Source of the DNA: Glutamicibacter ardleyensis
GTDB taxonomy: Bacteria; Actinomycetota; Actinomycetes; Actinomycetales; Micrococcaceae
NCBI RefSeq assembly: GCF_014644555.1
Contig: NZ_BMKX01000001.1
Location: forward strand, 620,001 to 684,000
DNA: 64,000 nucleotides
Direction: 5' to 3'
Notes under the pieces: model-generated
What the model saw: only the letters and a program-made list of their open reading frames with translations
Told to the model about the DNA's origin: nothing
The model's database searches: none
Position numbers and translations under genes: made by a program
Part shown: in pieces, positions 1 through 64,000 of the stretch
How positions within the stretch are numbered: the first letter of the stretch is position 1
Layout: each line of letters begins with the position of its first letter

Positions 1-246
1 ATCTGCGATCCGCATAATCGTCTCTCCCGGAGCCGGGAAACTTGGAATCTCGGTGTCGGCGCCGGCCATGTCAATGTCGCTGACGTGGTCGATGATACCG
101 GCCTTGGTCATCCACGGAACCGTGGCTCCAAAGCCTGGAATCGTGTCCGAGGAGAAATGGTGCGGTGCGTCTGCGTCCGACAGGATGACGGCGAGACCTT
201 GGTCATTGTGGCCGGTAACTACCCGGCGAACTGGTGGGCGGGACAT
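1..246 (-). CDS. cupin-domain protein (3' part lies outside the window)
   Basis: Reading the minus strand from an ATG at 246 gives 82 uninterrupted codons to the window edge. The product begins MSRPPVRRVVTGHN and continues with features typical of small cupin proteins found in aromatic-degradation operons. The ATG overlaps the TAA stop of the FAH gene upstream (TAATG), so the two genes are translationally coupled and share the operator at 1284-1298. Cupins of this kind often bind a metal, but the metal-binding histidines would lie beyond the edge and cannot be checked. The substrate is unknown. Confidence 0.75.
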   Translation of the reverse strand, partial: MSRPPVRRVVTGHNDQGLAVILSDADAPHHFSSDTIPGFGATVPWMTKAGIIDHVSDIDMAGADTEIPSFPAPGETIMRIAD

Positions 247-1262
247 TACGCAACCCAGTTTTCGTGCGGGTACTGGCGTGGTTCTGGCCACCAAGGGGCC
301 TTTTCGCGTTCGGCCGAGATGGGGGTTCGCAACGTGCCAACGCCCTCTAGCTCGAGCTCAATGACGTCGCCCGGCTGCAGGAACGTGCCGATTTCAACGC
401 CCGCGCCGAATCCCATGGTGCCGGAACCGATGAGGTCCCCTGGCTGCAGGCGGTCCGAGATTGAAACATAAGCAAGAAGTTCTGCTGGGGTGTAGACGAA
501 GTCCTCCACCTTGGTCTCGGAAAGTACCTTGCCGTTGACGCGAACTTGGCCTTTGAGGCCTTCAATGGATTTGATTTCGTCCATTGTGGTGACCCATGGA
601 CCGATGCCGTAGCCGAAGTCCTTGCACTTCTGCGGGCCCATGCCGATGGGCATTTCCGCGCCCTGGATGTCGCGGGCGCTGAAGTCGTTGAAGACGGTGA
701 TGCCGAAGAGATGGTCCATCGCGTTATCCGGCGTCAGGTTGCTGCCGGACTTTCCCACGACATAGCCAATCTCCAGTTCCCAGTCCAACTGTTCGGTGAA
801 ATCCGGGTAGGGCAGTTCCTGGTTATGTCCGTAGGACATTGCAGTGGTGCCCTTGAAGAAGCCCGGGCGGTCATAGATCGAGCGTGCCGGCTGCGACTTG
901 GCAACAATCCGGTGGAAGTTCTGGATGTGCTTCTCAAAGGTCAGCCCGTCGCGGATGACCGGGGAGTCAACGGCCGCGCGCCAAGAGACTTCATCAATGG
1001 CAAAAGAAGCATCATCGGCTGCAGCCAAGGCGTCGTGTGCTGCGTCAAGGAAGATGGAACCTCCCCCGATTCCCGCGGCCAGGCTTCCGGGAAGCACCGC
1101 CAGAGCAAGTGCTCGGGCGCGCTCTGGTTCGGCACCTTTGCGCTGCAAGGTCAGTGCATAGGCCCTTGCCAGGTCGATAACTCGGCCGGAGTCCGGCTCG
1201 GCGGCAACCAGGCGAATCTGTTCGCCATCGGGGGTGTCTACTGCAATGCGTCCAAATTTCAT
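246..1262 (-). CDS. fumarylacetoacetate hydrolase (FAH) family protein 1
   Basis: The product has 338 residues and belongs to the FAH family, metal-dependent enzymes that hydrolyse C-C bonds or isomerise and decarboxylate ring-cleavage products. The metal-ligand pattern is present: Glu162 and Glu164 in the segment DWELEIGYVVG and Asp193 in FNDFSARD. An AGGAG ribosome site lies just before the ATG. The gene follows its own operator-containing promoter (84-bp gap to the gene upstream) and overlaps the cupin gene downstream. In this context it probably processes an intermediate of the ring-cleavage pathway encoded further upstream. The exact reaction cannot be read from sequence. Confidence 0.88.
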   Translation of the reverse strand: MKFGRIAVDTPDGEQIRLVAAEPDSGRVIDLARAYALTLQRKGAEPERARALALAVLPGSLAAGIGGGSIFLDAAHDALAAADDASFAIDEVSWRAAVDSPVIRDGLTFEKHIQNFHRIVAKSQPARSIYDRPGFFKGTTAMSYGHNQELPYPDFTEQLDWELEIGYVVGKSGSNLTPDNAMDHLFGITVFNDFSARDIQGAEMPIGMGPQKCKDFGYGIGPWVTTMDEIKSIEGLKGQVRVNGKVLSETKVEDFVYTPAELLAYVSISDRLQPGDLIGSGTMGFGAGVEIGTFLQPGDVIELELEGVGTLRTPISAEREKAPWWPEPRQYPHENWVA

Positions 1263-1283
1263 GGTTTCTCCTGATTAGTAATA

Positions 1284-1298
1284 GATTCGATACGTACA
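1284..1298. promoter_or_regulatory. TetR-type operator, copy 1
   Basis: The sequence is GATTCG-ATA-CGTACA, a match to the 6-3-6 palindrome GATACG-N3-CGTATC found in eight intergenic regions of this island. It overlaps a second dyad (CGATAC, 5 bp, GTATCG at 1288-1304). It lies 22-36 bp upstream of the FAH gene start at 1262, where a repressor would block transcription. The assignment to the TetR protein at 20123-20704 is inferred. Confidence 0.6.
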
Positions 1299-1345
1299 GT
1301 ATCGCATTGTGCTTAGGGAAATGCAATGCTTCAAAAACTCATGGA

Positions 1346-2176
1346 TCAGCTGGCCCGCAGCAGCGGCCCGGTTTCGCACAATTCCGCCAGCGGCTTGCGG
1401 CCTGAGAGCATTCCCAGTCCACGGCGAATCTGCGTAAGCAGCTCCCGGCCTATGGGATCCACCGTTAATGTCCTCGCCCGCGCAGCCCATGCAGTTGCCG
1501 CGGCGGCCTGATAGCCATGACGCTCAAGCAGCGCTACGCCGGCTTGCACGTCCATCGATTCACCGGCCGCGGCACCGCGTGCCAGCGCACCCAAGTATCC
1601 GGTGAGCTCCTCGGATCCCAATAACTCAGTACGCACCACCAGACCTTGGCCCGGCAGCTGCGGCAGAAGTTCGTTCACCTCCGACACACACCTCATACCG
1701 GCTTGTTCAGCAAGCTTGTCGAATGGCGGGCCGAGCAGGCTCGCGTCGATTTCTTTAGCCAGCAGTGCTTCAAATCGTTCGCGTACCCCGCCGATCACCA
1801 CATAATCCACGTCGATTCCTGCGCCGCCCAGCAGATGCCGTGCAAGCAGGGCAAAACCGTTATCCGGGGCGTCCACGGCGAACCTGCATCCAGCCAGATC
1901 CGCCATAGTTGCCATCTCGTCACGCGCATAGATGCCCAGCGGGGTGGTCGCCTCGACTTGAGCAATGAGACGCACGTCGGCACCGGCCCGATCCCATTCG
2001 AACAAGTTGTCCATGGCGGTGATGGCCACATCGATGGTGCCGTCCAGCAGCCCGGCGAGCTGCTCCGCGCTGGAGGTGGTTCGGGTGGACTGCACCTCAA
2101 TCTTTTCCAGGAATCCCAGCTCGTCCGCCAGCAGATAGGGTACCGGCGGTACGAAGTGGCTTTGGCGCAGTATCAC
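1346..2176 (-). CDS. substrate-binding-protein-like (NMT1/THI5-type) protein without signal peptide
   Basis: The 276-residue product looks like a type-2 periplasmic binding protein of the NMT1/THI5 class: an N-terminal lobe with SFVPPVPYLLADELG-like spacing, a GTIDVAITAMDN segment, and a second lobe rich in Ala and Gly. It starts directly with MILRQSHFV and has no hydrophobic signal sequence or lipobox. Its ATG overlaps the TGA of the FAH gene upstream (ATGA), so the start cannot be moved far. No permease or ATPase gene is adjacent. It may act in the cytoplasm, as a sensor or an enzyme of the same fold. Function is uncertain. Confidence 0.7.
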   Translation of the reverse strand: MILRQSHFVPPVPYLLADELGFLEKIEVQSTRTTSSAEQLAGLLDGTIDVAITAMDNLFEWDRAGADVRLIAQVEATTPLGIYARDEMATMADLAGCRFAVDAPDNGFALLARHLLGGAGIDVDYVVIGGVRERFEALLAKEIDASLLGPPFDKLAEQAGMRCVSEVNELLPQLPGQGLVVRTELLGSEELTGYLGALARGAAAGESMDVQAGVALLERHGYQAAAATAWAARARTLTVDPIGRELLTQIRRGLGMLSGRKPLAELCETGPLLRAS

Positions 2177-3204
2177 GAGGCGGCCCCACCGGCTGCGGCA
2201 ACCGCGACCGGACGGTCTGCGTACCAGGGAGGCAGCTGCCCGGAAGGGCCGCGGACCGTCGAGCGCTGGGTGCCGAGACTGGTGATCTCCGCTTCCATCA
2301 CATCTCCATCGCGCAGGAATCGGCCCCAGTGCGATCCGTTGCCCGCAGGCGAACCGGTGATCAGCACATCCCCGGGCTGCAGTACTGCAACCGAGGATGC
2401 GTAGGCGATCAGGCTCGGGATGTCGAAGAGCAGGTCATCGGCCAGGGCATCTTGCATCAGCGTGCCATTGAGGCTCAACTGGATTCGCAGCTTTGCCGGG
2501 TCCGGCACATACCGCTTCGGCACCACATAGGGACCAGTGGGGAAGAATGTCGGCTGGTTCTTCGACCGGAACCAGTCGGTACCCATCATCGCGATGTCGG
2601 TGCGCGGCACGAGAGCGCGCGAGGTGACATCGTTGACGATGGTGTACCCGGCGACGTAATCCATGGCATCTGCTGCCGCAACCCGGTGTGCCTTGCGCCC
2701 AATGACCACCCCTAGCTCCAGCTCCCAGTCGACGTTACTGCCGACATCGGGCAACTGCACATCGTCATAGGCGCCGCAGACAGCGGAGGGTATCCCGGTC
2801 CAGACATATGGATCACCCGTACGGCCGCGTTCATCGATTTCGGCCGCGGCGTCGGCCGCCAATTGATTCTCGTCGGCACCTTCTTTCCCCAGCTTGTGGG
2901 CAACGCTCATCTGGATGACGTGCTCACGGTAGTTCGCCCCGGCGGCGATGATGGTGCCCACCGGCTGCACCGGTGGGTGCACCTTCAGGGTCTTGAGCGC
3001 ACGGCCGCCGGCGGCGGCCGGGTCAAGCTGCTCGAGCGCATCCAGGTGGGAATCCCACTGGGCGAAAAGATCCCCGATCCGGGTGATGCCCGGCAGCACG
3101 CTGCGCAGGTCCACGACCCGGTCCCCAAAGACGGCCCCGGGAAATTGCTCCGTGCCATCTTCGAAGGTGCCCAGCTTAAATCCGCTGATGCGAGTTTCCC
3201 TCAT
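2173..3204 (-). CDS. fumarylacetoacetate hydrolase (FAH) family protein 2
   Basis: The 343-residue product is a second FAH-family enzyme, only distantly similar to the one at 246-1262. The expected metal ligands are Glu161 and Glu163 in VDWELELGVVIG and Asp192 in the VNDVTSRAL segment. I chose the ATG at 3204 because GGAGGA lies just upstream; an in-frame ATG at 3222 has no ribosome site. It sits between the ring-cleavage dioxygenase gene and the binding-protein-like gene. A role in hydrolysing the meta-cleavage product, or in the following tautomerase/decarboxylase step, is the simplest inference. Confidence 0.88.
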   Translation of the reverse strand: MRETRISGFKLGTFEDGTEQFPGAVFGDRVVDLRSVLPGITRIGDLFAQWDSHLDALEQLDPAAAGGRALKTLKVHPPVQPVGTIIAAGANYREHVIQMSVAHKLGKEGADENQLAADAAAEIDERGRTGDPYVWTGIPSAVCGAYDDVQLPDVGSNVDWELELGVVIGRKAHRVAAADAMDYVAGYTIVNDVTSRALVPRTDIAMMGTDWFRSKNQPTFFPTGPYVVPKRYVPDPAKLRIQLSLNGTLMQDALADDLLFDIPSLIAYASSVAVLQPGDVLITGSPAGNGSHWGRFLRDGDVMEAEITSLGTQRSTVRGPSGQLPPWYADRPVAVAAAGGAAS

Positions 3205-3233
3205 GAGTCCTCCATGTTCCATGATGTTCTTGC

Positions 3234-4172
3234 CTATACCGGTGGCGGGACGAAAAGACCCTTGTCCTTGTCGTTGAACATTTCCTTGGCAATGAATTCA
3301 TCCATGTCCCCGCCGGTGCCCCACTGGTCCGAGGTCATCGGATCAGAAGTGTCGTAAATGCTCGGGTGCCAGGTGTCCTCATCGATCGAATCAAGTTCGG
3401 TGGTGAATTCCATGGTGTTGCCGTTGGGATCATGGAAGTAGGTGAAGGTGTTGTCCCCGGCGCTGTGCCGTCCCGGACCCCAGATCTTCTTGAATCCCGA
3501 ACGCAGCAGCTTGCCGCTGCCGCGCATGTACTCGTCGATCCCGCGCAGTTCGAAGGATGCGTGCTGCAGCGAGGCGTGCGGGCCGCGGGCAATGGCAATG
3601 GAGTGGTGCTGCGAGTTGCATCGCAAGAAGTAGAACAGATCCCCCATGTGCGGGTGGTTCAGGGTGTCCGAGAGCCGGAAGCCCAGGTGCTGCTCATACC
3701 AAGCGAGCATCTTCTCCGGTTCCGGGGAGTTGAGCACCACATGGGACAGGCGAACCGGGATGGCTTCGCGTTCCTCGATCTTGCGGTGCTTGCGCACCTC
3801 GACATCCGAGGAGACCTCGATGGTCCGTCCTTCCAGGTCGAAGAAGCGGAATCCATACCCGCCCCCAAGCGTTTTGAGGTCATCTGGTTCGCCGATGAGC
3901 TTGACCCCTTTGGCAATGAGGTCAGAGGCAAGCTGGTCCACCGCGGCATTGTCCGCAGCGCCGAACGCGACCATGTCAAGGCGCTTTTCTTCGGCCTCGC
4001 GCACACGGACCGAGTACTGTTCCGGCGAGCCCTCGGCGGCAAAGTACGTGACTCCGCCGTCGTCCTGCATCTCGGTCAATCCCCAGTGGTTCTTGTAGAA
4101 GTCAACCTGTTTTTTGTAATCTGGCACCGCGATATCGAAGTGGCGCAGGTGTGTGATTGGGCTGAAGGCCAT
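3234..4172 (-). CDS. extradiol ring-cleavage dioxygenase (VOC family)
   Basis: The 312-residue product has the two-domain vicinal-oxygen-chelate fold of type I extradiol dioxygenases, which open catechols next to the two hydroxyls using Fe(II) or Mn(II). Metal ligands fit His144 (LSHVVLN), His204 (LQHASFEL) and Glu255 (GNTMEFTTE). The N-terminal VOC repeat covers about residues 6-125 and the catalytic repeat about 139-260. It lies 59 bp downstream of the flavin hydroxylase gene and 29 bp upstream of the FAH gene, giving the classic order hydroxylase, ring cleavage, hydrolase. The exact catechol substrate is not evident. Confidence 0.9.
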   Translation of the reverse strand: MAFSPITHLRHFDIAVPDYKKQVDFYKNHWGLTEMQDDGGVTYFAAEGSPEQYSVRVREAEEKRLDMVAFGAADNAAVDQLASDLIAKGVKLIGEPDDLKTLGGGYGFRFFDLEGRTIEVSSDVEVRKHRKIEEREAIPVRLSHVVLNSPEPEKMLAWYEQHLGFRLSDTLNHPHMGDLFYFLRCNSQHHSIAIARGPHASLQHASFELRGIDEYMRGSGKLLRSGFKKIWGPGRHSAGDNTFTYFHDPNGNTMEFTTELDSIDEDTWHPSIYDTSDPMTSDQWGTGGDMDEFIAKEMFNDKDKGLFVPPPV

Positions 4173-4191
4173 GATGTGCTCCTGTAATTCT

Positions 4192-4207
4192 TTCCGCCTG
4201 GGCGGAA
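4192..4207. repeat. short perfect inverted repeat in the hydroxylase-dioxygenase gap
   Basis: TTCCGCC and GGCGGAA are separated by two bases. The hairpin lies in the 59-bp gap between two co-directional genes. It could modulate mRNA stability or partial termination. It loosely resembles the IclR-type CTTCC-N7-GGAAG sites elsewhere, but the spacing differs. Confidence 0.35.
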
Positions 4208-4231
4208 GGTGTGTCTTGAGAATTTTTTGGG

Positions 4232-5737
4232 CTAGAGGTTCGCCGGCACGTCGTGGCCGACCTCCGGGATGCTGGCAGCGATGCGTTCGAGTGCTTCGGG
4301 GGTATCCCCGAGGCCCAGGATGTAGCGGTCCGGACGGACCACCACGACCTTGGCGCCGGCGGCCTCAAGAATCCGGCCGACCTTGGCAGAATCGAACAAG
4401 ACGACAACAAAATCGTTGTCCTCGAGCTGGCTGCGCAGCACAGCCGGCACGGCGGAGTAGATCTCCGGGGTTGTTGCCACCAGGAAGCGGGAACCGACCA
4501 TGTCATCCAGGCGCACCCCGTCGGCGAGGATCGGCTGCGTGGCCAGATGTCCGGCGCGGCTGTCGATTTCCCCCTCGTGCAGGCCCGGTCCCAGCGGGGG
4601 TGCGACGGGTGCCGAAGCCGCGGGATTTGCGCGGATGAAGGCATCGCGCTGCTTGGCGACCTCGGCATCGGTGGTCTGCAGGAAGCCCGCGGCATTGGCA
4701 GCCTGCTCCACCCAGAACCGTGCGTGCGGCAAGCGTTCTGACTCGTAGGTATCAAGCAGGCTGTCATCGGCAGCGCCGCGCTTGACCGCGTCCAGCTTCC
4801 AGACCAGATTGGCGACGTCCCGCATTCCGGCGCACAGGCCCTGCCCGAAGAGCGGCGGAGCCTGGTGGGCGGCATCGCCGGCCAGGAAAATGTTGCCGGC
4901 ACGCCACCGCTGGGAAATGCGTCCGCGGAATGTGTAGGTCGCCAGCCGGTCTGCGGTGAATTTGCCTGCCGGCAGCACGCCGCGGCTGAGGCGCTCAAGG
5001 CCCGCCGGGGTAGTAATTTCCTCGGGGTCGTCCCCCGGCATGAGCATGAACTCCATGCGCACACGTTTGCCGGGGAGCCGTATCCACAGAGCAGGGCGGG
5101 TATGGTGGCCCAAGAAGATCATGTCCGAGGATAATCCGGGGCTGTCTTCAAGGATCCCATCGGCGACCAGCCACTGCGCATCCTCGCCGATTTTTTCGGT
5201 TTCGATGTTCAGCGCTTTGCGGCTCTGCGAGCGGGCTCCATCAGCTGCGATAGCCCAACGGGCCCGGATCAAGGATTCTTCGCCATCCGCGTTCTGCACC
5301 GCAACTTCGACGCCTTCGCCAACATTGCGCACTGAAAGCACCGTCATGCCGCGGCGCAGCTCAACGCCTGGCAGTTCCTCCACGACCTCATGCAACAGGC
5401 ATTCAATCTCAGGCTGGTGGAAGGTCAGATCGTCGTGCCATCCCTGCGCCCCGAGCTGGCCGGTTGGCACGGAAATCAGGACTTCGCCCGCCTCGTTCTC
5501 GATATGCATCGAGGCCATCGGCAATGTGGCCTTGGCGAAGCGTTCTGCCACTCCCAAGGATTGAAGAGTGCGGAAGATTTCTCCATCAAAGTGCACGGCG
5601 CGTGCGGTCGGCCACGCCTGGATCTCGCGCTCTACTCCGACGGCACTCAGGCCGGCGCGGCCCAGCAGGGCCAGAGCAGTAACGCCCACCGGTCCACCGC
5701 CAACCACCACCACGTCAACTTCAACGATCTTTGCCAT
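4232..5737 (-). CDS. FAD-dependent aromatic hydroxylase (MhpA/PheA-like)
   Basis: The 501-residue product is a class A flavoprotein monooxygenase, which hydroxylates phenolic rings with NAD(P)H and oxygen. It shows the dinucleotide motif GGGPVG at residues 13-18, the DG motif at Asp166-Gly167 (AIAADGARS) and the second FAD motif GDAAHQAPPLFGQG at 287-300. The closest known types are 3-(3-hydroxyphenyl)propionate hydroxylase (MhpA) and pentachlorophenol-type monooxygenases. It is first in the operon leading to the ring-cleavage dioxygenase, so it probably makes the catechol substrate. An operator lies 23 bp upstream of its start. Confidence 0.9.
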   Translation of the reverse strand: MAKIVEVDVVVVGGGPVGVTALALLGRAGLSAVGVEREIQAWPTARAVHFDGEIFRTLQSLGVAERFAKATLPMASMHIENEAGEVLISVPTGQLGAQGWHDDLTFHQPEIECLLHEVVEELPGVELRRGMTVLSVRNVGEGVEVAVQNADGEESLIRARWAIAADGARSQSRKALNIETEKIGEDAQWLVADGILEDSPGLSSDMIFLGHHTRPALWIRLPGKRVRMEFMLMPGDDPEEITTPAGLERLSRGVLPAGKFTADRLATYTFRGRISQRWRAGNIFLAGDAAHQAPPLFGQGLCAGMRDVANLVWKLDAVKRGAADDSLLDTYESERLPHARFWVEQAANAAGFLQTTDAEVAKQRDAFIRANPAASAPVAPPLGPGLHEGEIDSRAGHLATQPILADGVRLDDMVGSRFLVATTPEIYSAVPAVLRSQLEDNDFVVVLFDSAKVGRILEAAGAKVVVVRPDRYILGLGDTPEALERIAASIPEVGHDVPANL

Positions 5738-5759
5738 CCCGCTCCTTCAAGTTCAGTAC

Positions 5760-5774
5760 GTATCGTTTCGAATA
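5760..5774. promoter_or_regulatory. TetR-type operator, copy 2
   Basis: GTATCG-TTT-CGAATA matches the shared palindrome imperfectly; CGTATCG extends it on the left. It lies 23 bp upstream of the hydroxylase ATG, within the expected promoter of the hydroxylase-dioxygenase-FAH operon. Confidence 0.5.
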
Positions 5775-5839
5775 AATGTAACACCGGTCACGACCGCACA
5801 CAAGTGGCTAGGCCGGCAGGACGCCACGAAAGCTCCTAT

Positions 5840-7216
5840 CTAGGCCTTCCATACCGTTTTGAGGTTGCAGAATTCGCGAATTCCTTCGGCGGCGAGCTCG
5901 CGGCCAAAGCCCGAGCGCTTAATGCCACCGAATGGCAGCTCTTGATTTGAGACCGTCATCCCGTTGATGAACACCGCTCCGGCCTCGAGCCGCTCCAGGA
6001 ACCACTGCTCTTCGGCGGCATCATTGGTCCACAGGGCGCTGGAGAGGCCAAAGGCGGTCTGGTTGGCAACCTGCAGCGCCTCTTCCCGATCCCGGACCCG
6101 GTATAGCGAGGCCACCGGACCAAAGGCTTCCTCCTGGACCAGCCGCATTTCGTCATTCAGCCCGGCAATTACCGTAGGCAGGTAGAAATATCCTTCACCC
6201 TGCGGGGCGGAGCCCCCGACAAGCACCTGTGCACCCAAGGCCACCGCATCATCCACGAGACCTGCCAATTCATCGCGTCCATCGGCGGTGGCCAGTGGCC
6301 CAACCTGCGTCGCCGGATCCATTGGGTCACCCACCACGAGCTCGCCCATCAGCCGGGCAAATTCGGCAGCAAATTCGTCATAAATATCGGTATGCACAAT
6401 AAAACGCTTCCCTGCGATGCAGGATTGGCCGTTATTGCTAATCCGCGCCCTCACTGCAGTAGCCGCCGCAGCAGGAACGTTGGCTGAATCCATGACAACA
6501 AACGGATCCGAGCCACCCAGCTCGAGCAAAGACTTCTTCACATGATCCGCAGCAATCGAAGCCACCGAACGCCCTGCAGGTTCGGAACCGGTCAAGGTCA
6601 CGGCCTTAACCCGCGGATCCGCGATTACCGGGGCAACCGCGCCGCCACCGATGAGCAGTGTGCGGAATGAGCCCGCAGGGAATCCCCCTCGTTCAAAGAG
6701 AGTATCCAGGTAGATTGCCGACTGCGGCACATTCGAGGCGTGCTTGAGCAGACCGGTATTGCCCGCCATCAGCGCAGGAGCCGCGAAGCGGATGACCTGC
6801 CAAATGGGGTAGTTCCACGGCATCACCGCAAGCACGGCGCCTAATGGTTGATAAGTGGTCCACGCCTTTGAAGCGCCAACAACCGACGGGTCTTCCAAAG
6901 GAGTATCTGCCAAGAACTTTTCGGCATTCTCGGCATAAAAATGCATGGACGCCGCGGACTTGCGCACTTCGGCTACCGATTGCGCGATGGGCTTGCCCAT
7001 CTCCAGGGTGATCAGCCTTCCCAGCTCTTCGGCTTCAGCTTCCAGGAGCTGGGCGGTTGCTTTCATCCATTCGGCCCGCTGCGCGTAGCTGGTTCCACGC
7101 AGGATCTTCACTGCTTCGTCGGCATGGGCGATGCGGCGCTCCACCTCTTCGGTGGAGTGGGCCTCAAAGACTTGTTCGGTGACGCCGGTGGTTGGATTCA
7201 CTGTGGAGATTGCCAT
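5840..7216 (-). CDS. NAD(P)-dependent semialdehyde dehydrogenase (succinate-semialdehyde type)
   Basis: The 458-residue product is an aldehyde dehydrogenase of the short succinate-semialdehyde dehydrogenase subgroup. The catalytic residues are present: Asn135 (PWNYPIW), Glu232 (ELGGSDPF) and Cys266 (NNGQSCIAG). It is transcribed away from the ornithine-cyclodeaminase-like gene, and a perfect operator lies between them. In this island it likely oxidises a C4 or C5 semialdehyde released by ring cleavage and hydrolysis. Succinate semialdehyde is a candidate, not a proven substrate. Confidence 0.9.
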   Translation of the reverse strand: MAISTVNPTTGVTEQVFEAHSTEEVERRIAHADEAVKILRGTSYAQRAEWMKATAQLLEAEAEELGRLITLEMGKPIAQSVAEVRKSAASMHFYAENAEKFLADTPLEDPSVVGASKAWTTYQPLGAVLAVMPWNYPIWQVIRFAAPALMAGNTGLLKHASNVPQSAIYLDTLFERGGFPAGSFRTLLIGGGAVAPVIADPRVKAVTLTGSEPAGRSVASIAADHVKKSLLELGGSDPFVVMDSANVPAAAATAVRARISNNGQSCIAGKRFIVHTDIYDEFAAEFARLMGELVVGDPMDPATQVGPLATADGRDELAGLVDDAVALGAQVLVGGSAPQGEGYFYLPTVIAGLNDEMRLVQEEAFGPVASLYRVRDREEALQVANQTAFGLSSALWTNDAAEEQWFLERLEAGAVFINGMTVSNQELPFGGIKRSGFGRELAAEGIREFCNLKTVWKA

Positions 7217-7283
7217 GGTTTTCAGTTCCTTTGCTGGGGTACGTTTTCGTCATTTTCGAAAACCTGTTGCTCCGAGTATATGA

Positions 7284-7298
7284 GATACGATTCGTATC
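7284..7298. promoter_or_regulatory. TetR-type operator, copy 3 (perfect palindrome)
   Basis: GATACG-ATT-CGTATC has perfectly matching 6-bp arms and defines the consensus. It lies in the 171-bp divergent promoter region between the semialdehyde dehydrogenase (minus) and the ornithine-cyclodeaminase-like gene (plus), so it could control both. A further GTATC half-site follows at 7305-7309. Confidence 0.7.
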
Positions 7299-7387
7299 GG
7301 ATAGTATCTATCCTAACGCCATGTGATGTGGTGCACACGATTGAGCATGCTTCGTCGTGTTCCAGACTTTCAAAGGAGTGAACGCCC

Positions 7388-8401
7388 GTGAGTGCAGAAG
7401 GAAATCTGCCGCAGGACCTTCCGCTGTTTCTGACCGACGCTGATGTCGCTCACCTCTCGGATTGGCCCATTGCTATTGAGGCAATTCGCGAGGCCTACCG
7501 CACCGACAATGACGAGCTGCGAACCCCGGGACGAATTTTTGCGCAGTCCCCGCAAGAGTGGTTGCGCATCATGCCTTCGGCCCCTGCCAGCGGCAAGGTT
7601 TTTGGCGCTAAGTCCATCGCCGGATCTTTCACCGGTGGGCTCACCGTCAGCTACCTGATCTCCTTGTTCGATAAGAACACCGCAGATTTGGTGGCACTGA
7701 TAGACGGCAACCGGGTAACCGGTTTGCGCACCGCCTCAACCACCGCTGTTGGAGTTTCCACTATCGTGCCGCAGCGCGCATTGCGCGTAGGCATTATCGG
7801 CTCGGGATTCGAGGCCCGCTCCCACCTCACCGCCTTCTCCCACCTGATGAAGTTCGCAGATATCCGCGTGTTCAGCCCCACTGTGGCTAACCGCGAAGCT
7901 TTCGCGAAGGAATTCGACGGTGTTTTTGACGCTCCGGCACACGCTGTCAGTTCGGCTCGCGAGGCTGTCGAGAGCGCGGACCTGATCCTCTGCGCCGCAC
8001 GCTCGCGCGATGAATCGCCCACAGTGCAGGCCGACTGGGTGGGCGCCAACGCTTCGGTTGTCTCCATCGGTTCTACTACCCCGGCCCAACGTGAACTACC
8101 CGTCGAACTAATTGGCCGGGCAAGCACCATCGTGGTGGACACCTATGAAGAAGTAGTCCATGACAGCGGCGACATGATCGCCGCGCGCGCCGCCGGCATC
8201 GATGTCGACGCCGTAGTACTGCCATTGCAAGCTGCGCTGAGTGCTGAGAGCCAGATCGACACCGAGGAGGGGATCAGGATTTACAAGTCCACGGGTTCTG
8301 GCCTGCAGGACATCGTTGTCGCTGAGATGCTGCTGAACCGAGCACGCACTGAGGGTGTAGGCACGGTCCTGCCCGTCGGCATCGTTACCAGCCGTAAATA
8401 A
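7388..8401 (+). CDS. ornithine cyclodeaminase / mu-crystallin family protein
   Basis: The 337-residue product belongs to the ornithine cyclodeaminase family, whose members include amino-acid cyclodeaminases, ketimine reductases and SbnB-type dehydrogenases. It has the NAD-binding loop GIIGSGFEA and the family segment TGLRTASTTAVG. The start is a GTG preceded by AAAGGAG. It is followed after 40 bp by the DapA-like aldolase gene, and the two form an operon under operator copy 3. The substrate is unknown; reduction of an imine or keto intermediate is possible. Confidence 0.85.
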   Translation: MSAEGNLPQDLPLFLTDADVAHLSDWPIAIEAIREAYRTDNDELRTPGRIFAQSPQEWLRIMPSAPASGKVFGAKSIAGSFTGGLTVSYLISLFDKNTADLVALIDGNRVTGLRTASTTAVGVSTIVPQRALRVGIIGSGFEARSHLTAFSHLMKFADIRVFSPTVANREAFAKEFDGVFDAPAHAVSSAREAVESADLILCAARSRDESPTVQADWVGANASVVSIGSTTPAQRELPVELIGRASTIVVDTYEEVVHDSGDMIAARAAGIDVDAVVLPLQAALSAESQIDTEEGIRIYKSTGSGLQDIVVAEMLLNRARTEGVGTVLPVGIVTSRK

Positions 8402-8441
8402 CTGACTTTTAACACACCAACCCAAAAATAAGGAGTACCTC

Positions 8442-9461
8442 ATGGTGGATTACACCAAGTCCGAAGCTCGTTCCTGGGCTCGAGAGAATTTCACCGGCAC
8501 CGTCGCGGTGACCCACCCGTCTTTCACACCAGATTTTTCTGCAATCAATGAAAACGCAATTCGCCATGACATCCTGCTGCTCAAGGAACGCGGTTATGCC
8601 GGTTCGCTGATTGTGGCCGAAGCGAATGTGACTCCGGAAGAAAACGCGCGGATCACCGCGATTGCCCGCGAAGCGGCCGGTCCGGACTTCGCGTTGTTCT
8701 TCCACGCAATCTTCGGCACCTTGGAAGAGAATATCCACGCCGCAAATCTGGCCGAAGCCGCGGGCGCAGACCGCACGCTGCTTGCGTACCCAGCATCCTT
8801 CTGGCCAACAAATTATGATCAGGTGTTCGACTACACCAAGAAGTTCACCGATGAAACGAACATGGCAGCCATGCTCTTCCCGCTGCCAGCGTGGGGATTT
8901 GAACGCATCCACCCGGCCGGCATGAGCGTTGAGTTTGTACGCCGCGTACTGGACGCGATGCCAAGCATCGTGGCGATCAAGGCAGAACAAGGTTACCCAG
9001 GCATTCCTGGCGTCATGGAGATGTACCACCACTTCCGAGATGAGGTCGTCATCTCCTGCCCCATCGAGTCTGAACTCATCCCTCTGATGTCCGTCCTGGA
9101 CGTGCAGTTCTCCGGTACTGCGAATACCAACTGGATGGGTGACTACTACCCGCGCGCGTTCGAGCTGGCCCGTACCGGCAAGTGGGAAGACGCCATGGAA
9201 CTGTACTGGAAGGTCCAGCCAGCTCGCGCGGCAAACGGCGCAGTCTCCGCGACCTCCACCCCGGGTACCAATATGATCAACCGCACCCAGTGGAAGTACC
9301 AGGAATGGCTCTCGGGCTTCAATGGCGGTGCACTGCGCCCACCTGCAGCCAAGCTTCCTGACCGCTTCATGAAGCAGCTACGCGCAAGCCTGGAAGCTTC
9401 TGGCCTTCCGGTCACCGACTCACCTGATGAAGAGTTCATGCGCGGACGCGTCTCCGCCTAA
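8442..9461 (+). CDS. dihydrodipicolinate synthase (DapA) family aldolase-like protein
   Basis: The 339-residue product is a class I aldolase-type TIM barrel of the DHDPS/N-acetylneuraminate lyase family. The Schiff-base lysine is Lys180 (IVAIKAEQG). The position of the catalytic Tyr found in DHDPS enzymes reads LFPLP rather than LYNxP, so Phe146 appears to replace it. The length and the C-terminal GGALRPP segment recall hydratase-aldolases of aromatic pathways (NahE/PhdJ type) more than lysine-pathway DapA. GGAG precedes the ATG. It is the last gene of the operon and is followed by a terminator. Confidence 0.82.
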   Translation: MVDYTKSEARSWARENFTGTVAVTHPSFTPDFSAINENAIRHDILLLKERGYAGSLIVAEANVTPEENARITAIAREAAGPDFALFFHAIFGTLEENIHAANLAEAAGADRTLLAYPASFWPTNYDQVFDYTKKFTDETNMAAMLFPLPAWGFERIHPAGMSVEFVRRVLDAMPSIVAIKAEQGYPGIPGVMEMYHHFRDEVVISCPIESELIPLMSVLDVQFSGTANTNWMGDYYPRAFELARTGKWEDAMELYWKVQPARAANGAVSATSTPGTNMINRTQWKYQEWLSGFNGGALRPPAAKLPDRFMKQLRASLEASGLPVTDSPDEEFMRGRVSA

Positions 9462-9491
9462 CAGCCAGCGCACTGCAGCACGACGGTTCAT

Positions 9492-9553
9492 AAGCCCCCT
9501 GAGGAAACGCAAACCAGCTCTTTGGATTTGCATACTTCCCCAGGGGGCTTTCA
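9492..9553 (+). terminator. terminator of the OCD-DapA-like operon
   Basis: Arms AAGCCCCCTG (9492-9501) and CAGGGGGCTT (9541-9550) are perfectly complementary and followed by TT. They start 30 bp after the stop at 9461. The loop is long (39 bp) and contains a smaller GCAAA/TTTGC pairing. Confidence 0.6.
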
Positions 9554-9629
9554 GCGTGTGGCAGCAACACATGGCCCAAGCCGGAATACCGTTTTTGTTT
9601 ATCCTGATGTGCGTAGCCCGGCGCGCAAA

Positions 9630-9682
9630 AGGCTCCCGTTGCAGCGAAGTATCGTGAAGACATTTCGCCGCAACGGGAGCCT
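9630..9682 (-). terminator. terminator of the MFS gene
   Basis: Two 19-bp arms (9630-9648 and 9664-9682) pair with a single mismatch, a G-U pair in RNA, around a 15-nt loop. On the minus strand the stem is followed by TTTT. It therefore terminates transcription arriving from the MFS gene that ends at 9720. Confidence 0.8.
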
Positions 9683-9719
9683 CAAAGCTCGCTCGGACTA
9701 TGCGCCATCGATCAGGGGG

Positions 9720-11081
9720 TCAATCCTCCACACTTTGCAATGACGTTTTTCTTTTCGGCTCTGGTTTGGCAGCGTTCGAACCATCAAAGGTTTCTTCCGC
9801 TGCTTGGAAGTGCCTGGACTGCTGACGCAATCCGGCCAACGCGCCAAGCAGGACCCCGATAGGCAGTAACAGCACCAAAAAGATTCCGGACAAGCCCATG
9901 CCGGTGGCGATCAGTGTTCCTCCAACTACCCCGCCTGTCGCGGAGCCGAGTCGGCCACCGAATTCAGTGACTCCCATGCCCAAGCCACGCGCGCTCTCCG
10001 GGAAGCTCATGGCCGCAAGAACTCCACGAGTTGGCCCAAAAGCACTGGGCAAAATAAATCCGGTAATCCCCAAAATGACTAGCAATGAACCAAAACTTGG
10101 TTCACGCGCCATAGAAACCACCAGTGCCATGACCGCGGCCAGGCACAAGGCACCACCAATCACCGTGAATCGGGAGCCACGTGCCAGGAGCAACCCCAGC
10201 ACGATGCTTCCCAGCACGCTGGTGAACCCGTAGAGGCCCACAATGGTGCTGCTTTGCACCGTGTCCAAGCCAGGAACGGGCAACTGCAGTAGCGTAGGCA
10301 GATACTGCGCAATGAGCAGCTGAGTGCCCAACGAGAAGAAGCCAAAGATCCACAGCAGCAAAGTGGTGGTCACAAACTTCTTCCCCAGCACCGTGCGAAC
10401 CGAGACCCGATCTTTTGCCGGAACTTTCACCGGCATAGTCCCAGCCAGCTTCGCCGCACGGCGCGCCGGTGACTCGGGTACTACGAAGGCCAGTACAAGG
10501 ATAATCACCAGGGGAATCACGCCGCCAACTATCAGCAGCGCCCGCCATCCTACGGTGGGCAGCAGCAAGCCTGCGAGGGTGGCTCCCACGGTGGTTCCCA
10601 GTCCAACACCGGCATAGGCCGCTGCGAGCAGGCCGGCCCGACTACGTGCCGGAACCAGGTCCGCCAGCAAGGTGTTGCCGGAGGCCATCGCGGCACCCAT
10701 TCCTACACAGCCAAGAAGGCGCCAGATGACAAATTGCGTAAAATCTGCGGACGTACCTCCCAGCGCGGTGGCGGAGCCGAAAATAACGACACTGAGGATG
10801 AGAATAGTCTTGCGCCCCCACCTCACTGATAAGGCTCCGGAAATAATGGCGCCCAACCCCATCGCGAGGAATCCCACGGCAACGACGAAGGCGATGCCGC
10901 CGCCCACCGAAACTCCCCACTCTTTGATGAGCGTAGGGAAAACGTGGCTGACTATCGTCACGTCCATGCCGTCAGTCAACAGCACCAGCGTAATCATCGT
11001 GAAGTAGAGCCAGTGGCGTCCGGTCAGACGTTCACGGGGTGCATGCGCAGCAGGCACAACATTTTCAGTGTCGTGATTCAT
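9720..11081 (-). CDS. MFS transporter, aromatic acid:H+ symporter (AAHS) type
   Basis: The 453-residue product has about twelve membrane segments. Its first helix carries DGMDVTIVSHVFP, the acidic signature of the AAHS family of benzoate and hydroxybenzoate importers, and the cytoplasmic loop carries the motif-A-like SVRWGRKT. It begins 12 bp after the binding-protein gene and is probably co-transcribed with it. It is likely a second uptake route for the aromatic growth substrate of the island. Confidence 0.88.
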   Translation of the reverse strand: MNHDTENVVPAAHAPRERLTGRHWLYFTMITLVLLTDGMDVTIVSHVFPTLIKEWGVSVGGGIAFVVAVGFLAMGLGAIISGALSVRWGRKTILILSVVIFGSATALGGTSADFTQFVIWRLLGCVGMGAAMASGNTLLADLVPARSRAGLLAAAYAGVGLGTTVGATLAGLLLPTVGWRALLIVGGVIPLVIILVLAFVVPESPARRAAKLAGTMPVKVPAKDRVSVRTVLGKKFVTTTLLLWIFGFFSLGTQLLIAQYLPTLLQLPVPGLDTVQSSTIVGLYGFTSVLGSIVLGLLLARGSRFTVIGGALCLAAVMALVVSMAREPSFGSLLVILGITGFILPSAFGPTRGVLAAMSFPESARGLGMGVTEFGGRLGSATGGVVGGTLIATGMGLSGIFLVLLLPIGVLLGALAGLRQQSRHFQAAEETFDGSNAAKPEPKRKTSLQSVED

Positions 11082-11093
11082 GGCTGGTTCGCT

Positions 11094-12353
11094 TTACTTG
11101 CCGGGGTTCGAGAAGAACTGGTCAAGCTTCTCGGTGGGCAGATAGTCATCCGGGCTTCCGGCCAGGTCGGTCAGGTCGCTAGGTTCCCACGAGGCGTCAG
11201 CAACCTGCTCAAGGTTCTCACGCGTCACAAGCACCGAAGGCTCCACAATCTGGTTGATCTTCGGGCCTTCACCCTTCAGTATGCGCAAGGCCACCTCAAC
11301 GGAAACTTCGCCGGTGCGAACTGAAGGAGTAGTGGTTCCGAAGTACGGGTACTCGGGATTGGCCAAGGCCCAGGAGGCAAAGCCCTGGCTTGAACCGTCA
11401 TCTGCAATCGGTGGAACGTCCATGCCAGCTTCTTCAAAAGCGTTGCGAATACCAACACCCATGGTTCCGGCCTGCATGACCGCATCAACGCCCGCCGGGT
11501 TAGTGGCAAGGAACTTCTGCACCTCAGCCTGCGCGGTGGCCGGCTGGAAGAATCCGGTCACCTTGCCAACGACCTTTACATCCTGGCAAGTCTCCAAAAT
11601 GGCGTCCATGCCAATATCGGCCAAGGTGGAGCTTGGAATGCCTGGGATACCGGCAACTCGAAGCACGTCGCCCTTGCCCCCAATGGAACGCATAGTTCCG
11701 GCGGTGACTTCGGCAATCGCCAATGGCACGTTGCGCGTTACGGTGACGGCATATTCGGAGTCGATAGGCACCTGGGCGGCAACCAATGGGATACCGGCAT
11801 CAAAGGCCTGTTTTGCCAGTGCCACCGATGGTTCCGGAGCGATAGCCGTATAGATGATGACATCCGGCTTCAGGGCAAGGGCCTCATTGAACTGCTGGAG
11901 TTGCAGTGGCACGTTGGAAGGATCATCCGGAGCAAATTCGCCCAGCACCTCAACGTCCGCCTTCTTCAAGCTCGCACGAATCGACTCGGACATGGAGGCA
12001 ATAAAGGGGCTGGCAGGTGGCATCCCCACCACGGCGGCGGTGAAGCCCTCGGTCTTCTTTGATTTGTAGTCGGCCCACGCCGACTTGCGTACCTCGTCCG
12101 GATGCAGGGAGTACCCTTCAGCGATTTCTGGCGAGAAATCTTTCAACAGACCGTTGGGATCATTGGCCGCACCTTTGGGAACCGAACCGCATGCGCCGTC
12201 TGCGACAGGCCCGGATTGGTTGCTTGCTGCCGCACCGTCGGCGGCAGGATCCGCACTGGTGCCTCCCGCACAACCCGTCAATGCCAGGGCACTAATTCCC
12301 AGAATCGCTGCCCCAAGCTTTGAGATTCGTGGAATTTTGGTGTTTTTCTGCAT
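11094..12353 (-). CDS. sugar-type ABC transporter substrate-binding lipoprotein
   Basis: The 419-residue product is a periplasmic-binding protein of the ribose/galactose class. I chose the ATG at 12353 because GAGGAG lies 6 bp upstream, although the frame is open further. The N-terminus has basic residues, a hydrophobic stretch and the lipobox ALTGC, so it should be a membrane-anchored lipoprotein. It is divergent from the ATPase and permease genes at 12477-15960 with two operators between. It probably delivers the substrate to that transporter. Confidence 0.88.
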   Translation of the reverse strand: MQKNTKIPRISKLGAAILGISALALTGCAGGTSADPAADGAAASNQSGPVADGACGSVPKGAANDPNGLLKDFSPEIAEGYSLHPDEVRKSAWADYKSKKTEGFTAAVVGMPPASPFIASMSESIRASLKKADVEVLGEFAPDDPSNVPLQLQQFNEALALKPDVIIYTAIAPEPSVALAKQAFDAGIPLVAAQVPIDSEYAVTVTRNVPLAIAEVTAGTMRSIGGKGDVLRVAGIPGIPSSTLADIGMDAILETCQDVKVVGKVTGFFQPATAQAEVQKFLATNPAGVDAVMQAGTMGVGIRNAFEEAGMDVPPIADDGSSQGFASWALANPEYPYFGTTTPSVRTGEVSVEVALRILKGEGPKINQIVEPSVLVTRENLEQVADASWEPSDLTDLAGSPDDYLPTEKLDQFFSNPGK

Positions 12354-12372
12354 ATCGAACTCCTCATCGAGT

Positions 12373-12387
12373 GAAACGCTTCGTAGC
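12373..12387. promoter_or_regulatory. TetR-type operator, copy 4
   Basis: GAAACG-CTT-CGTAGC matches the consensus at most positions. It is 20 bp upstream of the binding-protein start at 12353, so it is placed to control the minus-strand binding-protein and MFS unit. Confidence 0.5.
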
Positions 12388-12412
12388 GTATCGCATAAGA
12401 CTAGACACATGC

Positions 12413-12427
12413 GGTACGGTTCGTCTA
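12413..12427. promoter_or_regulatory. TetR-type operator, copy 5
   Basis: GGTACG-GTT-CGTCTA lies 49 bp upstream of the ATPase start at 12477. With copy 4 it gives one site for each arm of the divergent transporter promoter. Confidence 0.5.
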
Positions 12428-12476
12428 GTTTCGAATGTAGCGGGCATCACAAATTTTCACAAAAAGGGGACAACCA

Positions 12477-13988
12477 GTGACACATCAGCCAGCAGGCCTA
12501 GAGCTCAAAGGGGTGAGCAAACGTTTCGGCGCGACGCAAGCACTGAGCCACGGCCAACTCCACCTCCGACCCGGTGAGATTCACACCCTCCTAGGCGAAA
12601 ACGGTTCGGGGAAAAGTACCCTCGTAAAGATCATTGGCGGGGTCCACCGGCCAGATTCGGGAACCCTGACTTTTAACGGCGAACCGGTCTACAGCCGCTC
12701 ACCCAAACAAGCGGCGGACTTGGGAATCGCTACGGTATTCCAGGAAGTCCTAACCGCCGGGAGCCAAACGGTACTCGACAACGTCTGGCTTGGTTCACAC
12801 GGTATTTTTCGACACAAATTAAGCCGCACCAAACAGCGCATGCTTGCCCAGGAAGTACTCACCCGCATCGTTCCAAACATTGATTTGGACCAGCCGGCGG
12901 GGCAACTTTCACTGTCCGAACGCCAAGCGGTGTGCATCGCCCGGGCACTGGTCCGGGGCCCGAAAGTTCTTGTACTGGACGAATCGACGGCCTCTTTGGA
13001 TGTACAAACCAGGGATCGTCTCTTTGCTGAGATGCGTCGTCTCACTACACTCGGCACCGCGATTCTCTTCATTTCCCACCGGATGGACGAGGTGGCAGAA
13101 ATTTCGGATCGGGTCTCGGTGCTGCGCTCAGGGCACAGCGTCTTCACCGTTGAACGCGACAACCTGTCAATCGACGCCCTTATTTCCGAAATGACCGGAC
13201 GCTCCGATCACGAGGTGACGGTACGCCAACCTCATACGCCCGGAGAATTGCTCCTTCGAAGTCTTGACCTGCGGCTGACGCCCACGTCGACACCCATCAA
13301 TCTGGAACTGCGCGCCGGTGAAATCGTGGGGCTGGCCGGGCTCGAAGGCCACGGCCAAGATTTGTTCATCAAACGCCTCGCAGGTGTTGCCTCCGGTCCG
13401 GGAACGGTAGTGCGCACCGGGGAGAAAGATACGCAGACACCGTTGACCGATCGTAATGGCGACCGCCTCGGTGTGGCTTACCTGCCACGTGAACGCCGCG
13501 GCGAATCGCTATTCGAGTCGATGTCCATCCAAGAGAATTTCGCTCTGCCCACGTTGCATCAAGATCGCCACCGCGGGCTGCTGAACACTAAGAGCATCTC
13601 CCAAAGATTCAACGCATTCGCCCAATCGCTGGCACTTCGCTTCGGCACCGCCAAAGACGCGATTTCCACCCTCTCCGGAGGCAACCAGCAAAAGGTCTTG
13701 CTCGCCCGATGGCTCGCCACCGACCCCAAGGTATTGCTTCTGAACGACCCGACTCGCGGAGTAGATATCGGCACCAAGCGGGAGATCTATGCAATCTTGG
13801 ACCGACTCAGCGCCGAAGGGCTCAGCGTAGTGGTGCTCTCCAGTGAAGTCGACGAACTCGTTGACCTGGCGGACCGAGTTTTGGTCTTCCGCGATCAGCA
13901 AGTATTTGCCGAAATCGCCCATCCCGAGCTATCCACCGAATCAATTGTCGCGGCCTACTTCGGCCAGAAATCAGAGGTGCACTCATGA
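12477..13988 (+). CDS. ABC transporter ATP-binding protein (RbsA type, two ATPase domains)
   Basis: The 503-residue product has two fused ATPase domains. The first has Walker A GENGSGKST near residue 40, the signature region LSLSERQAV in place of LSGGQ, and Walker B VLVLDEST. The second has the degenerate P-loop usual for RbsA-type proteins (LEGHGQD) and a normal LSGGNQQK signature. The GTG start follows AAAAAGGGGA by 7 bp. The gene overlaps the first permease by ATGA. It energises import of the unknown substrate bound by the lipoprotein at 11094-12353. Confidence 0.92.
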   Translation: MTHQPAGLELKGVSKRFGATQALSHGQLHLRPGEIHTLLGENGSGKSTLVKIIGGVHRPDSGTLTFNGEPVYSRSPKQAADLGIATVFQEVLTAGSQTVLDNVWLGSHGIFRHKLSRTKQRMLAQEVLTRIVPNIDLDQPAGQLSLSERQAVCIARALVRGPKVLVLDESTASLDVQTRDRLFAEMRRLTTLGTAILFISHRMDEVAEISDRVSVLRSGHSVFTVERDNLSIDALISEMTGRSDHEVTVRQPHTPGELLLRSLDLRLTPTSTPINLELRAGEIVGLAGLEGHGQDLFIKRLAGVASGPGTVVRTGEKDTQTPLTDRNGDRLGVAYLPRERRGESLFESMSIQENFALPTLHQDRHRGLLNTKSISQRFNAFAQSLALRFGTAKDAISTLSGGNQQKVLLARWLATDPKVLLLNDPTRGVDIGTKREIYAILDRLSAEGLSVVVLSSEVDELVDLADRVLVFRDQQVFAEIAHPELSTESIVAAYFGQKSEVHS

Positions 13989-14944
13989 GCCGCGTCCAAC
14001 AGCTCCTCCAACGCTGGCCTTTCGCCTTTGCACTGCTGCTTGCACTCGTTTTGCTGGTACTGAATCTCCTTATTTCCCCGTCCTTCTTATCCCCGCAACG
14101 GCTTCCCGCCACGCTTTCCACACTGGCCCCGTTTGTGCTCGTAGGGTTTGCCTCAACGCCGGCCATCCTCTCTGGAGGCATCGATATTTCGGTGGGCCCG
14201 CTGGCAACTTTCATCAATTGCTTCTTTGTCGCCATCCTGATTCCCGCGGGGCTGGGCAACTGGCAGGTGGCTGTGCCCCTCGTGCTATTGCTGGCCGCAG
14301 CCATCGGGGCAATCAATGGGGTACTGATCGCAGTTTTGCGCTTGCACCCCGTGGTCGCCACCACCGGAATGCTCTTCCTGCTCATCGGATTGTCGCTGAC
14401 CATCGCGCAGAACCCGATTGCAGCCCCGGATAACTGGACCGAGGTCTTCGCAGGCAGCGTTGGAATCATTCCTGGCGCACTGATCTCCATCGGTGCCGCC
14501 GCTCTGATTTGGTTTGGACTGCGCCGTACTGCCTTTGTCAGCAACCTGCTGGCCACGGGCGAAAGTGATATTTCGGCGTTCGGCTCTGGAGTGAATACCA
14601 CCGCGGTGCGCATTCTCGCCTACTCGGTAGGCGGCTTGTTCGCCGGTATCGCCGGTATCGCGCTAACTGCCATTGTGCAGTCCTCACAGTCTTCCTTGGC
14701 CACCACCTACGCGCTGCTGGGATTGGCGGCGGCGGTGCTTGGCGGGACCAGCCTGGCCGGAGGCCGAGGCGGGTTGCTCGGCGCACTGTTCGGGGCCATC
14801 TGCATCTACCTGCTCCAACAGCTGCTGACCGCCTCCGGCGTCGCACCTAGCCTGATTCAGTTCGCCTACGGCGCTCTGCTCGTCGTAGGTGTCGTCTTGG
14901 GAGCCACGTTACTTACTCCACGGTTAAAGAAGGTTCGATCATGA
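13985..14944 (+). CDS. ABC transporter permease 1 (RbsC type)
   Basis: The 319-residue hydrophobic protein has about ten membrane segments and the conserved stretch GGIDISVGPLATF of the BPD_transp_2 (ribose-type) permease family. Start and stop overlap both neighbours by four bases (ATGA), so it is tightly coupled to the ATPase and to permease 2. It should form the membrane channel as a heterodimer with the next gene product. Confidence 0.92.
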   Translation: MSRVQQLLQRWPFAFALLLALVLLVLNLLISPSFLSPQRLPATLSTLAPFVLVGFASTPAILSGGIDISVGPLATFINCFFVAILIPAGLGNWQVAVPLVLLLAAAIGAINGVLIAVLRLHPVVATTGMLFLLIGLSLTIAQNPIAAPDNWTEVFAGSVGIIPGALISIGAAALIWFGLRRTAFVSNLLATGESDISAFGSGVNTTAVRILAYSVGGLFAGIAGIALTAIVQSSQSSLATTYALLGLAAAVLGGTSLAGGRGGLLGALFGAICIYLLQQLLTASGVAPSLIQFAYGALLVVGVVLGATLLTPRLKKVRS

Positions 14945-15960
14945 GCGAGAGCACCACCATCAGAAAGCAAACGGCCTCGGCAGAACGACGCCTCGGCCCG
15001 AAGATCAAGCGGATACTTGTTGAGCTGCCAGTATTGCAAGCCTTGGTCTTGCTCGTCTTGGCGGCTTGGCTATTGATCAGCATTCCCTCCATCTTCAACC
15101 CACGTTCGGTGACCTCGTTGCTGTTGATCGCATCCTTGCTGGCACTAGCGGCGATGGGCCAAACATTGGTCGTCATTCTTGGTGGATTGGATCTTGCAAC
15201 GCCTGGCTACATACTCTTTGGCGCCTTCATGGCAGCCAATGCCACGGGCAAACTGGGCCTGTCGCCAATGCTGGCAATACTGCTCACCATCCTCGTGTGT
15301 GGCGGCATCGGCGCCCTGATTGGCAGGATCTGCCATCGTTTTGCCGTCCAACCACTGGTAGTCACTCTGGGCACCGGCGCAGCTCTAACCGGCGCCACGC
15401 TGTTCTTGGCGGATGGCGATTATTCCTCGGTACCCCATGATTCGCTGCGTTCCCTGGCCAGCCTTCGCGCAACGACCTTCGGGCTTCCGTTCCCACCAAT
15501 CATTCTGATCGTGTTGCTGCTCGGTGTGGCCCTGTGGGTCTTCTTGAACCGCACCACCGCAGGACGCCGGCTTTATGCGACGGGAGTTAACTTCAGAGCC
15601 GCGGGACTGACAAGAATACGAACCTCAATCGTCTGGGTTCTGGTCTTTGCCGCTTCCGGTGCCTTCGCTGGCCTTGCCGGGGTATTCATTGCCGCCTATG
15701 GTTCGGGCTGGTCACAGACCATCGGCGATCCCTACCTGTTTTCCGGACTAGCGGCGGTGCTGGTTGGTGGAACGATCTTCGGCTCAATCCACGGCAGTTA
15801 TACCCGCACGCTGCTGGGCGCACTGATTCTCACCTTGCTTTCGACGATCATTGTGAGCAATGGATTATCCGAGGCGCAAAGCCGCATCGTGTTCGGCGTT
15901 ATCATCCTCGCCGTGGTTTCGCTCTATGGACGCGAACGGCACGTACGCAACAGGTTCTAA
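14941..15960 (+). CDS. ABC transporter permease 2 (RbsC type)
   Basis: The 339-residue product is a second ribose-type permease with the related motif GGLDLATPGYILFG. It is the last gene of the ATPase-permease-permease operon and is followed by a strong terminator. Two different permeases with one double ATPase are typical of importers for furanoses, autoinducer-2 or rarer sugars. Its place in an aromatic regulon suggests a glycosylated or sugar-like aromatic, which is speculation. Confidence 0.92.
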   Translation: MSESTTIRKQTASAERRLGPKIKRILVELPVLQALVLLVLAAWLLISIPSIFNPRSVTSLLLIASLLALAAMGQTLVVILGGLDLATPGYILFGAFMAANATGKLGLSPMLAILLTILVCGGIGALIGRICHRFAVQPLVVTLGTGAALTGATLFLADGDYSSVPHDSLRSLASLRATTFGLPFPPIILIVLLLGVALWVFLNRTTAGRRLYATGVNFRAAGLTRIRTSIVWVLVFAASGAFAGLAGVFIAAYGSGWSQTIGDPYLFSGLAAVLVGGTIFGSIHGSYTRTLLGALILTLLSTIIVSNGLSEAQSRIVFGVIILAVVSLYGRERHVRNRF

Positions 15961-15987
15961 GCAAAGTCTCGTTGCCACACAATGCAT

Positions 15988-16035
15988 AGCAGGCGGTTGC
16001 CCAGGCCATTTGGCCGGGGCAACCGCCTGCTTTGA
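15988..16035 (+). terminator. terminator of the ABC transporter operon
   Basis: Perfect 15-bp arms at 15988-16002 and 16017-16031 enclose 14 nt that contain a further GGCC/GGCC pairing. The stem is followed by TT and lies 27 bp after the permease stop. Confidence 0.8.
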
Positions 16036-16164
16036 TTCGTCTGCTATAACTCCCGCGGTTTGCGGGATCCCTTAAGAGAGCCCACACCAAAGCTCATGAA
16101 GTTCAGCCCCAACGATGAGCAGCCCGAATTCCCCTGCTGAGTCTTGCCCCATAGCGAGAACGGA

Positions 16165-16531
16165 GTATCGACCGGAACAAGATGGATTAGGACCAGATGC
16201 TTGGCCCCGGCAATTTCCGCCACGTCGCGGCCACGGTTGTAACCGAAGCCATCAGCACATTCTGAAGTTCATCATTGAGCAGAGAAGGACGACAGTCACA
16301 GCGGTTTGGATGATCGTTGGCATGGCATCCAGTCCTACTTCCTTGAAGAAGCCTTGCACCTTGGCGACATCCACGTGTGCGGCGTCGACTGTGGTGGTGA
16401 CTCACACGGCGAAAGGCACTGTTTCTGATTCGGTGGTCGAATGAGCCTGCTCCGGCAAAACATCCTTCCATCAAATGCGCCCCGGCGGTTAACGCAAAAG
16501 AGTGGGTGGAGGCTAGCGGCTTAGGGCACAT
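16165..16531 (-). pseudogene. decayed ABC substrate-binding lipoprotein gene (NMT1-like), with further debris
   Basis: Minus-strand frames carry consecutive pieces of one binding protein. From an ATG at 16531 comes a lipoprotein-like signal (FALTAGAHLMEGC). The frame then shifts near 16445 to STTESETVPFAV, an in-frame TGA follows at 16402-16404, and the same frame goes on with VTTTVDAAHVDVAKVQGFF and FKEVGLDAMPTIIQT. Another shift near 16300 gives LLNDELQNVLMASVTTVAA. Further downstream (about 16236-16165) a frame reads AEIAGAKHLVLIHLVP, which resembles the end of a metallo-beta-lactamase-fold protein. The gap of nearly 800 bp therefore holds gene relics, not an intact gene. Family assignment is from motif memory only. 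Confidence 0.55.
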
Positions 16532-16688
16532 TGTCAACGTCGGCCCCTTGCCCCTCCTGCGAATTGAGGCCATTACCCCAAGTCGGCGATTCGTTGGCCC
16601 ATTTTCTGCCAGCTGAGCGGAAGTCTTCAGCAGGTCATAGTCTGAAAAATTCTCGAAAATGATATGCACCAGGTCACAAACGCGATAC

Positions 16689-16703
16689 GATACGAAACGA
16701 GTC
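16689..16703. promoter_or_regulatory. TetR-type operator, copy 6
   Basis: GATACG-AAA-CGAGTC lies 55-69 bp upstream of the flavin oxidoreductase start at 16758. An additional GATAC half-site precedes it at 16684-16688, the same arrangement as at copy 7. Confidence 0.55.
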
Positions 16704-16757
16704 GAATTCAATTACTGATGAGCTTTCCGAACGTTTGCAGTCTTTTCAAGGAGAAAA

Positions 16758-18086
16758 ATGTCTACCGAGACCAGCACCGTGTCCGCCTCCAAGGTTCTTT
16801 CCAGCTCCTGGAAAATCGACGGGCTGACGATCAAGAACCGCTTTGTGCTCAGCCCGATGGCAGTGCTTCAGCCAACCAAGGACGGAAGTCCCAGCGAACA
16901 GACCATCGCTTTCCTCACCACCCGCGCCAAGGGCGGCGCGGGTCTGCTGATCGTTGGCGGCACCGTGGCCACCGAAAGCGGATATGCGGAGGCACCCTTC
17001 CAGCCACTCATGCGTTTTGATAATGACCGGTTCATTCCAGGACTCAAGAAGATGGTAGACGCGGTCCACGCGTACGGCGTTCCTCTCTTCGCGCAGATCT
17101 TCCCGGCCTTCGGCGCCATGGGAGTACCGGGAGAGGGACGCACCACCCGCGCCGCCAGTCCGAAGCCGGTGCGCATGGCAGCACCACGCTTACCCCATGG
17201 AATGTACATCCCCGGCGGACGGACCAATCCAACGCCTGAAGAAATCACCAGGGAAGAGCTGCGCGAGGTCCAGAACGAGACCGTCGCCGCGGTACTGCGC
17301 GCCAAGGCAGCGGGGTTCGACGGGATCGAGATCGGTGCCCATATGCGCTACCTCTACTCATCCTTTTTCTCCCCACGCACCAACTGGCGCAGCGATGAGT
17401 ACGGTGGCAGCGCGGAGAACCGCGCCCGCTTCCTAGCGGACACCATTAGAGCGATACGTGCCGAAGTCGGCCCCGACTACCCGGTGGGCGTACGCATGAG
17501 CGTGAACGACCATCTGCCCGACGGCCAGGGTCCGGAAGGCTTTGCCGAGGTCATGACCTATGTCGTCAAGGAAGGTGTCGGGTACATCGCGCTGACCGAT
17601 GCGAATTACGAGTCGATGGACGACAATCTCCCGTCCTCTTCCGGACAGATGCTGGCGCACAGCGAGCCGCAGATCTTCCGCAAGTATTTGCCGAATGTTC
17701 CGCTCTTGCTCAGCAACACCTACGAACCGCAGCAGGCTGCGCAAGCAATCGAGGACGGCTATGCCGACGGAATTATGCTCGCCCGCCAGCTGCTGGCCGA
17801 CCCTGAATTCCCCAATAAGGTACTCCAAGGCCAACAGGAAAAGATCAACTGGTGCGACCATGACAATTCATGCTTGCGTCGATTGATTCTCAACGTCCCG
17901 GTTCGTTGCCACCTGAACCCTGCCATGGGTCGTGAAGCGGCACTGGCCGGTGCCGAAGAATCCTTGGCTACCAAGCTGAAGCGTCCGGTAGATGCCTTTG
18001 TCATTGCCGCAGCAGGGTCGCCGTCGCTGATGGGCCTTGCCGACAAGCTGGCCAACGCCAAGATGGCCAAGGACGCCAAGAAGTAG
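16758..18086 (+). CDS. Old Yellow Enzyme family NADH:flavin oxidoreductase
   Basis: The 442-residue product is an FMN-binding TIM barrel of the OYE family, with LTIKNRFVLSPM at the start of the barrel and RTNWRSDEYGGSAENRARF near the middle. It lacks the C-terminal dinucleotide-binding half of the 2,4-dienoyl-CoA reductase type. The active-site segment usually HGAHGYLL reads IGAHMRYLYSSFFSP. The ribosome site is AAGGAG. It probably reduces an alpha,beta-unsaturated carbonyl of the pathway. It forms a single-gene unit under operator copy 6. Confidence 0.88.
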   Translation: MSTETSTVSASKVLSSSWKIDGLTIKNRFVLSPMAVLQPTKDGSPSEQTIAFLTTRAKGGAGLLIVGGTVATESGYAEAPFQPLMRFDNDRFIPGLKKMVDAVHAYGVPLFAQIFPAFGAMGVPGEGRTTRAASPKPVRMAAPRLPHGMYIPGGRTNPTPEEITREELREVQNETVAAVLRAKAAGFDGIEIGAHMRYLYSSFFSPRTNWRSDEYGGSAENRARFLADTIRAIRAEVGPDYPVGVRMSVNDHLPDGQGPEGFAEVMTYVVKEGVGYIALTDANYESMDDNLPSSSGQMLAHSEPQIFRKYLPNVPLLLSNTYEPQQAAQAIEDGYADGIMLARQLLADPEFPNKVLQGQQEKINWCDHDNSCLRRLILNVPVRCHLNPAMGREAALAGAEESLATKLKRPVDAFVIAAAGSPSLMGLADKLANAKMAKDAKK

Positions 18087-18166
18087 TCCACTAGGAAACT
18101 GCATCCGGATTCCAGACGGAACTCGGGCGCAGTTTTGCTATGTGCTTCTGGTCATTGAAGTACAAA

Positions 18167-18202
18167 AGGCACCCGAGGAGATTGAGCATTCCTCGGGTGC
18201 CT
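18167..18202 (-). terminator. terminator between OYE and thioesterase genes
   Basis: Arms of 13 bp (18167-18179 and 18190-18202) pair perfectly around 10 nt. On the minus strand the stem is followed by TTTT, so it mainly ends the thiolase-thioesterase transcript that stops at 18215. It could also act on the converging OYE transcript. Confidence 0.8.
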
Positions 18203-18214
18203 TGTCGTTGGACA

Positions 18215-18640
18215 TTACATGGTCGGTTCGGTCCCCGTGCGCAATGCTCGTCCACTGCCCCGATAAACCGCCACGGTTCGCTTTCCGGCACGCACCAGGA
18301 CGTCGACAATCATTCGCCGCCCTTCATGGAAAGTCACTTCGGCCTGCGCCACCAGCTCTTCGCCAATATGGGCCGGGCTGAGATAAGAGATATCGGCCTC
18401 GGCCGTGGCAATGCCCGCGCCGAAGGTGTTCGCAGCCATGGCAAATGCGGTATCCGCCACGGCAAAAACGTAGCCACCGTGGGCAATGCCGTGTCCGTTG
18501 GCCATATCGGCTTCCACCTGCAAAACCGCGGTGGCGCGCCCTTCGCTGGCGCTCAACACGCGGATCCCCAGCCGTTCCAGACTCTTGTCTGCGGCAAGCA
18601 TCGAGTGTGCCGGTTCGGCAATCTGGGCTTGTTGACTCAT
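18215..18640 (-). CDS. paaI: hotdog-fold acyl-CoA thioesterase (PaaI type)
   Basis: The 141-residue product is a PaaI-type thioesterase. It contains the family signature NGHGIAHGGYVFAVADTAFA, which includes the catalytic-loop HGG segment. The ATG at 18640 overlaps the TGA of the thiolase gene (ATGA), which fixes the start and shows coupling. PaaI enzymes hydrolyse stalled phenylacetyl-CoA-type thioesters and recycle CoA. Here it may rescue dead-end CoA esters near the thiolase step. Confidence 0.87.
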   Translation of the reverse strand: MSQQAQIAEPAHSMLAADKSLERLGIRVLSASEGRATAVLQVEADMANGHGIAHGGYVFAVADTAFAMAANTFGAGIATAEADISYLSPAHIGEELVAQAEVTFHEGRRMIVDVLVRAGKRTVAVYRGSGRALRTGTEPTM

Positions 18641-19857
18641 GATAAACGCTCCACAACCATCGCCATCCCCTGGCCGCCACCCACGCAAAGCGTCGCCAAA
18701 CCGAGAGCTCCATCCTTGGCTTGCAATCCATTAACCAGAGTGCCCACAAGCCTGGTACCTGTGGCACCAAATGGGTGACCCAGAGCAATGGCACCGCCAA
18801 AGGGGTTGACCTTCTCCGGGTCGGCACCCAATTCCCGCACCGTAGGAACTACCTGTGCGGCGAATGCTTCATTGAGTTCCACAATGTCAATGTCATTGAT
18901 TCCCAAGCCCAGTCGCTGCAGCAGGAGCCGGGACGACTCCACAGGTCCTAGACCCATAATTTCAGGGGACAGTCCGCTGGCTGCGCTGCCCAGAATACGT
19001 GCCAGCGGAGTCAATCCCAGTTCATCCGCGCGTTGTGCGCTCATCACGACTAACGCGGAGGCTCCGTCGTTCAACGGGCTTGCATTGCCGGCGGTCACTG
19101 TGCCGGATTCATGGAATACCGGCTTGAGTCCGGATAGCGTTTCCAAGCTGGTGCTCGGCCGCGGCCCGTCATCATCTTTCACCAGCATGCCCGCAGCGGT
19201 GGTGAACGGCGTGATTTCCCGTGCGAAGTACCCGTCCTTAACTGCTTGGGAAGCGCGTAGTTGAGAGGTCAGCGCCCATTCATCTTGGTCCGCTCTTGTC
19301 GTACCGGTTTTCCGGGCAACAAATTCTGCGGTCTTGCCCATGGAGATGTAAATATCAGGCAGTTGGCCTGCGGTTCGAGGGTCGCTCCACTGCGCACCGG
19401 ATTCAAAGAGCTCGTCAGCACGGTGGGCGGATTGCGCGAACCCGGGGTATGGAGAGTCGGTGATCGGTGGAGTGCTGCTCGTTGACTCAACGCCTCCGAC
19501 CACGAACACCTCTCCGTCCCCTGCACGGATCGCTTGGGCTGCCATAGCGGTAGCTTGCAACGAGGATGCGCAAAATCGATTCACCGTCGCCGCGGGTACA
19601 TTATCCAGTCCGGCGAGCACCATAATTCGGCGGCCCACATTGTCCCCTTGCGCGCCCTGCGGCATGGCGCAGCCGAAGTAGGAGTCGGCGATATGCTCGC
19701 CCTGAAGCTGCGGGAGCTTGGCCATAGCACCGCGCACTGCGGCTAACCCAAGATCTTCCGGCCGTTCCCCCGCAAGGGAACCCTTGCGTGCACGACCGAT
19801 AGGCGTCCTGCTATAGGCGACTATCACCGCATCATTCGCTGCAATGGCTGTACTCAC
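18637..19857 (-). CDS. thiolase (acetyl-CoA C-acyltransferase)
   Basis: The 406-residue product is a degradative thiolase. It has the nucleophile Cys96 (VNRFCASSLQA), the GHPFGATG motif and the C-terminal CVGGGQGM motif with the second catalytic Cys. I prefer the GTG at 19857, 9 bp after AAAGGA, over an in-frame ATG at 19875 without a ribosome site. It is coupled to the thioesterase gene. It would split a 3-oxoacyl-CoA, for example a beta-ketoadipyl-CoA-like or side-chain-derived intermediate, into acetyl-CoA and a shorter acyl-CoA. Confidence 0.9.
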   Translation of the reverse strand: MSTAIAANDAVIVAYSRTPIGRARKGSLAGERPEDLGLAAVRGAMAKLPQLQGEHIADSYFGCAMPQGAQGDNVGRRIMVLAGLDNVPAATVNRFCASSLQATAMAAQAIRAGDGEVFVVGGVESTSSTPPITDSPYPGFAQSAHRADELFESGAQWSDPRTAGQLPDIYISMGKTAEFVARKTGTTRADQDEWALTSQLRASQAVKDGYFAREITPFTTAAGMLVKDDDGPRPSTSLETLSGLKPVFHESGTVTAGNASPLNDGASALVVMSAQRADELGLTPLARILGSAASGLSPEIMGLGPVESSRLLLQRLGLGINDIDIVELNEAFAAQVVPTVRELGADPEKVNPFGGAIALGHPFGATGTRLVGTLVNGLQAKDGALGLATLCVGGGQGMAMVVERLS

Positions 19858-19995
19858 GTTGACGATTCCTTTCATGGCGGCAGCGTGCCTGGTTCAGCTC
19901 CGCAGACCGCGTGAAATGTTTTGATTGGCATGAAAATAGCTCAGGCCTGCGCCATAGAGTAGAAAAAGTTCCATCAATGCGCTCTGAAATAAATA

Positions 19996-20010
19996 TATAC
20001 GAACCGTATC
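19996..20010. promoter_or_regulatory. TetR-type operator, copy 7
   Basis: TATACG-AAC-CGTATC matches the consensus at 11 of 12 arm positions. A further CGTATC-like half-site follows at 20011-20015. It lies 139 bp upstream of the thiolase start. Confidence 0.6.
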
Positions 20011-20064
20011 GTATCCTACAAGGACAATGATCGTTTATGGCTAATGTGAACTTCTTTTCTCATG

Positions 20065-20117
20065 AAGAAATCCCTGCACCTTCACGAGCAGAGCTCGTGA
20101 AGGTGCAGGGATTTCTT
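20065..20117 (-). terminator. terminator of the TetR gene (24-bp perfect stem)
   Basis: Perfect 24-bp arms at 20065-20088 and 20094-20117 enclose a 5-nt loop. The stem begins 5 bp past the TetR stop at 20123, and on the minus strand it ends in TTTCTT. It isolates the TetR gene from the thiolase operon downstream. Confidence 0.85.
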
Positions 20118-20122
20118 GAGTC

Positions 20123-20704
20123 TTATTTTCTCACCGCGAGACCCTCCAGGGCGGTTTCCAAAATCTCGTTAACCGCGGCCGCGTCCAGAGGTCCAGACTC
20201 AACAAGCAGTCGGAAATACACTGGAGCATAAAGCATCTCGGTCACCATCATCGGATCAAGGTCCGAGCGCATCGCACCTTCGTCCATAACACGTTCAATG
20301 AGCGCACTTACCGCTGCCGCTCGCGGATTCCAGAAACGATCCTTGAACTCAGTCAGTGCCGCGTGATCCTGCTGGCACTCACCGACAAGCTGGGCCACCA
20401 GGCGGCCCTCGCCGCCGGCATAGACCTCCGTCAGGGATTTGAGGTGCTCGCGCAGAGCATCGATAGCCGGGATATCTTCACGAACCGGAGTGCGAGCTAC
20501 GTGATTATCCAAGAACGTATCGATGACCACCGCAACCTTGCTAGGCCACCAACGGTAAATGGTGGTTTTGCTGACTCCGGCCTCGCGGGCGATACGCTCG
20601 ATTGATAGTTTCTGAACGGAAACACCGGCGGACCCTGAATTGTCGAGCAACTTCATGGTTGCTTCGAGAATCGCTCGACGACTACCTTCACTTCTAATTG
20701 CCAT
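20123..20704 (-). CDS. TetR-family repressor, probable master regulator of the aromatic island
   Basis: The 193-residue product has an N-terminal TetR helix-turn-helix (residues about 15-65, IAREAGVSKTTIYRWWPSK) and a TetR C-terminal ligand domain. I chose the ATG at 20704; no good ribosome site precedes it. A copy of the shared operator is centred 35 bp upstream, which suggests autorepression. The same palindrome occurs at seven other catabolic promoters of the island. I infer that this protein binds them and is released by a pathway intermediate. Confidence 0.88.
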   Translation of the reverse strand: MAIRSEGSRRAILEATMKLLDNSGSAGVSVQKLSIERIAREAGVSKTTIYRWWPSKVAVVIDTFLDNHVARTPVREDIPAIDALREHLKSLTEVYAGGEGRLVAQLVGECQQDHAALTEFKDRFWNPRAAAVSALIERVMDEGAMRSDLDPMMVTEMLYAPVYFRLLVESGPLDAAAVNEILETALEGLAVRK

Positions 20705-20731
20705 GGCACAACCATACGCGTTTTCGCATTC

Positions 20732-20746
20732 AATACGAAACGTACA
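20732..20746. promoter_or_regulatory. TetR-type operator, copy 8 (autoregulatory)
   Basis: AATACG-AAA-CGTACA lies 28-42 bp upstream of the TetR start codon. A regulator gene carrying the same palindrome as its presumed targets is the strongest reason to link this protein to the sites. Confidence 0.6.
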
Positions 20747-20830
20747 CAATCACTCTGGCGCTTCCAAGATTTTGAGCTTCCGTCGGCTTCCACAAGGAAG
20801 AACCCAAACCAAACATCAGCGATAATCCGA

Positions 20831-22066
20831 TCAGACGGCTCCTGCAATAACTCGCGCCCGATTTTTCAGCGCGAATCCTGCTTCTTCGGCCTCGGCACGG
20901 GTAATGCGGGTTCCTGCTCCGATCAGCTTCCGGGCTGCCAGATGATCTGCCGGCAAGTTGACCGATTCGACCGCCGCCAAGGCCTCACCTCGGAAACACA
21001 GCACCGAAAATTTCGCGGTCCGGGGATCGCCGAGCACCAGGGTATCGTCACCAGCTTGGCTGAGGCCAGCTATTTGCAAGCGGTAAGGTCCTTGGGTGGA
21101 CCAGAACCATGGGAGATCCGCATAAGGGCTCTCGTCGCCGAGAATACTGCCGGCTAAATGCCTAGCTTGGTCCGTAGCATTTTGCACCGACTCAAGCCGT
21201 GTTCGGCCCGGCGAATGCACATTAGGGAAATTGGCGCAGTCGCCCAAGGCAAAGATGCTGGGATCCGAGGTGCGCAGGCACTGATCCACCACAATTCCGT
21301 TCGAGGTCTCCAACCCGGCATTTTCAGCCAGAGCTACGTTGGGCAAAACTCCAACGCCCACTAACACCAGATCCGCCGGGTATCGCTGCCCGGTGCTCGA
21401 GACCGCAGCCATTACTTCTCCCCCGCCCGCCGCTTCGAATCTTTCGATTCCCTCGTTCAGCCGCAACTCGACACCAAGGTCCCGGTGAGCTTGCGCGAAC
21501 CACTGGCTCATCGGCTCACTGAGCGCACGGGCCATTGGGCGTGCGGCGAATTCCAGCACAGTCACATGGCAGTCGTGGGCTCTGGCGGCCGCAGCAAATT
21601 CGAGCCCGATAAATCCCGCCCCAACGACCACCACATTTTTGGCCGCGGGTAACGCAGCGTGCAGATCCTGCACATCGTCCAACGTGCGCAGCGAATGCAC
21701 GCCATCGAGCTTCGAACCCGGACATTCAATGAGCCTGTTACGCGCACCGGTAGCGAGTACCAAATGCGTATACCCCAGGGAGTTTCCGTTGGACAGTGCC
21801 ACCTGGCGGTTCGGACGGTCGATGTCGATGGCGCTAACGCCGTCCAGCAGGTTGATGTTCTTCTGCGAAAAGAAATTTTCACCACGCAGCGGCAATGGCT
21901 TGGGTGTGCCTTGCGGAGAGAGGAAGTCCTTGGACAACGGTGGCCGTTGGTATGGAAGCCCGGCCTCATCGGCAACAATTGTGATCTGCTCGGTATATCC
22001 GTTGCCGCGCAGCGAATCTGCAACCTGCAGCGCGCTTTGACCGCCGCCTATGATTACTACGCTCAT
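20831..22066 (-). CDS. NAD(P)H-dependent ferredoxin reductase (P450 partner)
   Basis: The 411-residue product is a putidaredoxin-reductase-type flavoprotein: an FAD motif at the N-terminus (VVIIGGGQSALQVADSLR), a central NAD-binding motif (VVVVGAGFIGLEFAAAA) and a GDCANFPN FAD segment. Only two bases separate it from the ferredoxin gene. It would pass electrons from NAD(P)H to the ferredoxin at 22069-22392 and on to the P450 at 22422-23708. Confidence 0.92.
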   Translation of the reverse strand: MSVVIIGGGQSALQVADSLRGNGYTEQITIVADEAGLPYQRPPLSKDFLSPQGTPKPLPLRGENFFSQKNINLLDGVSAIDIDRPNRQVALSNGNSLGYTHLVLATGARNRLIECPGSKLDGVHSLRTLDDVQDLHAALPAAKNVVVVGAGFIGLEFAAAARAHDCHVTVLEFAARPMARALSEPMSQWFAQAHRDLGVELRLNEGIERFEAAGGGEVMAAVSSTGQRYPADLVLVGVGVLPNVALAENAGLETSNGIVVDQCLRTSDPSIFALGDCANFPNVHSPGRTRLESVQNATDQARHLAGSILGDESPYADLPWFWSTQGPYRLQIAGLSQAGDDTLVLGDPRTAKFSVLCFRGEALAAVESVNLPADHLAARKLIGAGTRITRAEAEEAGFALKNRARVIAGAV

Positions 22067-22068
22067 GA

Positions 22069-22392
22069 CTACACCTGGCCCGCGGGAATATCAACAATAA
22101 TTTCGGGCAGCGATGCCCCGGTGCTGATCTGGCAGCCCAACCGTGAACGTTCGGTGCGTTCTGCCGCAGTGCAGTCAAGCATTTCGTCCTCGTCTGCTCC
22201 GAGTTCGGGAAGCGCGTCCGCATATTCCGGACGGATGTACACGTGGCAGGTTGCGCACATCGCCTGTCCGCCGCATTCCCCCACGATTCCGTCAATTCCA
22301 TTGCTCACCGCAGCACGCATCAAGGTGGTTTCCTGCTCAACTTCGAGTCGTTGCGCGGTTCCGTCTGGCTGGGTAAAGGTAATGCTAGGCAT
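22069..22392 (-). CDS. [2Fe-2S] ferredoxin (P450 partner)
   Basis: The 107-residue product is a vertebrate/putidaredoxin-type ferredoxin with cluster ligands Cys40, Cys46, Cys49 and Cys87 (ECGGQAMCATC and GCQI). The ATG at 22392 follows GGAG; the frame is open upstream but that part overlaps the P450 end. It lies between the P450 and the reductase genes in one operon. It has the same cysteine positions as the second ferredoxin at 48866-49186. Confidence 0.93.
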   Translation of the reverse strand: MPSITFTQPDGTAQRLEVEQETTLMRAAVSNGIDGIVGECGGQAMCATCHVYIRPEYADALPELGADEDEMLDCTAAERTERSRLGCQISTGASLPEIIVDIPAGQV

Positions 22393-22421
22393 GTTTGCTC
22401 CTGTAAAAGTTTCTTGGTTGC

Positions 22422-23708
22422 TCAGTTCCAGGTGACCGGTAGGCTGGTCAACCCACGGAAGACCCAACCTGCCCATTGCCCGGGGCGAGATTCTTCAATG
22501 CGCAGCCCGGGGAATCGTTCATAGGCTTTCGGCACGGCGATTTGGCCGATGGCACTCTTCGCCGCCCAATGCCCCGCGCACAGGTGCACTCCGGCACCAA
22601 AGGCGAGGTGTGATTTTTTAGGCCGGCTGATATCAAAGTCCGCCGCGTTTTCCCCGAACTGGGCAGGGTCATGATTGGCCGCGGCAACCACCACTGCGAT
22701 ACCCGAGCCGGCCGGAATCCTAACCCCTTCCAACACCGTGTCCACGGTGGTTTCTCGTGGGTACATGCCGATAGGAGAGAGCCATCGCACCGCCTCATCA
22801 AAGACCGCGGTCCACCGCGTAGGATCAGCCAGGACTTGCTCTCGTTGGTCGGGATGATTGCTCAGTGCCCACACGATATTGGTGACCATATGTTGCGGTT
22901 CGTTCATGCCTCCGGAAATGCTTAGCTTCACGTTGGCCGCGATATTTGCATCGGGTAAACCACTGTTGGCCCAGGCCGAAAGCATGGAAGCATTGGGGTG
23001 CAGTTGATAGTGCGGAATGAGTTCGTTGATCAGCGCGTCGGCTTGCTCCGTGGATGCCTCGCAACGCCTCCAGATCTCCGGGTCATCTAAGACATTTCCT
23101 ATCCCGGCAATAAAGTCGTGCGACCAGGTGCGTACCGTTTGAACATCGACGTCCTTCAAACCCACCAAATCTCCGAGGTTTTTGGCGGCCAACGGGGCTG
23201 CATAGTCGCGGTTAAGATCGGCGTTATCCGGACCAACGTCCTCCAACTCATCGAGGTAGATATCAGCATTGCGGGCAAACACCTCTGCCCAGGCTTCCTT
23301 GATGTTCTTCGGTCGCAGTACCGGATTGACCGCAAGTCGATCAGTGGCGTGTTCCGGATCATCTTTGCGCAGCATCGGGTGCGCTCCGATGGCACGATTC
23401 ATGGTTGATCCGGAGACATTAGCGCTGAAGATGCTCTGATCCTGCTCAATTTCATGGCATCCGGCATAACTGGTGACGAGGAATTTGTTGAGCATCGGCA
23501 CCCAGGCGACCGGGGCTTCGGTACGCAGCCGGGCATAACTCCCATACGGATCTGCGAGCAGCTGCGCCGGTTGAAGCCAATTGACTACCGGAACCTCTTT
23601 TGCTCCAGAATGTTGTACGCCGCCTACATGCGTCGGGCGACTCTCGGCTTGTTCGGGCAGTTCGGTAGTTCCATGTCCCATTGGGCAACGGGCTGTGTTC
23701 GCGCTCAT
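22422..23708 (-). CDS. cytochrome P450 monooxygenase with atypical I-helix
   Basis: The 428-residue soluble class I P450 has the haem loop FGAGVHLCAG with Cys377 as ligand and the ExxR motif at Glu305-Arg308 (DEAVRW). The I-helix motif, usually (A/G)Gx(D/E)T, reads SGGMNEPQH at about residues 265-273, without the threonine. AGGAG precedes the ATG. It heads the operon with its ferredoxin and reductase and is divergent from a LysR gene, so it is probably LysR-controlled. Hydroxylation or O-demethylation of an aromatic compound is likely. Confidence 0.92.
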   Translation of the reverse strand: MSANTARCPMGHGTTELPEQAESRPTHVGGVQHSGAKEVPVVNWLQPAQLLADPYGSYARLRTEAPVAWVPMLNKFLVTSYAGCHEIEQDQSIFSANVSGSTMNRAIGAHPMLRKDDPEHATDRLAVNPVLRPKNIKEAWAEVFARNADIYLDELEDVGPDNADLNRDYAAPLAAKNLGDLVGLKDVDVQTVRTWSHDFIAGIGNVLDDPEIWRRCEASTEQADALINELIPHYQLHPNASMLSAWANSGLPDANIAANVKLSISGGMNEPQHMVTNIVWALSNHPDQREQVLADPTRWTAVFDEAVRWLSPIGMYPRETTVDTVLEGVRIPAGSGIAVVVAAANHDPAQFGENAADFDISRPKKSHLAFGAGVHLCAGHWAAKSAIGQIAVPKAYERFPGLRIEESRPGQWAGWVFRGLTSLPVTWN

Positions 23709-23822
23709 GGTTGGCTCCTAGCTTGGGCCTGGGTTCGTTGTTTCACTAAGTGTCACATCGGACTAACCAACAGTAAACTGCGAATATTAGCGATACTTCT
23801 TCGATTAGTTAGGAAATAGCCG

Positions 23823-24737
23823 TTGGCTAAATTCACCCTGCGCCAATTGGAATTATTTGCCCAGCTGCCTAAGCACCAGACTTTGAGCTCCGCTGCGCAG
23901 TCCCTGCACATGTCAGATTCTGCGCTGTCTCACGCGATCACCGAACTGGAAACGGCCGTAGGTGAGCAGCTTTGCGTGCGGCGCAAGGCGCGCGGCATGT
24001 ACCTCACCCCCGCCGGAACGCATTTCGCCTCGCGGGCCAGCGAAATTTTGCGTGCCACTGATTCCTTGGCTGGAGAGCTCTCCGAAGTCAGCGGTGAATT
24101 GCGCGGCCCGGTCTCACTGGGCTGTTATACGGGATTAGCCAGCAACGTCCTGCCAGCGGTACTGGAAGGGATTGCAAGACTGCACCCTGAAGTGGAAATC
24201 CGCATCACCGTAGGAGACCACTCCGACCTTCTGCCCGCCTTGGCGGACGGTTCGCTCGATGTTGCGGTCGTTTACGATATCGGGTTGCCGGCAACTTTGC
24301 AGCGCAGTGTTGTTTATGAAACTGAAGTGATGGCGGTGCTTGCGCAGTCCGATCCACTGGCTAGTGCGCAGTCTATCGATCTGTCCGATTTGGCAGCCAA
24401 GCCGTTGATCATGCTCGATACCGCCCCAAGCTCTGATTACACGCAATTGATGTTCTCCCAGCGCGAGCTGACCCCGATATTCGGCGCCATCGTTCCGCAG
24501 ATCGACCTCGTGCGTGCATTGGTCGGACGCGGCCTTGGCTACAGCCTGCTGATGTCACGTCCCAACCAGATCCCGGTGTCCAGCGAGGGGCTGGGCCTGG
24601 TGACGCGCCACCTAAATCCGCGCAGCGGAGTGACCTCGGTGGTTGCCGTCTGGCCGACGGGATTTACACCCAGCGCTCGTGCCCGAGCCGTCATCGATTA
24701 TGCCATCGAGGCGTTGGAGGCCAGCGAACCAAGCTGA
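23823..24737 (+). CDS. LysR-family transcriptional regulator
   Basis: The 304-residue product has the N-terminal LysR winged helix (FTLRQLELFAQL, SAAQSLHMSDSALSHAI) and a LysR ligand-binding domain. The start is TTG at 23823, 8 bp after TAGGAA. It is divergent from the P450 operon with a 114-bp gap, the usual arrangement for a LysR regulator and its target. The T-N11-A box could not be fixed with confidence. The inducer is unknown. Confidence 0.9.
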   Translation: MAKFTLRQLELFAQLPKHQTLSSAAQSLHMSDSALSHAITELETAVGEQLCVRRKARGMYLTPAGTHFASRASEILRATDSLAGELSEVSGELRGPVSLGCYTGLASNVLPAVLEGIARLHPEVEIRITVGDHSDLLPALADGSLDVAVVYDIGLPATLQRSVVYETEVMAVLAQSDPLASAQSIDLSDLAAKPLIMLDTAPSSDYTQLMFSQRELTPIFGAIVPQIDLVRALVGRGLGYSLLMSRPNQIPVSSEGLGLVTRHLNPRSGVTSVVAVWPTGFTPSARARAVIDYAIEALEASEPS

Positions 24738-24834
24738 CTATCCCCGTTCAACTCAAAGACAAATTTTCCTCAAAGCGCGCTGAGTCCAGGGCCCACTCAT
24801 TGCTTTATCTTGTGACCCGAATTACAATCGAAAC

Positions 24835-24849
24835 GATACGAATCGAACT
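24835..24849. promoter_or_regulatory. TetR-type operator, copy 9
   Basis: GATACG-AAT-CGAACT has a perfect left arm and a weak right arm; CGAAAC precedes it. It lies 54-68 bp upstream of the AraC-family gene start at 24903, which would place that activator under the same TetR repressor. Confidence 0.5.
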
Positions 24850-24902
24850 TTTTGGGGAAAGGTCACGGCAACCATGCTCATTTTTTCCTTCGGGGCGCAA
24901 CG

Positions 24903-25847
24903 ATGACCGCCGTACTCGACACCCGCTCGGTACCCGCCGCCGAGCGCCGGGATTACTGGTCCGCAGGGATTGCCGAACGCTTCTTCCCCATGCGCGTCGA
25001 GGAATTTGTGTCCCCGTCTTTCGAAGCACGCTTGGCCAGCGGCCAGCTTGGCTCGGTGGCAGTGCAGTCCATCCAAGGACTCGCACACCGAGTGGCACGC
25101 ACCCAGCAGATGATCGCTGCAGCCGACCCGGAAAGCATCTTGCTCTATTTGCTCACTAAGGGCGAGATTCTCATAGGGCAAGATGAGCGCCAATGCCTGC
25201 TGCGACCCGGCGACTTAGCCTGCCAAGACACCTCAACTCCCTCAATCTTTGAAAGCCGCGGGGACTTCGAGGTGCTTGTATTCAGCGTTCCCAAGTGGTT
25301 CATTGGGACTCGGGCTGAAACCATCGTCGGCCAGACCGCCATTCGGGTTGGCGGCGGCAGCAGAGGTGGCCTCACTACCTTGACGGCACCGTTCTTGGCG
25401 AACCTGGCACGCACCGCGCTCGGCGGCAACTTGGATGAACGGGACGGACCAAGCGCCGCACAAATGCTACTGCCCATGCTGGCCAACATGTTCCAACGAG
25501 AAAACCCTTCGGCATTAGCCACCCGGCCGCAGACCCTCTTGGCGCAGATGCAACGCTTCGCGCTGGACCAACTCCACGATCCGCAGCTCGGGCCCGAACT
25601 GATCGCACAGGCCCACTACGTTTCGACCCGCTACGTGCACAAGCTCTTCGCGCAAACCGGGCTAGGCGTCTCGGCATGGATTCGCGAACGCCGTCTGGAA
25701 GGCGCCGCCGGGGAACTACGGCGTTTCCCGGAAAGTTCCGTTGCCTCGATTGCGGCCAAATGGGGATATCTGCACCCGGCAAGCTTCAGCCGGGCGTTCC
25801 GCGAAGTACATGGTTACTCACCCCGGGATGCCCGGCTAGCAGCCTAG
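24903..25847 (+). CDS. AraC-family transcriptional activator
   Basis: The 314-residue product has an N-terminal AraC-binding (cupin-like) domain and a C-terminal pair of helix-turn-helix motifs (SVASIAAKWGYLHPASFSRAF). I chose the ATG at 24903 by similarity of the first residues to other family members; an upstream in-frame ATG lacks support. It converges on the vanillyl-alcohol-oxidase family gene and carries a TetR-type operator in its promoter, implying a cascade. The likely target is a neighbouring aromatic operon. Confidence 0.87.
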   Translation: MTAVLDTRSVPAAERRDYWSAGIAERFFPMRVEEFVSPSFEARLASGQLGSVAVQSIQGLAHRVARTQQMIAAADPESILLYLLTKGEILIGQDERQCLLRPGDLACQDTSTPSIFESRGDFEVLVFSVPKWFIGTRAETIVGQTAIRVGGGSRGGLTTLTAPFLANLARTALGGNLDERDGPSAAQMLLPMLANMFQRENPSALATRPQTLLAQMQRFALDQLHDPQLGPELIAQAHYVSTRYVHKLFAQTGLGVSAWIRERRLEGAAGELRRFPESSVASIAAKWGYLHPASFSRAFREVHGYSPRDARLAA

Positions 25848-25905
25848 CCTGTCGTGGCCAGAGGCTTCGATTTCTTGGCGCCTGCAAGAAGCATAGTGAC
25901 TTCAA

Positions 25906-25946
25906 GGGTGCTACTCCCTGCCCTGAAGGCAGGGACTAGCACCCTG
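25906..25946. terminator. bidirectional terminator between AraC and flavin oxidase genes
   Basis: Arms of 18 bp (25906-25923 and 25929-25946) pair with one mismatch around a 5-nt loop. It lies 8 bp past the oxidase stop at 25954 and 59 bp past the AraC stop at 25847, the convergent position expected of a shared terminator. No long T-run follows on either strand. Confidence 0.65.
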
Positions 25947-25953
25947 AGTTCGC

Positions 25954-27567
25954 TTAGGCCTGCGGGAATCCAGCCTCGCGCATGCGAGTGCCCCAGATCC
26001 CTGACTTGCCCGGGGCGATGATCCCATTCGGATCAAGAGTGTCCTTGATCTGCTCGTTGAAGCGGCGCAGCGCGTGGTCATTGAAGCCGAATTGCTCGGC
26101 CGCCAGGTCCATGAAGGACAGGTGCGCCCGGTACTCGCCGTAGCCGCGCTTACCGGCTTCGGCAACCATCCGCTTGGCCAGCGCATACGCATTGGCGACC
26201 TGCTCGGGGTTCTTCGTGTCGAAGGCAATTACGTTGATGAACGTGGTCGACCGCGCGTTGATGGGGAGCATGCCGCCGAGGAAATCAAGTCCCGCCTCGG
26301 CGCACATTTCCCGCATCATCTTCTGCGCGGCAATCGCATTCTTCCCGGTGAGCGGAATAACCGGCGAGAAATCGACGTGGCCGCCTTCTTCACCACCGGA
26401 CCAGCCGGCCATCTTGTACAGGTCCTGGCTCGGCACCCCGATCTGCACCCGTTCGTGCGGGTTGGGCAGCGTCTCCCAGGCTTCCTTGTCATGTTTTTGG
26501 CCTACCAGGTCAACGCTCGGGATCTGCAGGAAACGCGCTTCAAGCTTGGCGAAGTTATGGTCGACCACGGCCTCGTCGCCATAGAGCGCAAAGCGCATCA
26601 TCCAACGCCCAAGTCCCATCTCCTTGGCGATCTTGTCGATGACCTCTTCCGGCATCGGGCCCTCGCCGGCGTACCACTCGGCGCGGGTGGTGAGCATTGA
26701 GGCCATGCACAGCGTGTTCGATAGCTGCGGGCGCATGTCGATGGTGCCGTCGAGCATGAGCTCGCGCAGCGCGTCCACCACTGCTGGCATCTGCTCCTCA
26801 TCCCAGACGCGCAGCCACAGCGGCATGTACGTCTCGGGCTTGGGCATCAGCCAGTAGCCCATCTTGGTGACGATGCCGTAGTTGGACTGCATGAACATCT
26901 CGGTCGAGGTGGGACCGAGGCCGCGCTTGTACAGCGGCCAGGTCGGGTTGTTGTCCATCGCGCCGGAGCCGGTGCGCATGAGGTCGCCGTTAGGGAGCAC
27001 CACCTCGAAGCCGCAGTGCGAGGCCTGGTCGATCGAGTACGGCATGTAGGTCAGCCCATGCTCCAGCGTATTCGAGACGACCCCTCCCCAACCGATGTCC
27101 ACGATGGAGGCAACCAAGTTATGCCCGCCGGCCTCGATGGCGTCATGCAGGTCGTACCAGCTCACGCCCGGCTCCACGATCGCGTAGCCGAGTTCCTCAT
27201 TGATCTCCAGGACCTTATTCATCTCCCGGAAGGAGAGCATCACCGAGCCGCGCACCTGCGGTGCCGCACCGCCGTAGCCGTTGTTCTTGCCGCGGCCGAT
27301 GGGCCACAGCGGGATCTTGTATTGGTTGGCAATCTTCACGATCGCCTGCACGTCCTCGGTGCTCCGGGGACTGACAACGCCGGAGGGCACATTGGTGGCA
27401 GTGCCCGGGACCTGGAAAGGATCCTGGAAGTCTTCCAGGGATTCGGCGTCGGTGGCGACATTCTCGGCGCCGATGGCCTCGGCGAAAGCTGCCAAGGCGT
27501 TGTCCAGGTCGTCTTCGGTGACGCCCGGAGGAAGCGGACGAGTAGTGGTCTCAGAGGTATTGCTCAT
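25954..27567 (-). CDS. vanillyl-alcohol oxidase / eugenol oxidase family flavoenzyme
   Basis: The 537-residue product belongs to the VAO family: an N-terminal FAD-binding domain (RGKNNGYGG) and a C-terminal substrate domain. By comparison with eugenol oxidase (about 526 residues), His397 (GGHVDFSP) fits the histidine carrying covalent FAD, Tyr479-Arg480 (GEYRAHL) the phenolate-binding pair and Asp157 the catalytic acid. Such enzymes oxidise para-substituted phenols (4-alkylphenols, vanillyl alcohol, eugenol) through a quinone methide. The ATG at 27567 follows GGAG at a distance. Confidence 0.87.
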   Translation of the reverse strand: MSNTSETTTRPLPPGVTEDDLDNALAAFAEAIGAENVATDAESLEDFQDPFQVPGTATNVPSGVVSPRSTEDVQAIVKIANQYKIPLWPIGRGKNNGYGGAAPQVRGSVMLSFREMNKVLEINEELGYAIVEPGVSWYDLHDAIEAGGHNLVASIVDIGWGGVVSNTLEHGLTYMPYSIDQASHCGFEVVLPNGDLMRTGSGAMDNNPTWPLYKRGLGPTSTEMFMQSNYGIVTKMGYWLMPKPETYMPLWLRVWDEEQMPAVVDALRELMLDGTIDMRPQLSNTLCMASMLTTRAEWYAGEGPMPEEVIDKIAKEMGLGRWMMRFALYGDEAVVDHNFAKLEARFLQIPSVDLVGQKHDKEAWETLPNPHERVQIGVPSQDLYKMAGWSGGEEGGHVDFSPVIPLTGKNAIAAQKMMREMCAEAGLDFLGGMLPINARSTTFINVIAFDTKNPEQVANAYALAKRMVAEAGKRGYGEYRAHLSFMDLAAEQFGFNDHALRRFNEQIKDTLDPNGIIAPGKSGIWGTRMREAGFPQA

Positions 27568-27660
27568 CTTTTCAGGTCTCCTAGATAGCGCTGAAGGTGA
27601 AGCTACTGTGTGAGTTCCATGGTGCGCCAGCTTGCCCCTGTGTGGGGCATCTCTCACTCG

Positions 27661-27702
27661 ATGGTGCAGTGCGTGCACAGAAGTGTGCACGCACTGCACC
27701 AT
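27661..27702. repeat. 19-bp perfect inverted repeat in the VAO/SDR divergent promoter
   Basis: Perfect 19-bp arms at 27661-27679 and 27684-27702 enclose the loop GAAG. It lies 94 bp upstream of the oxidase start and 84 bp upstream of the SDR start. No T-run follows on either strand, so a terminator is unlikely. An operator for a dimeric regulator, or a structured leader, fits better. Confidence 0.55.
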
Positions 27703-27785
27703 CGGTGCCTCGTAGGTTCCACCGGCAATAAGAAGGTGATTGCATAAGGTCAACTACAGGCATCTAAGTAAATGGAGAAATCATC

Positions 27786-28562
27786 ATGACCGATGGTCGT
27801 CTAGCTGGAAAAATTGTCCTGCTTACAGGTATCGGCGGTGGCATGGGTCGGGAAACCGCAAGGCTTTTTGCCCGCGAAGGCGCCACATTGGTCGGTTGTG
27901 ATCTCAACGAGGAAAGCGCGGCGGAAACGGTTCGGCTCATCGAAGCCGAAGGTGGCTCTATCGATTCCAGCGCTCCGGTGGATCTGGGCCAGCGCGAGGC
28001 AATCGATGCCTGGATCAATGGCGCCGTCGAACGCTTCGGCAAGGTTGATGTGCTCTACAACAATGCGAGCATGCCTAAATTTGCGCCCTTCGCCCAGATG
28101 AGCAGCGAGGATTACCGCTTCACCATCCAGAACGAGCTGGATCTGGTCTGGCATGCCTGCCAGAGCGCGTGGCCGCATTTGGCCAAATCCGGTGGCGCAA
28201 TTGTGAATATCGGTTCGGTGGCTGGAGTCCAAGGCGCGCGTGTCTTGCCGCAGGCGGCGCACGCGGCTGCTAAGGGTGCAGTCATTGCGCTGACCAAGCA
28301 GCTAGCCGCGGAGGGTATCGCGGTGGGCGTCCGGGTCAATTGCGTCAGCCCCGGCGTCATGGCCACCCCACCGATTCTGGCCATGTATGAAGAGCTGGGC
28401 GATAAGGCACCGGTAGCGCCGATCGTTGAACGCACCATCTCCGGCAAGCCGGGCGATCCACTAGCAGTTGCGTACGCCGGACTTTATTTCGCCTCAGATG
28501 AGGCCAAATGGGTCACCGGTTCGCATCTGGTGGTGGACGGCGGAGCCCACGCGGTGATGTAG
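27786..28562 (+). CDS. short-chain dehydrogenase/reductase with His in place of catalytic Tyr
   Basis: The 258-residue product has the SDR Rossmann motif TGIGGGMG, the NNAS structural motif and the active-site Ser144 (NIGSVAG). The YxxxK motif reads HAAAK, so His159 stands where the catalytic Tyr should be; Lys163 is kept. It ends with the normal SDR C-terminus GSHLVVDGG. It is divergent from the VAO-family gene and may oxidise the alcohol that enzyme produces. The substitution makes the activity uncertain. Confidence 0.87.
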   Translation: MTDGRLAGKIVLLTGIGGGMGRETARLFAREGATLVGCDLNEESAAETVRLIEAEGGSIDSSAPVDLGQREAIDAWINGAVERFGKVDVLYNNASMPKFAPFAQMSSEDYRFTIQNELDLVWHACQSAWPHLAKSGGAIVNIGSVAGVQGARVLPQAAHAAAKGAVIALTKQLAAEGIAVGVRVNCVSPGVMATPPILAMYEELGDKAPVAPIVERTISGKPGDPLAVAYAGLYFASDEAKWVTGSHLVVDGGAHAVM

Positions 28563-28567
28563 GAATT

Positions 28568-29977
28568 TCAGTCCAGAATCATCGAGTCGATATCGTCTCG
28601 AAGCCACCCCTGGCCACCGCTTCTAAGGTTGTTGGCTAGGGGCAGCTGGTGCGACGCGCTTTCGATAATATGCATCAGATACCCGCCGGTATTGGGAAAT
28701 GCCACGAGGTCTCCGGCGGCAACGCCCTGCGGAAATTCGAAACGGCGCCGCAGAATCAGTTCCTCCTCGATGCAGTAGGCCCCCACCAAAAACGCGCTGA
28801 GCGCGACCCGCTCGCTTCGTGGAGTCCCTGCATGTATAAGTATTGGATCCACTAGGAAGTCCGCCGACGTTGAGCGGCACTGGGTTCTGTTCATATGCAA
28901 GCCCACCAGCGGCAGCCCGTCACTGCGGGTCTTGACGAAAGCCACCTTTGCAAGCGTCATCCCGCAGCCGTCCAGCAGGCTCCGGCCGGGTTCGCAGCGC
29001 AGCTGAACGCCGCGTCGCTTGAGCATCTGGGCAACAGATTCGTGCCCGCCTTCCGGACGGCTTTCAAGGATTTGATCCAGCCACTCTCCACGGATCAACT
29101 TCTGGTGGTACGGGTACACCGAGCCGCTTGGCTCGGCTCCCGTGGCGCCCAGCCGGTCGGATTTCCACGTCAAAGACTCATCCCCGGCCGGCAACGCGGC
29201 AAGATCCTCCCAAAAGCCGCTCCATTGCGCGGCATCATCCAGATAGGACATCGGGATCCCGCCTCCCATGTCCACAAATTCCGGCGCATGGCCCAAATCC
29301 AGCAACGCATCAATGAGCCGCAGCGATTCGGCCAGGACCAATGCCCGCTGCTGAGCGCTGTACCCATTGAGGTGGAAATGGACGCCGCACACCTGAAAGC
29401 CCTGCGTTCGTTCGGCCGAGTCAAGGAACTGAAGCCACTGCTCCGCACGGAGCCCGAACCGTGTGGGAGCAATCCTTGGGTTTGCGGAGGCGAGGCGCAG
29501 CGCAACCCGTACCCGGCGGCCGGACTGCGCCGCAATATCGAGCAGGTCCAGCGCCTCGTCAACGTTGTCCAGGCTCAGCACCACGTCATTTTCCACCGCC
29601 AAGGCGAGCAGTTCTGCTGACTTGACCGCAGCCGTGACGATCAGCAGTTCTGCCGGCACTCCACGTTTCAGGCACTGGTCGAGTTCGTGGAAGCTGGCGA
29701 CATCCACGCCGCACCCCTCCGCCGCTGCATGGTCGATGGCGCCGATCGTCTTGTTTGCCTTGCGCGCCAAATAGATCTGGAAATCAACGTCATGCTCCGC
29801 TGCGGCTTCTCGCAGCTCGGCAATATTCCTGCTCATGGGAGTGAAGTCGTGCAGGTTCAATGGCGATCCATATTGTTGGATCAATTCCTGGCACAACACG
29901 GGGTCGGCAAGGAGCCGCTCCATCCACGGTTCCAGCCGCGCGGTCAGCTGGGCAGTTCCGTACATCAGCGGTGGCAT
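28568..29977 (-). CDS. Y4yA-family PLP-dependent decarboxylase-like enzyme
   Basis: The 469-residue product is a fold-type III PLP enzyme (alanine racemase/ornithine-diaminopimelate decarboxylase fold). It carries the PLP lysine Lys73 (YLARKANKT), the barrel segment HFHLNGYS and the glycine-rich phosphate loop CEPGRSLLDG. The ATG at 29977 shares one base with the TGA of the FAD-binding gene, fixing the start. It matches the Y4yA type known from the rhizobial symbiotic plasmid and from siderophore-like clusters. It would decarboxylate an amino-acid-derived product made by its neighbours. Confidence 0.82.
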   Translation of the reverse strand: MPPLMYGTAQLTARLEPWMERLLADPVLCQELIQQYGSPLNLHDFTPMSRNIAELREAAAEHDVDFQIYLARKANKTIGAIDHAAAEGCGVDVASFHELDQCLKRGVPAELLIVTAAVKSAELLALAVENDVVLSLDNVDEALDLLDIAAQSGRRVRVALRLASANPRIAPTRFGLRAEQWLQFLDSAERTQGFQVCGVHFHLNGYSAQQRALVLAESLRLIDALLDLGHAPEFVDMGGGIPMSYLDDAAQWSGFWEDLAALPAGDESLTWKSDRLGATGAEPSGSVYPYHQKLIRGEWLDQILESRPEGGHESVAQMLKRRGVQLRCEPGRSLLDGCGMTLAKVAFVKTRSDGLPLVGLHMNRTQCRSTSADFLVDPILIHAGTPRSERVALSAFLVGAYCIEEELILRRRFEFPQGVAAGDLVAFPNTGGYLMHIIESASHQLPLANNLRSGGQGWLRDDIDSMILD

Positions 29978-31578
29978 CAATAGGCTACTTTCTGGCTTGC
30001 GGTGGTGACTTTTCGTGCAATTCTTTGGGCCCAACCACGGTATTCCGGGTGCAGGCTTCGGTTCAGGGTGTCGTGCCCGAGTGTTGGATCCTCGGTGGGC
30101 CTGCCCAAGGCGGCTAGCGACTCGTTGCGTTCTCCGCGCGCATTCAGGCATGTACCGTCGGTATCCGTAAGTAATCCGCGTTCCCCGGAACGGATCAGCA
30201 CCTCGCCGTCGGCAAGCAATCCGCTGATCAAGGTGTTTGCCGGCTGACCATCCGGCGCCGGAGCGGTGAGCACTCCTGCCGGCGCGGTGACGGCATCGAT
30301 GAACACGGCACCGGATTTAACCGTCTTTGTAGAAGGTTCTTGGCTGAGCAATCCTGCATCGAACAGAGCCAGCAGCTTAAATGCCGTGGGCTCGGGTGGG
30401 CCGAAGGCCATGCGTTCCAGGTTCGCGGCCAAGCGGCTGAACTGCTCATGCTCTCCTGTCCGCCAGGGGGTTCTTGCTAGTGCGCTAACCAGCTGGGCAT
30501 AGACCCCGGACCAGACGATAGCCCAAACCCATTCGTGCGTGGGAGTTTCCAAACCGTGGTTTGCACGCAAGCTCCTGCGCAGCTGTTCGGCCGGGTCTCC
30601 CAGAGTTTGCAGGCGCTCTGAGCGCCCCGCTTGCAAGGTTTCCCACAAGGACTTCTTGCTGGCGGGAACCCCGCAGAGTTCCGCACAGTCTTTGGCACAG
30701 GAAAGGAGGATCTGCCACAACGCGTCCATCTCGTGGCTGGTGCCATTTGGAGTGCCCCACAGAAGTACTTGCTCCCCATAGGCTTCAAGGGTGCTTTGCA
30801 GGTTCGCCGGCACACTTTGAGGCTTTGGACTCATAGGAATGTTGTTCCGTGAGGTCATGGTGATTCGTTCTGGCTCATCCCCGCTAGGTAGATAGCACAA
30901 ACCCGGCAGACCGTTCGTTGTTCGGGCCTTCCAAGCTCCACCACGTCCCTCGGTCAGGGACAGAATGACGTCATAGGCGGTGAGCGCCGCTCCCCGGCAA
31001 AGCACGTGGCTGCCCGCAGGCACCTCGCCCACATTGTTTGTCCCGCGTTCTACAGTGAGCGCGACTGCCGCGATTGAACCTTCCGGAGAATTCTCTGCCC
31101 GGTAACCGGCAAGCCCGTGCCCAGTGACTATCACTACCTCGTCATAGAGTTCGTTACCTCGTTGTGTGGTGACCTCCCAGTAGGAGCCACTACGCACCAA
31201 CTTGCCGACGGCCAAAGCTCGGTGGGCTACCTGCAGATTGCCCTGCTTCCTCAGACGTTCGAACTGCTCCCCCAGATACTCACCGACCAGCGCTCGTGGT
31301 GGATACGTATCTGCCTGCGCGCGAGAACTATCCGAGCTCCTCCACTGGTTGAAAGTTTGAGAGCACAGGTTGGAAGAGGCATCGATAATGCGCGCGTTGA
31401 CGTTCAGCCGCAGTTCGCTGGGTTGCTCGGTATTCCAGACTCGTCCGGCACCGGGCAGATAAGGGTCATAAACATCAACCTGAACCGTCCGAGCAGTTTG
31501 CTCATCAAGGCGGTCGTTGAGCTCTAGCAAAGCGAACAGGCACTTCGGACCGCCGCCAATCATGGCTATGCGGGTCAT
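29977..31578 (-). CDS. FAD/NAD(P)-binding protein of a PLP-enzyme cluster
   Basis: The 533-residue product starts with the dinucleotide motif MIGGGPKCLFALLEL and matches the FAD-NAD(P)-binding (PF13454-type) proteins that accompany PLP enzymes in small-molecule clusters. The N-terminal 200 residues hold the nucleotide-binding fold; the remainder is not recognisable to me. It overlaps the SbnA-like gene by ATGA and the decarboxylase by one base, so all three are translationally coupled. It may act as an amine monooxygenase or an oxidoreductase in the pathway. Confidence 0.75.
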   Translation of the reverse strand: MTRIAMIGGGPKCLFALLELNDRLDEQTARTVQVDVYDPYLPGAGRVWNTEQPSELRLNVNARIIDASSNLCSQTFNQWRSSDSSRAQADTYPPRALVGEYLGEQFERLRKQGNLQVAHRALAVGKLVRSGSYWEVTTQRGNELYDEVVIVTGHGLAGYRAENSPEGSIAAVALTVERGTNNVGEVPAGSHVLCRGAALTAYDVILSLTEGRGGAWKARTTNGLPGLCYLPSGDEPERITMTSRNNIPMSPKPQSVPANLQSTLEAYGEQVLLWGTPNGTSHEMDALWQILLSCAKDCAELCGVPASKKSLWETLQAGRSERLQTLGDPAEQLRRSLRANHGLETPTHEWVWAIVWSGVYAQLVSALARTPWRTGEHEQFSRLAANLERMAFGPPEPTAFKLLALFDAGLLSQEPSTKTVKSGAVFIDAVTAPAGVLTAPAPDGQPANTLISGLLADGEVLIRSGERGLLTDTDGTCLNARGERNESLAALGRPTEDPTLGHDTLNRSLHPEYRGWAQRIARKVTTASQKVAY

Positions 31579-32582
31579 GGAGCCGAAAGCTCTTCTCGCT
31601 GCAGAGCCTCTACGCTGTCTGGTTCTTCACCCAGTTGTTCGCGAACCCAGTCGTCGTTGTACACGCTAAGCAGGTATGGAACCCCCGAGTCATGAACCAA
31701 GAAGGCAATGCGTGATCCTTGGGGAATCTCGGGCAGTAGCTGCCCCATGGCGGAGACTATTGCCCCGGTGGATGCGCCGGCAAGAATTCCTTCACGGCGC
31801 GCAAGCGTCCGACAGCCACGCACCATGTCGATTTCCGGGATCCGGAACACTCGATCTGGCTTCGCCTGCAATGCCAGCTCCGGAACAATTCCTGCGCCCA
31901 GACCGGGTAAACGCCTGTTTCCGGATTCGCCACCGAACAGCACCGAGCCCATGGCATCCACGGCAATGAGCTTCGTTGAAAGCCCGTGCTCACGCACATA
32001 GTTTTGGCATCCTAGAATTGTGCCGGTAGTGCTTGTGGCGACAAATAACATGTCCAAGCGGCCATCTACCGCTTCCATGATCTCCGGCATAGTGGAGGAA
32101 AAATGTGCTGCAGGATTGTGCAGTGAGCCGTACTGGTTCGTGGTGACGGAACCAGGGTTCTCGGCCAACAGTTGCGCAACCCGTTGCCGGCGAGCTGCGA
32201 GCTTGTTGCCGTCCGGCTGGTTCACCACGAGATCAACCGTGGCACCGTAGGCACGCATAATGTCCAACGCAGACTTGTTCGCATTCTCGTCGACTACCGC
32301 TACAAATTTGATGCCGCGCACCACGCACTGCCGGGACAAGGCAATGCCCAGATTTCCCGACGTTGATTCAATGACCATTCCGCCCGATTGCAGCTGCCCC
32401 GATTTCATGAAGGAATCGATCAGGCTTCCTGCCGTGCGTTCCTTGGTGCTACCGGAAAGCTGAAGTAAATCCAGCTTGGCAAAAATCTCGATACCTGGCG
32501 CATCAAACAGCCTGTCCAGCTTCACCGTTGGTGAGTTGAACGGGCTCAGGGTTCCAACACTATCCATGATCATTTCTCGCAT
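31575..32582 (-). CDS. PLP-dependent cysteine-synthase-like enzyme (SbnA/Y4xP type)
   Basis: The 335-residue product is a fold-type II PLP enzyme related to cysteine synthase and to SbnA of staphyloferrin B synthesis. The PLP lysine is Lys47 (SGSTKERTAG), and STSGNLGIAL is the substrate loop. The start is uncertain: ATGs at 32582, 32573 and 32567 are all in frame without a clear ribosome site. SbnA-type enzymes make 2,3-diaminopropionate precursors from O-phosphoserine. With the decarboxylase and the FAD protein downstream it suggests synthesis of a modified amino acid or a siderophore part. Confidence 0.83.
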   Translation of the reverse strand: MREMIMDSVGTLSPFNSPTVKLDRLFDAPGIEIFAKLDLLQLSGSTKERTAGSLIDSFMKSGQLQSGGMVIESTSGNLGIALSRQCVVRGIKFVAVVDENANKSALDIMRAYGATVDLVVNQPDGNKLAARRQRVAQLLAENPGSVTTNQYGSLHNPAAHFSSTMPEIMEAVDGRLDMLFVATSTTGTILGCQNYVREHGLSTKLIAVDAMGSVLFGGESGNRRLPGLGAGIVPELALQAKPDRVFRIPEIDMVRGCRTLARREGILAGASTGAIVSAMGQLLPEIPQGSRIAFLVHDSGVPYLLSVYNDDWVREQLGEEPDSVEALQREELSAP

Positions 32583-32845
32583 TCGTGCGTTGGCGAATTC
32601 AGCTGGCTTGCACTTCTTCCGTTGAGTTCGAGGACAAGTCCTCCTCACTCCATTTTTCGCAATTCTAAGTGCGAAAGATCGAGACTGGCTAGGAAATCCA
32701 TGAAATCCCAAGGATTCTTAAATACTGGGTCGAACAGCATATGACGTTACAAAGCCAAGCTTTGGGATAGGTCGTGAAAGAATCCACGGTGTATGCCTTG
32801 GATCACGGTCGCTAGATGGCCTGATCCGACGTGGAAGGAAAAGTC

Positions 32846-34078
32846 ATGAACTCAACGAACAATTCAGTCGATACTCACCAGCGCACCGACTCTGCATGGA
32901 TTATCACTGTCTTCGCAGGAGTTATGGCGGCGCTGCATATCTGGAAGCTCCCTTCGGCCATTCCGGTATTGCAGGAGCAACTGCACTTGTCCCTGATCTT
33001 TTCCGGCGTACTTTTGGGTGTGGTTCAGGTGGCCGGCATGCTCGGCGGACTGTCCATGTCTTTGCTGGCCGAAATCTATTCCCAGCGCAAGATCATGATC
33101 CTCGGACTGCTGCTGCTCGTGCTCGGCTCGGCCTTAGGCTCTTTCTCCCCCAATGCGGCAATGCTGCTGGGCACACGAGTCATCGAAGGTGCCGGGGTGA
33201 TCATGTGCAGCGTGATGGGACCCGGCTTGGTGCGCGCCCATGCCCCGCTGAAACGTATGAACCTCGCCGTAGGGTGGTGGGCGGCTTTCATGGGCATAGC
33301 TACTTTCTTCGGCGTCTTGGGCACCGCGATTGCCCTGCGCTTCATCTCCTGGCAGATCTGGTGGCTGGTCCTCGCAGCTCTGACGGTGATTCCAATCATT
33401 CTGATTCTCAAGTTTGTCTCCGGTTCCGCATCCGGCGGTGGAGCGAACGCGCGGGTGGCTCTGCGGCGTATTGCGGTGACCGCCGCCTCGGGAAAGATCT
33501 GGGTTAGCGGGGTTATCTTCGGCTGCTACACGGTGCAGTGGATGGCGATCGTTGGTTTTTTGCCCACCGTTTTCCGTGAAGACGGGCTGTCGCCGATTCT
33601 TGGGGGATTATTCTCGGCTGTAGTCGGCGGGCTGAATGCCCTCGGAGCGATCATCACCGGATTGCTGCTGCAACGTGGCATCGCCGGCAAGCGCCTACTG
33701 TTGGGCTCATTTGTGATCATGGCCGTAACGGCCGTGCTGACTTTCGCGATCGACTACCCGAAAACTCTGGTCCTCGTTCAGGTGCTTTGCGTGGGGCTGT
33801 TCTCCTTATGCGGTGCGGCCGTTCCTGCCACGATGACTCGCTTGGCGGTGGATCTGGCGCCGGAGGGCGGCTCGGCCCCGGCCGCCATGGGCCTGATGCA
33901 GCAGATCTTTAATATCGGAAACTTCACCGGTCCCATGCTTGTCGCCTGGCTGGTAGTCCTCACTGGAGGCTGGTCTTCCACCTGGTGGGTGAGCGTGTTC
34001 TTCGGGACCCTTGGCTTAGCCATGGTCTTAGTTCTATTGCCCAGGAACTCTCCGCTGAATTCAATCCAGCACGCCTAG
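32846..34078 (+). CDS. MFS transporter (CynX/NimT-like)
   Basis: The 410-residue product has about twelve hydrophobic segments and the MFS loop motif between helices 2 and 3 (EIYSQRKIMI). The ATG at 32846 follows GGAAGG; a GTG-containing extension upstream has no ribosome site. It is divergent from the PLP-enzyme cluster, so it may export that product or import a precursor. It is immediately followed by a remnant of a PucR-type regulator. Confidence 0.87.
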   Translation: MNSTNNSVDTHQRTDSAWIITVFAGVMAALHIWKLPSAIPVLQEQLHLSLIFSGVLLGVVQVAGMLGGLSMSLLAEIYSQRKIMILGLLLLVLGSALGSFSPNAAMLLGTRVIEGAGVIMCSVMGPGLVRAHAPLKRMNLAVGWWAAFMGIATFFGVLGTAIALRFISWQIWWLVLAALTVIPIILILKFVSGSASGGGANARVALRRIAVTAASGKIWVSGVIFGCYTVQWMAIVGFLPTVFREDGLSPILGGLFSAVVGGLNALGAIITGLLLQRGIAGKRLLLGSFVIMAVTAVLTFAIDYPKTLVLVQVLCVGLFSLCGAAVPATMTRLAVDLAPEGGSAPAAMGLMQQIFNIGNFTGPMLVAWLVVLTGGWSSTWWVSVFFGTLGLAMVLVLLPRNSPLNSIQHA

Positions 34079-34097
34079 TTCCACCGGATAATACTGT

Positions 34098-34361
34098 GCA
34101 GCGCATTATCGGCTGCACGCGCGCATCTGCGCAGCGTTACATATCCACGCCAATACCCTGTATAACCGACTGGAGCGTATCGACAAGCTCATTGGGCCGG
34201 GGTGGAAAGATTCCTCACGGAATCTGGACCTCCAGCTGGCCATGCGCCTGAACCAGGCGCTCATGCGGCATGACCAAACCGTTTGCCGCAGCCGCCGGCT
34301 GCACCCGCGGTTCGCCACTAGGCCGGCGCGCGAGAGTCGCATCACACCTGCCGTCAGATAG
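34098..34361 (+). pseudogene. 3' remnant of a PucR/CdaR-type transcriptional regulator
   Basis: One plus-strand frame reads ICAALHIHANTLYNRLERI, followed directly by DKLIGPGWKDSS and LDLQLAMRLNQALM, and ends at TAG 34359-34361. This matches the C-terminal helix-turn-helix of PucR/CdaR regulators (HxHxNTxxYRLxRI). No start codon or N-terminal domain precedes it; the frame is closed by TAA only a few codons upstream. The body of the gene has therefore been deleted. It fills most of the 319-bp gap after the MFS gene, and the former regulator was probably that of the MFS locus. Confidence 0.65.
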
Positions 34362-34364
34362 TTG

Positions 34365-34390
34365 CACTGAATGCATCGATGCACTTAGTG
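34365..34390. promoter_or_regulatory. palindromic operator before the TetR-MMPL pair
   Basis: A 26-bp dyad centred on ATCGAT has 13-bp arms matching at 11 positions (CACTGAATGCATC against the complement of GATGCACTTAGTG). It ends 7 bp before the GTG start of the TetR gene, so binding there would block that promoter. It is unrelated to the GATACG palindrome. Confidence 0.6.
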
Positions 34391-34397
34391 TAATCAG

Positions 34398-35036
34398 GTG
34401 AATACTCCCCTGACGGCGGTTGACCGCCGTACCGAGATCAAGGCAAAGCATCGCCAGTCGATCATCGACGCCGCCTCGAAAATCATGCGCGAGCGTCAGA
34501 GCAGTGAGTTCTCCGTTGACGACTTGGCACTTGCAGCAAATGTCTCCCGCCGCACGATCTTCAACCATTTCGCCTCCCTCGATGACGTGATCATTGAGGC
34601 ATGCGGCAAAGAACTCACACGGGTCGTTGAACACCTTGCCTCCATTTCGCCGGCGTCCGGCAGTACCAAGGTCCCCATTTTTGATGACCTTGCACAGACC
34701 TTTCGCCAAGCAGATCTGATCACCGCCATGGTCTACCTGACAAAGGTCCTTGGCAGCGATGATCCCCGGCTTACGCCACGTCAGGCTCAAATGGCCGGAC
34801 GCGCGTTTACCGAAATTAATGAACACCTCGGGCGGGAATTGCACGGCCGGCACCCCGATGCGGATCCGCTTGAGGTGGGTTTGTTGGTCAGCACCATGAC
34901 CAACGGCTTGCTGGTGATTTACCTGCACTGGATCTCGGTCTGCGGCGCCGTCGACTCACCGGAATCCAGGAAGCTGTGGTCACAACTTGTCGAACGGCTG
35001 ATTAGCTCGCTGCGCACCGGGTTTGGGTCCCACTAA
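34398..35036 (+). CDS. TetR-family regulator of the MMPL exporter
   Basis: The 212-residue product has an N-terminal TetR DNA-binding domain (LALAANVSRRTIFNHFAS). The start is GTG at 34398 with no obvious ribosome site, so the mRNA may be leaderless. A palindromic operator abuts the start. The MMPL transporter gene begins 42 bp downstream on the same strand, a frequent arrangement for self-repressed efflux operons. Confidence 0.88.
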   Translation: MNTPLTAVDRRTEIKAKHRQSIIDAASKIMRERQSSEFSVDDLALAANVSRRTIFNHFASLDDVIIEACGKELTRVVEHLASISPASGSTKVPIFDDLAQTFRQADLITAMVYLTKVLGSDDPRLTPRQAQMAGRAFTEINEHLGRELHGRHPDADPLEVGLLVSTMTNGLLVIYLHWISVCGAVDSPESRKLWSQLVERLISSLRTGFGSH

Positions 35037-35078
35037 CTCCACTAAGAAGCATCTTTTACAACAAACTACGAAGGACTC

Positions 35079-37637
35079 ATGGCTGAATTTCTGTATCGTC
35101 TTGGACGCGGCTCCGCCCGCCATGCACGAAAAATCCTGGCCGCGTGGTTCGCGGTACTGCTGGCCGTGGGCGTGGCCTTCGCGCTGGGTGGCGGAACGCT
35201 GTCAAACGCCATGTCGATTCCCGGCACCCCCACCGCGCAGGTCACCGACAAGCTTGCCGAGAAGTTCCCCGAGGCTTCGGGCGGCACCGGCAGTGTCGTA
35301 GCCCAAACCAGCGACGGCAGGGCCTTCACGCCGGCGCAGGAAAAAGCAATCAGCAAGATCATCACCAAGGCAACCACGATCAATGGCATCGAAACCATCG
35401 TTGATCCCTTTGCCAGCGAGGCCGAGCGCAGCAAGCAGGCCAAGGACATCAAGGATGGCAAGGCCCAAATCACCGACGCCCGTGAGCAGCTAACTGCGGG
35501 CACCACCCAACTTGATGATGCCGAGGCCCAACTGAATACCGGGCGCGAACAGCTCGAGCAGGCCATCAGCCAGGCCAAGGCGGCCGGCATGTACGAGCCG
35601 GCCAAGGCCCAATTCGACGCACAGCTTGCCCAGCTGGACGCCGGCGCCGCCGAGCTGGAGAAGCAACGCGCAGCACTTGAAGAAAACACACCCGAGCTTG
35701 AGGCACAGCAAGAGTCCCTTGAGCAGGGCGCCTCACTGCTGGAGATGGCAGCCGAAATCCGCACCGTGTCCCAGGACGGCGCAGCCGCGGTCATCACCAC
35801 GGTCTTCACCGAGGCACAGATGGATATCGCCCAGGAAACCAAGGATCAACTGGTTGCGGCATTCGACGACACCCCCGTTGCGGGCGTCAGCTTCGACTAC
35901 TCCTCCGAGGTCTCCCAGGGCATCCCCAGCGTCTTTGGCGTAGGCGAGGCCATTGGCCTGCTGGTCGCCGGAATCGTCCTGGTAGTCATGCTGGGGACAC
36001 TGATCGGTGCGGGGCTTCCGCTGCTGACGGCCCTGGTGGGCGTTGCCATCGGCGCCCTGGGCGCCATGTCGCTGTCCAGCGTGCTGGACATGTCCTCGGT
36101 AACCCCGATGCTCGGCTTAATGCTGGGTCTGGCGGTGGGCATCGACTACTCGTTGTTCATCATCAACCGCCACCGCCACCAGCTCAAGGACGGCTACTCG
36201 GTCCGCGAGTCGATCGCCTTGGCCAACGGCACCTCCGGCAATGCCGTGGTCTTTGCCGGCGCCACCGTGTTCATCGCCTTGCTGGCACTAAATGTCACGC
36301 GCATTCCGTTCCTGGGACTTATGGGCTCCGTTGGCGCGGTCAGCGTCCTGATTGCCGTGCTGGTGGCCATCACCATGACCCCGGCACTGCTTTCACTGGT
36401 GGGGACCAAGATCCTCAGCCGCAAGGAACGCACAGCGCTGGCTGCCGGTGCAGCGGCGCAACCAGTGCTCGCCCCGTCCCCGAAGAAGGCCGTGCGTGCA
36501 ATGTCCACCAAGGGCGCCATCGGCACCGCGGTGGTCTCTATCGCGCTCTTGCTGGTGCTCGCGATTCCAGCACTAGACCTGCGGCTGAACCTGCCCGACG
36601 GGTCTTCCGAAGCCCACGACACCACGCAGTACCGCGCGTATTCGGCCATCTCCGAGCGGTTCGGCGAAGGCCAGAACGGTCCGCTGCTGGTGGTCGCCGA
36701 CCTTCCCGCCACCAACACCGACGAGGCGGCGCTGGCTTACCAGCGCGAGATCGCCGAGGCGCTCTTCGCCCAGCCAGACGTGGTTGCTATTGCCCCGGCA
36801 GGCACCTCCACGGACCGCACGGTAGCCGCATTCCAGGTCATCCCTGCGCAGGGCCCCACCAGCGTTTCCACCGAAAACCTGGTGCACGACCTGCGTGGAC
36901 TCTCACCGCTGGACGGCAAATTTGAGATTGGCGTGGCCGGTGCGGCCAGTGGCAACGTGGACATCTCAGAGAAGCTGGCCCAAGCCCTGCCGATATACCT
37001 GGGCGTGGTGGTGGGGCTGTCCATGATCATCCTGATCTTGGTGTTCCGCTCGATTTTTGTGCCGGTTGTTGCCACGCTCGGTTTCATCCTTTCCTACTTC
37101 GCGGCCCTCGGCGGAGTGGTGGCCATCTACCAGTGGGGTTGGTTCTCCGCGGTCTTCGGGGTTGATACCCCGGGGCCCATCCTGAACTTCCTGCCCACGC
37201 TGTTGGTCGGAATTCTCTTCGGGCTGGCCATGGATTACCAGCTGTTCATCGGCTCGGGCATGCGCGAGGCCTACGCCCATGGTGCCAGCTCGCGGCTGGC
37301 CGTGGTCCAAGGCGTGCGCGCCGGACGCGCGGTGGTATCCGCGGCCGCGATCATCATGATCTCGGTCTTCGGCGGCTTTGTGTTCTCACACAGCGCGATG
37401 ATCCGACCGATCGGCTTTGCCTTGGCTTTCGGCGTACTGGTTGATGCGTTTGTGGTTCGCATGCTTTTGATCCCGGCACTTATGCACTTGGCCGGCGACA
37501 AGGCCTGGTGGCTGCCGAAGTGGCTAAACCGGATTCTGCCGGATATCGATGTGGAAGGCGCTTCTTTGGAACGTCGTCATCCGCATGCAGAGGCCGAGGG
37601 TTCACCGGACCCGGCTGTGCCTGCCAAGAGCAGCTAG
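35079..37637 (+). CDS. MMPL/RND-family membrane transporter
   Basis: The 852-residue product has two membrane halves of about six helices, each preceded by an extracytoplasmic loop. The proton-relay type motif GLAVGIDYSLFI lies in the first half and GLAMDYQLFIG in the second. The first loop contains an alpha-helical, Gln/Glu/Ala-rich segment (residues about 130-230) likely to form a coiled coil. MMPL proteins export lipids, siderophores or drugs. Regulation by the upstream TetR suggests toxic-compound efflux; the cargo is unknown. Confidence 0.9.
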   Translation: MAEFLYRLGRGSARHARKILAAWFAVLLAVGVAFALGGGTLSNAMSIPGTPTAQVTDKLAEKFPEASGGTGSVVAQTSDGRAFTPAQEKAISKIITKATTINGIETIVDPFASEAERSKQAKDIKDGKAQITDAREQLTAGTTQLDDAEAQLNTGREQLEQAISQAKAAGMYEPAKAQFDAQLAQLDAGAAELEKQRAALEENTPELEAQQESLEQGASLLEMAAEIRTVSQDGAAAVITTVFTEAQMDIAQETKDQLVAAFDDTPVAGVSFDYSSEVSQGIPSVFGVGEAIGLLVAGIVLVVMLGTLIGAGLPLLTALVGVAIGALGAMSLSSVLDMSSVTPMLGLMLGLAVGIDYSLFIINRHRHQLKDGYSVRESIALANGTSGNAVVFAGATVFIALLALNVTRIPFLGLMGSVGAVSVLIAVLVAITMTPALLSLVGTKILSRKERTALAAGAAAQPVLAPSPKKAVRAMSTKGAIGTAVVSIALLLVLAIPALDLRLNLPDGSSEAHDTTQYRAYSAISERFGEGQNGPLLVVADLPATNTDEAALAYQREIAEALFAQPDVVAIAPAGTSTDRTVAAFQVIPAQGPTSVSTENLVHDLRGLSPLDGKFEIGVAGAASGNVDISEKLAQALPIYLGVVVGLSMIILILVFRSIFVPVVATLGFILSYFAALGGVVAIYQWGWFSAVFGVDTPGPILNFLPTLLVGILFGLAMDYQLFIGSGMREAYAHGASSRLAVVQGVRAGRAVVSAAAIIMISVFGGFVFSHSAMIRPIGFALAFGVLVDAFVVRMLLIPALMHLAGDKAWWLPKWLNRILPDIDVEGASLERRHPHAEAEGSPDPAVPAKSS

Positions 37638-37666
37638 CTCGGTCCGCAGCTGGATCCCTCGGGGCG

Positions 37667-37692
37667 GTTGCCACCATCACGATGGTGGCAAC
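37667..37692 (+). terminator. hairpin after the MMPL gene
   Basis: Arms GTTGCCACCATC and GATGGTGGCAAC are separated by only two bases. The hairpin lies 30 bp after the MMPL stop. There is no T-run, so it is a weak terminator at best or an mRNA-end structure. Confidence 0.45.
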
Positions 37693-38070
37693 AGCCCTGA
37701 GGCGTTTAATCGATCCGTGTTTATGCGAATCCATGAGGTAACTGTTCGGGGGTCGGCAAAAAGGGATTCAACGTTATTGCTAAGGACACTACCTACACCT
37801 AGTCCGCGTTTGAGGACAACTGATCTTCTGCGACTCTCGGATCCGCTGGTCTCACACATCTAGGGGTGTTTGGCATTCAAACTGCTTCAGCATTTACCCC
37901 CGTGAGGTTCCCTGTCGAAGGATTGATGTCATGGTGCCCTTGCACCTGCATCATCCAAGTGCGATATACGAGCGGAACCAGTAGCGCAACAGCGTCAAGC
38001 GTGAGAAGTTCGCTGTTGAGCGTTTCACCGGTTTGGGAATGGTAGCTCAGTGACCCCCTGTGTGGGATGG
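37693..38070. other. gene-free stretch between MMPL and hipA
   Basis: I see no coding region, RNA gene or strong repeat in these 378 bases. Short open frames on both strands lack ribosome sites and family motifs. The end near 38071 is the 3' flank of the converging hipA gene. Confidence 0.5.
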
Positions 38071-39399
38071 TTACGGTTCTCTCACTGGAGGAAGTTTCGA
38101 GATGGGTGCCAAATTGCTCAGGGCAATCGGTCCACTGGCAATTGCCGCTTTCCTACCGTTCAGCAGATTTTTAGCATGGCCGGCAACTAGGAGGGGCAGC
38201 TTCTCGCTGCCGCCGCGTAGCTCGATTTCTTGGCTGGCATATCGAAGCTTTTCCAAAGTCTCATTGACAATTTCCAACGCCCGATTCTCTTTGAGCCCCC
38301 ACGATGCAGCCTCCGAAATCAACCGTTCGCGGGTGACGTGCGGCTGATGCGAGATCCCGTCGATCTTCATCGAGGGTGTGACGGGTCGACCATAGTAAAG
38401 AATCTGAGGAGTGACGTCGTATAACGGAGCCAACTCGATACGCCCATCAGGCCTGTGGAGGATGGAGAAATTCTTTCCATGGGCGTCAGTGTTTCCGCAA
38501 ACAACGTTTGCCACGACGTAGGCCAAAAGCTGCTCGCGGTCATCAAGGCCTTGCCCGAAAGCTGTGCGTCGCCGGCTCAAGATACCTGCCATATTTTTGA
38601 GAGTGGCACGGTAAGGGTGATTGTGCTCAAACTTCGAATCGGCATCCCACGGAAGACCGATCGCCTGAGCCAAATCTTCTTGGTGGACTCGCCCAATGAC
38701 CCCTTGGTCATCGGTGAACCGATCGTATCTTTCGATCACCAAAGCGGAGGTGCCATCAAATATTGACACCTCGCTGGCGAAGTTCACCAGATCACACCTT
38801 CTACCGAGTTCCAGGCAGTACGCTTCATCAAAAAGTGCACGCAGTCCGCGCGCGGAGTCCTCGTCTACGCAAGGCTTCACTATGTGCGTACTCGGTGCAC
38901 CATTCACTGCATCGTGCCAGGCTCCATCGATACGGGCCATCGTCATCTTTGGTTGATAGCCGGCCAGTGATCCTCCACCGCCTACTTGGCCTAACGTGTG
39001 GAGGTTGATGCGCCCGATTTTTTGTGCGACTTGGGCGTCGGTCATCGGCTCATAGCTACCTACCGATAGATCTGATATTTCACCAATTTGCAGTGCCCCG
39101 GCTACATCGAGTCCTGCGTATGCGAGATGTCCAAACACGTCGGGGCGCTCTGCCCCGGAATCTCGAACAAGGTTCTCCAGACCTTTACCCTCGGGAAGCA
39201 GTCCTCCAAAAAATGCTGTTGCCGCTCCTGGCAGAGACTGACGAGGGCCCAGCGGCAGGCTCAAGGAAACAATCGTCGAACCAATGCCAAATTTGGCCAT
39301 TCCTTCACTGGTGGACTGATAGGTGATTTGATCGCGAGAAATGCGACGGATGTCGCCGACATAAACTCCGTAGATGTGGATTGGAAGGGTTGCATCCAC
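38071..39399 (-). CDS. hipA: HipA-family Ser/Thr kinase toxin
   Basis: The 442-residue product matches HipA kinases, which phosphorylate glutamyl-tRNA synthetase or similar targets and cause growth arrest. It has the HipA N-terminal domain (residues about 5-105), the phosphate-loop serine Ser144 (GGGSLAGYQPK), Lys175 (IVKP), the catalytic loop Asn303-Asn310 with Asp305 and His307 (NTDAHGKN) and the metal-binding Asp328 (APLYDVT). All key residues are intact. It begins 3 bp after the antitoxin stop and is co-transcribed with it. Confidence 0.92.
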   Translation of the reverse strand: MDATLPIHIYGVYVGDIRRISRDQITYQSTSEGMAKFGIGSTIVSLSLPLGPRQSLPGAATAFFGGLLPEGKGLENLVRDSGAERPDVFGHLAYAGLDVAGALQIGEISDLSVGSYEPMTDAQVAQKIGRINLHTLGQVGGGGSLAGYQPKMTMARIDGAWHDAVNGAPSTHIVKPCVDEDSARGLRALFDEAYCLELGRRCDLVNFASEVSIFDGTSALVIERYDRFTDDQGVIGRVHQEDLAQAIGLPWDADSKFEHNHPYRATLKNMAGILSRRRTAFGQGLDDREQLLAYVVANVVCGNTDAHGKNFSILHRPDGRIELAPLYDVTPQILYYGRPVTPSMKIDGISHQPHVTRERLISEAASWGLKENRALEIVNETLEKLRYASQEIELRGGSEKLPLLVAGHAKNLLNGRKAAIASGPIALSNLAPISKLPPVREP

Positions 39400-39402
39400 T
39401 GG

Positions 39403-39627
39403 CTACCGGGCCTCCCTGAACGAAAGCTCAATTCCGAGCGCTGACAAGACTTCGAGGAGCCTGGCATTGAGCACTTTTGGCTTGCCCGTTTCCAGTTCAG
39501 AAAGGTAGCGTTGGCTGACTCCGAGACGCTCCGCAAGTTCTACCTGTGAGAGTCCGTGACGTTGCCGCACAGCCAACACCATCAACCCGAGGTCGGATGT
39601 CTTGCGGATGATCCCATGCATTTTCAT
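39403..39627 (-). CDS. hipB: HipB-like XRE-family antitoxin
   Basis: The 74-residue product is a Cro/C1-type helix-turn-helix protein (LSQVELAERLGVSQRYLSELE). It directly precedes the hipA gene, the normal antitoxin-first order. The dimer would bind the inverted repeats just upstream and repress the pair. The start at 39627 could alternatively be the second ATG two codons later. Confidence 0.9.
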   Translation of the reverse strand: MKMHGIIRKTSDLGLMVLAVRQRHGLSQVELAERLGVSQRYLSELETGKPKVLNARLLEVLSALGIELSFREAR

Positions 39628-39630
39628 TAC

Positions 39631-39669
39631 CTTTACGTAGTAAAGAAGATTTCATTACCTTTTCGTAAT
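39631..39669. promoter_or_regulatory. hipBA operator region
   Basis: Two dyads lie just upstream of hipB: CTTTAC-GTA-GTAAAG (39631-39645) and ATTAC-N6-GTAAT (39654-39669). Both follow the direct repeat CATTACCTTT. Paired sites of this kind are typical of HipB autorepression. Confidence 0.6.
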
Positions 39670-40126
39670 CATAGCACCGCTATGAGCTATTCGTAATAGG
39701 GGATGTATCCAAAGCAAACACCCACACCCAATACCGCGCCCAAGGACCGCCGGATTCCCCCGTCGCGCATCTGGCGTGCAATATGCAGGGTGTCTAACAA
39801 GCAAAGATTCGCAGGAAAGCCGGGAAGCAGATAGCCATCCATGGTCGGATCGGGTTGTCCGGAGACAAAACGCGAAATCGCCGAGGAGTAGTCTCGGCAC
39901 GTTGCACCAACACATTACCCACCGTCCGCTTTTAGGATCTCAGCAACACCAATGCCAATCGAACGAAAAATCACTTACCTCGTCAGGTTTTCACGCAATC
40001 CAACGAAGACTACTTGATCAGCTCCGAGAAGTCTGCAGCTTGCAGGACCCAGGTTCAGGCTCTATCTCTTCCTCCTGCGGATACAAGGCCACCCCTGTCC
40101 GGCACTTCAAGATCAACGTTGCAAAC
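39670..40126. other. stretch without an intact gene; possible decayed frame on the minus strand
   Basis: No intact gene is supported. One minus-strand frame stays open from about 39990 to 39690 apart from one TAA (about 39917). It reads with protein-like composition (GIGVAEILKADGG, then after the stop SAISRFVSGQPDPTMDGYLL and GFPANLCLLDTLHIARQ). I do not recognise a family. It may be the relic of a gene disrupted by a stop codon, or chance. Confidence 0.35.
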
Positions 40127-41152
40127 CTATCTGACCTGCGGTGCATCCACCTTCAGCTGCTCGGCAATCTGGAACAACGAAGCCGTGGTCACGGGGTTGA
40201 GCAAGATTGTATTATCCGCGGCGAGCTGTTCGGCACTTGGAGCATTTTCACCGGGAGCGCGCACCGCAGACTGACCGGCTTCCATTTCGGTGTCCTTCAC
40301 ATAGGCGATGAATTCTTCCACCTGCGCGGTGTACTCATTCAGGTCACGTAGTTGCGCCACATCGATGGCAATGATCAGCGTTCCTTGGGCTTCTTCGCTC
40401 TTGCGTCCTGAGACGGTGTCCGAACCGGACAGCGCACCGCCGAGAGCTTCAACAAGTAGCGCTAATCCAAAGCCTTTAAACCCGCCAAAGGGTTTGAGGT
40501 GTCCGCCGGCTCCGACCCATTGTTCTGATACCTTAGCGCCGCTGTCTTTCTCATAGTGCAGTCGTCCGGAGGCTACCGCGCTGGTGGCAAAATCAAGCAC
40601 CATGTGCGGGGCTTGGGCACGCGGCACCCCGGCGGCGATGGGGTTGGTGGAGAGCCGCGGCTGCAGCCCGCCGGGCGGAAGCACCGATTGCAGTGAGCCG
40701 TTATTGTTTCCGAAGATCAGAGTGATCACTCCCGCCTCGGCCGCCTGCTCGCAGAAGGGTGCAAAGCGTCCGGCGAAGTCGCTATTGCGCACGGTGACGG
40801 CACTAATGCCGTACTCCTTGGCGCGTTCTACGGCGAGCGCGGTGGCATCGCGTAAGGCAAAATGTCCGGGAGCACGGTTGCCGTTCAGCGCAAGCAGTGC
40901 CCCAGAATCTTTCTCAACGCTAGTCTTGGCTGACGGGTTTGTCTTGCCTTCCAAGGCCCGGCCCACGTATTCCGGTAGCCGGCGCAAGCCGTGGGAGGGG
41001 TGGCCCGCAATTTCGGAGGCCACCAGGTGATAGGCCATGTAGCTGGCATCTTCCACGCTGGCTCCCACAGCCTGCATGCAGCACACCGTGAACTCTTCGA
41101 GCTGTTGCGAGCTGAAGGCCGTGGACTCGTTCTGGTTTGCCGATTGACTCAC
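40127..41152 (-). CDS. Ldh-family NAD(P)-dependent oxidoreductase (malate/L-lactate dehydrogenase type)
   Basis: The 341-residue product belongs to the Ldh_2 family, which is distinct from Rossmann-fold lactate dehydrogenases. It has SHGLRRLPEYVGR near the N-terminus (catalytic His in the GHPSHG segment) and GGFKGFGLALLVEALGG in the C-terminal half. Members act on 2-hydroxy acids such as malate, lactate, ureidoglycolate or sulfolactate, or reduce cyclic imines. It stands alone, so the substrate cannot be inferred from neighbours. Confidence 0.87.
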   Translation of the reverse strand: MSQSANQNESTAFSSQQLEEFTVCCMQAVGASVEDASYMAYHLVASEIAGHPSHGLRRLPEYVGRALEGKTNPSAKTSVEKDSGALLALNGNRAPGHFALRDATALAVERAKEYGISAVTVRNSDFAGRFAPFCEQAAEAGVITLIFGNNNGSLQSVLPPGGLQPRLSTNPIAAGVPRAQAPHMVLDFATSAVASGRLHYEKDSGAKVSEQWVGAGGHLKPFGGFKGFGLALLVEALGGALSGSDTVSGRKSEEAQGTLIIAIDVAQLRDLNEYTAQVEEFIAYVKDTEMEAGQSAVRAPGENAPSAEQLAADNTILLNPVTTASLFQIAEQLKVDAPQVR

Positions 41153-41242
41153 TGCATCTCCTTGGCTGATTTGCGGTGCTGGCTGTAGCCAGCCACCATA
41201 TCCGGATACTTCCCTACAACGCTGCTGAATTCAATTCGAGGT

Positions 41243-41716
41243 CTATTCGGCGAAGGCGGGGGTCTTCACCCGGCATTCCACGCGTTCTCCCACGGCACCG
41301 GTTTTTGTGCTGATCTCTTTTTCGCCGTCGAGCAGTACCCGGCAGGTCGCGCTGGCTCCCTTGCGCGGGGTGGCTGCAACACCGGCGTCGTCTTCGGCGG
41401 TAACTATCGTCGTTTCCCGCCAGGTTGCGGTGTCTGCATTCTTCGCGTCATTAACCGTCGCCGCCGTTTCCACGGTGGTTTCCGCCGAGGCCTCACCGCG
41501 CCCCGGGGATTCGAGGTAAACGATCTGGTCCACGGCGTTGATCGTCTCGCCGGTGACCGTGACCTCGTAGGTCACGCTCCACGCGTCGGCGGTCTGCTTG
41601 TTGAAGGATTCCACGGCTCCGCACCCGGTGAGCGATATCCCCGCAATGACCGCCATCGCGCAAACCGCCGCACGCTTGCCCGGCCGCGCCGTCTTCACCC
41701 ATCCACCCAAATTCAT
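41243..41716 (-). CDS. small secreted lipoprotein, possibly MmpS-like
   Basis: The 157-residue product has a basic N-terminus, a hydrophobic stretch and the lipobox ISLTGC with Cys32, so it should be lipid-anchored outside the membrane. The mature part is short and beta-rich, with WSVTYEVTVTG near its start and two cysteines in the C-terminal third. This resembles MmpS partners of MMPL transporters only loosely, and the MMPL gene is about 3.6 kb away. Function unassigned. Confidence 0.7.
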   Translation of the reverse strand: MNLGGWVKTARPGKRAAVCAMAVIAGISLTGCGAVESFNKQTADAWSVTYEVTVTGETINAVDQIVYLESPGRGEASAETTVETAATVNDAKNADTATWRETTIVTAEDDAGVAATPRKGASATCRVLLDGEKEISTKTGAVGERVECRVKTPAFAE

Positions 41717-41876
41717 TCGTTCCTCCGGATCAATTACGGGTACCGGGCTCCGGCCCCAATCTTCAGCCTACAAGTCCGCGCGTGCCCGACACCTCAACCG
41801 GCAGGTGGAAAATCCGTCGGCCCGGCTGCGACCAGCGAGGTAGCACCCGGCCATGGGCCGGGCCTCCTTTATACGG

Positions 41877-41893
41877 CATCCACTGGATGGAAG
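41877..41893. promoter_or_regulatory. IclR-type operator, copy 1
   Basis: CATCC-ACTGGAT-GGAAG is one of three near-identical 17-bp palindromes (CTTCC-N7-GGAAG) in the alkylphenol region. It lies 42 bp upstream of the first HD gene, which is followed by the IclR gene, and would therefore mediate autoregulation. Confidence 0.6.
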
Positions 41894-41935
41894 CACGCAC
41901 TAGCCGTGCGGTGATTGCTCTGCAACTATTGCCCC

Positions 41936-42622
41936 ATGACTAAGCTGCAGCCGGAAACAAATTTTTATGGCCACAATGTTTCAGCCTTTCTCGGACCAAG
42001 CCCGGCAACGCTCTTCGAGCAGCACCCGCTGCTAGCCAGTCTCTGGGAAGACGCTAAGGGGTATCTGCTGGTGCGCAGCAACGACGCGCACACCCTCTAC
42101 GCGGTATCGCTGGCCAAGACGCTGCTCAGCCACCACCGGCACGCCGACCCGGATATTGTCTTGCCGGCCATACTGCTGCACGATATCGGCTGGTCATCCG
42201 TAGTGCCAGATTTGGTACTCTCGGCCATCGCCCCGGGCGGCGGAAATAAAGAGCTGGTCTTACAGCATGAAAAAGAAGGCGCCCGACTGGCCGGAGAACT
42301 CCTGGCAAAACACGGGGTCGGCCCGGACGTCCTAGAGCGCATCAGCTTCATCATCGATGGCCACGATTCCCGCAAGGAATCCACCAGCTTAGAAGACAGC
42401 CTGGTCAAGGACGCGGACAAGCTCTGGCGGCTGACTCCCCACGGGATCGACACGGTGATGGACTGGTTCGGGCTGACCCGGCTGCAGGCGGTGGACCTGT
42501 GCGAATCACGGGTCATCAACCACCTGTTTACCGACACTGCGCGCATCATCGCCACCGGTTTGCTCGCGGTGGAACGCGCCAATCTCTTCGAGCAACGGCT
42601 AGCCTTGGACTCACCAAGCTAG
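41936..42622 (+). CDS. HD-domain phosphohydrolase 1 (CreD-like)
   Basis: The 228-residue product is an HD-domain hydrolase with metal ligands His52 (NDAHT), His82-Asp83 (LLHDIGW) and Asp159 (KDADKLWR). It is a clear paralogue of the HD protein at 50499-51167. I chose the ATG at 41936; a TTG at 41915 is possible, and neither has a strong ribosome site. In the cre model an HD enzyme removes phosphate from the oxidised aryl phosphate. Two copies suggest different substrates. It is followed after 22 bp by the IclR gene. Confidence 0.87.
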   Translation: MTKLQPETNFYGHNVSAFLGPSPATLFEQHPLLASLWEDAKGYLLVRSNDAHTLYAVSLAKTLLSHHRHADPDIVLPAILLHDIGWSSVVPDLVLSAIAPGGGNKELVLQHEKEGARLAGELLAKHGVGPDVLERISFIIDGHDSRKESTSLEDSLVKDADKLWRLTPHGIDTVMDWFGLTRLQAVDLCESRVINHLFTDTARIIATGLLAVERANLFEQRLALDSPS

Positions 42623-42644
42623 TTCTGCACCCAAGGAGCAACTC

Positions 42645-43475
42645 ATGGCCGGTGGCACCTCGCAGCCCGGACGCAGCGTCACCTCTAAAATCCTGGCCAT
42701 CCTGGCGGCTTTTGAAACGACCCGGCGCGCCTTGAGCCTGACCGAAATCGCCGCGTCCGCGAACCTGCCGCTGTCCACCACGCACCGGCTGGTCGGCGAG
42801 CTCATCGAAGCCGGCATGCTCAGCCGCACCCCGAACGGCGGAATCCAACTGGGTCTGCGGCTGTGGTCCATCGCGCAGAACACCGGCAGGCAGCTGCGCG
42901 ATACCGCCCGACCCTTTGTCCAGGATCTTTTTTCACTCACCGGCGAAACCAGTCAGCTGGCCATCCGGGACGGCAACTCGGCGTTGTACATCGACCGGGT
43001 GTATGGCACCAAACGCATCGCCCGGGCCTCGCGGGTCGGCGGCCGGCTACCCCTGCATGCCACGGCGGTGGGCAAGGTGATCCTGGCTTTTTCTGAAGCC
43101 TGGGTGATGGACGCCTATTTGGAGCATCCGCTGGAATCGCTTACCGCGCAATCCCATACCTCCCCCATTCAGCTGCGCAAGGAACTGGAACAGGTCAGGG
43201 CGAACAACTTTGCGGTCACCCGGGAAGAAGTGCGGCTGGGCACCTGCTCCATCGCGGTTCCGGTGTATCACACCGGTCGTCTGGGGTGCTCCATAGGTTT
43301 AGTTGTCCCCTCTTCGCACGCATCCAATATGGAGCGCCACCTGCCGGTTCTCAACGGCATTGCTAAACGCCTGGAAGCTGCGACAGTGCATATTCCGCTG
43401 GAAACGCTGCTTGGTGTGATCACCGGCAAGGACAAAAACATTCCGGACCTAGACGAGGATGAGGACCGACCCTAG
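42645..43475 (+). CDS. IclR-family regulator of the alkylphenol cluster
   Basis: The 276-residue product has an N-terminal winged helix (SVTSKILAILAAF, PLSTTHRLVGELIEAG) and a C-terminal IclR effector domain. AAGGAG precedes the ATG. A 17-bp palindrome of IclR type occurs upstream of its own transcript (41877), of the P450 operon (43488) and of the MobA-like gene (52766). I infer it controls all three. The inducer is probably a cresol or a hydroxybenzoate. Confidence 0.9.
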   Translation: MAGGTSQPGRSVTSKILAILAAFETTRRALSLTEIAASANLPLSTTHRLVGELIEAGMLSRTPNGGIQLGLRLWSIAQNTGRQLRDTARPFVQDLFSLTGETSQLAIRDGNSALYIDRVYGTKRIARASRVGGRLPLHATAVGKVILAFSEAWVMDAYLEHPLESLTAQSHTSPIQLRKELEQVRANNFAVTREEVRLGTCSIAVPVYHTGRLGCSIGLVVPSSHASNMERHLPVLNGIAKRLEAATVHIPLETLLGVITGKDKNIPDLDEDEDRP

Positions 43476-43487
43476 GCAGAAAGACAA

Positions 43488-43504
43488 CTTCCACTGGACG
43501 GAAG
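43488..43504. promoter_or_regulatory. IclR-type operator, copy 2
   Basis: CTTCC-ACTGGAC-GGAAG lies 104 bp upstream of the P450 start at 43608. A further CTTCC half-site follows at 43510-43514. It would control the P450-to-aldehyde-dehydrogenase operon. Confidence 0.65.
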
Positions 43505-43607
43505 ATGCACCTTCCGTTCGAGTATGCCGTGGGTAACACTTGGGATCAGTAAACGTTACGTGGATCACAGATTCGCGTATCCGCAATTTCCCGAGGAGCC
43601 ACATCTC

Positions 43608-44888
43608 ATGACCAGCACCCCAGCAGTCTCCGGTGGATGCCCAATGGGCTACGGCGCGCAGGCCCCGGCGGACCACCACGGCTACGAACCATTCGCCATG
43701 GAAGATCCGTTTCCGGCGTATGCACGTATGCGCAGCGAGCAACCGGTGATGTTTGATGAGCGAACCGGCCTGTACGTGGTCACCCGTTATGACGACGTCA
43801 AGGAAGTCTTCGAAAAGTGGGAGACGTTCTCCTCGGAGAATGCCCAGGCACCGGTGCGCAAGCGCGGACCGCAGGCCACCCAAATCATGACCGAGGGCGG
43901 GTTCACCACCTACTCCGGACTCTCCGCCCGCAGGCCCCCAGAGCACACCCGCATCCGGGCCATTGCGCAGAAGGCCTTCACCCCACGCCGCTTTAAAGCG
44001 TTGGAACCATTGATCCGCGAAAACGTGAAGGCCTCCATCAAAGCGATGCTGGACCGCGGTGATGATCATGGCGACATCGTCGCGGATCTGGCCTACTCGC
44101 TGCCCACGGTCACCATCCTGACCCTGATCGGCGAGGATACCTCCTCGGTGGACACCTACAAACGCTGGAGTGACTCACGCGCCGCGATGACCTGGGGAGA
44201 TTTGAGCGACGAGGAGCAAATCCCGCACGCGCACAACCTGGTCGAATACTGGAATCGCTGCCAGGAAATCGTAGCCCGCGCACATGCCGAAGGCGGCGAC
44301 GACCTGACCGCAGACCTGGTCAAGGCGCAGTCCGAGGGCGGCGAAATCAGCGACCACGAGATTGCATCGCTGCTCTACTCGCTGCTCTTCGCCGGCCACG
44401 AAACCACCACCACGCTCATTTCCAACTGCGTGCGTGTCCTGCTCGATCACCGCGAGGCTTGGGAAGCGCTGTGCGCCGAACCCAAGCAAATCCCCAAGGC
44501 CATTGATGAAGTGCTGCGCTACTCCGGGTCGATAGTCGGCTGGCGGCGCAAGGCACTGGAAGACACCGAGGTTGCAGGGGTGGCGATCCCCGAAGGTGGA
44601 GAGCTGCTGCTGCTGATGGGCTCGGCCAACCGCGATGAATCCCGCTTTGAAAACGGTGAGGACTTCGACATTTCCCGTTCCAACGCACGGGACCACCTGT
44701 CCTTCGGCTTCGGCATCCACTACTGCCTGGGCAATATGCTGGCCAAACTCCAGGCCAAGATCGCATTGGAAGAGCTCACCAGCGCACTGCCAGATCTTCA
44801 GCTGCTGGACGGTGAGCACATCAGCTTCCGCAAAAACCTCTCCTTCCGCGTCCCCGAGCAAATCAACGTCTCCCTGAACGCGCACTGA
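43608..44888 (+). CDS. creJ: cytochrome P450 (CreJ-like)
   Basis: The 426-residue P450 has a canonical I-helix AGHETT (262-267), ExxR at Glu301-Arg304 and the haem loop FGFGIHYCLG with Cys373. The ATG at 43608 follows GAGGAG; an upstream in-frame ATG is less likely. In the Corynebacterium cre pathway the matching P450 hydroxylates the methyl or alkyl group of a phosphorylated phenol. The adjacent kinase-like, ferredoxin, reductase and HD genes support the same role here. The symbol is assigned by this context. Confidence 0.88.
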   Translation: MTSTPAVSGGCPMGYGAQAPADHHGYEPFAMEDPFPAYARMRSEQPVMFDERTGLYVVTRYDDVKEVFEKWETFSSENAQAPVRKRGPQATQIMTEGGFTTYSGLSARRPPEHTRIRAIAQKAFTPRRFKALEPLIRENVKASIKAMLDRGDDHGDIVADLAYSLPTVTILTLIGEDTSSVDTYKRWSDSRAAMTWGDLSDEEQIPHAHNLVEYWNRCQEIVARAHAEGGDDLTADLVKAQSEGGEISDHEIASLLYSLLFAGHETTTTLISNCVRVLLDHREAWEALCAEPKQIPKAIDEVLRYSGSIVGWRRKALEDTEVAGVAIPEGGELLLLMGSANRDESRFENGEDFDISRSNARDHLSFGFGIHYCLGNMLAKLQAKIALEELTSALPDLQLLDGEHISFRKNLSFRVPEQINVSLNAH

Positions 44889-44911
44889 ATTTACTTCGAA
44901 AGTAGAACATC

Positions 44912-46000
44912 ATGAGCAACAACGACTTCATTGAATTCTTCGACGGCGGCTTAGCTCCCACCTTGGACTCCTTGGGCGGCAAGGGCGCTTCGCTGGTCAC
45001 CATGACCGCCGCTGGCATGCCGGTGCCTCCCGGATTTGTTGTTAATACCGCGGCCTTCCGCGCCTTCATGGGCGCCGGACTGGACCAGGCCATCAACGAA
45101 CACCTAGCCCAGCTTGACCCCGAAGACATCCAAGCGGTGGATCAGGCCAGTGCGGCGATCCGGGAACTGATTACCTCCCGCCCGGTCCCCGCCGAGTTGA
45201 GCGAGGTCACCCGCCAGGCCTACGCCGATTTGCAGTCCCGCTTTGAATCCGAGGCTCCGCTGGCGGTGCGTTCCTCGGCCACCGCCGAAGACTTGCCAGA
45301 CGCCTCCTTCGCCGGGCAGCAGGACACCTATTTGTGGCTCAACGGCTATCCTGCGGTGGCCGAGCACATCCGGGCCTGCTGGGCTTCGCTGTACACCTCA
45401 CGCGCCATCATCTACCGCATCAAGAACAACATCCCGGATGAGGGATTGTGCATGGCGGTCGTGGTGCAGAAGATGGTCAACGCCAGGGTCGCCGGAGTCG
45501 CCATGACCTTAGATCCCACCAACGGGGACCGCTCCAAGATCACCGTGGACGCGTCCTGGGGTGTAGGTGAAATGGTCGTCTCGGGCACCGTCACCCCGGA
45601 TAACATCCAGTTGGACAAGGTCACCTTGGCGGTGATCACCGAGCATATCGGCGACAAGCACGCCGAACTCATCCCGGATCCGGCCACCAACTGTCTGGTG
45701 GAACGCGAAGTTGAACCGCAGCGCCGCAACGTCCTGTGCTTGACCAGCTCCGAACTTGAAGCGGTGGCTCAGATGGCCAAACGCGCGGAGAAGCATTACA
45801 AGAGCCCGCAGGATATCGAGTGGGCCCTGGACGCCGATCTTCCCGACGGCCAGAACCTGCTGCTGCTTCAGTCCCGCCCGGAAACAGTGCATTCGTCCAC
45901 TACTGCCGCACCCAAGCTCGGCGCCGGCGGTTACGCCTCCTCGCTCGGTTATGGTTCGGTCTCTTCGATCACCGCCTCGCTGACGAAGATCACCGGTTAA
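44912..46000 (+). CDS. PEP/pyruvate-binding (ATP-grasp) subunit of an aryl-phosphate synthase (CreH/CreI type)
   Basis: The 362-residue product equals the N-terminal nucleotide-binding domain of PEP synthase, with LGGKGASLVTM and APLAVRSSATAEDLPDASFA. It ends before the mobile phospho-histidine domain, which is encoded by the next gene. Split PEP-synthase proteins of this kind phosphorylate phenols (phenylphosphate synthase; 4-methylphenyl phosphate synthase CreHI). It would bind ATP and phosphorylate the histidine of its partner. Confidence 0.85.
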   Translation: MSNNDFIEFFDGGLAPTLDSLGGKGASLVTMTAAGMPVPPGFVVNTAAFRAFMGAGLDQAINEHLAQLDPEDIQAVDQASAAIRELITSRPVPAELSEVTRQAYADLQSRFESEAPLAVRSSATAEDLPDASFAGQQDTYLWLNGYPAVAEHIRACWASLYTSRAIIYRIKNNIPDEGLCMAVVVQKMVNARVAGVAMTLDPTNGDRSKITVDASWGVGEMVVSGTVTPDNIQLDKVTLAVITEHIGDKHAELIPDPATNCLVEREVEPQRRNVLCLTSSELEAVAQMAKRAEKHYKSPQDIEWALDADLPDGQNLLLLQSRPETVHSSTTAAPKLGAGGYASSLGYGSVSSITASLTKITG

Positions 46001-46069
46001 TTTTCTCGCTCTATCCACCATCTCGGCCAGTTGATGATCTCCCGGCCGCTGCCTGAAAGGGTGCAAGTC

Positions 46070-47938
46070 ATGACAATGAAGTCCTTCCCTAAACCATCCG
46101 ATTTGCCGGTCCCCGCCGGCGCCGAAGGATGGGAAGAGATCTACCCGTATTATCTGGTCTTCCAGGACGAGCTGAAGGAAGAGGAAGACGCCAAGTTCTG
46201 GTTCTGCGACTCCTCACACTGGCCAACGGTGTTTAAGCCATTTGAAACCATTGGCGGTGAATTTGCGGTGAAGTGCCTGGGCCAATACAACGCCCGCCAC
46301 TTGCTGATCCCGAACGCCAACGGCATCGAGTTCCGCGTGCACCTGGGCTACCTGTACATGTCGCCCATCCCGGTGCCCGAAGATCAGATCGCCGCCCGCG
46401 TTCCAGAGTTTGAGGCCCGCATTGGCCACTACTTCGGGGATTGGGAGAACAAGCTGGCCGCATGGCATGACAAGGTCAAGGGCACCATTGCCGACATGGA
46501 GCAGATCAGCTTTGACCCGCTGCCGGAGATCGTTCCCTTTGAGGACATCACCAACGGTGTGGGCAAGGACGGCTCGGAAATCCTGTTGGACAACTATGAC
46601 CGGCTGATCTCGCTGACCTACCAGAACTGGCAGTACCACTTCGAATTTTTGAACCTGGGCTACATCGCGTATCTGGACTTCTTCAACTTCTGCAAGGAAG
46701 TTTTCCCCAACATCCCTGACCTGTCCATCGCCACCATGGTCCAGGGTGTGGACATGGAACTGTTCCGCCCCGATGATGAGCTCAAGTCACTCGCCCTGCT
46801 GGCGGTCGAGCTGGACCTTGTTCAGCATTTCTCCCGTACCGATGATCCGGCAGCCACCCTGGCCGCTATCGCGGCGGCTCCCGGCGGCGAGCGCTGGATC
46901 AAGCAGTGGGAAGAGGCCCATGAGCCATGGTTCAACTTCACCATCGGCAACGGCTTCTACGCTCATGACAAGTACTGGAATGAGCACCCGGAAATCCCGC
47001 TGGGTTTCATCGCCGACTACGTCAGCCGCGTGCAGGATGGTGCGCAGATCCTGCGCCCAACACAGAAGCTGATCGCGGAGAAGCAGCGCATCGTCGAGGA
47101 GTACACCGAGCTGCTCGATGACGAGGCAGCAGCCATCTTCGAGGCCAAGCGTTCGCTGGCGGCTACCGCCTACCCGTACGTGGAAAACCACAACTTCTAC
47201 ATTGAGCACTGGACCATGGGCGTCTTCTGGCGCAAGGTGCGCGAGCTGTCCACAATGCTCACCGAGGCAGGGGTCTTCCAAGATCCCGAAGACCTGCTCT
47301 ACCTGGGCCGCAATGAGGTCCGCGACGTGCTCTTTGACCTGGTGACAAACTTCGGCGTAGGTGCCGGAACCCCGATCGCCGCGGTGGCCCTGCCCAAGAA
47401 GATCGCCAAGCGCCGTTTGATTGTTGATGCGTTGAAGACCGCCCGCCCGGCTCCTGCGCTGAACACCCCGCCCGAGGTGATCACCGAACCGTTCACCCGC
47501 ATGCTGTGGGGCATCACCACCGAACAGGTGCAGTCGTGGTTGGGCAACGACGAGGACGCCGAGGAGAACGTGCTCAAGGGCATGGCAGCCTCCCCGGGAC
47601 TGGTGGAGGGCCACGCCCGGGTGGTCATGCACGCCGATGACCTCTCTTCCGTCCAGGCGGGTGAAATTCTGGTCGCACCGATCACCGCCCCGTCCTGGGG
47701 TCCGATCTTCGGCAAGATCAAGGCCACGGTCACCGATATCGGCGGCATGATGAGCCACGCGGCGATCGTCTGCCGCGAGTACGATCTGCCGGCCGTCACC
47801 GGCACCGGAAGCGCCTCGACCACCATCAAGACCGGAGATCTGCTGCGTGTTGACGGAACCAAGGGCACCGTGCAGATCCTGAGCAATATGGAATTGGTTT
47901 CCGGGCCGGGAGCACATTCCCACGCCCACCAGCACTAA
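46070..47938 (+). CDS. PEP-utilising mobile-domain subunit of an aryl-phosphate synthase (CreH/CreI type)
   Basis: The 622-residue product carries the PEP-utilising mobile domain at its C-terminus, with the phospho-acceptor His563 in GGMMSHAAIVCREY. The long N-terminal part (about 500 residues, rich in Trp and Tyr) would bind the phenol. It ends in a His-rich tail. The ATG at 46070 follows GAAAGGG; an earlier in-frame ATG at 46031 is less likely. Together with the preceding gene it should transfer phosphate from ATP to an alkylphenol hydroxyl. CreH versus CreI identity is left open. Confidence 0.85.
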   Translation: MTMKSFPKPSDLPVPAGAEGWEEIYPYYLVFQDELKEEEDAKFWFCDSSHWPTVFKPFETIGGEFAVKCLGQYNARHLLIPNANGIEFRVHLGYLYMSPIPVPEDQIAARVPEFEARIGHYFGDWENKLAAWHDKVKGTIADMEQISFDPLPEIVPFEDITNGVGKDGSEILLDNYDRLISLTYQNWQYHFEFLNLGYIAYLDFFNFCKEVFPNIPDLSIATMVQGVDMELFRPDDELKSLALLAVELDLVQHFSRTDDPAATLAAIAAAPGGERWIKQWEEAHEPWFNFTIGNGFYAHDKYWNEHPEIPLGFIADYVSRVQDGAQILRPTQKLIAEKQRIVEEYTELLDDEAAAIFEAKRSLAATAYPYVENHNFYIEHWTMGVFWRKVRELSTMLTEAGVFQDPEDLLYLGRNEVRDVLFDLVTNFGVGAGTPIAAVALPKKIAKRRLIVDALKTARPAPALNTPPEVITEPFTRMLWGITTEQVQSWLGNDEDAEENVLKGMAASPGLVEGHARVVMHADDLSSVQAGEILVAPITAPSWGPIFGKIKATVTDIGGMMSHAAIVCREYDLPAVTGTGSASTTIKTGDLLRVDGTKGTVQILSNMELVSGPGAHSHAHQH

Positions 47939-48004
47939 TCCCCCTGCCGGCGAGGTCTTCCCGGAAAATCCCCCAAGCTCTTCCGAATAACCCTCACCAT
48001 CCCC

Positions 48005-48038
48005 GGGTGCCGGCCAATCCCCCAAGTGGCCGGCACCC
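48005..48038 (+). repeat. intercistronic hairpin between kinase and SDR genes
   Basis: Perfect 12-bp GC-rich arms (48005-48016 and 48027-48038) enclose 10 nt. They lie in the 143-bp gap between two genes of the same operon, with TTTT only 15 bp later. It may be a partial terminator or a 3' stabiliser that sets the kinase level above that of the downstream genes. Confidence 0.5.
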
Positions 48039-48081
48039 TACCCCCCACACTTTTGAGAAACTTCCGTAGAAAGGCAAAGCC

Positions 48082-48828
48082 ATGAACAGCTCACCGACGG
48101 TACTCATCACCGGCGCGGCCGGCGGCCTGGGCCGGGCCTTCGCCTTGGGATTCGCGGCCCGCGGCTACAAGGTCGCCGCCGCAGACATCGATCTGGCCGG
48201 CACCGAAGAAACCGCGGACCTGGTCCGCCAGGCCGGAGGCGACGCCGCGGCCTTCCAGGTGGATGTCACCGACACCGCGTCGACCAACGCGCTGGCCGCC
48301 GCCGCGGCGCAGTTCGCCGGCGGAACCATCGGCGTGCTGATCAACAACGCCGCCATCTACGCCACCGTGACCCGGTCAAAATTCGAAGACATTGACGTGG
48401 ACGAATGGGACAAGGTCATGAATGTGAATCTGAAGGGACCTTGGATGGTCTCCCGTGCACTGTCCCCGCATTTAGGCGCAGGCTCCCGGATCATCAATCT
48501 GGCCAGCGCCACCGTGTATTCGGGCTCCGAGCAGTGGGCCCACTACGTGGCTTCCAAGGGCGGGGTGATCGCGCTGACCCGCGTGATGGCCAAGGAACTG
48601 GGCCGGCGTGAAATCTCGGTCAATACCATTGCCCCGGGATTCACCCTCACCGAGGCGAGCCTGAGCCTGATGGATGACGCAGCCAGCTACGGGGTGGACC
48701 GCGGATCACTGAAGCGGGCCAGCGTGCCCGAAGACATTGTGGGCGCCGCGCTCTTCCTGGCCGGCCCCGACTCATCATTCATCACCGGCCAAACGCTCGT
48801 CGTCGACGGCGGACGCCAATTCATCTGA
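48082..48828 (+). CDS. creG: short-chain dehydrogenase (CreG-like alcohol dehydrogenase)
   Basis: The 248-residue product is a classical SDR with TGAAGGLG, NNAA, Ser142 and the intact Tyr155-xxx-Lys159 motif (HYVASK). In the cre order it would oxidise the hydroxybenzyl alcohol, after phosphate removal, to the aldehyde. GAAAGGC precedes the ATG. It is followed after 37 bp by the ferredoxin gene. Confidence 0.87.
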   Translation: MNSSPTVLITGAAGGLGRAFALGFAARGYKVAAADIDLAGTEETADLVRQAGGDAAAFQVDVTDTASTNALAAAAAQFAGGTIGVLINNAAIYATVTRSKFEDIDVDEWDKVMNVNLKGPWMVSRALSPHLGAGSRIINLASATVYSGSEQWAHYVASKGGVIALTRVMAKELGRREISVNTIAPGFTLTEASLSLMDDAASYGVDRGSLKRASVPEDIVGAALFLAGPDSSFITGQTLVVDGGRQFI

Positions 48829-48865
48829 GTCCGCTCAGCTGCTGAACCCGAACAGGAGAAACATC

Positions 48866-49186
48866 ATGGCGAAAGTACACTTCACCGATTTTGAAGGTGC
48901 CACCCAGGTCATCGAGGCCACCACCGGGGACTCCGTTATGGAAACCGCCGTCCGCAACGGCGTGGAAGGCATCGTCGGCGAATGCGGCGGCTCACTGTCC
49001 TGCGCCACCTGCCACGTTTTCGTCGCAGCCCAGGACTTCGAGGCCCTGGAGCCCATGGAAGAGATGGAAGACGAAATGCTCTACGGCACCGCGGTGGACC
49101 GCGAAGAGAACTCCCGGCTGTCCTGCCAGATCAAACTGTGTGCAGAGCAGGAAATCCACGTCACTACCCCAGAAACCCAGGTGTAG
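48866..49186 (+). CDS. creF: [2Fe-2S] ferredoxin (CreF-like)
   Basis: The 106-residue product is a putidaredoxin-type ferredoxin with cluster ligands Cys40, Cys46, Cys49 and Cys87. The ATG at 48866 follows AGGAG. The reductase gene begins 2 bp after its stop. It is very similar to the ferredoxin at 22069-22392, including the identical cysteine spacing. It should feed electrons to the P450 at 43608. Confidence 0.93.
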   Translation: MAKVHFTDFEGATQVIEATTGDSVMETAVRNGVEGIVGECGGSLSCATCHVFVAAQDFEALEPMEEMEDEMLYGTAVDREENSRLSCQIKLCAEQEIHVTTPETQV

Positions 49187-49188
49187 CC

Positions 49189-50490
49189 ATGAGCACCCAA
49201 ACCCTCTCCCCCTCACTGGCCGGCGCCGACGCCCCGGCCCCGGGCACAGCCACCGGACTGTTGATTATCGGAGCCTCGCAGTCCGGGGTGCAGCTAGCCA
49301 TCTCGCTGCGCGCCCTAGGCTACACCGAGCACATCACCTTGCTGGGCGAGGAAGACCACCGCCCCTACCAGCGTCCGGCGTTGTCTAAAGAATTCTTGCA
49401 AGACAAGGTCGGTTCCGAATCGCTGATCTTCCGCTCCAACGACTACTGGATCCAACACAACATCACCCTGGTCAAGGGCGAACGTATCGAATCGATCACC
49501 CCGCGCCCCGACGGCAGCGGTGAAGCAGTGGGAAGCTCCGGCACCGCCTACCCCTACGCCAGGTTGGCGCTGACGGTGGGCGCCCGGCCGCGGCTCTTCG
49601 AAGCCCCGGGAGCGCAGTTGGACGGTGTGGTGTACCTGCGCAGCGCCGATGATGCGCTCAAGCTCAAGGCGCTGGCCCCGGAAGCCACCGACGTGGTGGT
49701 CATCGGTGGCGGCTTTATTGGCTTGGAGGCAGCCAGCTCGTTGCAGGCCATGGGCAAAAAGGTCACCGTCCTCGAATACGGGACGCGTCTGGTGGGCCGT
49801 GCCGTCGGTGAAGACACCAGCGAATACTTCCGCAAGCAACACACCGACCGTGGCTTAGATATCCGCATCGCCGCACGCATCGAAAAGATCGTTGATGATG
49901 GCCACGGCGCTGTGCAAGCAGTCCGGCTGGAGAGCGGCGAAGAAATTGCCGCGCAGATCGTACTGATTGGTATCGGCGTTATTCCCAATACCCAGCTGGG
50001 CGAAAAACTCGGGCTGAAAATCGATAATGGCATTGTGGTGGACGAACACGCCGTCGCCTCGGACGGACACACCATCGTGGTGGGCGACGTAGCCAATATG
50101 CCCAACCCGGTGCCCGGCTCACCATCCGGCGAGCGCATCCGTCTGGAATCGGTGAACAACGCGGTGGAGCATGCCAAGGTGGCAGCCTATTCGCTGATGG
50201 GCCAGCGCGAAGCCTATGCGGGCATCCCCTGGTTCTGGTCCAACCAGGGGAATATGAAACTGCAGATCGCCGGGCTATCCATGGGATTTGACGCTACGGT
50301 GCGCCGCGAAGTTCCCGATAAAGGCAAGTTCACCGTGCTCTACTACCGTGCCGGACATATCATCGCCGCGGACTGCGTCAACGCTCCGCTGGATTTCATG
50401 GCGGTCAAACAGGCTCTCGCCGCGGGAAAGAACATCAACCCGGACCCCGCCAGCAACCCCGCCACCCAACTCAAGACCTTGATTGCCTAA
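49189..50490 (+). CDS. creE: ferredoxin reductase (CreE-like)
   Basis: The 433-residue product is a putidaredoxin-reductase-type flavoprotein with LLIIGASQSGVQLAISLR at the N-terminus (the third glycine of the usual GGG replaced by Ser), a central VVIGGGFIGLEAASSL motif and VVGDVANMPNPV. The ATG at 49189 lies 2 bp after the ferredoxin stop. It completes the second electron-transfer chain of the window. The N-terminus is about 20 residues longer than in the copy at 20831-22066. Confidence 0.92.
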   Translation: MSTQTLSPSLAGADAPAPGTATGLLIIGASQSGVQLAISLRALGYTEHITLLGEEDHRPYQRPALSKEFLQDKVGSESLIFRSNDYWIQHNITLVKGERIESITPRPDGSGEAVGSSGTAYPYARLALTVGARPRLFEAPGAQLDGVVYLRSADDALKLKALAPEATDVVVIGGGFIGLEAASSLQAMGKKVTVLEYGTRLVGRAVGEDTSEYFRKQHTDRGLDIRIAARIEKIVDDGHGAVQAVRLESGEEIAAQIVLIGIGVIPNTQLGEKLGLKIDNGIVVDEHAVASDGHTIVVGDVANMPNPVPGSPSGERIRLESVNNAVEHAKVAAYSLMGQREAYAGIPWFWSNQGNMKLQIAGLSMGFDATVRREVPDKGKFTVLYYRAGHIIAADCVNAPLDFMAVKQALAAGKNINPDPASNPATQLKTLIA

Positions 50491-50498
50491 GGATCAAA

Positions 50499-51167
50499 AT
50501 GACAACCCTGAATGAGACCAGGCCACTGCCGGCCACCGGTGAAGTGAATACTGGGCCCATTGCCCTGGATATCCATGAAGATGGAGAACTTGATCGGCTC
50601 TGGGCCGCGGTGGTTCCCGAGACCCGTGCACGTGGCAACGACATCCACCTGCCCATCTCCTTGTCCTTCGCCCGCCGATTGTGTGATGCCTACCCGGAGG
50701 CCGACCGCACCCTGGTGCTGGTGGCAACCTTGCTGCACGACACCGGCTGGGCCCACGTGGACAAGGACAAGATCATCTCCGACGGCTTCCGCGGCGACTG
50801 GCGCAAGGCAGACATCCGTTACGAGCACGAACGCGAAGGCTGCGCTGTAGCCCGCCGGGTACTGCCCTCACTGGGCTTTGCCGAAGAATTCATCGAGGCG
50901 GTCTGCTTGATTATCGACGGGCATGACACCCGGCAGGTGGCTTACTCCTTGGAGGACGCGCTGATGCGCGACGCGGACCGGCTGTGGCGTTTTGACCACG
51001 CCGGCATTGCCCTGGCCTCGGGCTGGTTTGACCAGGATCCGGCGCGCTACACCGACCGGCTGGAAACCGAGATCATTCCGGAACTGATCACCCAGGCCGC
51101 GGTAGATATGGCGACCGCAGACCTGGCCCGCTCCCGCAAGCTGCTGCGCACGGAGGTCCTGAGATGA
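50499..51167 (+). CDS. creD: HD-domain phosphohydrolase 2 (CreD-like)
   Basis: The 222-residue product is an HD-domain hydrolase with His50 (NDIH), His80-Asp81 (LLHDTGW) and Asp158 (RDADRLWR). AAGGA precedes the ATG, and the stop overlaps the aldehyde dehydrogenase start (ATGA). By position it matches CreD, which dephosphorylates the oxidised alkylphenyl phosphate. The paralogue at 41936 shares the same motifs. Confidence 0.88.
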   Translation: MTTLNETRPLPATGEVNTGPIALDIHEDGELDRLWAAVVPETRARGNDIHLPISLSFARRLCDAYPEADRTLVLVATLLHDTGWAHVDKDKIISDGFRGDWRKADIRYEHEREGCAVARRVLPSLGFAEEFIEAVCLIIDGHDTRQVAYSLEDALMRDADRLWRFDHAGIALASGWFDQDPARYTDRLETEIIPELITQAAVDMATADLARSRKLLRTEVLR

Positions 51168-52657
51168 GCACCACCACCATGACCCGAGATTCTTTAACGA
51201 TCCCCTACCGCCACGTGGACACCCACTTCATCAATGGTGATTGGGTCGCCTCGACGGGGTCCAACCGCATCGAAGTCACCGACCCTGCCACCGCCAAGGT
51301 ATGGGGTTCGGTGCCCGAAGGTACCGAAGACGACGTGGACGCGGCGGTCGGCGCGGCACACCGGGCCCTGCGCAGTTCAGCGTGGAAGGCCTTCACCCCC
51401 GCGGATCGCGCGGCCCTGCTGCTGCGCATCGCCGATGAGGTCGAGGCCCGGGCCACCGAACTGTCGCTGACCAACACCTTGGAAAATGGTTCCCCCGTCT
51501 CCGAGACCTCGGGTGCGGCGGCTAACGCCGCAAGCATCTTCCGCTACTTTGCATCACTGGCACCGTTGCTGGAAAACGAGGATCTACGCCCCTTCCCCAA
51601 TGGTGCCGGGCAGTCGCTGGTGCGCCGCGATCCGGTAGGTGTGTGCGCGCTCATTGCCCCGTGGAACTTCCCCATCAACCTGATGGTCATCAAACTCGCC
51701 CCGGCACTACTAGCCGGGTGCACCGTGGTGATGAAGCCAGCTTCCCCTACCCCGCTGTCTTTCCGCATCATCATGGATGCGCTGGCGGCCGCCGGAGTCC
51801 CGGCGGGCGTAGCCAACCTTGTCACCGGCCCGGGCCGGCTAGGAGATGCCCTGGTGCGCCACCGGCTGGTGTCCAAGGTGGCGTTCACCGGCTCCACCCC
51901 GGTGGGACGCAAGATCGCCGGAGCCTGCGGCGAACTGCTGCGTCCGGTCACCCTGGAACTGGGCGGCAAATCCAGCGCGTTAGTCCTGCCGGACGCTGAT
52001 CTTGATGTGCTGGGCTCGCGGCTGATCCGCTCCTGCATGCGCAATACCGGCCAGACCTGTTACATTTCTACCCGCATCTTGGCCCCGGCGCGGCGCTATG
52101 AGGAGGTGGTGGACGTGATTGCGTCCACCATTAGCGCCGCATCGCAGGGGGATCCGTTGGACCCCGCCACGGTGTTTGGTCCCTCGGCCAACCGCAGCCA
52201 GTACAACAGCGTGCTCGAGCATGTGCAATCCGGACATGCCCAAGGCGCCCGTGCGGTCACCGGAGGCGCGAAGGCGCAGCTGCAAGGTGAGCTGGCGGAC
52301 GGGTTTTTCATTCAGCCCACGGTCTTCGCCGATGTTGAACCCGAGATGAGAATCTCGCGTGAAGAGATCTTCGGACCGGTAATTACCGTGCTCAAATACG
52401 AGTCGGAACCCCAAGGAATCGCGCTGGCGAACAATACCGAGTTCGGCCTGGGCGGGCTGGTCTTCGGCGCGGATGAGGAACACGCGCTGCGGGTTGCCGA
52501 GCAGCTGGACACCGGAAGCGTGGGGCTGAACTTCTTCGCCTCAAATCATGCAGCCCCCTTTGGCGGCCGCCACGATTCGGGCCTGGGCACCGAATACGGT
52601 CCGGAAGGCTTAGCCGCGTATCTGAGCTACAAGTCAATCCACCGGCAGGTGCGCTAG
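51164..52657 (+). CDS. creC: aldehyde dehydrogenase (CreC-like)
   Basis: The 497-residue NAD(P)-dependent aldehyde dehydrogenase has Asn168 (APWNFPIN), Glu265 (LELGGKS) and the nucleophile Cys299 (NTGQTC). It is the last gene of the operon and is followed by a strong terminator. It would oxidise the hydroxybenzaldehyde to hydroxybenzoate, completing side-chain oxidation. Confidence 0.9.
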   Translation: MSTTTMTRDSLTIPYRHVDTHFINGDWVASTGSNRIEVTDPATAKVWGSVPEGTEDDVDAAVGAAHRALRSSAWKAFTPADRAALLLRIADEVEARATELSLTNTLENGSPVSETSGAAANAASIFRYFASLAPLLENEDLRPFPNGAGQSLVRRDPVGVCALIAPWNFPINLMVIKLAPALLAGCTVVMKPASPTPLSFRIIMDALAAAGVPAGVANLVTGPGRLGDALVRHRLVSKVAFTGSTPVGRKIAGACGELLRPVTLELGGKSSALVLPDADLDVLGSRLIRSCMRNTGQTCYISTRILAPARRYEEVVDVIASTISAASQGDPLDPATVFGPSANRSQYNSVLEHVQSGHAQGARAVTGGAKAQLQGELADGFFIQPTVFADVEPEMRISREEIFGPVITVLKYESEPQGIALANNTEFGLGGLVFGADEEHALRVAEQLDTGSVGLNFFASNHAAPFGGRHDSGLGTEYGPEGLAAYLSYKSIHRQVR

Positions 52658-52670
52658 CCAGAACCCCTAG

Positions 52671-52728
52671 CGGCAGTAGGCAGCAGACCCCGTAAAACGG
52701 GGTCTGCTGCCTACTGCCGTGCCTTTTT
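52671..52728 (+). terminator. strong terminator of the alkylphenol operon
   Basis: Perfect 23-bp arms (52671-52693 and 52697-52719) enclose AAA, followed by TGCC and a run of five T. It begins 13 bp after the aldehyde dehydrogenase stop. Confidence 0.93.
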
Positions 52729-52765
52729 AACTGCAAAAATCTGCAAATAATGACTTGTCAGCGCC

Positions 52766-52782
52766 CTTCCGCTGGATGGAAG
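52766..52782. promoter_or_regulatory. IclR-type operator, copy 3
   Basis: CTTCC-GCTGGAT-GGAAG differs from copy 2 at two positions, both inside the spacer. It lies 112 bp upstream of the MobA-like gene, tying that gene to the alkylphenol regulon. Confidence 0.65.
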
Positions 52783-52894
52783 TCCGGGCTGGTGAAACAC
52801 CTGCCAACCGAGCAGGATTACTAGCAGTTCACAACGTGTTCCACGTCACCATCCGGAGACGAAGAAGCACTTCCCCAGCTAAGGAGCCCACAAG

Positions 52895-54778
52895 ATGCAG
52901 TACCACCACGACGGTTACATTGGCCGCGATCCACGCATCAGAACCGCACAGGGCACGGGCATTGATCGCACCGCCGAACTGCCTGAGACCATGGATGTGC
53001 TCATTGTGGGCGCCGGTCCTGCCGGCATCGTGCAGGCCGCCCAGCTGACCGAATATCCAGATGTTCACACCCGCATCATCGAGCGCCGCCCCGACCGCCT
53101 GGTGGCGGGCCGCGCCGATGGGCTCTTTCCACGCAGCTGCGAAACTTTCCAGGCCTTCGAGTTTTATGAAGAGATCGCCCACGAAGCGGCGCATATGCGT
53201 GAAATGAGCTTCTGGGGTCCCAAACCGGGTGATCCAACACAAATCGCGCGCGGGGCTCGAGCCGATGATCCACCAGCCTATGTCAGTGAATTCCCCATCC
53301 TCACCGTCAATCAGGCCCGGGTTATCGACTACTTCGCGCGACGCGCGGAAAATGGTCCGGCGCGAATCAATATCAACTACGGTTTTGAGTTTCTGGACCT
53401 GACCGTGCATGAAGAGGGCGAGTACCCAGTAGAGGTGAAGCTGCTAGACGAGCATGGTCAGCCGCGCACCGTACGTGCGAAATACGTGGTGGGCTGCGAC
53501 GGAGCGCGCAGCAAGGTGCGAGACTGCATCGACGTGCAGGTTCACACCGATCCGGCGGATCAAGCATGGGCCGTCATGGACATCCTGGCCAATACCGACT
53601 TCCCGGACTTCCGCACCCGCAGCGGCATCGCATCCGGCAAGGACGGATCGATCCTGCTCATTCCTCGCGAAGGTGGTTTCCTGACCCGCTTCTACGTCTC
53701 CCTAGATGCTCCTACCCCGGAAAACCGGGAACGCGTCCGGGCCACCACCGCCGAACAAGCCATCGAACGAGCCAACCGCATCCTGTCCCCCTACACCGTG
53801 GACGTCAAGGAGGTGACCTGGTTCAGCATCTACGAGGTCCGCCACTCGGTGGCACAGAGCTTCGACGATGTGGCCGCTCAAAAGAACCCTGCATTAAACC
53901 CACACGTCTTCATTGCCGGAGATGCCTGCCATACGCACAGCGCCAAGGCAGGACAGGGCATGAACGTTTCCATCCAAGACGGATGGAACCTAGCGTGGAA
54001 GCTCGGCCAGGTCTTGGAAGGACGCAGTGACGAGTCCCTGCTACAGACCTACAATGACGAGCGGCAAGATGTGGCACAGAAACTCATCGACTACGACAAA
54101 GAATGGTCGGCCATGATGTCCCGGAGTCCCGAGGAAATGTCGGGCCCGCACGAGATTGTTGACTTCTTTACGAGTACCGCCAACTTCCCCGGCGGCTTCG
54201 ACACGAAGTACCCGACCTCTTCCTTGATCGGTAGCAGCGCAAGGCAGGAGCTTGCCCAGAACTTCCCATTGGGCATGCGCTTCAAATCGGCCGAGGTTTC
54301 CCGAGTCTGCGATACAACCACGGTGCAGCTTGGCCACCATTTCCGTGCCGACGGCCGCTGGCGGTTGTACGCTTTCGCGGACGAATCAGGTCAGACGGTC
54401 ACCGAGCTGGCCGACTGGCTGGAAAATTCCGCTGATTCCCCGGTCAAGCAGTTCACTCCCGCGGGAACGGACATCGATAGCGTCTTCGACGCCAAGGTCA
54501 TCTATCAGCAGGGCTACCACGACGTGGATCTGGGCTCAGTTCCACGCCTGTTCATGCCGAAGGTCGGGCACCGCCAGGTGATCGATTGGGAGAAGGTCTA
54601 CGCCGCAATTCCGCACAACGACATCTTCGAGGCACGCAAGATCGACCGCGCGGGAGCGCTGGTGATCGTGCGACCGGACATGTATGTGGCCCACGTTTTG
54701 CCTTTGACTGCACGGGCAGAAATCACCGAGTTCTTTGCGCAGAACATGGTGCGTGCCAAGGTAGCGAATTTCTCCTGA
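52895..54778 (+). CDS. mobA: FAD-dependent 3-hydroxybenzoate 4-monooxygenase (MobA-like)
   Basis: The 627-residue product is a large class A flavin hydroxylase: GAGPAG at 39-44, a DG motif (CDGARSKVR), the GD motif FIAGDACHTHSAKAGQG, and a C-terminal thioredoxin-like domain (last 160 residues or so) typical of phenol hydroxylase and MobA. GGAG precedes the ATG. MobA converts 3-hydroxybenzoate to protocatechuate, which would follow side-chain oxidation of m-cresol. Phenol 2-monooxygenase is the alternative. Protocatechuate ring-cleavage genes are not in the window. Confidence 0.82.
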   Translation: MQYHHDGYIGRDPRIRTAQGTGIDRTAELPETMDVLIVGAGPAGIVQAAQLTEYPDVHTRIIERRPDRLVAGRADGLFPRSCETFQAFEFYEEIAHEAAHMREMSFWGPKPGDPTQIARGARADDPPAYVSEFPILTVNQARVIDYFARRAENGPARININYGFEFLDLTVHEEGEYPVEVKLLDEHGQPRTVRAKYVVGCDGARSKVRDCIDVQVHTDPADQAWAVMDILANTDFPDFRTRSGIASGKDGSILLIPREGGFLTRFYVSLDAPTPENRERVRATTAEQAIERANRILSPYTVDVKEVTWFSIYEVRHSVAQSFDDVAAQKNPALNPHVFIAGDACHTHSAKAGQGMNVSIQDGWNLAWKLGQVLEGRSDESLLQTYNDERQDVAQKLIDYDKEWSAMMSRSPEEMSGPHEIVDFFTSTANFPGGFDTKYPTSSLIGSSARQELAQNFPLGMRFKSAEVSRVCDTTTVQLGHHFRADGRWRLYAFADESGQTVTELADWLENSADSPVKQFTPAGTDIDSVFDAKVIYQQGYHDVDLGSVPRLFMPKVGHRQVIDWEKVYAAIPHNDIFEARKIDRAGALVIVRPDMYVAHVLPLTARAEITEFFAQNMVRAKVANFS

Positions 54779-54943
54779 TCTTCGCTTCGCATGAGCGCAG
54801 GGTATCGACCCCTTAGGCAATTAGTGCCTGATCACCCGATACTGAACTGCTCCCCAGATATTGGTTTCTGATTTCTCAGTCCAACTTCCGGGGAGCAGTG
54901 CAGTGAAACAGGGTCTTTTCCTATGGCAGATCTTGCCAAGGAC

Positions 54944-55663
54944 CTAGACGGCGGTATAGCCACCATCCACCGGAATAACGGCGCCGGTAATGAATTTTGC
55001 CTTGTCGCTGGCCAAGAAGGTGATTAAGTCAGCTACTTCCTGCGCCTCGCCCACGCGTCCCGCCGGGTGCAACTTGGCGTACTGCTCCAGAGTTGGCTCA
55101 TCAATTAATGGGGTGCGGATAACACCAGGGGCCACCGCATTCACGCGGACGCCCTCCTTGGCATACATGGTGCCGGCGGCACGGGTCATATTCACCACGC
55201 CTCCCTTGGATGCCGAGTAAGCAATGTTGTTGGAAACTGCGACCATGCCGAACATCGAGGCGAGGTTGATGACAGAGCCACCGTCACCTTGCTTCAACAA
55301 CTGGGCAATGACGTACTTATTGGTGTAGAAAACACCGGAGTAGTCGATGCCGTTGGTGCGTTCCCAGTTGTCAATGGTCGAGGTGACCACATCACCTTCG
55401 CCACCCACACCGGCCGAGGCAACAGCAATGTCCACACGTCCGAATTCCTCGACGGTCTTGGCCACTGCTGCTTCAACGTTCTCGGCATCTGATACGTCGC
55501 CCTGGTAGAACTTGGCGCCGATCTCGTCTGCGACTTCCTGAGATTTTGGATTGAAGTCAAAGATCATCACTTTGGCCCCTTCAGCGATGAAAGTCTTGGC
55601 TGTTGCCAGACCCAGTCCCGAACCGCCACCGGTGATGAATGCGACCTTGTTGTTGAGTTCCAT
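54944..55663 (-). CDS. short-chain dehydrogenase/reductase
   Basis: The 239-residue product is a classical SDR: TGGGSGLG at residues 11-18, ASAG instead of NNAG, Ser136, Tyr149 and Lys153 (YSASK). The ATG at 55663 follows GGAGCG; a longer frame from 55711 would include the upstream inverted repeat. It is monocistronic and converges on the MobA-like gene. The substrate cannot be inferred; acetoin-, 3-hydroxybutyrate- and glucose-type dehydrogenases share this pattern. Confidence 0.87.
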   Translation of the reverse strand: MELNNKVAFITGGGSGLGLATAKTFIAEGAKVMIFDFNPKSQEVADEIGAKFYQGDVSDAENVEAAVAKTVEEFGRVDIAVASAGVGGEGDVVTSTIDNWERTNGIDYSGVFYTNKYVIAQLLKQGDGGSVINLASMFGMVAVSNNIAYSASKGGVVNMTRAAGTMYAKEGVRVNAVAPGVIRTPLIDEPTLEQYAKLHPAGRVGEAQEVADLITFLASDKAKFITGAVIPVDGGYTAV

Positions 55664-55683
55664 GATGCGCTCCAATCCTTCAA

Positions 55684-55747
55684 TGAAGTATGACCACTTC
55701 CGTGGTCCCATACTTCAATACAACACCACTTTAGTTGAAGCGTCAAC
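55684..55747. promoter_or_regulatory. two inverted repeats upstream of the SDR
   Basis: A dyad at 55684-55717 has TGAAGTATG...CATACTTCA outer arms and ACCAC/GTGGT inner arms with a small bulge. A second, GTTGA-N4-TCAAC, lies at 55734-55747 and resembles MarR-type sites. Both sit in the SDR promoter and suggest separate regulation. Confidence 0.45.
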
Positions 55748-55893
55748 CAGTTGTGACATGAGGATCAAATCCAGCAGCAATGCTGATTGATTGCGCCCCA
55801 CTGCGACCGTCAACTGCAGCCTCGCATCCAGCACCTGACCGCTCGACGGGGTAAACTCGGCCGCGGACCCGTCACCGTCGAAAGGACTTCATC

Positions 55894-55944
55894 ATGCCGC
55901 TAGGGCTTAGCGCTAAGCATCAGTTAGCACGCCGGTCGGCATGA
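55894..55944 (+). CDS. 16-residue leader ORF coupled to the LLM oxidoreductase
   Basis: ATG at 55894 follows AAAGGA by 7 bp and encodes MPLGLSAKHQLARRSA. Its TGA overlaps the ATG of the LLM gene (ATGA), and the LLM gene has no ribosome site of its own. A perfect 14-bp palindrome GCTTAGCGCTAAGC (55905-55918) lies inside. It may be a translational-coupling leader or an attenuator. Alternatively it is the real promoter-proximal end of a degraded gene. Confidence 0.45.
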   Translation: MPLGLSAKHQLARRSA

Positions 55945-56858
55945 GACTCTCAATTCTTGACCAGGTTCCACTCACCGAACATACGCCCACCCGGGCTGCC
56001 GCGTTATCCAGCGGCTTAACTCTGGCACAGGATGCTGACGCGCTTGGCTACCACCGCATCTGGTTCGCCGAGCACCACAATTCGCAGTCCTTCGCCAGCG
56101 CTGCCCCGGAAATAATGACCGCTCTGGCGCTAGAACGCACAGCCACGATCAGGGTTGGCACCGGGGCCATCCTCCTGCCCTACTACTCGGCCCAAAAAGT
56201 CACCGAAACGATGGGTCTGCTCTCGGCGGTTCATCCGGACCGGGTGGATACCGGAGTGGGGCGTGCCTCGCTCAGTGACCCGAATTATGCCGCAAAGGTT
56301 GCGTCTTTGGTGCACGAGCTCGACGCTAGCCACCCTGCCTCAGGCAGCGAGCCTGCCGGGCGCGTATGGGTATTGGGGGCCGGCGGTTCGTCCGCGCCAT
56401 TGCCGGGAACGCTCGGTGCCGGCTACGTCCATGGCCACTTCCTGCGCCCCACCGGTGGCGAGGCCGCGACCAGCGCTTATCGCGAGGCCGCAGTAGCTTC
56501 CGGGCACACTCCACACACTGTCTTAGCCGTCCGCTTCGTCACCGCCGAAACCGAGGAGCGGGCCCAGGCTCTGGCCGAAGCCCTGCTGCTCTGGCGGGTG
56601 CGCAAGGATTTTGGGCACGACGGCCCTATCCCCTCAACAGCCACCGCCGCACGCTACCAGTGGAGCACTGCGGAACGGGCCAGGGCCCAGGAGCGCAGCC
56701 AGGCACTGATCGTTGGAACGCCGGCCAAGGTTCGAACCGAGATCTTGGCTTTGGCCGACACCCACGGTGCTGATGAGCTGATGCTCAATACCCTCGTCAG
56801 TGACCCCGAGGACCGATTGAACGCCTACCGACTCCTGGCAGAGACCCTGATCGACTGA
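55941..56858 (+). CDS. LLM-class flavin-dependent oxidoreductase (MsnO8 type)
   Basis: The 305-residue product is a luciferase-like monooxygenase of the MsnO8 group, with the N-terminal LSILDQVPL and the barrel segment HRIWFAEHHNSQSFASAAPE. The central WVLGAGGSSAPLPG part and C-terminal GTPAKVRTEI are also typical. These enzymes use FMNH2 supplied by a reductase. Most have no known substrate. Translation appears coupled to a 16-codon ORF upstream. Confidence 0.87.
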   Translation: MRLSILDQVPLTEHTPTRAAALSSGLTLAQDADALGYHRIWFAEHHNSQSFASAAPEIMTALALERTATIRVGTGAILLPYYSAQKVTETMGLLSAVHPDRVDTGVGRASLSDPNYAAKVASLVHELDASHPASGSEPAGRVWVLGAGGSSAPLPGTLGAGYVHGHFLRPTGGEAATSAYREAAVASGHTPHTVLAVRFVTAETEERAQALAEALLLWRVRKDFGHDGPIPSTATAARYQWSTAERARAQERSQALIVGTPAKVRTEILALADTHGADELMLNTLVSDPEDRLNAYRLLAETLID

Positions 56859-57764
56859 TCCTGAAGATCCTCGTTGGCTTGGGCAACTCAACATCGACAA
56901 AAAGCAGAGCAGAATTGAACAACAGAATCCGGTGAATCGCAGTGCCCGACGGCCCTTTGAGCCGATGCCGAGGACAACGCGCACCGCTTCCGGATCTCAT
57001 GAACCTATCAAAGCAATGGTCTTGATATGGACCTATCCCTCGCACTTTGCCTGCTTGCGCCTCTCGATAATTGCCAATTACGGGCCGCAAAAGGTTCAGC
57101 TGACGTGGGTTTTAGCTGGAAATCATCGATCCACTGGAAGCGCCGTTCCCAGATCTCGATCCTCGTTCCGGACAGCCGGGGCAATACCTTCGCGAATTGA
57201 TAAACCGCCCGATCACCCGGTCGCCTGCAGACTGCCTACCGCGTTGTCCGCAGAGCACCGCTTCTTCGGCAAACTGAATGACATCCGCGTCCTCCGCGGC
57301 GTTGCACGGAAGCACTCTGATGGCGAGCGCGCTGCGCTTGATTCGCTTGCAATAATTTTCCTTGACGCAGGTCTCGGCATTTGCCTACTGCACCGATGAA
57401 CCTCGTACCCCCAGAGCGGCGCTGCCCTCCTACAAAAGTAGGAGGACAGCGCTCCACCCACAGCATTGTCCCTCCACCAAGAGCCGCTTTCCGAAGCATG
57501 CTGACAACAACTTCGCGAGCTCACCAACCGCTGGATCATCAGGTTTTCCGCTAGGACGCACTGCCCCGCTGGCCACATCCAAACGCTTCCGTGCGCCCTC
57601 CTACGAAAGTATGATTGCGGGCACAAAAATACATTTATACAATTGTCATGCGATCAATAAGGAAATCAATTAGCTTATCTGAATTATTTTGATCGGCTGC
57701 ACAGTTCCCGTTGCTCCAACCTTTGCTTTTCCCATACACCTCGACGAGGATCTAGGAATCTGGT
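56859..57764. other. 906-bp stretch without an intact gene; sdp promoter region at its end
   Basis: I support no gene here. Around 57136-57240 one plus frame reads protein-like (IDPLEAPFPDLDPRSGQPG) but is closed on both sides, so it may be a relic. A hairpin with 15-bp arms and an AAAA loop lies at 57419-57452. An inverted repeat CGATCAA/TTGATCG (57651-57695) in AT-rich DNA lies about 70 bp before the sdpC-like start and is a candidate regulatory site for the toxin operon. Confidence 0.4.
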
Positions 57765-58418
57765 TTGAAAAATAAAAAGCTCATCGCCCTGGCCGCCACA
57801 GCGGCTCTTCTGGTCGCCCCCACAACCGCTTTCGCCAATGAGACCACGGCTCCAAAACCAGCCGCCGCATCCAGCCACTTGGAAGCCGTCAGCTCATACT
57901 CGGTTGAAGACACCCTGAAACTGCTCTTGGCTGGATCCGGACCGGTCGCTGAGAAGAACCCCGAGCTGGTCAGATTCCTCGGATTTGCAGAGGATCGCCC
58001 CGCAACGGATGAGTCCGCACTCGAAGAGGTAATCGCCGACTACGTGAAGTTCGACCCGAAAACCGCTGCCTCCGTTCAAAAGCGGCTCGCGTCCGGGCAG
58101 CCCCAACAAGTTGAAAAGGCCCTGGCCGACCTGACTTCCTCTTTCCAGAAATACCTCAAGAAGAAGTCCGCCAGCCAGTCGGAGAAGAGCAATCTTCCCG
58201 TGGCTGATGCGGCCGGATGCGGCGTGTTCAAGGTGTGCGTCGGCGTAACGCTGCTCGCCGTGGCGAATGGTGTGGTGTACGCGAATGTGGCCGCTGCGAC
58301 GTTCGCGGTGGCGACCTTGGCAATCGCCTGGGTCTACCTTATGGACGATCCGAGCCAGACTACCGAGTTTGAACGCGATGAGTTCATTGCAAAGATGACA
58401 CGAGCGCTGAGCAGCTAG
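57765..58418 (+). CDS. sdpC: SdpC-like secreted peptide toxin precursor
   Basis: The 217-residue product starts at TTG 57765 (AGGA upstream). It has a Sec signal peptide with likely cleavage after TTAFA (residue 25). The SdpC-family segment TLKLLLAGSGPVAEKNPEL (50-68) is present. A glycine- and alanine-rich hydrophobic core with Cys152 and Cys158 (AAGCGVFKVC) extends to about residue 193, followed by a charged tail. In Bacillus subtilis a 42-residue hydrophobic peptide with one disulfide is cut from the matching part and kills neighbours. The downstream sdpA-, sdpB- and sdpI-like genes support the assignment. Confidence 0.82.
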   Translation: MKNKKLIALAATAALLVAPTTAFANETTAPKPAAASSHLEAVSSYSVEDTLKLLLAGSGPVAEKNPELVRFLGFAEDRPATDESALEEVIADYVKFDPKTAASVQKRLASGQPQQVEKALADLTSSFQKYLKKKSASQSEKSNLPVADAAGCGVFKVCVGVTLLAVANGVVYANVAAATFAVATLAIAWVYLMDDPSQTTEFERDEFIAKMTRALSS

Positions 58419-58425
58419 CCTCGCG

Positions 58426-59007
58426 ATGCAAGATACACCATCAAAGGCCGCCCCAGGCCGAGCTGCGGCCTGGGGCGGCCTGCTGTCACTGATAGCCTTT
58501 GTCCTGATTCTCGCGCTGACGATTGCCATGTCGTTGCCGAGCAATGTGCTGGCCTCCCGCGACGGATCACTGCTGAGGAAAACAAGTGTCGAGCTGATCC
58601 CCCAAGGCTGGGCATTCTTCACCAAGCCTCCGAGCGAAAGCGAGATCGTACCTTTTTCGGTGACCAATGATGCTGCACCGGTATCCGCGCTCGCGCCGCC
58701 TCAGGCCGAATTCAAAAATCTCCTGGGCCTCTCCCGTGCACAGCGTGCCCAGGGTCCCGAACTGGCAGGCTACGTCAACGAAGTCACCCGTTGGGTCGAC
58801 TGCACGTCGAGCGAACCCGGGATCTGCGCGCAAGACCTCCTGGATGAGGGCGGTACGCCGCAAAAGTTCAATTCCACGACTTCCGCTGCCTCGCTCTGCG
58901 GAACGATCGTTGCGCTTGAAACCGAGCCTGTTCGCTGGTCGTTCAGAGAATTCTCCACCTCAGCGCGTACCGCGAAACGCGCAGCGTTGCTGGAGGTGTC
59001 ATGCTGA
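58426..59007 (+). CDS. sdpA: SdpA-family toxin maturation protein
   Basis: The 193-residue product has one N-terminal membrane helix (about residues 15-40) and the SdpA-typical segment PQGWAFFTKPP. Three or more cysteines occur in the exported half. SdpA is needed with SdpB to convert pro-SdpC to active toxin. The gene starts 7 bp after the sdpC-like stop and overlaps sdpB by 7 bases. Confidence 0.82.
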   Translation: MQDTPSKAAPGRAAAWGGLLSLIAFVLILALTIAMSLPSNVLASRDGSLLRKTSVELIPQGWAFFTKPPSESEIVPFSVTNDAAPVSALAPPQAEFKNLLGLSRAQRAQGPELAGYVNEVTRWVDCTSSEPGICAQDLLDEGGTPQKFNSTTSAASLCGTIVALETEPVRWSFREFSTSARTAKRAALLEVSC

Positions 59008-60002
59008 ACCGGATTCTTCAACCTACAGAGAACGCGATCGGCAATTTCCACGGGGCAGATCGCTGGATTGGGTCCGGCCGGACGCTGATTGCCTTGGCGC
59101 AGCTGAGCATACTTTGCTTTACGCCCACCGCATACCTTTTCGTGTCGGTCTCCGGAGAACCGCAAAAGCCGCACTGCGAAGGATGGAGGAGCCTCACAGC
59201 CTATTGCTTGGGCAACGACGGCTTCCAGCCTTGGGTCTCAATACTGCTCATTGCCCTTCTTGTGGTAGTCGCCTCGGGCTTCTTCCCGGCTCTGACAGCG
59301 GTGCCGCATTACTGGGCTACGGTATCCATCTCGACGGGAATCTCGCTGTCTGACGGTGGCGAGGCTGCGGCTCAAGTTATCACGCTATTTCTGGTTTTCC
59401 TGCTTTTGGGCGACCGCCGGAAGACGCATTGGCATCGAGCTTCACCGAGCACCAGGCCGAGAAATGTACTGCTTGGGCTGACTTGGGCCGCCCATTGGGG
59501 GCTTCGGCTTCAGATGGCTTGGATCTATGTGAACGCGGCAATCCCCAAGCTTTCGGTCCAGGAGTGGAAAGACGGAACCGCCGTGTACTACATAACCCGC
59601 GGTGAATTCTTCGGTGCGCCAAAGCACCTGCAAGAACTGATCTATTGGGCAACGTCCATGCCCTTGGTCGAACTGATGTTGACGTGGGGAACTATCGCCG
59701 CCGAACTGACGATTGCCTACTTCTTGATTTTCGGGAAGAAGCGCACGCGCCTGGTCTCGCTGGCTTTATGCGTCGCCCTGCATACGGGCATCATTGCAGT
59801 CATCGGCCTATGGTCCTTCGCCCTGGTGATGATCGGCGGAGTTGCCGCAGCTATGGCGGGTATCCAACTGAGACAGCAGGTTCATGCACCAGGTGCCCCG
59901 CGATCCGCTCCCATCACTGCTACACCCGCTGACTTCACCCACGTAAACACGCTTGGCTCAAGTGATAAGCATTCAACTTCTCCCCTAGTTAAAGGAAAAT
60001 GA
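59001..60002 (+). CDS. sdpB: SdpB-family multipass membrane protein
   Basis: The 333-residue product has several membrane helices of the HTTM (VKGC-like) type, with NRILQPTENAIGNFHGADRW at the start and a LSDGGEA segment. SdpB acts with SdpA in SDP maturation, probably in disulfide formation or processing at the membrane. It is the third gene of the operon, and the immunity-like gene follows after 1 bp. Confidence 0.84.
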   Translation: MLNRILQPTENAIGNFHGADRWIGSGRTLIALAQLSILCFTPTAYLFVSVSGEPQKPHCEGWRSLTAYCLGNDGFQPWVSILLIALLVVVASGFFPALTAVPHYWATVSISTGISLSDGGEAAAQVITLFLVFLLLGDRRKTHWHRASPSTRPRNVLLGLTWAAHWGLRLQMAWIYVNAAIPKLSVQEWKDGTAVYYITRGEFFGAPKHLQELIYWATSMPLVELMLTWGTIAAELTIAYFLIFGKKRTRLVSLALCVALHTGIIAVIGLWSFALVMIGGVAAAMAGIQLRQQVHAPGAPRSAPITATPADFTHVNTLGSSDKHSTSPLVKGK

Positions 60003-60003
60003 A

Positions 60004-60357
60004 ATGGAAGACCTGGCATTTGGAGCTCTCGTAGTTAGCATCCTGTTTGTCCTCATGTGTACGATGCTGGCTTCAATGACCCGTTCAGGGTCTTTATCGG
60101 CCAACCGCGTCTTCGGCTTGAAGACCAAGCACACGCTCGCCTCCGATGAAGCGTGGACAGCGGGGCACAGGGCAGCCGGTCCCCTATTATGGGGTTCCGT
60201 TGCTGTCGCACTGGCTGGCGCTGTCACTACCGGCCTGCTGCTTGCTGCCGGTGATTCGCAAGTTGCCGGTGTGGTGGGCTGGGTCGGCGTGTTGGTAAAT
60301 GTGGGGCTTCTAGTTTACGCAACCCGAGTCGCGAACAGGGCAGCCCGCGCCGCATAA
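60004..60357 (+). CDS. sdpI: SdpI/YhfL-family immunity-like membrane protein
   Basis: The 117-residue product has three predicted membrane helices and the family motif SLSANRVFGLKTKHTLASDE near residues 22-42. SdpI protects producers from the SDP toxin in B. subtilis. AAAGGA precedes the ATG, and the gene is last in the sdp operon. It is shorter than Bacillus SdpI and equals the YhfL-type core domain. Immunity is inferred from operon position. Confidence 0.83.
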   Translation: MEDLAFGALVVSILFVLMCTMLASMTRSGSLSANRVFGLKTKHTLASDEAWTAGHRAAGPLLWGSVAVALAGAVTTGLLLAAGDSQVAGVVGWVGVLVNVGLLVYATRVANRAARAA

Positions 60358-60435
60358 ATACGGCAGCGGGCCCTGCACTGCGTAGTTGAATGCAGATGGC
60401 TGTGGTCTTGGAGAGTCAACGCCCCGCACCGGCCG

Positions 60436-60488
60436 CCAGGCAGGCAGTGAGCTGGAATCAGGTTCCCGCTCACTGCCTGCCTGGCTTT
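60436..60488 (+). terminator. terminator of the sdp operon
   Basis: Perfect 17-bp arms (60436-60452 and 60468-60484) enclose 15 nt, followed by CTTTT. It is 79 bp downstream of the sdpI-like stop. A smaller hairpin of imperfect GC-rich arms precedes it at about 60343-60374. Confidence 0.88.
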
Positions 60489-61004
60489 TAGCCGTATCCC
60501 TGAAGCACCATTGGCTACAATGCCTGGACTCGCGGAAGATGCATAACCTGACGCCGCGCAGCGATCAGCTTGTCCGCCCTCTGAAAAATCGTTGGGGCTG
60601 GAGTCAGCCACCTGAGCCCTTGGCGGATCGGCCGGATGCCCAGCCCTATGGTTTTCAAGGTTCTGAATACCTTCATCTCGCACTACGGCGTGGTGCGGAC
60701 CTGGCTATTGACACCCTTGGTGCCTACCGGCAGAGCCTGGCGAGGCGGAACCGGCGAGCGCCCAACGCGATCCCATTCACGCAATCCACGCGTTGCCCAT
60801 CGGTAGCGGAACCGGCAGATTCGGCTTCATCAAACAGCAATCTGCCGCCATCTCAAGCGGTTTCAGAAGGACCCATTTGGCGCATTGAACTGCGTGACAG
60901 CCACCGGATGAGAATCCGCAGAAAGTTTTTTCAACTTATTTCAATCCTTTTCCCATCTCGCTCCGAATGCTTCATGACAGCCCGCACCAACAGGGTCGGG
61001 GAAA
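60489..61004. other. gene-free stretch before the fasciclin gene
   Basis: I see no gene with supporting motifs here. An open frame covers most of it, but its composition, lack of a ribosome site and absence of family features argue against coding. The final 40 bases form the promoter of the fasciclin gene. Confidence 0.45.
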
Positions 61005-61026
61005 TACGACGAGAGTTCTCGTCGTA
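61005..61026. promoter_or_regulatory. 22-bp palindrome directly upstream of the fasciclin gene
   Basis: TACGACGAGA-GT-TCTCGTCGTA is a perfect 10-2-10 dyad ending 3 bp before AAGGAG. It contains CGTC, reminiscent of ECF-sigma -10 elements, but a clear -35 could not be fixed. It may be an operator or an mRNA 5' hairpin next to the ribosome site. Confidence 0.5.
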
Positions 61027-61042
61027 AGGCAAGGAGATAGAC

Positions 61043-61726
61043 ATGCAGACACTCAACCGCAAATTTGTTGGAGCACTCTCGCTGGTCGCAGTTGCAGCAA
61101 TGGGATTGACCGCTTGCTCGACCGGCTCCGAAACCGCAGAGCCATCGGCTTCCAGCTCCATGGCCGCCCCAAGCAGCTCGGCAATGGCCAGTGAGTCGCC
61201 AATGGCTGACTCGGACATGGACCCAGCAGCTAACCTCGTTGGCTCGGGTTGCGCGGCTTACGCCGAAGCAGTGCCAAGTGGCGACGGCTCGGTAGCCGGT
61301 ATGGCCAAGGACCCGGTAGCCGTGGCAGCTTCGAACAACCCGCTGCTCAAGACGCTGACCGCGGCGGTGTCCGGAAAACTGAATCCAAAGGTGGATTTGG
61401 TGGACACCCTCAACGGTGACGAGTTCACCGTCTTCGCACCCGTTGATGACGCTTTCGCAGCAATTCCTGAAAAGGACCTCAACGCAGTGGTCAAGGATGC
61501 AGATGCGCTCAGCGGCATCTTGACCTACCACGTAGTACCTGGCCAGATTGCACCGGCAGACCTTTCGGGTGACTACACCACCGTTGCAGGCCAGGATCTT
61601 GAGGTCACCGGCAGCGGAGATGACCTGAAGGTCAACGGCGCTTCGGTCATCTGTGGTGGCGTGCAGACCGCCAACGCCACCGTCTACCTGGTAGACGAAG
61701 TGTTGATGCCACCAGCAAAGAAGTAG
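61043..61726 (+). CDS. fasciclin-domain lipoprotein (MPB70/MPB83-like)
   Basis: The 227-residue product has a lipoprotein signal with lipobox GLTAC (Cys26), a Ser/Ala/Pro-rich linker and one FAS1 domain (about residues 95-225) with [15 protein letters not shown] and [10 protein letters not shown]. It resembles mycobacterial MPB83/MPB70, which are SigK targets. The adjacent sigK and rskA genes fit that regulation. It probably acts in adhesion or envelope structure. Confidence 0.9.
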
Positions 61727-61754
61727 TCGAAGCGGACTACCAGCAAGACGTCCA

Positions 61755-61808
61755 CCGCCCGATGGCCGGTACTTGGTGCTTGATCATCAAGCACCGGCCA
61801 TCGGGCGG
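61755..61808 (+). terminator. hairpin terminator after the fasciclin gene
   Basis: Perfect 16-bp arms (61755-61770 and 61793-61808) enclose a 22-nt loop with an inner GCTTGAT/ATCAAGC pairing. TTAAC follows instead of a long T-run. It separates the fasciclin gene from sigK. Confidence 0.7.
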
Positions 61809-61868
61809 TTAACAGCCTCTTGACCGGCTAGGTCGTGGATACCTTCGCCGAACAGCGGAAAAGGAGAT

Positions 61869-62516
61869 ATGAACAGAGCTGACACGGGACAATCGAATAC
61901 CGGCTCCGGTGATATTCTCAACACCATGGACAGAGCACCGAGCGGGACTGGAACACGGGCAGAAGTTAACCCCGGCTCCACCGAATATTGGAGCGGTCTA
62001 TGCCAACGCGTCGCCCAAGGAGACCATCAGGCCTTCGATTCTCTCTACACGGAGTTATCTCCGGTGGTTTATGGAATCTCGGTGCGGCTGATTCGCAATA
62101 CCGCGCAAGCTTCCGAGGTCACTCAGGAGGTTATGCTCGAAATTTGGAACAACGCGCAGCAGTACTCGCAGAGCGCCGGATCCATCTACGCGTGGGCCTC
62201 AACGATAGCCCGTCGCCGGGCCATAGACCGGATCCGTTCGGAGGAAGCGCGGACCGCGCGCGAGGACCGCAACTTCACCGTTGACCGGGAAGTCGCGCAA
62301 ATCGATGACGAGCTGATGGCTCAAGTCGATTCGGAGCAGGTCCGCGACTGCCTGGCAACCTTGACGGTCAAGGAAAAGCAGACGGTCATTGACACCTACT
62401 ACGGTGGCAGCACCTACGCACAAGTGGCCGAACGCCGGCAGATGCCTTTGGCCACGGTTAAATCAAGAATCCGTAGCGCCTTGCAGCGCTTGAAAACATG
62501 TTTGGAGGTGGCATAA
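61869..62516 (+). CDS. sigK: ECF RNA polymerase sigma factor SigK
   Basis: The 215-residue product has sigma-70 region 2 (FDSLYTELSPVVYGISVRLI, then EVMLEIW and AWASTIARRRAIDRIR) and region 4 (YAQVAERRQMPLATVKSRIRSALQRL). AAGGAG precedes the ATG. It is directly followed by the anti-sigma gene. It resembles SigK of mycobacteria, which directs expression of fasciclin-type surface proteins. Confidence 0.9.
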   Translation: MNRADTGQSNTGSGDILNTMDRAPSGTGTRAEVNPGSTEYWSGLCQRVAQGDHQAFDSLYTELSPVVYGISVRLIRNTAQASEVTQEVMLEIWNNAQQYSQSAGSIYAWASTIARRRAIDRIRSEEARTAREDRNFTVDREVAQIDDELMAQVDSEQVRDCLATLTVKEKQTVIDTYYGGSTYAQVAERRQMPLATVKSRIRSALQRLKTCLEVA

Positions 62517-63260
62517 GTGGATCGCCAGAATCATGACGGCTCATTGAGCACCGAAGACCATGAACTGTTGACCGGGCTGGCTTTAGAAGCCTTTGATTCA
62601 CCCGAGGAGCGCGAACGCGCCGAGAAACTGGTCAGCTCCAACGAACAGGCCGCCCAATGGTTGCGTGGATACCGCGAGACCCTGGCACGCCTCGACCGGG
62701 CTACGGCTATGGAGCCCCCAGCTGACTTGCGTGAGAAGATCTTCGCCGAGCTTCCGGAGCAAGCATCCCCAGCGCCAATTTCGCTGAGCGAACGCCGCGA
62801 ACAGAAGCGCCGCTCCATGCCTCGCTACGGTTGGCTTGCGGCCGCCGCCGCGGCAGTGGTCTTAGCCGCTGTGCCGAGCGCTATCGCAGTCAACCAGCAT
62901 CAGCGTGCGATCACCGCGGAATCCGAAAACAACGAGTTGCTTTCAGTGCTCGACGGCCAGCAGGTGAAGGTGGTCAACGCACAGATGCCGGACGGCAATG
63001 GCGCAATGACCCTGCTTGCCTCCTCCAAGGGCACGGTGGTGCTCGGCCACGATCTGCCGGCCATGGATCAGGAACACGACTACCAGCTGTGGACCATCGC
63101 TGCAGGCGGAACGCCGGTTCCCTCCGATGTAGTTCCCCACGGCGACTGGAGCGCACAATTGCCCGCCTTGCCGGAGGGCACAACGATCGCTTTGACCGTG
63201 GAACCGGCAGGTGGATCCCAGGCTCCGACCACCGATCCGGTGATGGCACTGGTCGGCTGA
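62517..63260 (+). CDS. rskA: anti-sigma-K factor RskA
   Basis: The 247-residue product has an N-terminal cytoplasmic anti-sigma domain, one membrane helix at about residues 103-125 and an extracytoplasmic RskA domain (MTLLASSKGTVVLGHDLPA, DYQLWTIAAGG). The GTG start lies immediately after the sigK TAA. It should hold SigK inactive until proteolysed under an external signal. Confidence 0.9.
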   Translation: MDRQNHDGSLSTEDHELLTGLALEAFDSPEERERAEKLVSSNEQAAQWLRGYRETLARLDRATAMEPPADLREKIFAELPEQASPAPISLSERREQKRRSMPRYGWLAAAAAAVVLAAVPSAIAVNQHQRAITAESENNELLSVLDGQQVKVVNAQMPDGNGAMTLLASSKGTVVLGHDLPAMDQEHDYQLWTIAAGGTPVPSDVVPHGDWSAQLPALPEGTTIALTVEPAGGSQAPTTDPVMALVG

Positions 63261-63318
63261 GCGGGGTATGACGACAGGTGGATTTAGCTAGCTAGGCTAA
63301 ATACATTAGTCTGTGGCT

Positions 63319-64000
63319 ATGAGGCAAGACTCCCTGACCCAGCCACCGCAACCCCTCCAGCTGGTGTTGTTCCGCGATGACCTGCGCACGCTGGACCACC
63401 CGGCCCTGTTAGCCGCACGGGAAGCCGGACCCACCGTGGCGGTCTTCGTTTTCGATGAGCAGTCCGAGGGCATCAGACCGTTGGGGGCGGCGGCCCGCTG
63501 GTGGCTACACCATGCGTTAGCCAGTCTCCGGGATTCCCTGCACGAACTGGGCATCCCCTTAATATTGCGTCGTGGGGCCACCGCGGAGATCGTGGCAGAA
63601 CTGAGCAGGGAATGCTCGCCGCAGGCTATCAGGTGGAATCGCCGGTATGGCCAAGCCGAACGCGCGGTGGACGCGCAGCTTAAAGCCGCGCTCCACGGCG
63701 CGGGAATCGATGCCCACAGCTACGCGGGGTTCTTGCTTCACGAGCCATGGGAACTGCTGACCAAGAACCAGACCGGGTTCAAGGTCTTCACGCCTTTTTA
63801 CAATGCGCTGCGAAACGCTGAAATACGGCCACCCCTGCCCAGGCCAAGCGCCCAAGACCCGCTCGACGCTTCAGGGGTGCGCAGCGATCGGCTGGAGAGT
63901 TGGAACTTACTGCCCACTTCACCGGATTGGTCCGGCGGCCTGCGAGACACCTGGACTCCGGGCGAGCCCGCGGCCCGCCAACGCCTAGCCGACGTCCTTG
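63319..64000 (+). CDS. deoxyribodipyrimidine photolyase (5' part, runs off the window)
   Basis: The frame from ATG 63319 (or GTG 63313) stays open for 227 codons to the window end. The N-terminal alpha/beta domain is typical of CPD photolyases: LVLFRDDLRTLDHPAL, VAVFVFDE, RWWLHHALASLRDSL and the segment SPQAIRWNRRYGQAE. The FAD-binding helical domain begins near the edge (KVFTPFYNALR). It repairs UV-induced pyrimidine dimers in light. Confidence 0.9.
   Translation, partial: MRQDSLTQPPQPLQLVLFRDDLRTLDHPALLAAREAGPTVAVFVFDEQSEGIRPLGAAARWWLHHALASLRDSLHELGIPLILRRGATAEIVAELSRECSPQAIRWNRRYGQAERAVDAQLKAALHGAGIDAHSYAGFLLHEPWELLTKNQTGFKVFTPFYNALRNAEIRPPLPRPSAQDPLDASGVRSDRLESWNLLPTSPDWSGGLRDTWTPGEPAARQRLADVL

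Follow-up and report, generated by a model that had tools for sequence, protein, structure and literature searches.

A predicted TetR_C_11 repressor and its putative 23-bp operator in an aromatic gene cluster of Glutamicibacter ardleyensis

Gene content of the cluster

The window (64 kb of the Glutamicibacter ardleyensis genome) carries a 24-kb cluster in which genes for FAH-family hydrolases, a FAD hydroxylase, an extradiol dioxygenase, an ABC importer and TetR and AraC regulators are interspersed with nine palindromic sites (Table 1). The starts of the solute-binding protein (ATG 12353), TetR (ATG 20704) and AraC (ATG 24903) genes were assigned by inspection, that at 12353 fitting a lipoprotein signal. 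With these starts all nine sites are intergenic; the sequence-only reading, which had described nine dyads in eight intergenic regions, was right on this point, as it was in its list of target operons.

Table 1. Genes and putative operators of the cluster (fractions are orthologues or homologues in other loci that carry a site)
Feature	Position	Strand	Basis or remark
FAH-family hydrolase (FAH1), predicted target	246-1262	-	
Putative operator before FAH1	1285-1307		Foreign-model scan, 86-site profile; 11/12 FAH1 orthologues of other species
Predicted operon FAD hydroxylase/extradiol dioxygenase/FAH2/NMT1-like, predicted target	1346-5737	-	
NMT1-like gene	1346-2176	-	In predicted hydroxylase operon
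FAH2	2173-3222	-	In hydroxylase-led operon; no site of its own
Extradiol dioxygenase	3234-4172	-	In predicted hydroxylase operon
FAD hydroxylase, MhpA-like	4232-5737	-	First gene of predicted hydroxylase operon
Putative operator before hydroxylase operon	5751-5773		Foreign-model scan, profile; 4/4 orthologues
Succinate-semialdehyde-dehydrogenase-like gene (SSADH), predicted target	5840-7216	-	
Putative operator common to divergent SSADH and OCD/DapA	7280-7302		Exact core match; 3/3 OCD, 3/4 SSADH orthologues
OCD/mu-crystallin (7388-8401) and DHDPS-family (8442-9461) operon, predicted target	7388-9461	+	
Solute-binding lipoprotein (11094-12353) and aromatic-acid-type MFS (9720-11081), predicted targets	9720-12353	-	Start by inspection
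Putative operator before solute-binding protein and MFS	12374-12396		Profile; weakest of nine (foreign model 8.6, rank 12)
Putative operator before ABC ATPase and permeases	12409-12431		Profile; cross-species site count
ABC ATPase and two permeases, predicted target	12477-15960	+	
Putative operator before OYE gene	16685-16707		Profile; 4/8 orthologues
Old-yellow-enzyme-type oxidoreductase (OYE), predicted target	16758-18086	+	
Thiolase (18637-19875) and PaaI-like thioesterase (18215-18688), predicted target	18215-19875	-	
Putative operator before thiolase operon	19992-20014		Profile; 7/10 thiolase homologues
TetR-family regulator, 193 aa, predicted repressor	20123-20704	-	PF00440 and PF16859 TetR_C_11 (Pfam)
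Putative operator before TetR (autoregulation)	20728-20750		Foreign-model scan, 86-site profile, TetR-promoter tests
Putative operator before AraC gene	24826-24848		Profile; 5/10 orthologues
AraC-family regulator, FeaR-like, predicted TetR target	24903-25847	+	Start by inspection
Conserved 34-bp near-palindrome between oxidase and SDR genes	27665-27698		Differs from TetR dyad

The TetR protein scores 36.2 bits against PF00440 (cut-off 24) and 78 bits against PF16859 (cut-off 32), and its recognition helix, KTTIYRWW, is invariant across 22 aligned sequences. Its structure model has the all-helical TetR fold (mean pLDDT 90.8), with 2fq4 as best match (TMq 0.81). Judged by its sequence it is a member of the TetR family, subgroup TetR_C_11, and EdcR-like, the likeness to EdcR being one of domains and operator.

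Form and position of the predicted operator

A profile of 86 sites shows conservation over a 23-bp dyad, ATnCRATACGnWnCGTATYGnAT; the sites were picked by a score above 15 bits, and some of them had also gone into the scoring model. Positions +/-11 are conserved too, though they lie outside the 21-bp selection model. The 15-bp palindrome recognized earlier is real but is only the 6-3-6 core of this dyad. In the best register the cores start at 1289, 5755, 7284, 12378, 12413, 16689, 19996, 20732 and 24830. Only that at 7284 matches GATACGN3CGTATC exactly, the other eight having one to three mismatches. The motif overlaps itself, with a partial repeat at 5 bp and CG steps at 5-bp spacing within the 23-bp site, and this self-repetition goes with the fact that four of the nine starts given earlier (1284, 5760, 12373 and 24835) fall 5 bp away in the neighbouring register, while five were exact.

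By eye, the TetR operator overlies the hexamer TTCGTA, with TATGGT following at 17 bp. The thiolase operator has TTGTAG on one side and TATATT on the other, at a spacing of 18 bp (16 bp if TATATA is taken instead). Since a generic sigma-70 scan of positions 1-20000 returned no promoter at the sites, the overlap with promoters rests on inspection.

Sites in orthologous promoters were counted at 13 bits or more within a span of 300 bp before and 30 bp after the start; the count covered 19 loci, leaving out one of the same species (L016) and one whose promoter is the same as that of L030 (L031). The importer sites are kept between or before 7/7 solute-binding-protein and 7/8 ABC orthologues (at least 13 bits). 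The counterparts of the site at 12378 are strong, but occur in two other loci only, L017 (8317) and L019 (17883). Several predicted targets do not carry a site in every species, among them OYE (4/8) and AraC (5/10).

Frequency of the motif in the window and genome

Might the dyads be chance or compositional palindromes? GC-rich coding DNA gives CG steps at 5-bp spacing by chance, and simple counts show modest excesses: GATACGN3CGTATC with up to three mismatches occurs 36 times in the 64 kb versus 17.05 +/- 4.01 in shuffles (n=100, none reaching 36), and the 15-mer with up to two mismatches at 140 places in the whole genome versus 97 for the reversed control, a weak excess. Against this, a palindromic foreign model, learnt from TetR promoters of other species, places eight of the nine sites, all intergenic, at ranks 1-8 of the non-overlapping places in the window (scores 16.2-24.3); the next two, 15930 (12.1) and 49476 (11.3), lie within ORFs. 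With a score of 8.6, the ninth site (12375-12395) comes in twelfth place. In the non-palindromic form of the foreign model the coding match at 49476 ranks fifth, above five of the nine sites.

At a foreign-model score of at least 14 there are eight places in positions 1-25000, every one a site, none in 25001-64000, and three in 400 kb taken elsewhere in the genome. At 12 or more the figures are nine (the eight sites and the coding match at 15930), none, and 11, nine of these 11 being within ORFs. The 40 kb to the left of the window contain no place at 12 or more with the foreign matrix and three at 10 or more. Matrix scanning outside the window covered about 10% of the remaining genome; the whole genome was scanned with patterns. 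Chance origin is contradicted by the foreign-model ranking, the 400-kb scan and the reverse cross-species test described below, and the dyads are conserved across species and phyla; we regard it as extremely improbable.

A 21-mer pattern, designed on the window sites, finds nine places in the whole genome at up to one mismatch, five of them in the 24-kb cluster. At up to two mismatches it finds 63 versus 23 for the control, and 12 of the 63, overlapping and at eight of the nine sites, fall in the cluster, a stretch amounting to 0.6% of the genome. A wider regulon was considered and, within the reach of these pattern and matrix scans, rejected: of the four non-cluster places at up to one mismatch, three are within ORFs and one is a terminator-like hairpin, and 49476 is likewise ORF-internal.

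Pairing of the TetR gene and the dyad in other bacteria

Nineteen TetR promoters of other species, with our own species excluded from the training set, gave a de novo motif of log-likelihood 214 versus 63-71 for three shuffled sets. In the reverse test a matrix from eight window sites, that of the TetR promoter being left out, was applied with 50 shuffles per promoter: all shuffles were beaten by 18 of 19 close TetR promoters (L017-L036) and by 35 of 58 distant ones (L037-L095), the latter mostly from Cyanobacteria and Alphaproteobacteria with TetR proteins 33-47% identical. One close and 23 distant promoters failed this criterion. The background was 9/605 among other genes of L037-L095, and 12 column-permuted matrices gave 0-1 of 19 and 0-6 of 58. 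A site at p < 0.02 was present in 64 of 79 TetR promoters. Because many distant promoters are mutually related and the loci represent the 80 best among 352 relatives, these counts are not independent; and since gene calling by longest ORF is crude, some flags of sites "inside ORFs" in other species may reflect wrong starts.

Within the family, 8/197 genomes contain the TetR gene and all eight also contain the DapA-like gene and FAH1 (Fisher p 1e-12 or less, uncorrected for kinship). At least three motif matches are found in 7/7 other TetR-positive genomes, the window genome aside, versus 18/189 TetR-negative ones. One genome (G021) has DapA, FAH1 and a site near the DapA gene, at the expected OCD start, with no site near FAH1 and no close TetR; as its assembly is in about 100 contigs, TetR loss and an assembly gap are indistinguishable. 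Two genomes with seven (G112) and four (G011) pattern matches have no TetR homologue at E <= 1e-8.

The dyad might instead belong to another regulator of the cluster, AraC (24903) or LysR (23823); AraC has a site next to it and frequently lies together with the oxidase gene. We consider this highly unlikely. The motif was learnt from TetR promoters alone, and the dyad is found at the TetR promoter in three loci (L030, L036, L039) where no AraC/LysR homologue was found in the DNA fetched. Furthermore, the oxidase/SDR promoter, the natural AraC target, carries a different palindrome, and a 6-3-6 dyad suits a TetR dimer rather than the usual LysR box, T-N11-A. The link between TetR and the sites, put forward earlier as inference, is strongly supported by the reciprocal motif tests together with the near-perfect co-occurrence of TetR and cluster, the binding itself being predicted. 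Since this site also precedes the corresponding repressor gene of many other bacteria, one repressor, TetR, very probably controls the cluster through the dyad.

Comparison with known TetR systems

The nearest described analogue that we found is EdcR, the estrogen-dependent TetR repressor of Caenibius tardaugens (PMC8700777). In the portions of that paper available to us, EdcR likewise combines TetR_N with TetR_C_11 and lies within a cluster for ring-compound degradation, which it represses. Its proposed 23-bp palindrome, TnnCnnTACnAnTnGTAnnGnnA, has in common with our operator C(-8), TAC(-5..-3), GTA(+3..+5) and G(+8); our operator fits its CnnTAC-N5-GTAnnG skeleton and differs at the other printed positions. 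Unlike our operator, the palindrome as printed has no conserved CG step at +/-2,3 and has T/A, not A/T, at +/-11. It overlaps promoters, with a weaker copy at edcR's own (PMC8700777). EdcR further differs in its steroid substrate, its alphaproteobacterial host and in having an established effector class (PMC8700777).

By profile and fold the closest DNA-bound structure is Ms6564 of Mycobacterium smegmatis (PDB 4jl3, 4jkz), whose similarity is no more than moderate (28% when aligned by fold). According to the accessible part of PMC4150764 it binds 31 bp as a dimer of dimers; it differs in acting as a master regulator, scanning DNA of generic sequence and distorting it little. The operator of CprB from Streptomyces coelicolor spans 22 bp and has two dimers bound on opposite faces (same source), the length class of our 23-bp site. 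CprB differs as a gamma-butyrolactone receptor with another ligand class, and two-dimer stoichiometry in our system is a prediction. Among solved structures the nearest relatives are 2fq4 (Bacillus cereus) and 2zb9 (SCO0332); their record titles give neither operator nor function.

Proposed regulation

The site, its conservation, its placement before the targets and its pairing with the repressor clade are supported by the computations. The operator is found at TetR's own promoter and before neighbouring operons, and is conserved in orthologues, as in an autoregulated local regulon. We think it highly likely that TetR is a local autoregulated TetR_C_11 repressor which, without inducer, would bind the 23-bp dyad at the nine sites and block those promoters: its own and those of FAH1, the hydroxylase/dioxygenase operon, SSADH and OCD/DapA, and also both arms of the ABC importer, OYE, thiolase/thioesterase and the AraC gene. 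An operator of 23 bp with CG steps 5 bp apart is within the dimer-of-dimers class (about 22-32 bp, staggered half-sites; length classes from PMC4150764), and TetR probably binds as two staggered dimers. Release might be brought about by a pathway aromatic or its CoA or ring-cleavage product.

Repression rather than activation is presumed here. A minority of TetR-family proteins activate, and the sequence would be compatible with an activator or dual regulator. On inspection, however, the operator overlies what look like core-promoter elements as well as the promoter of the regulator itself, and EdcR, the nearest described member found, is a repressor in the available text of PMC8700777, all of which makes an activating role improbable.

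On a broader scale, we lean towards the view that the KTTIYRWW clade of TetR_C_11 proteins kept the operator code CRATACGnWnCGTATYG across Actinobacteria, Cyanobacteria and Alphaproteobacteria while regulons were rewired, with a TetR-to-AraC two-tier cascade here. The neighbouring genes vary: an aromatic cluster with alkyl/methoxy-phenol-type enzymes in our strain, GCV_T-family genes in Pseudarthrobacter and others elsewhere. This apparent cross-phylum conservation would aid operator assignment for many unstudied TetR_C_11 proteins.

In the literature searched, outside which most subscription journals lie, we found no description of this regulon, in keeping with the earlier view of it as undescribed; a search with the motif letters gave only unrelated sequence matches among the matches listed. 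For an apparently uncharacterised cluster of a soil actinobacterium, the analysis names a predicted repressor together with its 23-bp operator and the nine promoters that it would target, which makes the pathway directly testable, and the repressor-operator pair is a candidate for an aromatic biosensor.

Genes outside the predicted regulon and a probable AraC tier

The cluster had been read as one coherent pathway under a single repressor. This goes too far: the foreign-model scan of the window places no site before the P450/ferredoxin/reductase operon, LysR, the vanillyl-alcohol-oxidase-type gene or SDR, and the oxidase/SDR pair has a palindrome of its own. We place the P450 operon outside the TetR regulon. 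In other species a TetR-type site (at least 13 bits) occurs at 1/10 oxidase and 0/9 SDR orthologues. The 34-bp palindrome between the oxidase and SDR genes is probably the operator for the AraC regulator, a probable second-tier activator which would turn on the oxidase/SDR promoter through it.

The lumichrome pathway, which also has a P450 and a FAH gene, was rejected as a counterpart; in the available part of PMC12746152 it is an operon of amidases, xanthine oxidase and Rieske enzymes, unlike the cluster. The portions seen of two phenol-oxidase papers (PMC12909556, PMC11148156) contain nothing on regulation of the cluster.

Homology comparison assigns the oxidase to the vanillyl-alcohol/eugenol/4-allylsyringol-oxidase type. 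The vanillyl-alcohol-oxidase-type and P450 enzymes of the cluster are of types acting on lignin-like phenols. The P450 is closest to PDB 6g71, which we take to be an Arthrobacter P450 of papaverine metabolism, and then to the GcoA aromatic O-demethylases.

Gene content of the cluster

The catabolic cluster (window 1–28 kb) lies in a Glutamicibacter genome whose TetR protein, a predicted TetR_C_11 repressor, is identical to its G. soli NHPC-3 counterpart. It encodes two FAH-family hydrolases, an NMT1-like protein, an extradiol dioxygenase with an MhpA-like FAD hydroxylase, a succinate-semialdehyde-dehydrogenase-like enzyme (SSADH), an OCD protein and a DHDPS-family protein, an aromatic-acid-type MFS and a sugar-type ABC importer, an OYE, a thiolase with a PaaI-like thioesterase, a P450 with ferredoxin and reductase, a vanillyl-alcohol-oxidase-type flavoenzyme with an SDR, and the regulators TetR, LysR and AraC. 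The P450 is nearest to PDB 6g71 and the GcoA aromatic O-demethylases.

The operator and its probable link to TetR

The sequence-only reading had described nine copies of a 15-bp dyad, GATACG-N3-CGTATC, and had ascribed them, by inference, to TetR. All nine are real and intergenic (three gene starts were set by inspection). Five had been placed in the best register and four were shifted by 5 bp, a consequence of the partial self-similarity of the motif at a 5-bp offset. When 86 sites, taken from the window plus 21 further loci, are aligned, they show a 23-bp dyad, ATnCRATACGnWnCGTATYGnAT, with the inner CG present in 83/86 sites at both −3,−2 and +2,+3, and the outer CG in 40/86 at −8,−7 and 55/86 at +7,+8.

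We conclude that TetR and these sites form a real local regulon, with TetR as the predicted repressor. A motif was learnt by expectation-maximisation from the 120 bp upstream of the TetR gene in 19 other-species loci (L017–L036 without L031; L016, from the same species, was left out). The best 21-bp model scored 214 versus 63–71 for three shuffled sets, and a palindromic 21-bp model 150. When the palindromic model was applied to all 64 kb of the window, its eight highest-scoring places were eight of the nine sites (16.2–24.3), followed by 15930 (12.1) and 49476 (11.3), both within ORFs. The ninth site (12375–12395) ranked twelfth (8.6); its counterparts in L017 and L019 are strong. The non-palindromic model placed sites at ranks 1–4 and 6–9 and the ninth site 11th, the coding match at 49476 taking rank 5. 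A score of 14 was reached by eight sites, by nothing in the other 39 kb of the window and by three positions in a 400-kb background.

The reverse comparison agrees. A matrix built from eight window sites, omitting that of the TetR promoter, was run over the 170 bp upstream of each TetR homologue, the set being the top 80 among 352 relatives. One upstream region was too short; among the 79 promoters scored, L016 and L031 included, 64 gave p < 0.02 by shuffling. All 50 shuffles were beaten in 18 of 19 unique promoters of L017–L036 and in 35 of 58 of L037–L095, mostly Cyanobacteria and Alphaproteobacteria, versus 0–1 and 0–6 with 12 column-permuted control matrices. Other genes carried the site in 9/605 cases in L037–L095 and in 36/209 in L017–L036, as expected if the latter loci hold further targets. 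Across 22 aligned sequences the recognition helix, KTTIYRWW, does not vary, and the operator code appears to be kept across phyla. No site was found in the loci of four weak TetR homologues (28–31% identity) from family genomes.

A genome-wide pattern search showed no more than a modest excess of the 15-mer (140 vs 97 for the reversed control, up to two mismatches). The 21-mer pattern with at most one mismatch occurs at nine places, five of them in the cluster, three in ORFs elsewhere and one in a terminator-like hairpin. TetR is present in 8 of 197 family genomes, this one included, and is accompanied in all eight by the DapA-like gene and FAH1 (found in 10 and 9 genomes, respectively). The seven other TetR-positive genomes have 3–7 pattern matches each, while at least three occur in 18 of the 189 TetR-negative ones (Mann-Whitney p = 2e-6, kinship ignored). 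Exceptions to this co-occurrence are genomes G021, G112 and G011; G112 and G011 have seven and four matches (up to one mismatch) and lack a TetR homologue at E <= 1e-8.

Extent of the regulon

Features of the cluster and occurrence of the site in other species (19 loci, cut-off >= 13 bits)
Feature	Position	Site upstream	Remark
FAH1		11/12	orthologues
SBP		7/7	orthologues
ABC		7/8	orthologues
MhpA		4/4	orthologues
OCD		3/3	orthologues
SSADH		3/4	orthologues
OYE		4/8	orthologues
AraC		5/10	orthologues
MFS		4/8	orthologues
Thiolase		7/10	other-species promoters
TetR	20123–20704 (−)	15/19	other-species promoters, survey threshold
P450	22422–23708
Inverted repeat	20065–20117		perfect, 25-bp arms, 3-base loop; inspection
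Oxidase/SDR near-palindrome	27665–27698		34-bp core, TGCAGTnnGTGCACAnAAGTGTGCnCGnACTGCA

The proposal of one pathway under one repressor goes too far. In other species the site precedes the oxidase in 1/10 cases, that one (L028) being shared with FAH1, and the SDR in 0/9, which indicates that both lie outside the regulon. The window scan gave no site for the P450 operon (P450, ferredoxin, reductase) or the adjoining LysR gene; testable orthologue promoters numbered 0/0. In other species the site is absent before the counterparts of genes that are operon-internal in the window (PaaI 0/8, DapA 0/3, dioxygenase 0/3, FAH2 0/5, NMT1 0/4, permeases 0/6 each).

Motif learning on eight loci, the window among them, revealed a conserved near-palindrome between the oxidase and SDR genes (likelihood 158; two shuffled sets reached 63 and 66). 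Its 34-bp core occurs once in the window and a 32-bp form once in the genome. Its probable owner, we infer, is AraC, whose gene adjoins the pair and itself has a TetR site.

The Pseudarthrobacter locus L036, which also holds FAH1 and an AMP-ligase gene, has sites upstream of two GCV_T-family genes (L036:3–1328 and L036:18864–20433). This family includes THF-dependent O-demethylases, and the two may possibly be such enzymes. Cyanobacterial TetR homologues (L037–L060, about 40–49% identical) have the dyad at their own promoter; tblastn for other cluster genes found none in most of these loci and an SDR-type match in L039, where the neighbour of the TetR homologue is a carboxymuconolactone-decarboxylase-family gene. 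In an alphaproteobacterial MAG (L042:563–2300) a TetR homologue (44%) with a weak promoter match is directly followed by a FAH1 homologue (52%).

Comparison and proposed mechanism

No earlier description of this regulon was found in the literature searched, outside which most subscription journals lie. Of the described regulators found, EdcR comes closest: it is reported (PMC8700777) as a TetR_C_11 repressor of estradiol catabolism, and its proposed 23-bp palindrome shares CnnTAC-N5-GTAnnG with the present operator. We conclude that this kind of regulon is already known and that the present one is an added member.

By eye, the TetR operator covers TTCGTA, 17 bp from a TATGGT directly before the ATG, and Arthrobacter L017 shows identical spacing. 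The thiolase operator is flanked by TTGTAG and, 18 bp away, TATATT (alternatively TATATA, at 16 bp). The position of the operators at these apparent promoter hexamers suggests that the predicted repressor would act by blocking RNA polymerase. The inverted repeat, located after the TetR gene and ahead of the thiolase promoter, is probably a terminator and would part the TetR and thiolase transcription units. In length and 5-bp stagger the operator resembles those of TetR proteins binding as two dimers, which span 22–32 bp according to PMC4150764; the nearest DNA-bound structure, Ms6564, belongs to this two-dimer class.
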